DNA of 23,965 nt, from contig CALAUZ010000032.1 of assembly GCA_937892105.1 (NCBI GenBank), forward strand, positions 1 to 23,965, read 5' to 3'. This document shows positions 1 through 23,965 of this stretch, in pieces; within the stretch, counting starts at the first letter, position 1; each line of letters begins with the position of its first letter. The stretch comes from an uncultured Fretibacterium sp. (lineage in GTDB: Bacteria; Synergistota; Synergistia; Synergistales; Aminobacteriaceae). The translations under genes and the position numbers were made by a program. Below the pieces are notes generated by a model. That model saw nothing but the letters and a program-made list of their open reading frames with translations. It searched no databases and was not told the origin of the DNA.

Positions 1-942
1 TTCCACAACCTTGTAGCCGGGTATTGACTTACCGCTAAGGAGTACTTCAAGTGCATGTTCTTCAACAGCCTTATACCAAGCTACAAGCAGCTTGCCACGT
101 TTCAGTACTTCGCTAATTTCTTCTGGTGTAAGAACTGAGGGTGGGACATTTTCAGTCTTGACAACAGCACCGCTTCCGTCAGCTAACGTTGTGGGGTTAA
201 AATCATCGAATGCGCTTATTTGCTGTTGAGCTTGTGCTTTGCACTGACCGTTAGCACGGCAGAACTTACACCAATTACCGACCTTGTACTCACCAAAGCC
301 CATGAATGCCATCTGAGCAATCGGCTTAATACTTTCGCCCCATGCCAGCAATTCATCTGTTGTGCAGCTCCAGCACTCGTAACTGTTAAGGCGTGGCTGG
401 TCAATACACATGCTTATGTTCTTGATAGCATTGCCGAAAAGCGGACGGTAGAGTTTCAGAGCACCCAGTGCATACAACATCATTTGCGGGTTGTTATCCG
501 CACTCACGGGTACACCTTTACCATGCTTGTAGTCAGTGATGACAAGTGTATCGTCGCCGAATATCGTGCAATCACAGCGTCCGTAGCCTTCTGGGATATA
601 GTCTGAGAGATCAACCTTAACCTCGAATGCGATGTATGGTTCATGCTTGAAGGCTATTGTTCTCTCTAACAGGTGGCCAACATAGATTTCTGCTGTGTTG
701 AGCATTTCGTCATTCCACAAAGTTTCCTGCCTCAGACGCTTGATAGTTGCAGTGTATGATGCCTTCTTAATCTTCTTGAAGTGGAGCTTGGCTGTAACTT
801 CACATACACTGTGTGCTACAGTTCCCTCCATCGCATACTCGCTTGTCTTCTCAGGAAGTGTTGCTTCAAGCCTTGGTGCGAGAGTGCAATTTAGCCATCT
901 CTCAGCCGCCGAAGGAGAAAGCAGTGCGTGGCCTTCGCTCAT
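1..942 (-). CDS. DUF2800 family phage protein (Cas4/RecB-like nuclease), partial
   Basis: The frame is open for all 314 codons from ATG at 942 to the window edge, so the C-terminus is missing. It starts MSEGHALLSPSAAERW. It contains VITDYKHGKGVPV followed by a NPQM motif, the hallmark of DUF2800, where the D-x-K resembles the PD-(D/E)XK active site. About 70 residues further on is a Cys cluster (WCKFCRANGQC) that could hold an Fe-S centre as in Cas4/AddB nucleases. In many Bacillota phages DUF2800 lies beside DUF2815, a DNA polymerase A and VapE, so a role in replication or recombination is likely but inferred. The start codon overlaps the stop of the upstream gene (ATGA) and follows a GGGAG ribosome site. 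Family assignment is firm; biochemical activity is not demonstrated by the sequence. Confidence 0.9.
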   Translation of the reverse strand, partial: MSEGHALLSPSAAERWLNCTLAPRLEATLPEKTSEYAMEGTVAHSVCEVTAKLHFKKIKKASYTATIKRLRQETLWNDEMLNTAEIYVGHLLERTIAFKHEPYIAFEVKVDLSDYIPEGYGRCDCTIFGDDTLVITDYKHGKGVPVSADNNPQMMLYALGALKLYRPLFGNAIKNISMCIDQPRLNSYECWSCTTDELLAWGESIKPIAQMAFMGFGEYKVGNWCKFCRANGQCKAQAQQQISAFDDFNPTTLADGSGAVVKTENVPPSVLTPEEISEVLKRGKLLVAWYKAVEEHALEVLLSGKSIPGYKVVE

Positions 943-1361
943 ATCGCAGCTCCCAGCTTTCTCATCTCTGTGGCAAACGCACCGAGCTGTTCGGGTTTCA
1001 AGTCCATAACGGCCTGAACACCGAAGGAGTGAAGCAGGTTCAGCAGGTCGTCAACCTTTCCAGCGTCCATGAGTGTCGCACCAGCAGCCATAATCTGATC
1101 GACTGTGAATTGCGGAGCACTGGCTAAGGGAACGGTAGCGATGGGCGTTGCAGGCTGAACAGGAACAGCAGGAGTCTGGAACTGCGTTGGCGCGGGCTGA
1201 ACTGGTGCAACAGGTGTTGGGGCAGGGACGGACATCGGAGTGCCGGGCTGTGATGCAGGGACAGTCTGCGCCTGAAGAATTTTGCCACTGATCGCGGCGG
1301 CGAGATTGTTGATTGCCTCTGTTAAATCAGGGGCTACGATGGTTATTTTTCCTTCTAACAT
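939..1361 (-). CDS. Pro/Ala-rich phage protein, DUF2800 partner
   Basis: A 140-residue protein. The start is ATG 1361 because AAAGGAGG lies 9 nt upstream; a TTG at 1388 would also be in frame but has no such site. The N-terminus (LEGKITIVAPDLTEAINNLA) is a short helical region. Residues about 35-85 are a Pro/Ala/Val/Thr-rich linker. The last 50 residues form a helical module with DQIMAAGATLMDAGK and LKPEQLGAFATEMRKLG. Proteins with this helical tail commonly precede DUF2800 in Bacillota phages; no enzymatic motif is visible. It overlaps DUF2800 by ATGA, so the two are translationally coupled. Function unknown. Confidence 0.8.
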   Translation of the reverse strand: MLEGKITIVAPDLTEAINNLAAAISGKILQAQTVPASQPGTPMSVPAPTPVAPVQPAPTQFQTPAVPVQPATPIATVPLASAPQFTVDQIMAAGATLMDAGKVDDLLNLLHSFGVQAVMDLKPEQLGAFATEMRKLGAAI

Positions 1362-1384
1362 GGATTTTATCCTCCTTTGTGATT

Positions 1385-1855
1385 TCAAAAATTAGAACGA
1401 AATACGTTCTCTCGATTCGAGCCTTTACTGAAGAAAAGCCATTCAGAAAGAGGCTTGCATCCTTCGTCATACCAATCCTGAAGAGCCTTCTCCGCTACGG
1501 CATAGTCGTTCTTGCTAATTGGACGAGACTGCCGCCAATAGCCGTTAAAAGCTCTAGGGGTTGTCAAGACTTCAAGGATCGTGTTAGCGAATTTGCTGTT
1601 ACTGACACGGTTCAGAATGACCTCACATACACGGCGTTTATCAAGTTCTTTGTCGTCATAGCATTCACCTGCGAGAGTCCGTGCAATGGCGTGAAGCTCG
1701 TTTTTATTCCACTGAACTTGCCTAATTTCAGTAATGTGCTCAGCTTCATTCTGGTAAGGCAAAGCACTTGCCTGACAAGTAAAAGTTGAAAGTGTTACGA
1801 CTGCCAGCATCAAAGTTGCTGTCTGGTTTTTAGCAATAGTTACTACTTCAATCAA
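1385..1855 (-). CDS. SleB-like cell wall hydrolase, secreted
   Basis: A hydrolase of the SleB/Hydrolase_2 type: the ELHAIARTLAGECYDD motif carries the probable catalytic Glu, followed by RRVCEVILNRV and, near the C-terminus, EWLFFSKGSN. These proteins cleave glycan strands of peptidoglycan. A hydrophobic stretch (LMLAVVTLSTFTCQASA) near residues 15-31 looks like a signal peptide with an AxA-type cleavage site. The start is uncertain: TTG 1855 follows a stop codon closely and has no good ribosome site, while ATG 1810 would leave a signal without a positively charged N-region. The protein ends one base before the TTG at 1388, so it is the first gene of the leftward operon. At 156 residues it is near the minimal catalytic domain size. 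Its place beside replication genes rather than a lysis cassette is unusual. Confidence 0.8.
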   Translation of the reverse strand: MIEVVTIAKNQTATLMLAVVTLSTFTCQASALPYQNEAEHITEIRQVQWNKNELHAIARTLAGECYDDKELDKRRVCEVILNRVSNSKFANTILEVLTTPRAFNGYWRQSRPISKNDYAVAEKALQDWYDEGCKPLSEWLFFSKGSNRENVFRSNF

Positions 1856-2215
1856 TAGCTGAAGTTGCTACAAGAATAGGCCAGAGATTGGGCACTCTAA
1901 CAAACGGGAACTACTCATACTACCCCCCGACCATGCTCAAAAGTAAATTGACAAAAAAGGCGATGAACAGGACTTAGAAATAATGACAAGAGAAGCCGGA
2001 AAAGCTCAGTAACCGAGCCGAGAAGGTTACCCCAAAGGGAAAGTTGAGGAGAGCGTAGAAAGTAAGACGAAGCGCGAAGACCCAAACAAAAGCAGACAGA
2101 GACTAAATGCGGCTCTGCGATGAGACGAGCGGAGACATTGAGAGCATGAAAGCGAAAACACCTACGGAGGAGCGTAATAGTAAGAGGACTGCGAGAGCCT
2201 CGCGCTCAATGTCAA
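1856..2215. other. Purine-rich 360-nt gap, candidate structured RNA
   Basis: No convincing gene. On the plus strand roughly the part from 1950 to 2200 is very rich in A and G. GACATTGAG (2134-2142) is perfectly complementary to CTCAATGTC (2205-2213), and inside that helix GCGAG/CTCGC (2191-2203) forms a hairpin. GTAACC/GGTTAC near 2010-2032 is another small stem. The outer helix ends two bases before hammerhead A. TTGACA occurs at 1948-1953, but there is no good -10 box at normal spacing, so a promoter for the rightward operon is only suspected. A structured leader or small RNA processed by the ribozyme is an inference. Confidence 0.35.
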
Positions 2216-2271
2216 GGTCGAAACCGGCGCAACTTTGCCGGTCTTGGGGTGAAGCCCTGACTGACGAGACC
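2216..2271 (+). ncRNA. Type II hammerhead ribozyme A
   Basis: Open stem II GGTC (2216-2219) pairs with GACC (2268-2271). GAAA 2220-2223 is the core. Stem III is CCGGC 2224-2228 with GCCGG 2237-2241. Cleavage is predicted after C2243 in GUC. Stem I, TTGGGG 2244-2249 with CCCTGA 2255-2260, has a 5-nt loop. The second core strand CTGACGA is 2261-2267. Every core position fits the hammerhead consensus CUGANGA/GAAA/UH. It lies 58 nt (from cleavage site) upstream of the BRO start at 2301. Confidence 0.93.
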
Positions 2272-2300
2272 AATCGTTCAGAAGATAAAGGAGGATATGT

Positions 2301-3050
2301 ATGAGAAATAGTATTCAGCCCTTTGATTACAAAGGTGATGTTATTCGCGCTGTCATGATAGACGAAGAGGCATGGTTAGTGGCAAAGGACGTTTGCGATG
2401 TACTAGGACACACAAACTCACGAATGGCAGTGCAGGAGCTTGATGAGGATGAAAAGGGCGTAAGTAATATTTACACCCCTGGCGGAATGCAGTCTATGAC
2501 CGTGATTAACGAGGCGGGGTTGTATAAGCTGACGTTCAAGAGTAGGAAGCCCGCCGCAAAAGAGTTCACACGCTGGGTAACTCATAAGGTATTGCCTACT
2601 CTGCGCAAGACTGGGAGCTATAGCGTCAAACGCCAACTGTCGGAAGATTTGAAGGCTATTCAAGTTGTCTTAGAGCCTGCAGGAATTAGTGGTAATCAGC
2701 TATCTTTAGCACTGGACAGAGCCTATAAATTCTACACGGGGCACAGCGCGCTTAGTACAGCAGGTGTAGAGCTAGAAGCCCCAACGAAGAACCAAATCTT
2801 AACCCCAACCGAGATAGGTGCACAGTTCGGTTTATCAGCCCGACGCGTCAATGAAATCCTAGCAGGGGCGGGATTTCAGCATAGGATAGCCGATAAGTGG
2901 GAGCCGTTAAGGGATGGTGTGAATTACGCAATAATGCAGGACACTGGCAAGGCACACTCTGACGGAACACCGATTAGGCAGCTCAAGTGGAACAGTTCAA
3001 TACTCGGTGTCTTCAAGGGTATGCTTGCGCAAGAAGAAGATATGCAGTAA
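2301..3050 (+). CDS. BRO/antirepressor-like protein, N3-C1 type
   Basis: A 249-residue protein with a classic BRO-N domain: residues about 5-110 run from IQPFDYKGDVIRAVMI through WLVAKDVCDVLGH, the NEAGLYKLTF motif and VLPTLRKTGSY. The C-terminal module (about 125-245), called C1 here, has LTPTEIGAQFGLSARRVNEI, a helix-turn-helix-like segment, and ends with QDTGKAHSDGTPIRQLKW. BRO-N domains bind DNA, and phage members act as antirepressors or regulators. The N-terminal domain differs from those of the other BRO genes here, so it is labelled N3. AAAGGAGG 8 nt upstream fixes ATG 2301. It follows hammerhead A directly and leads into a second C1 BRO gene 12 nt downstream. Confidence 0.88.
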   Translation: MRNSIQPFDYKGDVIRAVMIDEEAWLVAKDVCDVLGHTNSRMAVQELDEDEKGVSNIYTPGGMQSMTVINEAGLYKLTFKSRKPAAKEFTRWVTHKVLPTLRKTGSYSVKRQLSEDLKAIQVVLEPAGISGNQLSLALDRAYKFYTGHSALSTAGVELEAPTKNQILTPTEIGAQFGLSARRVNEILAGAGFQHRIADKWEPLRDGVNYAIMQDTGKAHSDGTPIRQLKWNSSILGVFKGMLAQEEDMQ

Positions 3051-3062
3051 AGGAGAGTAAAG

Positions 3063-3854
3063 ATGACTAGTATTCAGCTTTATAGCAATGAAGATTTCTC
3101 AGTGCGAACAACGCGGGACGAGAACGATACAGTATGGTTTGTAGCGAAGGATATAGCCCAAGCCCTAGAGTATGAATTAGACGGGGGGACGGGGAAATAT
3201 TTTTCTCATGTACCGGAGCAATGGAAACAGGGAAAACGGATTTCCGTCAGGTCTGAGAATGGAGTAGTACAAGAGCGCGAGATGCTATGCCTTACAGAAC
3301 AGGGTGTGTACTTCTTTTTGGGGCGTTCAGACAAGCCCAAAGCCTTACCGTACCAGATGTGGATAGCCGGTGATGTAGTACCAAGTATCCGAGAGACTGG
3401 CAGTTATTCCCTTAATGAATACCACCCATCAATATCCAAAACTGAACTTGAGGGTATAGCTTACTTCTACGAATACGCGGGGCTAAGAGGAAATCAAGCA
3501 ACCCTTGCGCTAGATAAGTACATAAAATCCTGTATAGGTCGTAGTGCCCTAGAGACCGCAGGTATACAGCTCAATGCTCCAACCCAAAACCAAATTCTGA
3601 CCCCTACTGAAATTGGCAGGATATTCGGAATGTCAGCAATACGGGTGAATGAGATATTGGCTGGAGCAGGTTTGCAGCATAAGGTTTCAGGCAGGTGGGA
3701 GGCGATAGAGGATGGTTTGACTTACGCTGTTATGCAGGACACGGGTAAAGCCCATTCGGACGGTACACCAATTAGGCAACTGAAGTGGGATAGCTCAATA
3801 CTCGGTATGTTTGAGAACCTGCTTGTACAAGATGATTGCGGATTGGGTTTTTGA
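3063..3854 (+). CDS. BRO/antirepressor-like protein, N1-C1 type
   Basis: A 263-residue protein. The N1 domain (residues 1-120) begins MTSIQLYSNEDFSVRTTRDE, has VWFVAKDIAQALEYE, CLTEQGVYFFLGRSDKPKAL and MWIAGDVVPSIRETGSYS. The C1 module (about 128-255) has GNQATLALDKYIK, LTPTEIGRIFGMSAIRVNEI and QDTGKAHSDGTPIRQLKW, closely matching the previous gene's C-terminus. Probable DNA-binding regulator or antirepressor. GGAGAG precedes the start. The downstream 23-aa peptide and hammerhead B seem to close this transcript unit. Paralogy to the other BRO genes is evident; the target is unknown. Confidence 0.87.
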   Translation: MTSIQLYSNEDFSVRTTRDENDTVWFVAKDIAQALEYELDGGTGKYFSHVPEQWKQGKRISVRSENGVVQEREMLCLTEQGVYFFLGRSDKPKALPYQMWIAGDVVPSIRETGSYSLNEYHPSISKTELEGIAYFYEYAGLRGNQATLALDKYIKSCIGRSALETAGIQLNAPTQNQILTPTEIGRIFGMSAIRVNEILAGAGLQHKVSGRWEAIEDGLTYAVMQDTGKAHSDGTPIRQLKWDSSILGMFENLLVQDDCGLGF

Positions 3855-3870
3855 AAGGTGGTGAATTGGA

Positions 3871-3942
3871 ATGGACTGGATGCTAACAGCAAAGATATTC
3901 GCGCTGGTTGTACTGACTGTCTACTATTTCTCACTCAACTAA
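3871..3942 (+). CDS. 23-aa hydrophobic peptide, copy 1
   Basis: ATG 3871 follows GAAAGGTGGTGA. The product begins MDWMLTAKIFALVVLTVYYF and is a single hydrophobic helix. A second copy at 4966 has the same length, start MDW(M/I)LT(A/V)KIFALV and VYYF ending, with many synonymous differences, which argues that it is translated. The stop lies 7 nt before hammerhead B. A one-helix membrane peptide is likely; a toxin-like or regulatory role is possible but unproven. Confidence 0.72.
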   Translation: MDWMLTAKIFALVVLTVYYFSLN

Positions 3943-3949
3943 TGGACAA

Positions 3950-4014
3950 GGCCGAAACCGCTGACTTCTCTTACAACAAAGCGGTCTGGACGTAATGCGT
4001 TCACTGACGAGGCC
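3950..4014 (+). ncRNA. Type II hammerhead ribozyme B
   Basis: Stem II is GGCC 3950-3953 with GGCC 4011-4014, a compensatory change relative to copy A. GAAA is 3954-3957. Stem III is CCGC 3958-3961 with GCGG 3981-3984. GUC ends at 3986, the predicted cleavage point. Stem I, TGGACG 3987-3992 with CGTTCA 3998-4003, has loop TAATG. Core CTGACGA is 4004-4010. All pairs are Watson-Crick or G-U. Confidence 0.94.
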
Positions 4015-4016
4015 AT

Positions 4017-4078
4017 TCGTCAGCTGGTGTTTTACTAAGTTTAACTCTCTCAACTGTTCCCGATATAGCAGTGGAGCT
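4017..4078 (+). promoter_or_regulatory. Leader after hammerhead B with anti-core sequence
   Basis: TCGTCAG 4017-4023 is the exact complement of the ribozyme core CTGACGA (4004-4010), giving a 7-bp alternative hairpin with a 6-nt loop. Further on, ACTG 4053-4056 can pair with CAGT 4069-4072. The following TGGAGCTACTTTTCTC resembles the leader segments after hammerheads D and E, suggesting common ancestry. Confidence 0.55.
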
Positions 4079-4103
4079 ACTTTTCTCTTATAGGAGGTTA
4101 CTC

Positions 4104-4238
4104 ATGTTTCAACAATTATTAGCGCAAATAAGGCAGTCTCAACGGAGACAAAAAATGTCCTTCAAGCTACGTAATTTGCTCCTGAAGGATACGGTTGAGG
4201 GGTTGGCTAAGTCCGCCAAAAAGGTGGTATTGGAATGA
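4104..4238 (+). CDS. Small basic protein, 44 aa
   Basis: ATG 4104 lies 7 nt after AGGAGG. The product, MFQQLLAQIRQSQRRQKMS and onwards, is basic and probably helical, ending AKSAKKVVLE. The stop overlaps the next start (ATGA), which supports real translation. No family is recognised. It is the first gene after hammerhead B. Confidence 0.6.
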   Translation: MFQQLLAQIRQSQRRQKMSFKLRNLLLKDTVEGLAKSAKKVVLE

Positions 4239-4471
4239 CTTTAGCTGCAGAACTTTTAGCTGGTGTGTTCAGTTCGGATTTTTGGGACGGAGTAGGTACT
4301 GAGAAATTCTGCATGGGGTGTACCGCATTTGGAGCGAATAACCCTGAACGAGATTGCGATGCAGAAGGAGATTTTCTTAGTAGTGCATGCCACAGATGCT
4401 CGCGGGCAGAAGATATAGAAGCAATCATCAAGGAATGCGCTACTCAACTGTGCAAACTCATTGATGCATAA
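4235..4471 (+). CDS. Cys-containing small protein, 78 aa
   Basis: It starts at ATG 4235, overlapping the previous stop. Two CxxC pairs (CMGC around residue 26, CHRC around residue 52) with additional Cys at 41, 69 and 73 suggest a metal-binding fold. An acidic N-terminal half is followed by a helical C-terminus (EDIEAIIKECATQLCKLID). Not recognised as a known family. It is followed at 19 nt by the 151-aa gene, which has its own AAAGGAG site. Confidence 0.6.
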   Translation: MTLAAELLAGVFSSDFWDGVGTEKFCMGCTAFGANNPERDCDAEGDFLSSACHRCSRAEDIEAIIKECATQLCKLIDA

Positions 4472-4489
4472 AGAAAGGAGACCAATACA

Positions 4490-4945
4490 ATGCTAACCCC
4501 AGAGGAACGTTTTACTATTTGGGAAGATTTTCACGACAGAGCGCATAAGCTGTTCATTGATGTTGAAGACGCTATATACAGCGAGTTTGCGCCTTACAAG
4601 CATGACAAAAACGGAGAGCTAGTGAAGCCTGACAAGGATACTCCAGAAGCAAAGAAGCTATTTGACATGCTAGCCGACTTGGATGCTTTTCTGCAAAAGC
4701 GTGAAGAGAGCGCAGGGATTGAATACTCTGCTTGGCTTGATGAGCAGAGAAACTTGCAGAATGCGTATGAAGCGTGGTCGTTAGGACTTTGCCCGCAAGT
4801 GATGCGCACAGTGCCAAAGTATCTATGGTTCATGCCTAGTTCATGGTACAAGATAGCCCAGCTCAAGCAATTTAAGGGCATCAGCAGGGAAGACACTATG
4901 CAGGCAATAGCGTCGTGGGAAGCACAACGAACTCTAGCGTCGTAA
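4490..4945 (+). CDS. Hypothetical helical protein, 151 aa
   Basis: Start ATG 4490 after AAGAAAGGAG. The protein is acidic and mostly helical: EERFTIWEDFHDRAHKLF at the N-terminus, an EAKKLFDMLADLDAFLQKRE segment in the middle, and a C-terminal QAIASWEAQRTLAS. It is paralogous to the interrupted gene at 7612-7902: both share the E-R-(F/Y)-x-x-W beginning, the KKL(F/Y)(D/E) segment and the W-x-AQ-x(n)-LAS end. No catalytic motif is seen. A 23-aa peptide gene follows at 20 nt. Confidence 0.65.
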   Translation: MLTPEERFTIWEDFHDRAHKLFIDVEDAIYSEFAPYKHDKNGELVKPDKDTPEAKKLFDMLADLDAFLQKREESAGIEYSAWLDEQRNLQNAYEAWSLGLCPQVMRTVPKYLWFMPSSWYKIAQLKQFKGISREDTMQAIASWEAQRTLAS

Positions 4946-4965
4946 ATGAAAGGTGGTGAAAGTCA

Positions 4966-5037
4966 ATGGACTGGATACTGACAGTAAAGATATTCGCGCT
5001 CGTAGGATTAACCGTTTATTACTTTAAGTTAGGTTAA
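4966..5037 (+). CDS. 23-aa hydrophobic peptide, copy 2
   Basis: ATG 4966 follows GAAAGGTGGTGA, the same ribosome site as copy 1 at 3871. It encodes MDWILTVKIFALVGLTVYYF plus three residues, one membrane-spanning helix. The stop is 8 nt before hammerhead C, the same arrangement as copy 1 with hammerhead B. The pairing of peptide and ribozyme is conserved although the DNA has diverged. Confidence 0.72.
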   Translation: MDWILTVKIFALVGLTVYYFKLG

Positions 5038-5045
5038 AGCTCAAA

Positions 5046-5110
5046 GGTCGAAACCGCTTCTTCTCTTACAACAAAGCGGTCTACGGGTTGCGCCCGTACT
5101 GATGATGACC
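5046..5110 (+). ncRNA. Type II hammerhead ribozyme C, extra U in core
   Basis: Stem II is GGTC 5046-5049 with GACC 5107-5110. GAAA is 5050-5053. Stem III is CCGC 5054-5057 with GCGG 5076-5079. GUC ends at 5081. Stem I, TACGGG 5082-5087 with CCCGTA 5093-5098, has loop TTGCG. Core CTGATGA 5099-5105 is followed by one unpaired T (5106) before stem II. An extra residue at this junction is known in at least one natural viroid hammerhead (CChMVd), so activity is plausible. Confidence 0.92.
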
Positions 5111-5114
5111 CGTA

Positions 5115-5181
5115 TCATCAGAGCTTCGTAAGTCATATTTAATAGATTTTCCCTGCACAGAAACACAGCCTAGCAGGGGAA
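5115..5181 (+). promoter_or_regulatory. Leader after hammerhead C: anti-core and 9-bp hairpin
   Basis: TCATCAG 5115-5121 is the exact complement of core CTGATGA (5099-5105); the T/A change relative to copies B and D keeps the pairing. Further down, 5148-5156 pairs with 5173-5181 (TTTCCCTGC with GCAGGGGAA) to form a 9-bp stem with a 16-nt loop just before the AAAGGAGG site of the next gene. Confidence 0.55.
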
Positions 5182-5204
5182 TGTTTATCCAAAAGGAGGC
5201 ACGC

Positions 5205-5513
5205 ATGGATACCAATTTACAGTTAATTGCATCAAGAGAGTTCAACGGATACGTGCTCGACTGCTACGTAGACCCAGACCAGCGGGACAAAGGCGACTTC
5301 TGTGCAACTACGGAACAGATTGGTAGGTTACTCGACTATGAATACACAGCAGAGGCCATAAGGAAAATTTATCAGCGCAACAAGGAACGACTAGACCTTT
5401 TTTCAACTAGAGTCAATTTGCCTCGTGTTGATGGAATGCGCACAATTATTCATGAGGTAATCATGTACAACTTTAACCTTTTACTTTTAGTGTATTGGGC
5501 AAGCATATTCTAG
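5205..5513 (+). CDS. Truncated BRO-N (N2 type) antirepressor-like protein
   Basis: ATG 5205 is chosen because AAAAGGAGG ends 4 nt upstream; ATG 5181 lies within the leader hairpin. Residues 1-90 match the N2 BRO domain (SREFNGYVLDCYVDP, CATTEQIGRLLDYEY, NKERLDLFSTRVNL, MYNF). After YNF the usual KGLLEICRYSNQ continuation is replaced by a short hydrophobic tail LLLLVYWASIF and a TAG stop. No C-terminal module is present. It is either a stand-alone DNA-binding domain or a decayed BRO gene. Hammerhead D begins 12 nt after the stop. Confidence 0.7.
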   Translation: MDTNLQLIASREFNGYVLDCYVDPDQRDKGDFCATTEQIGRLLDYEYTAEAIRKIYQRNKERLDLFSTRVNLPRVDGMRTIIHEVIMYNFNLLLLVYWASIF

Positions 5514-5525
5514 CAGGGTAACACA

Positions 5526-5582
5526 GGTCGAAACGTAAGGATAATTCCTGCGTCCAAGCGTAATGAGCTTGCTGACGAGACC
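5526..5582 (+). ncRNA. Type II hammerhead ribozyme D
   Basis: Stem II is GGTC 5526-5529 with GACC 5579-5582. GAAA is 5530-5533. Stem III opens CG 5534-5535 with CG 5551-5552 and continues through a G-U pair, an A-U pair, a bulge and GGA/TCC. GUC ends at 5554. Stem I, CAAGC 5555-5559 with GCTTG 5567-5571, carries an inner TAATG as in copy B. Core CTGACGA is 5572-5578. Confidence 0.9.
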
Positions 5583-5587
5583 CCTAA

Positions 5588-5646
5588 TCGTCAGATTATT
5601 TTTCCCCAATCCATTCAAATCTCCCCTGTATATCTCAGCAGGGGAG
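5588..5646 (+). promoter_or_regulatory. Leader after hammerhead D: anti-core hairpin and 8-bp stem
   Basis: TCGTCAG 5588-5594 is the exact complement of core CTGACGA (5572-5578) and is followed directly by ATTATTTTT, so this alternative hairpin would resemble a weak intrinsic terminator. CTCCCCTG 5621-5628 pairs perfectly with CAGGGGAG 5639-5646 (10-nt loop) just upstream of the ligase ribosome site. Confidence 0.5.
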
Positions 5647-5668
5647 CTTCTATCTCAAAGGAGGGATA

Positions 5669-6517
5669 TTGTTGTTTGAGCAAGGTGAAATACATAGCAA
5701 TGTTCAACTTGCTAACACTTACAGTCCGGCCAAGAAATATAAGGTAGCGTCATGGTACGCAACGCCTAAGTTTGACGGCGTAAGAGCAGTGTTCGTCCCC
5801 CAGCAAGGATTTTTCACCAGGAACGATAAAGCTATCAATGGCTTTGATTACATGGCCGAAGCACTAGAGCGCGAGTGTACAAGTCGCGGGCTGTCATTCG
5901 TTGATGGTGAACTCATAGTAGCTGGAAAAGGATTTCAAGACAGTCAAAGTGCTGTTATGTCAGCAGAACATCCGGCTAAGTCCAATGTAGAATTTCATGT
6001 ATTTGCGGCTGGCGGTGATTTTTCTGATACAGCAGACATGCTCAAGGCTATACCAGACTGTCAGAAGGCACATATCTTCAAAGTACACTCAATGCTAATC
6101 CTTAATACTCCAAAGGCAGTAGATGATGCTTGTCGCTCTTTTTGTGCACAGGGGTATGAAGGTGTAGTGCTTCGTCATCCAGACATTCCTTATCACGCAG
6201 GCAGAAGCAATCACTTGCTGAAGTACAAGCTATTCAAGGAAACAGACTTGCGCATAGTTGGCATGATTGACGGTGAAGGAAGGCTAGTTGGCACGCTAGG
6301 CAGTCTAGTGGTTGAAGGTGAAATTAATGGGCTGAAGGTAAGGTCATGCGTTGGTACAGGACTAACAGATGCGGACAGAGAGAAGCTGTATCAGGACACA
6401 AATATTGTCGGTAAGCTGTTGACAGTGAAGTATCAGGTATTGACGGAGAAGCCGGACAAAGAAGGCATCTACAGTCTAAGGTTTCCTAGCTTCATAGGCA
6501 TAAAGCAAGACAGATAA
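5669..6517 (+). CDS. ATP-dependent DNA ligase
   Basis: A 282-residue minimal ligase, the size of phage enzymes with only nucleotidyltransferase and OB domains. Motif I is KFDGVR with the adenylated Lys at residue 34; motif III is VDGELIV, motif IV EGVVLR and motif V LLKYK. The C-terminal 90 residues fit an OB fold. It seals nicks using ATP, likely in phage DNA replication or repair. The start is TTG: AAAGGAGG (5657-5664) favours TTG 5669 or the adjacent TTG 5672; no ATG is available. It is the first gene after hammerhead D, with a leader hairpin just before the ribosome site. Confidence 0.92.
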   Translation: MLFEQGEIHSNVQLANTYSPAKKYKVASWYATPKFDGVRAVFVPQQGFFTRNDKAINGFDYMAEALERECTSRGLSFVDGELIVAGKGFQDSQSAVMSAEHPAKSNVEFHVFAAGGDFSDTADMLKAIPDCQKAHIFKVHSMLILNTPKAVDDACRSFCAQGYEGVVLRHPDIPYHAGRSNHLLKYKLFKETDLRIVGMIDGEGRLVGTLGSLVVEGEINGLKVRSCVGTGLTDADREKLYQDTNIVGKLLTVKYQVLTEKPDKEGIYSLRFPSFIGIKQDR

Positions 6518-6529
6518 GGAGAAGGACAG

Positions 6530-6670
6530 ATGAATAGTATTCAGCATTTCGTTTTGAAGCCCGTCAGGTCAACGATAGACAAGGGCGGCGTGAATGAGAA
6601 GAAATATGTCCCAGAGCAAAAGGGGTAGGTATCCCTGCTTGGCGCATATTTGTCCGCAAACCGTATCTAA
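6530..6670 (+). pseudogene. BRO-N remnant, small ORF with internal TAG
   Basis: ATG 6530 follows AGGAGAAGG and encodes MNSIQHFVLKPVRSTIDKGG, which resembles the start of the next BRO gene (MSSIQLFSNQQFSVRSTIDENG); the DNA around RSTID is nearly identical. After about 23 residues the similarity ends. The frame stops at TAG 6626-6628, or continues 13 codons to TAA 6668. Probably a fragment left by recombination between BRO copies. Confidence 0.5.
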
Positions 6671-6698
6671 TCAAGTATCAATAGCAAGGAGGCACAAT

Positions 6699-7490
6699 AT
6701 GAGTAGTATTCAGCTTTTCAGTAACCAGCAATTTTCCGTCCGGTCAACGATAGATGAGAACGGAATGATTTGGTTTGTAGCAAGAGACGTGGCGGAGGCT
6801 TTGGAATACGAGGAAAGTTCAATATCAAGCATAAATAAACTTTGTGCAAATGTGCCCGACGAATGGAAGGGTCGGAAACGGTTTCTGACCCCAGGCGGTG
6901 AACAGGAAATGCTCTGTCTTACCGAGCAGGGTGTGTATTTCTTCTTAGGGAGAAGCGATAAGCCGAAAGCACTTCCGTATCAGATGTGGATAGCCGGAGA
7001 CGTAGTGCCTAGCATACGCAAGACGGGAAGCTACAGCGTCAATAAGCCTGCGGAAGATAAAGAGCTAAAGCACAAGGAACTAGATGGTAGGCGGTTAGAG
7101 ATAGATTTAGAGCGAGCGAAGTTTTTGCAACACATAATCGAAGTACCGCCGTTCCCGCTAACCGATGAAAGCAAGGCTGTAATTGAGCACGAAGCGTTCA
7201 AGCTGGTAACCGGCCATGAGTATTTAGGCATGTTGTCGCAGATAACGGAAAAGTGGTACACAGCAGAAGATATAGGCAAGGTGTTTGGCATCAGCGCAAA
7301 CATGGTAGGACGCATAGCGAAGAGCAATCACCTAAAGCCTGAACAAGGGCAGAGCAACAAGTATGGCCGCTGGATATACTCCAAGTCGAAGTATTGCAGC
7401 CGTGAAGTTCCTAGCTTCATTTATTCCGAAGATGCCCTTGACTGGTTCAGAGAATATCATGATGGCGTATGCAGCGAGGTGCAGCAGTAA
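6699..7490 (+). CDS. BRO/antirepressor-like protein, N1-C2 type
   Basis: ATG 6699 follows AAGGAGG. The 263-residue product has the N1 BRO domain (SSIQLFSNQQFSVRSTIDE, IWFVARDVAEALEYEE, CLTEQGVYFFLGRSDKPK, GDVVPSIRKTGSYS) to about residue 118. A charged linker follows, then module C2 with HEAFKLVTGHEYLGML, EKWYTAEDIGKVFGISANMVGRI (helix-turn-helix-like), GRWIYSKSKY and FIYSEDALDWFREY. C2 differs from the C1 tail of other BRO genes here. Likely DNA-binding regulator or antirepressor. Its TAA stop overlaps the next start (TAATG). Confidence 0.87.
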   Translation: MSSIQLFSNQQFSVRSTIDENGMIWFVARDVAEALEYEESSISSINKLCANVPDEWKGRKRFLTPGGEQEMLCLTEQGVYFFLGRSDKPKALPYQMWIAGDVVPSIRKTGSYSVNKPAEDKELKHKELDGRRLEIDLERAKFLQHIIEVPPFPLTDESKAVIEHEAFKLVTGHEYLGMLSQITEKWYTAEDIGKVFGISANMVGRIAKSNHLKPEQGQSNKYGRWIYSKSKYCSREVPSFIYSEDALDWFREYHDGVCSEVQQ

Positions 7491-7606
7491 TGAACAAGTA
7501 TTTTCGCTCAATGCTAATAATATTCGCCCAGAGAAAGTACCGCGTAAGCAGCAAAAGGTTCACTCAGCAGAAAGTAGAGCTGCGTAACGTGGGTGAAAGG
7601 AGGTGA
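7490..7606 (+). CDS. Small basic protein, 38 aa
   Basis: ATG 7490 overlaps the BRO stop (TAATG), so coupling is likely. The product starts MNKYFRSMLIIFAQRKYRVS and is strongly basic. Its first 16 residues resemble the 42-aa protein at 8087 (MDKYLRSKFILYSRRK). Its final codons contain the AAAGGAGG ribosome site of the next gene. No known family. Confidence 0.5.
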   Translation: MNKYFRSMLIIFAQRKYRVSSKRFTQQKVELRNVGERR

Positions 7607-7611
7607 AAACG

Positions 7612-7902
7612 ATGACTGAAATGGAACGTTATGACAAGTGGTGCGAGATAGCTAGCCGAGTAGAAGAGCTAATAGGCTTTGTGGAAGGCGAAATCGGCAC
7701 GAAGAAATTTACAGAAACGAGCGACCGGCACGGTCTGTCCAAAATAGACAAGAAGCTGTACGAAGCACTAGAAGTAGCCAACAAAGCCGCATCAGCTCTT
7801 GCGGAAGAATAGCTAGACAAGAACTTTGTATTCTATTTGGACACAAAGCAGGCAGTAGAGTTATGGAAGGCGCAGAAGATGATGGAGCGTCTAGCGTCGT
7901 AG
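7612..7902 (+). pseudogene. Paralog of the 151-aa helical protein, split by TAG
   Basis: ATG 7612 follows AAAGGAGG by 8 nt. The first 66 codons (MTEMERYDKWCEIASRVEEL onwards) end at TAG 7810-7812, but the same frame continues 29 codons to TAG 7900. The two parts together align with the intact gene at 4490: E-R-(F/Y)-x-x-W at the start, KKL(Y/F)(E/D) in the middle and W-x-AQ-x(n)-LAS at the end. Hammerhead E begins 8 nt after the second TAG, the spacing seen for other ribozymes after true gene ends, so the longer frame is the ancestral gene. A nonsense mutation or amber readthrough are both possible. Confidence 0.65.
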
Positions 7903-7910
7903 AAAACAGA

Positions 7911-7971
7911 GGCCGAAACGTGGGGAGAAAATCTTCACGTCTACGGGTATTGGCCCGTACTGATGATGGCC
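7911..7971 (+). ncRNA. Type II hammerhead ribozyme E, extra U in core
   Basis: Stem II is GGCC 7911-7914 with GGCC 7968-7971. GAAA is 7915-7918. Stem III is CGTG 7919-7922 with CACG 7936-7939, possibly extended by G-U pairs. GUC ends at 7941. Stem I, TACGGG 7942-7947 with CCCGTA 7954-7959, has loop TATTGG. Core CTGATGA 7960-7966 is followed by an unpaired T (7967). Stem I and core are almost identical to copy C, but stem II differs with both strands changed together. Confidence 0.92.
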
Positions 7972-8020
7972 ATGTTGTGATGACAGGCATATCGAGGTCA
8001 TTAGAAAAACTTTTCACTAG

Positions 8021-8054
8021 CTCCCACCGTTACCCCCATATTTTAGAGTGGGAG
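8021..8054 (+). promoter_or_regulatory. 7-bp leader hairpin after hammerhead E
   Basis: CTCCCAC 8021-8027 pairs with GTGGGAG 8048-8054 around a 20-nt loop. The sequence after it (GAGCGTCTATTTC) resembles the leader after hammerhead D (GAGCTTCTATCTC). There is no U-run, so it is not a usual terminator; a stabilising leader structure is more likely. Confidence 0.45.
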
Positions 8055-8086
8055 CGTCTATTTCACCAAGAAAAGGGGAGGTGGTC

Positions 8087-8215
8087 ATGGATAAGTATCT
8101 GCGCTCGAAATTCATTCTCTACTCGCGGAGAAAGACAATGGCAAAGGGGCATGTCCCAATAAAGGACAGCCATAATAAGGCAATGGTCAACAACATAAGG
8201 AGGTTACAGTCGTGA
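8087..8215 (+). CDS. Small basic protein, 42 aa
   Basis: ATG 8087 follows GGGGAGGTGG. The product (MDKYLRSKFILYSRRKTMAK onwards) is basic, and its start resembles that of the 38-aa protein at 7490. The stop overlaps the GTG start of the next gene (GTGA). First gene after hammerhead E. Function unknown. Confidence 0.5.
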   Translation: MDKYLRSKFILYSRRKTMAKGHVPIKDSHNKAMVNNIRRLQS

Positions 8216-8685
8216 AAAGTATTCTTGAAATTTTTGTAGTGTTACCGTTGGAGCTAGACAACATTCTAGATGTTGCAGCTAAGTTAGCTCATATAGCAGA
8301 GGGGAAACTCGACACCTACTGCAAACTAACCCCTATAGTCGATAAAGCTATATCCCCACTCGACTACCTATCCTATTCTCTTTTAGGCATGAGTAAGGCA
8401 GACGTAGTGGTGTTCACGAAGGATTGGCGGTCGTCTAAAGAGTGCTCGTTGCTCCATGCTATAGCAATGGCGTATGAGCTTTTTATCATGGAGCTAGATG
8501 AAAACGTATTTGAGACAACTGAACTCAAGGCGTGTCCGTTCTGTGGAGGAAAGGCGACAATAGAGCAACTTGCTGGGGACAAGTGGATAGCAGAGTGTGG
8601 TAACTGCTGTTGCAAGTCTCAAGTGCAGGGGGCTGCAGACGATGCCGCTGCAGCATGGAACAGAAGAGTATCAGACCAGCAATGA
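8212..8685 (+). CDS. DUF4406-like domain fused to Lar-type zinc finger
   Basis: GTG 8212 overlaps the previous stop and follows AGGAGG. The 157-residue protein has two parts. Residues 1-100 include KADVVVFTKDWRSSKECSLLHAIAMAYEL, which resembles the AD-x-V-x-F-x-x-x-W-x-x-S-x-x-C pattern of DUF4406 (nucleoside 2-deoxyribosyltransferase-like). Residues 104-152 form a Lar-like zinc finger: LKACPFCGG, CGNCCCK and AAAAWNRR. Lar-type fingers are common in phages and named for restriction alleviation. The fusion is visible in one continuous frame. The enzymatic state of the first part is uncertain because N-terminal nucleotide-binding residues are not obvious. Confidence 0.65.
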   Translation: MKSILEIFVVLPLELDNILDVAAKLAHIAEGKLDTYCKLTPIVDKAISPLDYLSYSLLGMSKADVVVFTKDWRSSKECSLLHAIAMAYELFIMELDENVFETTELKACPFCGGKATIEQLAGDKWIAECGNCCCKSQVQGAADDAAAAWNRRVSDQQ

Positions 8686-8873
8686 ACAGGAACGACATAG
8701 ACGAAATAAGCAGAGCCGTGCTGATGCTGGTATGCATAGCAGCAACTATAGTCTTCATAAGGTCTCAATATGAACTCTGCGTCGAAATGCCCGAAGAGTG
8801 GTTCAAAGGCTTTGTATCCGGCTTAACTGTCTGTGGTAGTTTTTATTGGCTAAGACTTCGCCAAAGAGAGTGA
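8682..8873 (+). CDS. Small membrane protein, 63 aa
   Basis: ATG 8682 overlaps the previous stop (ATGA). The product has a hydrophobic segment at residues 11-26 (RAVLMLVCIAATIVFI) and a weaker one at 45-57 (FVSGLTVCGSFYW), so one or two membrane helices. No family recognised. Its stop codon lies inside a strong UUCG hairpin. Confidence 0.6.
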   Translation: MNRNDIDEISRAVLMLVCIAATIVFIRSQYELCVEMPEEWFKGFVSGLTVCGSFYWLRLRQRE

Positions 8874-8889
8874 GCTTCGGCTCATTCTT
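8866..8889 (+). other. UUCG-capped hairpin at gene end
   Basis: GAGTGAGC 8868-8875 pairs with GCTCATTC 8880-8887 around TTCG, with two more pairs outside. It spans the stop codon of the preceding gene. There is no U-run after it, so it may be a 3' end stabiliser or a weak terminator rather than a canonical one. Confidence 0.5.
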
Positions 8890-8910
8890 AAGGGAAAGTT
8901 GGTGAATATA

Positions 8911-9348
8911 GTGTCCATTAACTACGCATACTATCTAAAATCGGATGCTTGGCAAGCGAAGCGACTTCAAGCCTTGAAGCGAGACGGTTTCCAGTGTCAA
9001 ATGTGCGGCTCAGGAACTAACCTGAATGTGCATCACATATCCTACGAACACTTAGACACGTATGACGAGATAGATGACCTGATAACTCTCTGTCGAGATT
9101 GCCACAAGAAAGTGCATGAACGAGACTTGCAGAGAAAAGCAGAACAAATCCCCGAAGGTCAAAACAATAACAGCCTGTTCCAACTAGCACTAAAACTATT
9201 GAGAACGCCAAACAAAGACAGAGCAAGTGCATGGTCTCAGTTTGAGAAGGCTTGCGCCCAAAGTATCCCCCCAGTATCAGCATCAGAGTGCACAAATATC
9301 TGGTTTGGTGCTGTAAGGATAGTAGATAACTGGGGTTCATTATGGTAA
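8911..9348 (+). CDS. HNH endonuclease
   Basis: The 145-residue protein has CQMCG (Zn pair), LNVHHISY (the HNH His-His), and ITLCRDCHKKVHERD (second Zn pair and final His), in the usual order over residues 25-70. The rest is helical without a recognised domain. GTG 8911 is preferred because GAAAGTTGGTGA lies just upstream and resembles the ribosome sites of neighbours; TTG 8899 in the same frame is the alternative. Free-standing HNH proteins in phages can be homing endonucleases or packaging nickases; there is no intron here, so a mobile free-standing enzyme is likely. Confidence 0.85.
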   Translation: MSINYAYYLKSDAWQAKRLQALKRDGFQCQMCGSGTNLNVHHISYEHLDTYDEIDDLITLCRDCHKKVHERDLQRKAEQIPEGQNNNSLFQLALKLLRTPNKDRASAWSQFEKACAQSIPPVSASECTNIWFGAVRIVDNWGSLW

Positions 9349-9351
9349 TAC

Positions 9352-9371
9352 ATCTGACCCCTCAGATTTTC
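9352..9371 (+). terminator. Possible intrinsic terminator after HNH gene
   Basis: ATCTGA 9352-9357 pairs with TCAGAT 9362-9367 around CCCC, and the stem is followed by TTTCT. The stem is short (6 bp), so the terminator would be weak. It sits where the rightward unit ends and a minus-strand gene follows. Confidence 0.4.
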
Positions 9372-9416
9372 TCCGCAACTTAGTAGACGCAGCAATGGTA
9401 GAGTTCACGAGACCTA

Positions 9417-9629
9417 TCACTCACTCCCCGCGTTGCGTTCTCTGAGTACACAATCTGTATCTCCAACAGAGTAAAAACTCAGTCCATTATCTTCAAGGTA
9501 CTTCTTGATACCTAGCGCGACAAAATGGACAACCTGATTAGCTGTAGGGCGGTGCTCCCTATTGGACACTTGCTCTAACTCAGCTCTCATTTGGGGGGTG
9601 AACCTTACTGTTAATGCACTAGTCTGCAT
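9417..9629 (-). CDS. Ribbon-helix-helix regulator
   Basis: A 70-residue protein on the minus strand. The N-terminus (SALTVRFTPQMRAELEQVSN) has the alternating pattern of a beta strand followed by helix A of Arc/MetJ/CopG-type proteins; helix B follows at TANQVVHFVALGIKKYLED. Such proteins bind inverted repeats as dimers and repress. The start ATG 9629 follows AGAAGGGAAG. It faces the rightward BRO gene at 9771, and the gap between contains an 11-bp inverted repeat, the probable operator. This is the only minus-strand gene in the right 22 kb. Autoregulation is inferred. Confidence 0.75.
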   Translation of the reverse strand: MQTSALTVRFTPQMRAELEQVSNREHRPTANQVVHFVALGIKKYLEDNGLSFYSVGDTDCVLRERNAGSE

Positions 9630-9675
9630 TTTTATACTTCCCTTCTAGTGTTTTTGTACATAATAGCACATTATT

Positions 9676-9749
9676 CGATGCTAAGAGTTGACATTTTCAG
9701 TTCTAATGATACTCTTAGCATTGTTTAGATGCTATTCAACTCTATTATA
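9676..9749 (+). promoter_or_regulatory. Divergent promoter region with 11-bp inverted repeat
   Basis: ATGCTAAGAGT 9678-9688 and ACTCTTAGCAT 9711-9721 are a perfect inverted repeat with a 22-bp spacer. Between and overlapping them are TTGACA 9688-9693 and, 16 bp later, TACTCT 9710-9715 preceded by TG, a possible extended -10. A second candidate is TTGTTT 9721-9726 and TATTAT 9743-9748, 16 bp apart. Leftward, TATTAT occurs in the reverse strand upstream of the RHH gene. The repeat over the -35 and -10 suits a repressor operator. Confidence 0.55.
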
Positions 9750-9770
9750 GATATATTAAGGAGGCTATAT

Positions 9771-10559
9771 ATGGACAACGATTTGCAGCTTATTACAACT
9801 AAGAGCTTCAATGGTGTGGAGCTGGATTGCTACGTAGAACCGAACCAGCAGGACAAAGGAGCGTTTTGGGCAACAAGGACACAGATTGGGCAACTTCTAG
9901 AATATGTTGAACCTGGTGTTGCTATTGGAAAAATCCATCAGCGTAATCAAGAACGTCTCGATAAATTCTCAAGGGTACACCAAATTGACCTACCCTCTGG
10001 TGGAGTTCAATACGTAACAATCTACAACTTCAAGGGCTTGTTAGAGATATGCCGGTACAGTAATCAGCCGAAAGCCAACGCAGTAATGGACTGGCTATTC
10101 GACGTTGCGGACGAAATACGGCGCACTGGCAGCTACACACGCCAGAGCGACGAAGAGCTGAAACGTAAAGACCAAGAATTGAATATCCGGAAAGCAGAGT
10201 TGCTTCAATCAATGATTGGTATGTGCCCTATGACTGATGAAACAAAAACTGTATTCATTCATGAGGCGTATAAAGCTCTTACAGGGAACTCCTTACTCTC
10301 CATGTTGCCTGAGAGTACCGAAAAATGGTACTCGGCTACCGACATAGGCCAAGTTTTAGGTATCTCAGCGAATAAAGTCGGCCGCATAGCAAAGGAATAC
10401 GGCATAAAAGCACCAGAAGGCGAAAGCAACGAGTATGGACGCTGGATATTCTCAAAGTCAAAGCATTCCAACCACGAATGCTCCACGTTTATCTATAACT
10501 CACATGCACTCCAAAGGTTCAGACAGTTATTCGGGCAATCTAATCAGCCATCATTCTAG
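9771..10559 (+). CDS. BRO/antirepressor-like protein, N2-C2 type
   Basis: ATG 9771 follows AAGGAGG by 6 nt. The 262-residue product has the N2 BRO domain: TTKSFNGVELDCYVEPNQQ, FWATRTQIGQLLEY, IHQRNQERLDKFS, IYNFKGLLEICRYSNQPKA, DEIRRTGSYT (to about residue 125). After a charged linker comes module C2: HEAYKALTGNSLLSML, EKWYSATDIGQVLGISANKV, GRWIFSKSKH and FIYNSHALQRFRQL. N-terminal partner of the domain truncated at 5205, C-terminal partner of the one at 6699. It is the first gene after the divergent promoter region. The TAG stop overlaps the next ribosome site (TAGGAGG). Confidence 0.87.
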   Translation: MDNDLQLITTKSFNGVELDCYVEPNQQDKGAFWATRTQIGQLLEYVEPGVAIGKIHQRNQERLDKFSRVHQIDLPSGGVQYVTIYNFKGLLEICRYSNQPKANAVMDWLFDVADEIRRTGSYTRQSDEELKRKDQELNIRKAELLQSMIGMCPMTDETKTVFIHEAYKALTGNSLLSMLPESTEKWYSATDIGQVLGISANKVGRIAKEYGIKAPEGESNEYGRWIFSKSKHSNHECSTFIYNSHALQRFRQLFGQSNQPSF

Positions 10560-10569
10560 GAGGATAAAC

Positions 10570-11553
10570 TTGGACAAAGTATTACGCGCATCAAAAGCAG
10601 GTTTTCCATGCCTGCGCAATCTTTTCTACTCAGTCAACAGCCCCGACATGGGCATAATCACTCCAAAGACACAGCGTATCTTCGACGTAGGCACTTACTT
10701 AGAACCGATGGTTGTTGAATGGCTGAAACAGGATGGTTGGGACGTTGAATACAATCCAGGTAGTCAGCATGCTGACCTTGAAGTAACTGTGCCGTTTGAG
10801 CATGGCATTCTTGCCGGACACCCTGACTGCATAATCTCTAAAGAGAATTTGCAGAACGTTCTAGTGGACATCAAGACAATGAATGACAGAGCGTTTACGC
10901 AGTGGAAAAAGGAAGGCTCTATTAAGTCTAAGCCGCAATATGTTGAACAGGTACATATCTATGCTATGGGGTGCATTAGAGCAGGTATAGCCATCAACAC
11001 TAACAATCTAGGTATAGTAGGTGTAAACAAGAACAATTCTGACTGGCACATAGACTTTTTTGACTTTGACTACGCCAAGATAGCTGATATTGAGAGCAAG
11101 GCTGAAGCCGTATTCGCTATGGTAGAGCCGCCAATAGAATGCTCGCCTGCTGAGGGTTGGTGTTGCAATTACTGTGAGTTTTCCCACATGTGCGACCTTA
11201 AAGGCAAAGCCAAACCTGCAACTATTCCAGTAGTTGATGATACTTTGCTGTCAAGTCTACTTGATGAGAATGATGCTGTAGTTCACGCACTAAAAGACTT
11301 AGCTTTTTCGCGAGAGTTAGCGACACAGGCCAAGACAATGGAAGCCGACGCAAAACAAGTACTACTAGCAGAAGCGAGAGCCAAAGGTAAAGATACACTC
11401 AAAGGCGGAGGATTTACCTGCACCATAACAGAGAGAACTTCAAGTCGTTTTGACAGCGCAGGGTTCAAGAAGTTACACCCCGATTTGGCGGCCAAGTTCA
11501 CGACTGAAAGCATAGCAACATATTTCACACTGAAAGAGGACATAGGCAAATGA
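10570..11553 (+). CDS. PD-(D/E)XK nuclease, RecB/Cas4-like
   Basis: Start TTG 10570, placed 6 nt after GGAGG; no ATG fits. The 327-residue protein has GTYLEPMVVEWL (conserved Glu), HGILAGHPDCII (Asp), VLVDIKTMN (the D-x-K of the PD-(D/E)XK fold) and YVEQVHIYAMG (Gln/Tyr motif), spaced as in RecB/Cas4/YqaJ-type exonucleases. A Cys cluster follows at about 195-210 (CSPAEGWCCNYCEFSHMC), matching the Fe-S-like Cys of Cas4/AddB. The C-terminal third is helical. It precedes a RecA-like ATPase, so the pair probably acts in recombination or replication. It overlaps the next gene by ATGA. Confidence 0.85.
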   Translation: MDKVLRASKAGFPCLRNLFYSVNSPDMGIITPKTQRIFDVGTYLEPMVVEWLKQDGWDVEYNPGSQHADLEVTVPFEHGILAGHPDCIISKENLQNVLVDIKTMNDRAFTQWKKEGSIKSKPQYVEQVHIYAMGCIRAGIAINTNNLGIVGVNKNNSDWHIDFFDFDYAKIADIESKAEAVFAMVEPPIECSPAEGWCCNYCEFSHMCDLKGKAKPATIPVVDDTLLSSLLDENDAVVHALKDLAFSRELATQAKTMEADAKQVLLAEARAKGKDTLKGGGFTCTITERTSSRFDSAGFKKLHPDLAAKFTTESIATYFTLKEDIGK

Positions 11554-11795
11554 AGCACCGTACACACAACCCCAATAGTAAGACACTGGACTTTCTGAGC
11601 TTAAAGATACTCAGAGAAGTGTTAGATAAACACGCAGCGTCGCTCTCAGACAAGACGAAAGACAAGTTAGTAGAGGCAATAATCAGCCTAACGACAGCCA
11701 ATGGGAACAAGCCATCGACTTATGGCTATGGGCACTACTTTGCTCAAGCCTATAGCGAGCATGGCACAAACTCAATCCTAAATACAGACGACTAA
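11550..11795 (+). CDS. Hypothetical protein, 81 aa
   Basis: ATG 11550 overlaps the nuclease stop. The sequence is helical and polar (LDFLSLKILREVLDKHAASL, TKDKLVEAIISLTTAN), with an aromatic C-terminal part (STYGYGHYFAQAYSEHG). No family recognised. Located between nuclease and ATPase genes. Confidence 0.65.
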   Translation: MKHRTHNPNSKTLDFLSLKILREVLDKHAASLSDKTKDKLVEAIISLTTANGNKPSTYGYGHYFAQAYSEHGTNSILNTDD

Positions 11796-11810
11796 AGGAG
11801 GCTAATATTT

Positions 11811-12539
11811 ATGGCATTCAGGAAGGCAGAAAGAAGACAGGCAAAGTTAAGGTTAGGGATTACCGGTCCAGCAGGAAGTGGTAAGACCTATAGCGCGTTG
11901 CTGATAGCGTTTGGATTAGGCGGCAAGATAGCCATGATAGACACGGAGAACGGCAGCGGAGACCTTTACGCGAACTTAGGGGATTACGACATATGCACAG
12001 TAACAGCCCCGTATGACGTAAGGAAGTATCTAGCCTTGATAGCAGAGGCAGAGAAAGCAGGGTATGACACCATAGTGATTGACAGCTTGTCTCATGCATG
12101 GAGTGGAGAAGGCGGGCTTTTGTACATGCAAGGGAAAATAGCTGCGGCATCACGGAGCAGTAATTCCTATATGGCGTGGAGACAAGTAACCCCCCTGCAC
12201 AACCGGCTGATAGACGCAATGTTAAGCTCTCCCTGCCACATAATAGCAACGATGCGCTCCAAGACGGAATATGTGCAGGTAGACAATGACAGAGGCGGCA
12301 AGGAGATACGCAAAGTAGGACTAGCCCCTGTATAGCGAGAAGGCATGGACTACGAATTCGGAACGGTGTTTGACCTTACAGCCAACCATAACGCAACAGT
12401 AAGTAAGGACAGGACGGGAATATTCGACGGCTCAATCTTCACGATAACGCCAGAAACAGGAAAGGTACTGCGTAACTGGCTCAACAGCGGAGCACCCGAA
12501 GCTGACAATCCAGAGAGCCAAGTTGCAGTAAATCAATAA
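11811..12539 (+). pseudogene. RecA-like phage AAA ATPase, interrupted by TAG
   Basis: ATG 11811 after AAAGGAGG. Walker A is GPAGSGKT (residues 19-26) and Walker B TIVIDSLSH (about 91-99); ITGPAGSGKTYSALLIA, MIDTENGSGDLYA and CHIIATMRSKTEY are typical of a family of about 240-aa phage ATPases. Codon 175 is TAG (12333-12335) inside KVGLAPV-TAG-REGMDYEF. In this family that position is glutamine (LAPVQREGMDYEF), as I know the family. The frame then continues 68 codons to TAA 12539 with TVFDL, SKDRTGIFDG and WLNSG, all family-typical. A single CAG-to-TAG change would explain it. A truncated protein of 174 aa, readthrough, or loss of function are possible. Both ATP-binding motifs lie before the TAG. 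Confidence 0.85.
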
Positions 12540-12550
12540 GGCATCCAGTT

Positions 12551-12583
12551 TGACTGCTGTGTTTCCCATGAACACGGCAGTCA
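12551..12583 (+). other. Long stable hairpin between genes
   Basis: Bases 12551-12563 pair with 12571-12583 to give 13 bp with one G-U pair and a 7-nt loop (TCCCATG). It lies 12 nt after the ATPase stop. It has no U-run, so a processing or 3' stabilising element is more likely than an intrinsic terminator. Confidence 0.5.
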
Positions 12584-12627
12584 GAGACCCCTTAATAGGA
12601 AGGAGAACGTAGACAAGAGTGAGAAAT

Positions 12628-12912
12628 ATGAGTAAGTGGACATATCAAGTCAGGCAGATAAACAACAGCGTCTCCCTGCTTGTTGATAATCGGAAGATAG
12701 GGACACTTTACGGCTCAGGAAGGGCATCTGTAGACCAGGCAAGACTAATAACCCACGCGCCGGAAATGTTAAGCATGTTGGTGGAGTGCTCGGAAGTGTT
12801 TGAGGACTTGGCCGAACTCCAAAGTGAAGAGTATTCGGAACTCGTAGGCAATCTTCTAGAGAGAATAGAAGAAATGCTAGTGCGTATAGGGAACGAGGAG
12901 GTAAAAGCATGA
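12628..12912 (+). CDS. Phage protein of the ARLIxxAPEM family
   Basis: Chosen start ATG 12628 (MSKWTYQVRQ) by comparison with paralogs that begin MSEFTxG; GTG 12619 is an alternative. The 94-residue product has QARLITHAPEMLSMLVECSE, the motif shared with genes at 18106, 18564, 19319 and 20535. The N-terminal half is predicted as beta strands and the C-terminal half as a helix ending ERIEEMLVRI. Function unknown. It overlaps the next BRO gene by ATGA. Confidence 0.68.
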   Translation: MSKWTYQVRQINNSVSLLVDNRKIGTLYGSGRASVDQARLITHAPEMLSMLVECSEVFEDLAELQSEEYSELVGNLLERIEEMLVRIGNEEVKA

Positions 12913-13223
12913 ACAGTATTCAGCTTTATAGCAACGAGGATTTCAGCGTTCGGACAGTAAAGGACGCAGATGGGACAGTGTGGTTTGTGGCGAAAGATAT
13001 TATGAATGCTCTTGAGTATTCAGAGACGAGTACCCCAGCTCAGGTTATGCAATCCGTACCTAGCATTTGGTCTGGTATCAAACGGATTGATAGCACATCA
13101 GATAAACCCACTGCTAGACCGTATCAAGACGTTTTATGCCTTACGGAACAGGGTGTGTACTTCTTTTTGGGGCGTTCAGATAAACCCAAAGCACTGCCCT
13201 ACCAAATGTGGATAGCAGCATAG
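12909..13223 (+). CDS. BRO-N (N1) domain protein without C-terminal module
   Basis: A 104-residue protein starting MNSIQLYSNEDFSVRTVKDA and containing VWFVAKDIMNALEYSE, CLTEQGVYFFLGRSDKPKAL and LPYQMWIAA, then TAG. Other N1 proteins continue GDVVPSIR(K/E)TGSYS plus a C-terminal module. The TAG overlaps the AGGAGG site of the next gene, and the next BRO frame is the same frame: readthrough would give a 375-residue double BRO protein. Either a stand-alone DNA-binding domain or a recombination product. Confidence 0.75.
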   Translation: MNSIQLYSNEDFSVRTVKDADGTVWFVAKDIMNALEYSETSTPAQVMQSVPSIWSGIKRIDSTSDKPTARPYQDVLCLTEQGVYFFLGRSDKPKALPYQMWIAA

Positions 13224-13235
13224 GAGGAGAAAGTA

Positions 13236-14036
13236 ATGAACGACATGGTATTAGTGAAATCCGCTAGCTTTAACGGTATTGCGCTTGACTGTTACGTCAA
13301 GCCTACACAAGAAGACAAGGGCGATTTCTGGGCGACGCGCGAGCAGATAGGGGCATTACTGGAGTATGAGTATCCCAATGACTCAATCAGGAAGATACAT
13401 GAACGGCACGCAGAACGCCTAGATATGTTTTCAACATCGGTCAAATTGACCCAAGTTGAAGGAAGCCGTGAAGTAATACGAGAAATAATAGTTTACAACT
13501 TCAAGGGACTGCTTGAGGTGTGTCGCTACAGCAATCAACCGAAGGCCGACGCGGTAATGGATTGGCTGTGGAGTGTTGCAGATGAAATACGCCGAACTGG
13601 AAGTTACTCTATTAAAAACGAGCCATTCATTCCCAAAAATGCAATCAGTGAAGCAGCTCTTATATTTGGGCAAGCCGGAATAGAAGGCAATCAACTAACG
13701 CTAGCCCTAGATAAATTGTATAAGTTCTACACAGGGACAAGTGCACTAAGGGCAGCAGGTGTAGAGCTAGAAGCCCCCGATAATTGCCAGCTCCTAACAC
13801 CAACAGAGATTGGCAAGCTGTTCGGTCTATCTGCCCGTAAAGTGAATGACTTGCTCGCTGGAGCAGGACTACAGCACAAGATAGCTGATAAATGGGAAGC
13901 CATAGGGGACGGCAAAAAGTACTCGGTAATGCAAGACACTGGCAAGGCACATTCCGACGGAACGCCAATCCGCCAGCTCAAGTGGACTACAGACATTATC
14001 CCAGTTGTAGAGACCCTGTTGGAGGATTGCGCTTGA
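13236..14036 (+). CDS. BRO/antirepressor-like protein, N2-C1 type
   Basis: ATG 13236 follows AGGAGG. The 266-residue protein has N2 (ASFNGIALDCYVKPTQ, FWATREQIGALLEYEY, KIHERHAERLDMFS, YNFKGLLEVCRYSNQPKA, DEIRRTGSYS) then the C1 module (GNQLTLALDKLYKFYTG, LTPTEIGKLFGLSARKVNDL, QDTGKAHSDGTPIRQLKW). C1 closely matches the BRO proteins at 2301 and 3063, while N2 matches 9771 and 5205, showing module exchange. Likely DNA-binding regulator. Its stop overlaps the next start (TGATG). Confidence 0.87.
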   Translation: MNDMVLVKSASFNGIALDCYVKPTQEDKGDFWATREQIGALLEYEYPNDSIRKIHERHAERLDMFSTSVKLTQVEGSREVIREIIVYNFKGLLEVCRYSNQPKADAVMDWLWSVADEIRRTGSYSIKNEPFIPKNAISEAALIFGQAGIEGNQLTLALDKLYKFYTGTSALRAAGVELEAPDNCQLLTPTEIGKLFGLSARKVNDLLAGAGLQHKIADKWEAIGDGKKYSVMQDTGKAHSDGTPIRQLKWTTDIIPVVETLLEDCA

Positions 14037-14215
14037 TGTTCAAACTAGCATTAGGGATACTGTTTATCCTGAACACAGCGGGCTTGACGCTAACTTCAGT
14101 TGCTTGGTGTACGGACTTGGAATACAGACCAAACAAATCGCTGCTAATAAGCTCCATAGCCCTCTGGTTGGTAAATATAATCGTCGATGCTCTGCTGTTC
14201 ATAGCTGTTCACTAA
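14036..14215 (+). CDS. Small two-helix membrane protein, 59 aa
   Basis: ATG 14036 overlaps the BRO stop. Two hydrophobic helices: residues 1-24 (FKLALGILFILNTAGLTLTS) and about 38-58 (LISSIALWLVNIIVDALLFI), separated by a short polar loop. Size and layout fit small phage membrane proteins including holin-like ones, but there is no lysis gene next to it. The stop is 23 nt before hammerhead F. Confidence 0.65.
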   Translation: MFKLALGILFILNTAGLTLTSVAWCTDLEYRPNKSLLISSIALWLVNIIVDALLFIAVH

Positions 14216-14238
14216 CTCCCCAAGACAAACTAACCTAA

Positions 14239-14307
14239 GACCGAAACAGGCTACCGCATTACCTTTTTAGCCTGTCTGGGGCTGATATTGCCCTACTGAC
14301 GATGGTC
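14239..14307 (+). ncRNA. Type II hammerhead ribozyme F, extra U in core
   Basis: Stem II is GACC 14239-14242 with GGTC 14304-14307, the reverse base pairs relative to copies A, C and D; A14238 with T14308 can add a pair. GAAA is 14243-14246. Stem III is CAGGCTA 14247-14253 with TAGCCTG 14268-14274 (7 bp). GUC ends at 14276. Stem I, TGGGGC 14277-14282 with GCCCTA 14290-14295, has one G-U pair. Core CTGACGA 14296-14302 is followed by an unpaired T (14303). The most diverged copy, with all stems kept. Confidence 0.93.
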
Positions 14308-14326
14308 TGGTTCTTTGACAAATACC

Positions 14327-14450
14327 GCTCTTGTACTTCTCAAACTGAGATGGCGGCTTAAGTTGCCGGAGTGGTCATAACAAGAGAGCTTATCCATCTG
14401 TAAAATTTTTCCAGATTATGGTGGTTATGGCTGGAGCTTAAGCTTCGGCC
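14327..14450 (+). promoter_or_regulatory. Structured leader after hammerhead F
   Basis: CTCTTGT 14328-14334 pairs with ACAAGAG 14380-14386 and encloses GGCGGC/GTTGCC (14352-14367) with a UUAA loop. ATCTG 14396-14400 pairs with CAGAT 14412-14416. A 9-bp stem 14429-14437/14442-14450 again has a UUAA loop, just before the AAAGGTGG ribosome site. No clear promoter. The whole 14216-14478 gap holds no gene. Confidence 0.5.
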
Positions 14451-14478
14451 AATCTTTAATTGAAAGGTGGTTATTTTC

Positions 14479-14931
14479 ATGTCGCGCTCGTTGGCACGTA
14501 CTATCTATTCGCTAGCTAAGTACGAGACTTACCATAAGTCCTATGGAGAAGATGAAGTTCCATTGCTAACAGAGTTTTTGTCTGTATGGAACTCTCTAGC
14601 ACTTTCGGAAGAAAGTTCAACGCTGATATTAGCCGCAGACAGGTTGATAGGGTATCTACTAGCCTACAGAGGTGAAATCTCCATAGGACAGAAATACTTT
14701 CAGCCCCTTTGCTCCCGAAAAGTGCACTTCCCCGTATCGTTTAAGTGGGATGATAGGAATAAATGTGCTTTCTGTGCAGGTTGTTACTACACCAATGAAG
14801 AATGCAGAGTAAGCCCGTTTAGCTCAATATGTTCACGCTTCCGTATAGCTTGGGCAATAGAGCACGTAACAGTAACAACGAACAAGCTGGTGAAGTTAAT
14901 AGACGGCAGAAAGGAACACCCCAATGATTAA
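14479..14931 (+). CDS. Hypothetical protein with Cys cluster, 150 aa
   Basis: ATG 14479 follows AAAGGTGG. The N-terminal half is helical. The C-terminal half has CAFCAGCYYTNEECR and SSICSRF, a Cys cluster that could bind metal. No family recognised. It ends overlapping the next start by eight bases and opens the dense small-gene operon. Confidence 0.6.
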   Translation: MSRSLARTIYSLAKYETYHKSYGEDEVPLLTEFLSVWNSLALSEESSTLILAADRLIGYLLAYRGEISIGQKYFQPLCSRKVHFPVSFKWDDRNKCAFCAGCYYTNEECRVSPFSSICSRFRIAWAIEHVTVTTNKLVKLIDGRKEHPND

Positions 14932-15091
14932 GACGTATAAGTGTCCTACGTGCGGATATGCTAATGCTGTATGGCTATTGCGCATAAACACATCTCGCTT
15001 GCAGCTATGTGAACGCTGCTACCCGAAGTTCTCAAACAGGTATTCTCACATACTGAACTTCAGGCTTAATAGTCAGGCAGTCAAAAGATGA
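14924..15091 (+). CDS. Zinc-ribbon-like small protein, 55 aa
   Basis: ATG 14924 overlaps the preceding gene. The product begins MIKTYKCPTCGYANAVW and has a second pair, LCERCYP, about 20 residues later: a four-Cys zinc ribbon. The C-terminus is basic. It overlaps the next start by ATGA. Role unknown. Confidence 0.6.
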   Translation: MIKTYKCPTCGYANAVWLLRINTSRLQLCERCYPKFSNRYSHILNFRLNSQAVKR

Positions 15092-15225
15092 AGAAGATAT
15101 TAGTCTTTATCTTGCGCCTGCTAGGAATACAAGTCGGCTGTAATGCTTTCTGGATTAATAGTCTGCCTGTAGGACTTCAGTTATCCGAGAGTGAACGGCT
15201 TGCTATCTATGGCGGAAAAATATGA
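15088..15225 (+). CDS. Small LPVG-motif protein, 45 aa
   Basis: ATG 15088 overlaps the previous stop. The product begins MKKILVFILRLLGIQ (a hydrophobic/basic helix) and continues WINSLPVGLQLSESERLAIYG. A paralog at 21178 has HFIPCLPVGMELSDGDRATLYG. Two copies beside XRE-type genes suggest the pair travels together. No known family. Confidence 0.58.
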   Translation: MKKILVFILRLLGIQVGCNAFWINSLPVGLQLSESERLAIYGGKI

Positions 15226-15728
15226 AGAGCAATGTTGAAGTTTTCTCACCTGAGCTTTTGCAGTCTAAAAGGTTACAGCGTGGTTTTTCATTAGAGTTCT
15301 TGTCTAAACTGTCTAGGCTAAAGCAGAAAACAATACGAGCCTATGAAGAAGGACGATTTACTCCATCAAAATCTTCATGGAGCTGTTTGTGCCGGATACT
15401 CAATATGACAGAAGAAGAACTAGAACTAAGTTTACGTCAAGGAGATACATGGACTACTCAAAAAGAAGAATGGGAGTATAAGCCTGTCTCTTTCTCATTT
15501 AATGTAGGACACTGCTATGTGATACGGGACACTCCGTATAGCAACGGAGCTAAGTACGAGTGCGAGATAAACCCTATGAGCGGTAATTTCTGCATATTCA
15601 AGTACGAAGGGAAAACAGGAATACACCACAAATTTATCGAAGTCAAAGGACGCTGGAGTAGAACATACACAGACCAGCAACTAATAGGCAAAGTCATTAA
15701 GGAGGTTAATGATGATGAGCAGGCATGA
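15222..15728 (+). CDS. XRE-type HTH protein with GIHHxF C-terminal domain
   Basis: ATG 15222 overlaps the previous stop. Residues about 10-70 form an XRE-like helix-turn-helix (SKRLQRGFSLEFLSKLSRLK, IRAYEEGRFTPSK). Residues 95-165 are a second domain with GHCYVIRDT, GIHHKFIEVKGRWSRTYTD and QLIGKVIKEV. The gene at 21332 has the same two-part layout and the same C-terminal motifs, although the HTH parts are diverged. Probable transcription regulator with an unknown sensing or dimer domain. It is followed by three more HTH-like small genes. Confidence 0.7.
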   Translation: MKSNVEVFSPELLQSKRLQRGFSLEFLSKLSRLKQKTIRAYEEGRFTPSKSSWSCLCRILNMTEEELELSLRQGDTWTTQKEEWEYKPVSFSFNVGHCYVIRDTPYSNGAKYECEINPMSGNFCIFKYEGKTGIHHKFIEVKGRWSRTYTDQQLIGKVIKEVNDDEQA

Positions 15729-15933
15729 ACGCAATATCCCAGAGTATGTATTCGACAATCTAGACAACCTAAAGGCGGAAGCACTCAAGTGTGGCTATAC
15801 GCTGAAGGTTTTAGAAGAGAAGCTAGGATTTGCTAGGGGACTTGCAAATCACCTAGCAAGTGGAATAGCAACACCGAGCCGCAACACCTACAACAAGGTG
15901 GCATCAGTGTTAGGTTGGCAGGTGTGGCAATGA
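15712..15933 (+). CDS. Small XRE-like HTH protein
   Basis: Three ATGs in a row (15709, 15712, 15715); AAGGAGG 7 nt upstream favours 15712. The product, about 73 aa, has YTLKVLEEKLGFARGLANHL, a helix-turn-helix pattern, and ends NTYNKVASVLGWQVWQ, almost the same as the next protein's end. Likely small DNA-binding regulator. It overlaps both neighbours by a few bases. Confidence 0.6.
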   Translation: MMSRHERNIPEYVFDNLDNLKAEALKCGYTLKVLEEKLGFARGLANHLASGIATPSRNTYNKVASVLGWQVWQ

Positions 15934-16130
15934 ACGGGCAAATATTAGCGCAAAACATGAGCCGAATGTTCAGTGAACGCATGAGGCTGGGGTTGACACG
16001 CAAGGATACTGCTACAGCCGTGAAAGTGTCTGAGCGGGCAATAAAGAAGTTCGAGGAAGGTATCTGTTACCCGACGAAAGGAACGTACAACAAGTTAGCA
16101 AAATTTTTCAATTGGGAGGTATGGCAGTGA
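15930..16130 (+). CDS. Small XRE-like HTH protein, paralog of previous
   Basis: ATG 15930 overlaps the previous stop (ATGA). The 66-residue product has GLTRKDTATAVKVSERAIKK (HTH) and GTYNKLAKFFNWEVWQ at the end, matching the TYNK-x(n)-W-x-VWQ ending of the gene before. The two arose by duplication. Likely Cro-like regulator. Confidence 0.65.
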   Translation: MNGQILAQNMSRMFSERMRLGLTRKDTATAVKVSERAIKKFEEGICYPTKGTYNKLAKFFNWEVWQ

Positions 16131-16309
16131 AGACAACCTGCTCAATATGGCACAAACTATCAAAGGAACAGTTAGCCGAACGCTTAGGATTAGCGGTAAG
16201 TATGCTGTATAGGATAGCGAACGAAAGAGAAGTATGGTCAGTCGGCCAAGTGCGGAGACTGCTTACTAAGATAGTAGTAGAAAACGAATCTATGGAGGGC
16301 AATCAATGA
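16127..16309 (+). CDS. Small HTH protein, 60 aa
   Basis: GTG 16127 is the likely start: GGGAGG lies 7 nt upstream and the GTG overlaps the previous stop; ATG 16121 is too close to that site. The sequence LSKEQLAERLGLAVSMLYRIANEREVW is a clear helix-turn-helix with recognition helix VSMLYRIA. Third in a row of small HTH genes. It overlaps the next start by ATGA. Confidence 0.65.
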   Translation: MKTTCSIWHKLSKEQLAERLGLAVSMLYRIANEREVWSVGQVRRLLTKIVVENESMEGNQ

Positions 16310-16560
16310 AAGCAAAAACGATAGACCGGTTAGCTCTAACGCGGGAGAAGTTCGGGAGTAAGCTGAAGTATGGTAAAGAGTTCTTAGGCTCGGCTACGGA
16401 TAATCCCCAAAGCGTCGGTGAACAGGTAATAGAAACTGTGCAAGCCAACAAACAGCACCGTGAAGGCTACAGTACATGCCCTAGCTGCGGGCAGGAAACG
16501 CTAATTCACGAAGACGGATGTATGCATTGCCGTTCCTGCGGCTGGGGTGCTTGCGGTTAA
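16306..16560 (+). CDS. Zinc-ribbon protein, 84 aa
   Basis: ATG 16306 overlaps the previous stop. The N-terminal half is helical and basic. The C-terminus is a zinc ribbon: CPSCGQETLIHEDGCMHCRSCGWGACG. This type of ribbon (CxxCG, x(n), GC-x-x-C-x-x-CGW) is also the tail of the gene at 21955. Function unknown. Confidence 0.65.
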   Translation: MKAKTIDRLALTREKFGSKLKYGKEFLGSATDNPQSVGEQVIETVQANKQHREGYSTCPSCGQETLIHEDGCMHCRSCGWGACG

Positions 16561-16611
16561 GGCAGTGAAACATATGATAGCGGTTGTAGTGAAAGGTGGT
16601 GAACTAAATAA

Positions 16612-16779
16612 ATGCTAATACTCTTTGGAGTTATCGTAGGTATGGCTACTTTTATGTTGTTAGCGGCATGCCTTACTGTCTACTTCTCGGACTACGTGTC
16701 AGAGTTTTTTAAGGCCAAGACAGAAGAAATACAGGCAATGACAAATTTCATTAAGCAGAAACAGGAAGGAGACAATTAA
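16612..16779 (+). CDS. One-helix membrane protein, 55 aa
   Basis: ATG 16612 follows GAAAGGTGGTGA, the same ribosome site as the 23-aa peptides. A membrane helix (LILFGVIVGMATFMLLAACL) is followed by a charged helix, EFFKAKTEEIQAMTNFIKQK. It resembles small phage membrane proteins of unknown role. The stop overlaps the next start (TAATG). Confidence 0.6.
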   Translation: MLILFGVIVGMATFMLLAACLTVYFSDYVSEFFKAKTEEIQAMTNFIKQKQEGDN

Positions 16780-16922
16780 TGCTGATACACATTCTTGGCG
16801 TTGTTATGAACGCTCTCTTTGCAGTAGCACTGATTATCGCAATACTGTTCGTGGCAGCTTGCTTCATCGACATTCTGGTACGGCTAATTTACTCCATGTA
16901 CTCATCAAAGGAGGCCAAGTAA
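16779..16922 (+). CDS. One-helix membrane protein, 47 aa
   Basis: ATG 16779 overlaps the previous stop. Residues 3-40 are strongly hydrophobic (LGVVMNALFAVALIIAILFV, AACFIDILVRLIY) with a short charged end. Part of a run of four small membrane proteins. The AAAGGAGG in its last codons serves the next gene. Confidence 0.6.
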   Translation: MLIHILGVVMNALFAVALIIAILFVAACFIDILVRLIYSMYSSKEAK

Positions 16923-16927
16923 AAGTT

Positions 16928-17107
16928 ATGGACAGCCTTTACAGCATACTTGCACTTATAGGCATAGGTATTCTCATAAGCTGGACAGCTATATTTGCTT
17001 TCATAGCGTTTTTGGTAGTAGAGAGCAAAAAGGCGGAAAAACCCTTCTGGGAGATGCACAATTCTCTTAACCTAAAGGATAACCATAATGCAGACCACAA
17101 CTCTTAG
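16928..17107 (+). CDS. One-helix membrane protein, 59 aa
   Basis: ATG 16928. The AAAGGAGG upstream is 13 nt away, longer than ideal. A long hydrophobic stretch (ILALIGIGILISWTAIFAFI) is followed by an acidic/His-rich tail (NLKDNHNADHNS). It ends at TAG 17105-17107, which cannot sensibly be read through, so TAG is a real stop here. It overlaps the next gene by 20 nt. Confidence 0.55.
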   Translation: MDSLYSILALIGIGILISWTAIFAFIAFLVVESKKAEKPFWEMHNSLNLKDNHNADHNS

Positions 17108-17294
17108 CACAATACTTGGATACATTCTCACTGCAGACTTAATCCTAACAATCTTCGCTCTTGTAATCCTAATTGCCGCAGTAATGATTAGTCTGCATGT
17201 GAAGAAATTACTGAGACGCTGTCTAGACGTGCTTGACTTCACGGTCTTTATGACAACCAAAGGGAAAGAACATGACGCAAATCAATCATCCTGA
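17088..17294 (+). CDS. One-helix membrane protein, 68 aa
   Basis: ATG 17088 after AAAGGAT. Two adjacent hydrophobic stretches (LSTILGYILTADLIL, IFALVILIAAVMISLHV) and a basic C-terminal part (KKLLRRCLDVLDF). Fourth of the membrane series. It overlaps the DUF3310 gene by 23 nt. Function unknown. Confidence 0.55.
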   Translation: MQTTTLSTILGYILTADLILTIFALVILIAAVMISLHVKKLLRRCLDVLDFTVFMTTKGKEHDANQSS

Positions 17295-17622
17295 CTACTA
17301 CAACAGCGGAGGAATAGAAGTAGCGGACTTCATAGATGCGCACAAGCTGAACTTTAATATGGGTAACGTAATCAAATACGTAACACGTGCAGGACGCAAA
17401 CAAGGTGAAGACGCATTAATAGCCCTGCAAAAAGCTCAATGGTATCTGAACCGAGAGATAAACAGGGTAGGACAAGAACAAAATGCGGGGCTGCTAGCCA
17501 GTCCCGTAGTTATTCAGGAGGAACCAAATGAAGGTAGAACTATTAACGAGTGGACAATCTTTGGCAGACATGGAGCAATTTGCAGCACTAGCAGCTCTAA
17601 CGTGCCACGCGAACACAGGTAA
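17272..17622 (+). CDS. DUF3310 nucleotide-metabolism-associated phage protein
   Basis: ATG 17272. The first 62 residues are a full DUF3310: INHPDYYNSGGIEVADFIDA, FNMGNVIKYVTRAGRK, EDALIALQKAQWYLNREI. DUF3310 proteins are small phage proteins often near nucleotide-metabolism genes. The remaining 50 residues are unlike the family and the last 31 overlap ThyX by 95 nt in another frame. This long overlap is unusual among neighbours that overlap by 4-23 nt; the tail may come from a shifted or lost stop codon. Confidence 0.85.
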   Translation: MTQINHPDYYNSGGIEVADFIDAHKLNFNMGNVIKYVTRAGRKQGEDALIALQKAQWYLNREINRVGQEQNAGLLASPVVIQEEPNEGRTINEWTIFGRHGAICSTSSSNVPREHR

Positions 17623-18109
17623 GGACTTAGTGCCGCATGAAGTGCTTGAACGCATAATCCAGCGTAGACATGAGAGCATTCTAGAGCACATAACCCTGAC
17701 TTACTCCATTAAGGGATTGAGTAGGGCATGCCTTCAGGAACTCGCTAGACACAGGCATATTAGCTTAAGCGTTGAGAGCACACGGCACACGTTAAAGAAA
17801 GTCATGGCTGAACCTGCAGACGTTGAGTATGACAATAATCAAGATATTATGCTTCTGGCTTTCAGAAAAATAGCATATGAAAATCCCGACATGCCCAACG
17901 ATGAGCTGAAGTACTACCTACCCGAATTTTGGCCGACTAACCTAGTGCTGACCGTCAACATTAGGGAACTAAGGCACATCTTAGACTTGCGCACTGCTCC
18001 GGCAGCGTTGAAGGAATTTCGGGACTTAGGGCACAAACTGTTTGAGGCTGTTCCGGAACAGTTCAGGTATCTGCTTGCTGACTGCGTACACGAGGAGACG
18101 GAAGCATGA
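17528..18109 (+). CDS. thyX: Flavin-dependent thymidylate synthase ThyX
   Basis: ATG 17528 follows AGGAGG. The 193-residue protein carries the ThyX signature RHRxxSxxxxSxR as R74-H75-R76, S79, S84 and R86, plus RRHESILEHITLTYSI before it (His/Glu FAD-binding) and ELRHILDLRTAP near the C-terminus (the nucleotide-binding motif). It makes dTMP from dUMP using FAD and methylenetetrahydrofolate. The gene is a little shorter than the common 210-250 residues. With dCMP deaminase nearby it gives a dCMP-to-dUMP-to-dTMP route for phage DNA synthesis. Confidence 0.93.
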   Translation: MKVELLTSGQSLADMEQFAALAALTCHANTGKDLVPHEVLERIIQRRHESILEHITLTYSIKGLSRACLQELARHRHISLSVESTRHTLKKVMAEPADVEYDNNQDIMLLAFRKIAYENPDMPNDELKYYLPEFWPTNLVLTVNIRELRHILDLRTAPAALKEFRDLGHKLFEAVPEQFRYLLADCVHEETEA

Positions 18110-18375
18110 GTGAGTTCACGAAAGGCAAGTGGGAAGCTAGACCCAATCGCATTATTGTTGATGGTCGAGTTCTAGCTCTAGTGAATGGTGGCAATGCAGC
18201 CAATGTCCGTCTTATTGCCGCTGCACCTGAAATGCACGAGCTACTGAAAAAAACGCTTAATTTTCTTTCTGAAAAGGATTTTGATATACAGCTCAAGCGA
18301 GATATAGACGCTTGTCTTTTGCGTATCGATAATTCCCCTTTACAGAGCGTCTACAAGGAGACGGAGCATGACTGA
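18106..18375 (+). CDS. FTKGKW/ANVRLIAAAPEM family protein, 89 aa
   Basis: ATG 18106 overlaps ThyX by ATGA. The product begins MSEFTKGKWEARPNRIIVDG and has NAANVRLIAAAPEMHELLKKT at 50-70, the shared motif of five paralogs in this window. Beta-rich N-terminus and helical C-terminus. Common in tailed phages as short conserved proteins of unknown function. Confidence 0.75.
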   Translation: MSEFTKGKWEARPNRIIVDGRVLALVNGGNAANVRLIAAAPEMHELLKKTLNFLSEKDFDIQLKRDIDACLLRIDNSPLQSVYKETEHD

Positions 18376-18580
18376 AGGATTGATACCGAACGAGCGGTTT
18401 GTTGACAGCAAGGAGAAAGTGTACAAGGCCATGCTAGAGAGCTTAGAAGGGTTTGTACACTGGTTTAAGTATCCGCAGACGCGCGATGAAGAAGAATTAT
18501 GCGGAGATATTCGCCAAGCCGAATGGATAGTCGAACGCGCCCACAAATTAGAGGAGACCGAGCATGAGCAAGTTCAGTGA
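18368..18580 (+). CDS. Hypothetical acidic helical protein, 70 aa
   Basis: ATG 18368 overlaps the preceding gene by 8 nt. The product is helical and acidic (DSKEKVYKAMLESLEGFVHW, DIRQAEWIVERAHKLEE). No family recognised. It overlaps the next gene by 17 nt. Its reality rests on the operon spacing and GGAG site upstream. Confidence 0.55.
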   Translation: MTEGLIPNERFVDSKEKVYKAMLESLEGFVHWFKYPQTRDEEELCGDIRQAEWIVERAHKLEETEHEQVQ

Positions 18581-18847
18581 AGGTAGATGGTGGATAGCTC
18601 CGCCCGTGTTCGACGGAGACGTGATTTTTGCTCCAGCACAGGAAAAAGGTCGCCGCAATGAAGTTGTAGCTATAGGTATCACGAATAAAGCAAACGCCCG
18701 ATTGATAGCCGCCGCGCCAGAAATGAAATGTACGAGCTATTGAAAATGTGGGTAAATTTGCAAATCGAGCCAACATTAATGGAGTCACGAGAAAAGGCAC
18801 GGGAACTCCTAGCCCGCATAGACGGAGAGGAGGCTAGCGATGCGTAA
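18564..18847 (+). pseudogene. FSEGRW/ANARLIAAAPEM protein broken by 5-nt duplication
   Basis: ATG 18564 gives MSKFSEGRWWIAPPVF and later NKANARLIAAAPEM, then shifts frame and stops at TGA 18741. At 18721-18730 the DNA reads AAATGAAATG, a direct 5-nt repeat; deleting one copy restores APEMYELLKMWVNLQ, which matches the APEMHELLKK of the paralog at 18106 and continues to TAA 18845, overlapping the deaminase start. A frameshift by tandem duplication is the simplest reading; a sequencing or assembly error is possible. Confidence 0.75.
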
Positions 18848-19301
18848 AAGCAAAGACAATTACTACCTGAGCATAGCAGAGACAGTGCTAGCCCGCTCAA
18901 GCTGCTTGCGTCGGAAGTACGGAGCAGTGATAGTCAAGGACGACGAAATCATAGCGACTGGCTACAACGGCTCACCGCGTGGCTCAAAGAATTGCTGTGA
19001 TTTGGGGTACTGCAAACGTGATATGAAAGGCATACCGCACGGAGAAAGGTACGAAATGTGCTGCAGCGTTCACGCGGAAGCGAATGCCATAATCTCCGCG
19101 TCAAGACGAGACATGCTAGGAGCAACGCTGTACTTGGCCGGGCAGGAAGCAGATGGTACACCAATCACGGATGCAAAGCCATGTTTGATGTGCTACCGGC
19201 TAATTCTGAACGCAGGCATAAGCGCAATAGTTACTAGCAATAGCGATGGCACACTAAACAGGAAAGAAGTTAAGCCTGAAGAAGTGTATTTCCTTAATTA
19301 G
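18840..19301 (+). CDS. dCMP deaminase family protein
   Basis: ATG 18840 follows AGGAGG. The 153-residue protein has the cytidine/deoxycytidylate deaminase zinc site: H78-A-E80 (SVHAEANAI) and PCLMC (C115, C118). An extra Cys region (KNCCDLGYCKRD) fits phage and bacterial dCMP deaminases that carry a second zinc or loop. It converts dCMP to dUMP, the substrate of ThyX about 1 kb upstream. ComE-like deaminases have similar motifs, so substrate is inferred from context. It ends at TAG; the next in-frame stop is TGA at the start of the following gene, 7 codons on. Confidence 0.9.
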   Translation: MRKSKDNYYLSIAETVLARSSCLRRKYGAVIVKDDEIIATGYNGSPRGSKNCCDLGYCKRDMKGIPHGERYEMCCSVHAEANAIISASRRDMLGATLYLAGQEADGTPITDAKPCLMCYRLILNAGISAIVTSNSDGTLNRKEVKPEEVYFLN

Positions 19302-19318
19302 ACCCAAAAGGAGAAAAA

Positions 19319-19792
19319 ATGAGTGAATTTACGTCCGGAGTGTGGAAGCTGGATAAGAAGACCGGAGAAGTATATTCCGGTGGGGCGCGTATCTGTCAAG
19401 TGTACGGAGCGACGGAGTACAACATGGAGAACAATGTAACGGAGTGTTTTGCAAACGCGAAGCTAATAATGAATGCGCCGAAGCTGTACCTGATACTGAA
19501 GCCATTGTTCATGACCAAATCCGAATTGAGATTTTCAGAGGTTATGGGCGTGATGATGGAAATTCGGAAAGTAGTTGATGCTATAGACGCGAAAGAAATA
19601 CAGGATGACCGTACTAAAAGTATGATGAACGCACTGAAGGTGTGTGAACATTGCGTTAAAACCCCAAAACTACGGGAGATAGAGTTCATGGGGCTATACT
19701 GTCAGCAGTATTGTTGTGAAGAATGCATGTGTACAACATTTCCATGTGAGATGGAAGCAGAGGCTAGAGAACAATGGAACGAAGAAAACTAA
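19319..19792 (+). CDS. FTSGVW family protein with Cys-rich tail, 157 aa
   Basis: ATG 19319 after AAGGAG. Residues 1-90 (MSEFTSGVWKLDKKTGEVYS, VYGATEYNMENNVTECFANAKLIMNAP) match the gene at 20535 closely. The C-terminal third is Cys-rich: CEHC, YCQQYCCEECMCTTFPC, likely metal-binding. It overlaps the next Lar-like gene by 19 nt. Fifth-longest paralog of the FTxGxW family; function unknown. Confidence 0.75.
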   Translation: MSEFTSGVWKLDKKTGEVYSGGARICQVYGATEYNMENNVTECFANAKLIMNAPKLYLILKPLFMTKSELRFSEVMGVMMEIRKVVDAIDAKEIQDDRTKSMMNALKVCEHCVKTPKLREIEFMGLYCQQYCCEECMCTTFPCEMEAEAREQWNEEN

Positions 19793-19956
19793 AACCATGT
19801 CCATTCTGCGGCGGAGAAGCTAAGTTTTACACAGTAGACAAGTATGACCGTGTAGTTTGGAAAGTCATGTGCGGAGCTAGAGTTGATTGCTGTCTTCTGC
19901 TTAACGATTTTGATACACGAGAGGAAGCTATCAATGCGTGGAACGAAAGAGCTTAA
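19774..19956 (+). CDS. Lar-like zinc finger protein, 60 aa
   Basis: ATG 19774. It reads LKPCPFCGGEAKF at the start, then KVMCGARVDCCLL and EEAINAWNER at the end: the CPFCGG and AWNxR features of the Lar family (restriction alleviation). All four putative zinc Cys are present. Whether it acts against a host restriction system here is unknown. It overlaps the next gene by 23 nt. Confidence 0.8.
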   Translation: MERRKLKPCPFCGGEAKFYTVDKYDRVVWKVMCGARVDCCLLLNDFDTREEAINAWNERA

Positions 19957-20149
19957 AGCATGTCCATTCTGCGGGAGTAAGAATGTCCAGTGTGGAGAAT
20001 TAAGCGAGTTCATGAAAGGTAGATACTTTATCCATTGTAACAAATGTCAAACTTCAGGGCCATTAAGTAAACAGTGTACGAGCGACGAAGACGGTCTGAA
20101 AGATGCGTTAAAGAAATGGAACAGGAGAGCGAACGATGACAGAGCTTAA
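19934..20149 (+). CDS. Lar-like zinc finger protein, 71 aa
   Basis: ATG 19934 lies inside the end of the preceding gene. The sequence is MRGTKELKACPFCGSKNVQC, then FIHCNKCQTSGP and ALKKWNRRA, again the Lar pattern with two Cys pairs. Second of four in this cluster. It overlaps the next gene by 14 nt. Confidence 0.78.
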   Translation: MRGTKELKACPFCGSKNVQCGELSEFMKGRYFIHCNKCQTSGPLSKQCTSDEDGLKDALKKWNRRANDDRA

Positions 20150-20330
20150 ACTATGTCCATTTTGCGGAAGTGAAGCAAAACTATTAACGATGTCTTTTGA
20201 TGGCGAAAAAGTATATGGGGTGTTCTGCACTCAAGATTTAGACGCAGAGTATCAGCACAGGCACTTCATAGACAACTACGCAACCAGAAAGGAAGTCAAG
20301 AATGAAGAACTCTACATGCTTCTTCCGTAA
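20136..20330 (+). CDS. Lar-like zinc finger protein with altered C-terminus
   Basis: ATG 20136. It begins MTELKLCPFCGSEAKLLTMS. The second zinc pair seems incomplete: only one further Cys (FCTQ) is seen. After YATRKEV the usual AWNRR end is replaced by KNEELYMLLP, so the tail may be altered by an indel or by overlap with the next gene (29 nt). Confidence 0.65.
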   Translation: MTELKLCPFCGSEAKLLTMSFDGEKVYGVFCTQDLDAEYQHRHFIDNYATRKEVKNEELYMLLP

Positions 20331-20538
20331 CTCCGACTGCGAATATTTCCCTTGCCATAAAGTAGACAATACAGAGGACTTCAACTGTTTGTTCTGTTTC
20401 TGTCCGCTTTACTTTCTGGCCAAGTGTCCAGGCAGGCCGGAGTATCTGCCTAATGGCATAAAGGATTGCTCTAATTGTCTTTTACCGCACAAGAACTACC
20501 AGAAGATTATAGATACGCTAAAGGAGGAGATGTCATGA
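20302..20538 (+). CDS. Cysteine-rich small domain protein (PF04071-like)
   Basis: ATG 20302 after AAGGAAG. The 78-residue product has CFFRNSDCEYFPCHKVDN, FNCLFCFCPLYFLAKCPG and IKDCSNCLLPHKNY, the arrangement of the Cys-rich small domain family, thought to bind metal. Typical length and all Cys present. It is usually a bacterial chromosomal protein; in a phage operon beside Lar-like genes it may serve as another metal-binding accessory factor. It overlaps the next gene by ATGA. Confidence 0.8.
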   Translation: MKNSTCFFRNSDCEYFPCHKVDNTEDFNCLFCFCPLYFLAKCPGRPEYLPNGIKDCSNCLLPHKNYQKIIDTLKEEMS

Positions 20539-20819
20539 CAAAGTTTACGTCAGGGCAATGGATATTCAACTCACTAGACGGCAATATCAGAGCTAATGGG
20601 CAGCCAATAGCAAAGGTATACGGGGCTACTAAGTATAACGTAGAAGATAACGCAGCAGAATGCTTCGCTAATGCTCGCCTAATACAGAAAGCCCCAGTGC
20701 TGTACAACATTCTGAAGCCGTTATTCGCCCCAAAGACAGAGCACAGTTTTTCGTAGCTTGTGGCCGCTATGCGTGAAGTTCAGAAGATTATAGCGGCTAT
20801 AGATGCGGAGGAAAACTAA
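20535..20819 (+). pseudogene. FTSGQW family protein, interrupted by TAG
   Basis: ATG 20535 overlaps the previous stop. The product begins MTKFTSGQWIFNSLDGNIRA and matches the gene at 19319 (VYGATKYNVEDNAAECFANARL). Codon 74 is TAG (20754-20756); the frame continues LVAAMREVQKIIAAIDAEEN to TAA 20817-20819, aligning with VMGVMMEIRKVVDAIDAKEI of the paralog. That TAA overlaps the next start (TAATG), the junction typical of this operon, so the full frame is ancestral. The paralog has Glu at the TAG position; Gln or Glu there mutates to TAG by one base. Confidence 0.72.
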
Positions 20820-21001
20820 TGCTGAAACAAGTATGGATAGCCGAGTGTGATTTGTGCGGCAAGGTAGAACCTGCCCAGCGTAAGAATGGCAGATACAACG
20901 AGATTGACTATGTATTACCTATAGATTGGAGTCAAGGGGTCAATAAGAATTTCTGCATCTGCCCTGAATGTTTATCTCGCAGGAGGCCGAACAATGACTG
21001 A
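20819..21001 (+). CDS. Zinc-binding small protein, 60 aa
   Basis: ATG 20819 overlaps the preceding TAA. The product has WIAECDLCGKVEPAQRK and NFCICPECLSRRRP: two CxxC pairs as in a zinc ribbon. No exact family named. It overlaps the next Lar-like gene by ATGA. Confidence 0.62.
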   Translation: MLKQVWIAECDLCGKVEPAQRKNGRYNEIDYVLPIDWSQGVNKNFCICPECLSRRRPNND

Positions 21002-21185
21002 ACTTAAGCCTTGTCCGTTTTGTGGAAGCGACAAGGTCTACATACACAGTGACCATAGGGGCATCTTGTATATACAGTGCTCGGCCTGCCGTGCTAACAC
21101 GTATGTATATCTGCCTGATGAAGATAAAGCCCTATTGCTCCAGAAATGGAATCACAGGGCATACAAGGAGGACAGCGATGATTAA
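20994..21185 (+). CDS. Lar-like zinc finger protein, 63 aa
   Basis: ATG 20994. Clear Lar pattern: LKPCPFCGSDKVYIHSD, YIQCSACRANTYVY, LLQKWNHRA. Both Cys pairs and the W-N-x-R end are intact. Fourth in the cluster; a fifth copy is the C-terminal part of the protein at 8212. It overlaps the next gene by 8 nt. Confidence 0.8.
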   Translation: MTELKPCPFCGSDKVYIHSDHRGILYIQCSACRANTYVYLPDEDKALLLQKWNHRAYKEDSDD

Positions 21186-21339
21186 GTTTTTACGCAAACT
21201 GTGCAACCGTCTTACAGGCAGGGAAGTAGTACATTTCATACCGTGTCTGCCTGTAGGAATGGAACTCTCGGACGGCGACAGAGCAACTCTGTACGGCTGG
21301 CCGGACAAGACCATTGAGGACGTGACACAGCATGAGTAG
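21178..21339 (+). CDS. Small LPVG-motif protein, 53 aa
   Basis: ATG 21178 after AAGGAGG. The product begins MIKFLRKLCNRLTGREVVHF and continues IPCLPVGMELSDGDRATLYGW. It is paralogous to the 45-aa protein at 15088, and like it sits directly before an XRE/GIHHxF gene. The TAG stop overlaps the next start by 8 nt. Confidence 0.6.
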   Translation: MIKFLRKLCNRLTGREVVHFIPCLPVGMELSDGDRATLYGWPDKTIEDVTQHE

Positions 21340-21820
21340 CAACGCAGATAAGCTCAAGGCACTTCGTTACACGCTAGGACTTACTCAGTCTCAAATGGCT
21401 GAAAAGATAGGCGTATCAGAGGCTTCTATAGAACGTTGTGAAAATGGTCTTACACCGATCGGCAAAGTGAAGACCCCAGCACAGTACAAAATTAAGGCAT
21501 TCCTCGAAGTTCAGGACATTAGTCCGGCAGTCATTGCCGAAAGCAAAAAGGTTCTGGAACTAGAGGAACGGCAGAAAGCCATTCGGCGGCACTTCACCGA
21601 AGGCAAATGCTACAAGATTTACGGCTCTGGCTATTCAGGATTTCATGGCGATGGCAAGGCATCTGCTTCCAGCGGCGCATCTTGGGAACGCGACTGCATC
21701 TTCATGTTCCTGCGCAAAGAGGGTATTCACCACGTGTTCCGTGAAGTCAGAGGCGGATGGACAAGAACATACACCGACGCTCAATTAGTCGGTAAAAATA
21801 TACAGGAGGTAGAACCATGA
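21332..21820 (+). CDS. XRE-type HTH protein with GIHHxF C-terminal domain
   Basis: ATG 21332. Residues 6-65 form a typical XRE HTH (LKALRYTLGLTQSQMAEKIG, VSEASIERCENGLTPIG). After a helical linker (VIAESKKVLELEERQKAI), the C-terminal domain has GKCYKIYGSGYS, GIHHVFREVRGGWTRTYTD and QLVGKNIQEVEP, matching the gene at 15222. A likely transcription regulator with a conserved unknown domain. Codon use is richer in CGC/CGG than in the genes to its left. AGGAGG in its last codons is the site of the next gene. Confidence 0.78.
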   Translation: MSSNADKLKALRYTLGLTQSQMAEKIGVSEASIERCENGLTPIGKVKTPAQYKIKAFLEVQDISPAVIAESKKVLELEERQKAIRRHFTEGKCYKIYGSGYSGFHGDGKASASSGASWERDCIFMFLRKEGIHHVFREVRGGWTRTYTDAQLVGKNIQEVEP

Positions 21821-21942
21821 GTAAGGTATGGCATGAACTCAGACGCTTTCTAAAGCGAAGCTACACAAATCAGAGGACAGCGCGGAAGTTTGAACTGCGC
21901 AGAAGAATTGAGCAGGTTTTGCTCACAGGACAGACAAATTGA
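21817..21942 (+). CDS. Small basic protein, 41 aa
   Basis: ATG 21817 overlaps the preceding stop (ATGA) and follows AGGAGG. The product (MSKVWHELRRFLKRSYTNQR onwards) is very basic and helical. No family recognised; could bind nucleic acid. 12 nt separate it from the next gene. Confidence 0.55.
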   Translation: MSKVWHELRRFLKRSYTNQRTARKFELRRRIEQVLLTGQTN

Positions 21943-21954
21943 GGTGATATAGCA

Positions 21955-22179
21955 ATGACAGCAAGAATGTTCAGCCACGAAGAACGTCTCGAAATGACAC
22001 GGCGCAAGATGGCATTCCGTGAAATGATAAAACATGCTCATGAAGTACCAGCAGCTCCCGGTGCAGAGGAACATCCTGAACCTGTTTTCGATGAGCATCA
22101 CTGTCCTATGTGCGGCGGAGAGCTGACACGCTGGGAAGGCTGCTACCGTTGCAAGAAGTGCGGATGGAGTAAGTGCTGA
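21955..22179 (+). CDS. Zinc-ribbon protein, 74 aa
   Basis: ATG 21955 after GAGGTGA. The N-terminal half is helical and basic (SHEERLEMTRRKMAFREMIK). The C-terminus, HHCPMCGGELTRWEGCYRCK then KCGWSKC, is a zinc ribbon of the CPxCGG/GCxxCxxCGWSxC type, like the end of the 16306 protein. Just before the VapE gene. Role unknown. Confidence 0.68.
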   Translation: MTARMFSHEERLEMTRRKMAFREMIKHAHEVPAAPGAEEHPEPVFDEHHCPMCGGELTRWEGCYRCKKCGWSKC

Positions 22180-22218
22180 TGATGAATACATTGAAGCAGG
22201 AAAGGAGGGTTAATTGAT

Positions 22219-23965
22219 ATGCAGTATGACCGAAGAATAATCACAACCGTAGGCAATAATCGCCGTAGTGCTAACTGGCAGCCTCAGACACTCATGCTTT
22301 CAGAATTCTACGAGAAGCTCCGCATTCCTGCACGTTCAACTGAAACAATGGCTGAGTATCTCGCTCTGAAGAAGAGTGAACAGGATGACCGCAAGGACAT
22401 CGGCGGCTTCGTGGCAGGCTCCTTATCGGGGCCTCGCCGCAAGGCCGGAGCTGTGACAGGGCGCGACCTTATCACGTTAGACTTTGACAACATACAGCCG
22501 GGAGGAACAGAAGAAATCCTGCGGCGTGTTGAAGGACTTGGTTGCGGGTATTGCATATATTCCACACGCAAACACTCTCCAGCATCTCCGCGTCTGAGAA
22601 TCTTGCTGCCGTATGACAGAACAGCTAGTGCTGATGAGTATGAGCCTACAGCACGGTATATGGCAGCGTTAATCGGCATGGAGTTTGCAGACCCTACTAC
22701 GTTTGAAGCATCACGCCTCATGTACTGGCCAAGTGTTTGCTCTGACGCAGAATACGTTTTTGCATTTGCCGACAAGCCAATGCTTTCAGTTGACGGTCTG
22801 CTTGATGCGATAGACGTGCAATACGGTGATTGGCATGATGTTACGAAATGGCCGCAAGTACCCGGCTCAGAAAATCAGTATAGGAAGCTGGCTACAAAGC
22901 AGAGCGACCCGCTAACGAAGAACGGCATCATCGGAGCTTTCTGCCGCACCTATGACATCTACGGAGCTATAGATACATTCCTTGCTGACGTTTACACACC
23001 TGTAGAAACAATGCCCGGACGCTTTACTTATCTCGGCGGCAGTACGACAGGCGGTGCAGTTGTTTATGACAATGGGCTGTTCCTGTATTCACACCACGCT
23101 ACTGACCCATGCAGCGGACGGCTTGTCAATGCTTTCGACCTAGTGAGGTTGCACAAATTCGGTGAACAAGATTATGCGGTTGATGTCAAAACACCTCCCA
23201 ACAGACTCCCGTCCTATCAGGCCATGTGCGAACTTGCTGTGAATGATGCACGAGTATCGAAGCAACTTGCGAAGGAACGTGCGGAATCTGTCATTGGCGA
23301 TTTCGGAAGACTTGTTGATGATGACCATGAAGGCGACAATTTTGACTGGACTGCTGAATTGGAAATCAACAAGCAGACGCTACAAATAAAGGCAACCATC
23401 GACAACATATGGCTAATTCTTGAAAACGACCCGAATCTGCGCGGAAAGTTTGCGCTGAATGAATTTGCAGGGCGAGGTGAAGTTCTTGGCGACCTGCCGT
23501 GGAATCCGTCAAAGAAACGCCGTGCGTGGTCGGATAACGACAATCAAGGCTTGTACTGGTATTTCGAGAAAACCTACCGTATCACCGGCAACAGCAAGAT
23601 TGACGCTGCTTTATCCCTTCACAGTGAACGGCATAAGTTCAATGATGTAACGAAATTTCTTGCGTCCCTGTCATGGGATGGACGTGCTAGGCTCGATACT
23701 CTGCTTATTGATTATCTAGGAGCAGAGGACACACCTTACGTTCGGGCAGTTACACGCAAGGCATTTGCAGCAGCAGTCGCTAGGGCAATAGAACCCGGAT
23801 GCAAGTATGACACTATGCTGATTCTCTCAGGTCCGCAGGGTATCGGAAAATCCACGCTCTTAGACAAAATGAGCAAAGGCTGGTTCAACGACGGTATCCG
23901 TACCTTCGAGGGCAAAGAGGCTAGCGAACTCCTGCAAGGCGTGTGGCTGGTTGAGATTAGCGAGC
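22219..23965 (+). CDS. VapE-type primase/helicase, partial
   Basis: ATG 22219 follows AAAGGAGGG by 9 nt. The frame is open for 582 codons to the window edge, so the C-terminus is missing. The N-terminal 190 residues (VTGRDLITLDFDNIQPGG, YSTRKHSPASPRLRILLPYD, FEASRLMYWPSV) fit a primase-polymerase-type domain with its D-x-D and a phage-type SRLMYWPS motif. A central part (VYDNGLFLYSHHATDPCSG, NAFDLVRLHKFG) is typical of phage primase proteins. From about 430 onwards it is VapE-like: LASLSWDGRARLDTLLIDYL, then Walker A GPQGIGKST with Lys 544, and WLVEISE at the edge. It should prime and unwind phage DNA. Codon use differs from the accessory block. Confidence 0.9.
   Translation, partial: MQYDRRIITTVGNNRRSANWQPQTLMLSEFYEKLRIPARSTETMAEYLALKKSEQDDRKDIGGFVAGSLSGPRRKAGAVTGRDLITLDFDNIQPGGTEEILRRVEGLGCGYCIYSTRKHSPASPRLRILLPYDRTASADEYEPTARYMAALIGMEFADPTTFEASRLMYWPSVCSDAEYVFAFADKPMLSVDGLLDAIDVQYGDWHDVTKWPQVPGSENQYRKLATKQSDPLTKNGIIGAFCRTYDIYGAIDTFLADVYTPVETMPGRFTYLGGSTTGGAVVYDNGLFLYSHHATDPCSGRLVNAFDLVRLHKFGEQDYAVDVKTPPNRLPSYQAMCELAVNDARVSKQLAKERAESVIGDFGRLVDDDHEGDNFDWTAELEINKQTLQIKATIDNIWLILENDPNLRGKFALNEFAGRGEVLGDLPWNPSKKRRAWSDNDNQGLYWYFEKTYRITGNSKIDAALSLHSERHKFNDVTKFLASLSWDGRARLDTLLIDYLGAEDTPYVRAVTRKAFAAAVARAIEPGCKYDTMLILSGPQGIGKSTLLDKMSKGWFNDGIRTFEGKEASELLQGVWLVEISE

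Follow-up and report, generated by a model that had tools for sequence, protein, structure and literature searches.

The window, by which we mean the whole stretch of 23,965 nt analysed here, carries part of a likely Synergistota phage in which six type II hammerhead motifs lie interleaved among BRO/antirepressor genes, as the preliminary description had proposed, together with an ATP-dependent DNA ligase gene and a conserved, apparently non-coding leader (Table 1). Predicted leader hairpins stand downstream of hammerheads 3, 4 and 5, while no strong leader hairpin is predicted for hammerhead 1.

Table 1. Coordinates of the hammerhead motifs and neighbouring features in the window.
Feature	Position	Strand	Remarks
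Conserved leader, apparently non-coding	1992..2213	+	Directly before hammerhead 1
Hammerhead 1	2216..2271	+	GGTC-GAAA-stem III-UC/stem I-CUGACGA-GACC; predicted cut after 2243; heads BRO gene at 2301
Imperfect anti-core segment, one bulged base	2274..2281	+	After hammerhead 1
BRO/antirepressor gene	2301..3050	+	Behind hammerhead 1
23-codon ORF, hydrophobic by eye	3871..3942	+	Stop 7 nt from hammerhead 2
Hammerhead 2	3950..4014	+	Predicted cut after 3986; heads genes 4104-4945
Anti-core segment	4017..4023	+	Predicted 7-bp hairpin with CTGACGA 4004-4010 (hammerhead 2)
23-codon ORF, hydrophobic by eye	4966..5037	+	In 79% repeat of 3852-3929 region; stop 8 nt from hammerhead 3
Hammerhead 3	5046..5110	+	U inserted after core; predicted cut after 5081; heads truncated BRO gene 5205
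Anti-core segment	5115..5121	+	Predicted 7-bp hairpin with CTGATGA 5099-5105 (hammerhead 3)
Predicted leader hairpin	5147..5181	+	Between hammerhead 3 and ribosome binding site
Hammerhead 4	5526..5582	+	Predicted cut after 5554; heads ATP-dependent DNA ligase gene 5669
Anti-core segment	5588..5594	+	Predicted 7-bp hairpin with CTGACGA 5572-5578 (hammerhead 4)
Predicted leader hairpin, 9 bp	5621..5646	+	Ahead of ligase ribosome binding site
ATP-dependent DNA ligase gene	5669..6517	+	Behind hammerhead 4
Hammerhead 5	7911..7971	+	U inserted after core; predicted cut after 7941
Predicted leader hairpin	8020..8055	+	After hammerhead 5
Hammerhead 6	14239..14307	+	U inserted after core; predicted cut after 14276; lowest score of six (38.3 bits)

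A descriptor search of both strands of the window returned the six motifs, all on the plus strand, and no match on the minus strand; 200 dinucleotide shuffles, likewise searched on both strands, gave none. Each site reads stem II strand, GAAA, stem III, UH, stem I, CUGANGA, stem II strand, and the core (CUGANGA, GAAA, A15.1-U16.1 and H17, permuted, with stem II open) is present at all six, its letters intact apart from a U insertion described below. The positions, the permuted order and all six cut positions of the preliminary description were thereby reproduced, the descriptor predicting cleavage at identical bases. A covariance model (R1) built from 60 hammerhead motifs of viral contigs, with the window excluded, matched exactly the same six sites (E 2e-17 to 2e-10) and nothing else at E ≤ 10, although its scores partly restate the core because the 60 motifs had been gathered by patterns that fix it. 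Hammerhead 4 has mismatched pairs relative to this model. On the sequence evidence of descriptor and R1, the six motifs are confirmed as type II hammerheads.

The preliminary description had named an Rfam search as a check, with the lack of above-threshold matches as grounds for refutation. At its gathering score (37 bits) RF02276 gave no match in the window, and a permissive Rfam scan of the whole window returned no hammerhead. In short stretches around sites 1 to 5, the same model scored 21.0 bits at site 1, 24.7 at site 3 and 22.1 at site 5, and found nothing at sites 2 and 4. The above-threshold matches thus failed to appear, but the hammerhead assignment stands: we do not count the miss as a refutation, since the same cut-off recovers 3 of 44 comparable descriptor motifs from ten chosen viral loci and misses the other 41. 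The gathering score is a curation cut-off and corresponds to no structural feature, and Rfam was rejected as arbiter because it misses most like-formed motifs in the ten loci tried.

Relatives of the motifs in other Synergistota provide a further line of evidence. In an alignment of 32 distinct Synergistota and window sequences fitted to the model, 95.6% of cells pair, the covariation score is 0.834 vs. 0.209 after shuffling, and 14 of 15 pairs show changes on both sides. The compensatory changes claimed for the window are therefore matched by strong covariation among its relatives, which indicates that the fold is under selection. The proposal that the motifs are chance matches to a short motif, for which the missing Rfam match at gathering score is the sole point, was already excluded by the shuffles and this covariation, and we give it practically no weight.

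Two related loci resemble the window closely. The counterpart of hammerhead 1 in L473 (G001:C26) has stem II changed as a pair to GGAC/GTCC and still paired; homology between the window and this locus ends at 2273, two bases past hammerhead 1. L459, a related likely prophage, has six ribozyme positions too, the first of which likewise comes after the conserved leader, and two of the genes headed by site 2 are motif-headed there as well, with different upstream neighbours. Its counterpart of hammerhead 6 has lost stem II, and two of its motifs carry a U4C core. Decay of formerly active ribozymes, now mostly too slow to matter and retained in non-coding intervals, would account for these L459 changes, the lowest score at site 6, the mismatched model pairs at site 4 and the truncation of the BRO gene between sites 3 and 4. 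However, apart from the U insertion no core letter is altered at any of the six sites, the covariation over 32 sequences reflects selection on the fold, and stem II stays paired in both site 1 and the L473 counterpart by way of a paired change, leaving decay a rather improbable account. Searches by peptide pattern for close relatives of three window proteins (two in viral contigs, one in genome contigs) yielded none that was confirmed.

At sites 3, 5 and 6 a single extra U, absent from the preliminary description, lies between CUGANGA and stem II; at sites 1, 2 and 4 the 10.1-11.1 pair is directly beside A9, without an inserted base. Of 419 viral motifs, 70 have an insertion at this point, in 69 cases a U, as in 3/3 window insertions. 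The base before stem II is A at all six window sites and in 412/419 viral-contig motifs. Both positions were left free by the gathering patterns, and at both the window agrees with the wider set. The loop I motif GUNANG also recurs (257/419 viral motifs), whereas a pseudoknot between loop I and the tail, reported as typical, showed no excess (19/246 with at least 4 Watson-Crick pairs vs. 17.0 after tail swaps). According to passages in Perreault 2011 (PMC3088659), the core definition of that survey rejects any core change and demands a pair next to the core; insertions 6a and 2a/2b impaired activity, and 13a was expected to be tolerated. Because this definition rejects core changes, sites 3, 5 and 6 could be slow. 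The recurrence of the U insertion suggests that roughly a sixth of the motifs in our set would fail the strict core filter of 2011.

The window sites share with the RF02276 hammerheads, as these are presented in parts of PMC3088659, the permuted order, the open stem II, the same core, an intergenic location and an arrangement of several copies flanking prophage genes, for which cutting of long phage messages was proposed. They differ from RF02276 in scoring below the gathering score and in the U after CUGANGA at 3/6 sites, while in the wider viral set the A before stem II and the GUNANG loop recur and the pseudoknot shows no excess. The preliminary description had considered six motifs within about 12 kb unusual, which is not borne out: type II hammerheads are known to form clusters that flank prophage genes (passages in PMC3088659), at least two motifs are found in 83 of the 338 viral loci that carry the motif, and one locus (L131) has nine in about 4.2 kb. 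Hammerhead arrays are thus already known; the U insertion, and the complement to the core and the breaks in homology described below, are less ordinary.

Placement was counted with a crude ORF caller for the 279 motifs, among 365 in 265 loci, that had 700 bases of room. Where the neighbours lie on the same strand, the previous gene stops a median of 4.5 nt before the motif (206 cases) and the next gene starts a median of 47 nt after it (201 cases); the next gene is on the same strand in 201/272. Motifs overlap some ORF of at least 60 codons in 124/279 cases, vs. 229/279 for random places. None of 99 loci with at least two motifs mixes strands. The window BRO proteins matched 0/215 viral ribozyme loci and 1/82 control loci (tblastn, 1e-4), and a general link between ribozymes and BRO genes was rejected. 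Synergistota loci do match these proteins, and the association is characteristic of this phage group.

We consider it probable that the six hammerheads, lying between genes of a likely Synergistota phage, cut its early transcript in cis. This reading builds on the motifs, covariation, strand and intergenic place observed in the window and its relatives, from which we infer cleavage. Each motif would cut the long early transcript during synthesis, immediately before the gene or gene block that follows, so that the message would be divided into gene-sized pieces. The following genes would thereby receive an mRNA whose 5′ end is fixed, with a 5′-hydroxyl and the stem I hairpin, whatever the upstream sequence. 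Precedents exist for parts of this scheme: passages in PMC3088659 report that three tandem hammerhead arrangements cleaved in vitro and one of the three in E. coli as well, and that the 5′ end of a halovirus transcript lies no more than three bases from a hammerhead cut. The hammerhead in question, HHphage of haloviruses HF1 and HF2, is a variant 13 nt before an early-gene start, but has an archaeal host and an insertion at another core position. RiboJ, as described in part of PMC6206723, has the order ribozyme, hairpin, ribosome binding site that is predicted at sites 3, 4 and 5; it is an engineered synthetic insulator derived from sTRSV, whereas the natural sites are putative insulators. A hairpin after the ribozyme is not general, as tails from the wider set show (mean z +0.20, 150 tails). 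HDV-like theta ribozymes of gut phages (excerpts of PMC10879173) are also small self-cutting RNAs in phage genomes, but have another fold and are often tied to tRNAs, of which a search of the window found none.

If following genes are insulated in this way, exchange of gene blocks between phages would be helped. In viral contigs, homology between phages breaks more often at ribozymes than at other gene junctions, with a fraction per cluster of 0.926 (95% interval 0.84 to 0.99) vs. 0.748 (0.66 to 0.84) and a slack of 75 bases for both. At ≥80% identity the fractions are 0.926 and 0.590 (p 1.4e-4, same slack for both). The test weakens with a narrow window round the site: dropping the slack at the ribozyme lowers the break fraction to 0.68 to 0.80, and its intervals then overlap the controls at 75-base slack (0.59 to 0.75). 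The excess nearly vanishes at 75% identity (0.677 vs. 0.645), and bacterial-genome loci alone give 0.907 vs. 0.885 in 3 and 4 clusters. The same breaks would be expected were the motifs mainly short DNA homology for phage recombination, with cutting incidental. Yet stem letters vary freely while pairs are kept, pairing that a homology patch would not need, and no multi-motif locus of the 99 mixes strands, and we judge this role very improbable. In raw pairs, linkage was seen for the downstream gene in 259 cases vs. 127 for the upstream, and ribozyme identity was 92.4 vs. 81.3 for the flank (71 downstream pairs) and 82.1 vs. 85.3 (24 upstream pairs). The suggestion that the ribozyme travels with its downstream gene was withdrawn on the per-cluster values (downstream share 0.54; identities 87.7 vs. 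86.3 downstream and 85.5 vs. 84.4 upstream).

Downstream of some sites lies a segment complementary to the catalytic core strand, which we call anti-core. It is perfect after sites 2, 3 and 4, bulged at site 1 and absent at sites 5 and 6, and at site 3 it shows a paired C-to-T/G-to-A change relative to sites 2 and 4. All seven pairs form at 3/6 window sites vs. 0.43 expected from shuffled tails; at a threshold of at least six pairs the window is not unusual (3 vs. 2.5 expected). In the wider class an exact test found 7/7 pairs in 1/275 motifs and at least six in 17/275 (8.8 expected). With G-U pairs allowed, the anti-core is weakly enriched in viral contigs (8/272 vs. 2.5), found in 0/39 motifs of other genomes (0.5 expected) and in 3/21 of Synergistota (0.2 expected). 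Core-tail pairing probability over the 272 viral motifs was 0.497 vs. 0.429 shuffled, and replication in a second viral set was not significant (2/141 vs. 0.74 expected). Two anti-core patterns (stem II GRCC, spacing 3 to 9) had 60 matches in viral contigs, only one of them a ribozyme. On these counts the anti-core segment was rejected as a class-wide feature and kept for this lineage only.

Nearest-neighbour folding favours the unconstrained fold with the anti-core hairpin over the constrained hammerhead by 1.5 to 6.1 kcal/mol at sites 1-4, and another fold by 2.8 kcal/mol at site 5. Since competing folds win at sites 1-5, these RNAs may cleave poorly unless tertiary contacts form or the cut comes early. 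The motifs could be controlled switches, in which the downstream anti-core competes and the share cut follows transcription speed or translation, setting how much upstream and downstream message is kept. The perfect 7-base complements with their paired change at site 3, their frequency over shuffled tails and the folding energies would fit such control, as would a report on an engineered ribozyme, followed both in vitro and in yeast, which shows that alternative pairings formed downstream can compete with a ribozyme in cells (Mahen 2010). Against it stand the absence of the segment at sites 5 and 6, the ordinary count at six or more pairs, the weak enrichment in viral contigs, without significance in the second set, the single ribozyme among 60 pattern matches, and the finding that 150 tails of 50 nt are in general no more structured than their shuffles (mean z +0.20). 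We regard switching as unlikely.

Under the reading of cleavage during synthesis, the anti-core would have a part restricted to sites 1 to 4: once cleavage has occurred, or when it comes late, the catalytic strand would re-pair with the tail a few bases downstream. The ribozyme would be disarmed by this re-pairing, the cut ends could no longer be re-joined, and the new 5′ end would carry two hairpins side by side. The anti-core, if it works, would offer a simple natural route to irreversible self-cutting. A further reading, which we hold to be less likely than not, is that phages carry natural RiboJ-like ribozyme-headed cassettes that are joints of their mosaicism, self-locking in this Synergistota lineage and in large share with an overlooked core that has a U after A9. 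If so, early-gene blocks, cut free of their neighbours by the hammerhead at their head, would function at any place to which recombination carries them. With the window and its relatives, the idea of ribozymes as portable insulators where exchangeable phage gene blocks meet becomes testable. Among the open-licence PMC entries listed, judged by title and opening of the abstract, none dealt with an anti-core tail, with a U inserted after A9 or with hammerheads placed at mosaic joints, and we make no claim that these are unpublished.

Recoding of UAG was also looked for, using code 15. The longest genes run uninterrupted, and there are three candidate TAG sites. The TAG at 7810 is probably a true stop, because the relative in L459 also ends there with TAG.

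A descriptor for the order of parts in type II hammerheads (4-base stem II, GAAA, stem III, UH, stem I, CUGANGA, an optional single base, stem II) matched the window at exactly the six positions listed in the preliminary description, all on the plus strand, and reproduced its predicted cuts (table); 200 dinucleotide shuffles of the window gave no match. Two pattern scans of viral contigs, of at least 120 stretches each, together yielded 239 loci (contig stretches, of which one contig may yield several), and 215 of these held 293 descriptor motifs among the viral matches listed. A covariance model, R1, trained with the window left out on an alignment of 60 diverse motifs picked from 262 candidates, matches all six sites (E = 2.3e-17 to 2e-10), with no other match in the window up to E 10.

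The Rfam search suggested as a check in the preliminary description returned no family at gathering score in the window, and a permissive Rfam scan of the whole window contained no hammerhead. When short stretches of sites 1–5 were scanned, Hammerhead_II (RF02276, gathering score 37) ranked first at sites 3, 5, and 1 (24.7, 22.1, and 21.0 bits), and was not among the matches for sites 2 and 4. Because the gathering score recovers 3/44 descriptor motifs in ten viral loci picked for holding several motifs, we attribute the low scores to weakness of the Rfam model. By structure, the six sites are real type II hammerheads with predicted cleavage; the kind is already known, and the window motifs show variant features.

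Features of the window and of L459 (contig C29 of genome G055, a likely prophage)
Feature	Sequence	Coordinates	Strand	Predicted cut
Leader before hammerhead 1	window	1992-2213		
Hammerhead, site 1	window	2216..2271	+	after 2243
Hammerhead, site 2	window	3950..4014	+	after 3986
Hammerhead, site 3	window	5046..5110	+	after 5081
Hammerhead, site 4	window	5526..5582	+	after 5554
Hammerhead, site 5	window	7911..7971	+	after 7941
Hammerhead, site 6	window	14239..14307	+	after 14276
Tiny ORF ending just before ribozyme	window	3871-3942		
Tiny ORF ending just before ribozyme	window	4966-5037		
Tiny ORF ending just before ribozyme	window	14033-14215		
Tiny ORF ending just before ribozyme	L459	5630	-	
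Tiny ORF ending just before ribozyme	L459	7966	-	
Tiny ORF ending just before ribozyme	L459	9128	-	
Tiny ORF ending just before ribozyme	L459	17347	-	
Predicted leader hairpin before ribosome binding site	window	5147-5181		
Predicted leader hairpin before ribosome binding site	window	5621-5646		
Predicted leader hairpin before ribosome binding site	window	8020-8055		
U4C-core hammerhead (CCGAUGA)	L459	start 4297	-	
U4C-core hammerhead (CCGAUGA)	L459	start 5706	-	
Truncated BRO gene (between hammerheads 3 and 4)	window	5205-5513		
Truncated BRO gene	window	12909-13223		
In-frame TAG breaking AAA_24 gene	window	12333		
In-frame TAG breaking small gene near 20.7 kb	window	20754		

Covariation was scored in 33 sequences (32 distinct) from the window and Synergistota genomes, aligned to R1. 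Standard pairs occupy 95.6% of cells, and the compensatory pairing noted earlier in the six sites extends to this set: both sides change in 14/15 pairs, in an alignment that was fitted to the structure and is thus biased in its favour. The covariation score of 0.834, vs. 0.209 for shuffled alignments (0/500 as high), falls to 0.06–0.17 when the partner is slid by 1–3 columns. Of the four pairs in stem II, two do not form in eight and nine rows, attributed to the inserted U, which would shift the register of the fitted alignment.

The R1 training sequences were selected for their core, and features left free by the patterns are a better test. Among the viral matches listed, an A precedes stem II in 98% of 272 unique motifs, and stem I measures 17 nt in 246 of them, most commonly with the loop GUNANGC; the full GUNANG loop is found in 257/419 motifs of a larger listed set. 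The window sites share this A (6/6); their stem I has a length of 17 nt at sites 1–4, 18 at site 5 and 19 at site 6, and sites 1, 2, and 4 carry the GUNANG loop. At sites 3, 5, and 6, a single U is inserted between CUGANGA and stem II. An insertion at this point also occurs in 70/419 unique viral motifs among the matches listed (U in 69/70, under patterns permitting any base) and in 4/21 Synergistota motifs (all U). As given in the parts of Perreault 2011 (PMC3088659) drawn on here, the search filter excludes core changes and demands that the first stem II pair adjoin the core; the core insertions named in those parts of the main text are 6a, 13a, and 2a/2b, and this one is not among them.

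An array of six is ordinary in size. The preliminary description had considered six in one region unusual; after two further scans of at least 120 stretches each, at least two motifs occur in 83/338 motif-bearing viral loci among the matches listed. The densest listed array comprises nine type II hammerheads spanning about 4.2 kb on a single viral contig (L131), and mixed strands occur in 0/99 listed multi-motif loci of all kinds. Hammerhead clusters, cut in vitro and in one case in E. coli, are described in Perreault 2011 (PMC3088659). Hammerhead-pattern pairs about 350–370 bases apart were also seen in L316, L317, L325, L353, L363, L375, and L376, on Gastranaerophilales and other genome contigs.

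The gene content is that of a phage early region, encoding BRO/antirepressors, ATP-dependent DNA ligase, HNH endonuclease, Cas4-like/RecE-like exonuclease, AAA_24, thymidylate synthase-like, dCMP deaminase, and VapE-like domain proteins. The VapE-like protein shares 92% identity with one from a reindeer Synergistales genome (G001), and positions 1-2273 align at 74% to another contig of that genome, so a Synergistota host is likely on sequence grounds. R1 matches (E <= 1e-4, stricter filters) occur in 18/185 Synergistota genomes. R1 matches L459 at six positions. Three are canonical and two have a U4C core; the remaining one occupies the position of site 6, with its stem II pairing lost. The leader upstream of site 1 also precedes the first L459 motif, and genes 4104 and 4490, headed by site 2, are motif-headed there too, with a different upstream neighbour. 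AAA_24 is unbroken in L459; recoding in the window is unlikely, since its longest genes run uninterrupted.

We asked whether homology to another ribozyme-bearing contig (<97% identity, at least 150 flank bases) crosses a motif or stops, scoring collinear pieces as continuing, dropping contig-end cases, averaging per cluster, and applying one-sided rank tests with 75 bases of slack for ribozymes and controls alike. Among the viral matches listed, the break fraction was 0.926 at ribozymes (0.84–0.99; 119 sites, 24 clusters), vs. 0.748 at control junctions (0.66–0.84; 547 junctions, 45 clusters; p 0.02) and 0.694 at junctions with gaps of at least 60 (213 junctions, 32 clusters; p 0.003). Raising the identity floor to 75% gave 0.919 vs. 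0.645 (p 0.002) and 0.588 (p 4e-4); a floor of 80% gave 0.926 (79 sites, 19 clusters) vs. 0.590 (p 1.4e-4) and 0.542 (p 8e-5). With no slack for ribozymes, the three levels gave 0.80, 0.68, and 0.70, with intervals overlapping those of the slack-75 controls, and the excess at the 75% level almost vanished. The break base is approximate, since conserved ribozyme sequence can stretch an alignment up to the joint. An earlier round with fewer data gave 0.869 vs. 0.656 with overlapping intervals, and bacterial-genome loci alone showed no difference (0.907 vs. 0.885; 3 and 4 clusters). These alignments suggest a trend, supported but not proven, for ribozymes to be joints of phage mosaicism.

For 279 motifs with 700 bases of room, gene placement by a simple ORF caller put the prior same-strand stop a median 4.5 nt upstream (206 cases) and the following same-strand start a median 47 nt downstream (201 cases); 124/279 motifs overlap any ORF of at least 60 codons, vs. 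229/279 random places. Tiny ORFs end just before several of the ribozymes in the window and L459, with 23 codons in 5/7, and appear hydrophobic by eye. We propose that an early transcript would span several gene blocks, with each ribozyme folding and cutting as it emerges. After the cut, the upstream block would end in stem III, and the downstream block would start with a 5′-hydroxyl and a stem I hairpin, followed at sites 3–5 by a further predicted hairpin ahead of the ribosome binding site. This predicted order of parts at sites 3–5 is that of the engineered insulator RiboJ, as portrayed in the part of PMC6206723 consulted. Tails after 150 type II hammerheads were no more structured than shuffles, so the leader hairpins at sites 3–5 are local. 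The sequence GCAGGGGAG is found ahead of ribosome binding sites in L459 too.

The sequence immediately downstream of sites 2, 3, and 4 is perfectly reverse-complementary to the catalytic heptamer CUGANGA (anti-core segment), including the variable core base, which is C at sites 2 and 4 and T at site 3. It is present with one bulge at site 1, and absent after sites 5 and 6. Seven of seven pairs at 3/6 sites compares with 0.43 expected (maximum 2 in 200 shuffled-tail rounds); at six or more pairs there is no excess (3 sites vs. 2.5 expected). In the predicted 3′ product, core–tail pairing probability is 0.98–0.996 at sites 1–4 and drops to 0.55 (site 5) and 0.27 (site 6). With shuffled tails, sites 1–4 average 0.48–0.80, and the observed probability is reached in 0, 2, 2, and 0 of 50 shuffles. 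By nearest-neighbour energies, the fold containing the anti-core hairpin is more stable than the hammerhead at sites 1–4, by 1.5, 4.3, 6.1, and 4.2 kcal/mol in turn. Two anti-core patterns in viral contigs gave 1 ribozyme among 60 matches, and the 58 further loci from these two scans added no descriptor motif. With G-U allowed, 8/272 listed viral motifs have the segment vs. 2.5 expected, as do 2/141 listed in a second viral set (0.74 expected) and 3/21 Synergistota motifs (0.2 expected). Being rare elsewhere, it is at most a trait of this phage group. Where present, the segment may lock the cut. In the portion of Mahen 2010 relied on here, a downstream competitor reduced cleavage of an engineered ribozyme about two-fold or to about half in vitro, and exchange was faster in cells (yeast); the segment could therefore act as a lock or as a brake.

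The stretch before hammerhead 1 is a conserved, apparently non-coding leader, with at least partial matches in 5/185 Synergistota genomes (G001, G049, G050, G055, and G059); G002 matches the ribozyme part only. It has no convincing Rfam match, and its fold z-score is -1.87. It is possibly a new structured RNA. A helix that reads GTAACC/GGTTAC in the window becomes GCAACC/GGTTGC in L459 and GCAGCC/GGCTGC in L473 (contig C26 of G001).
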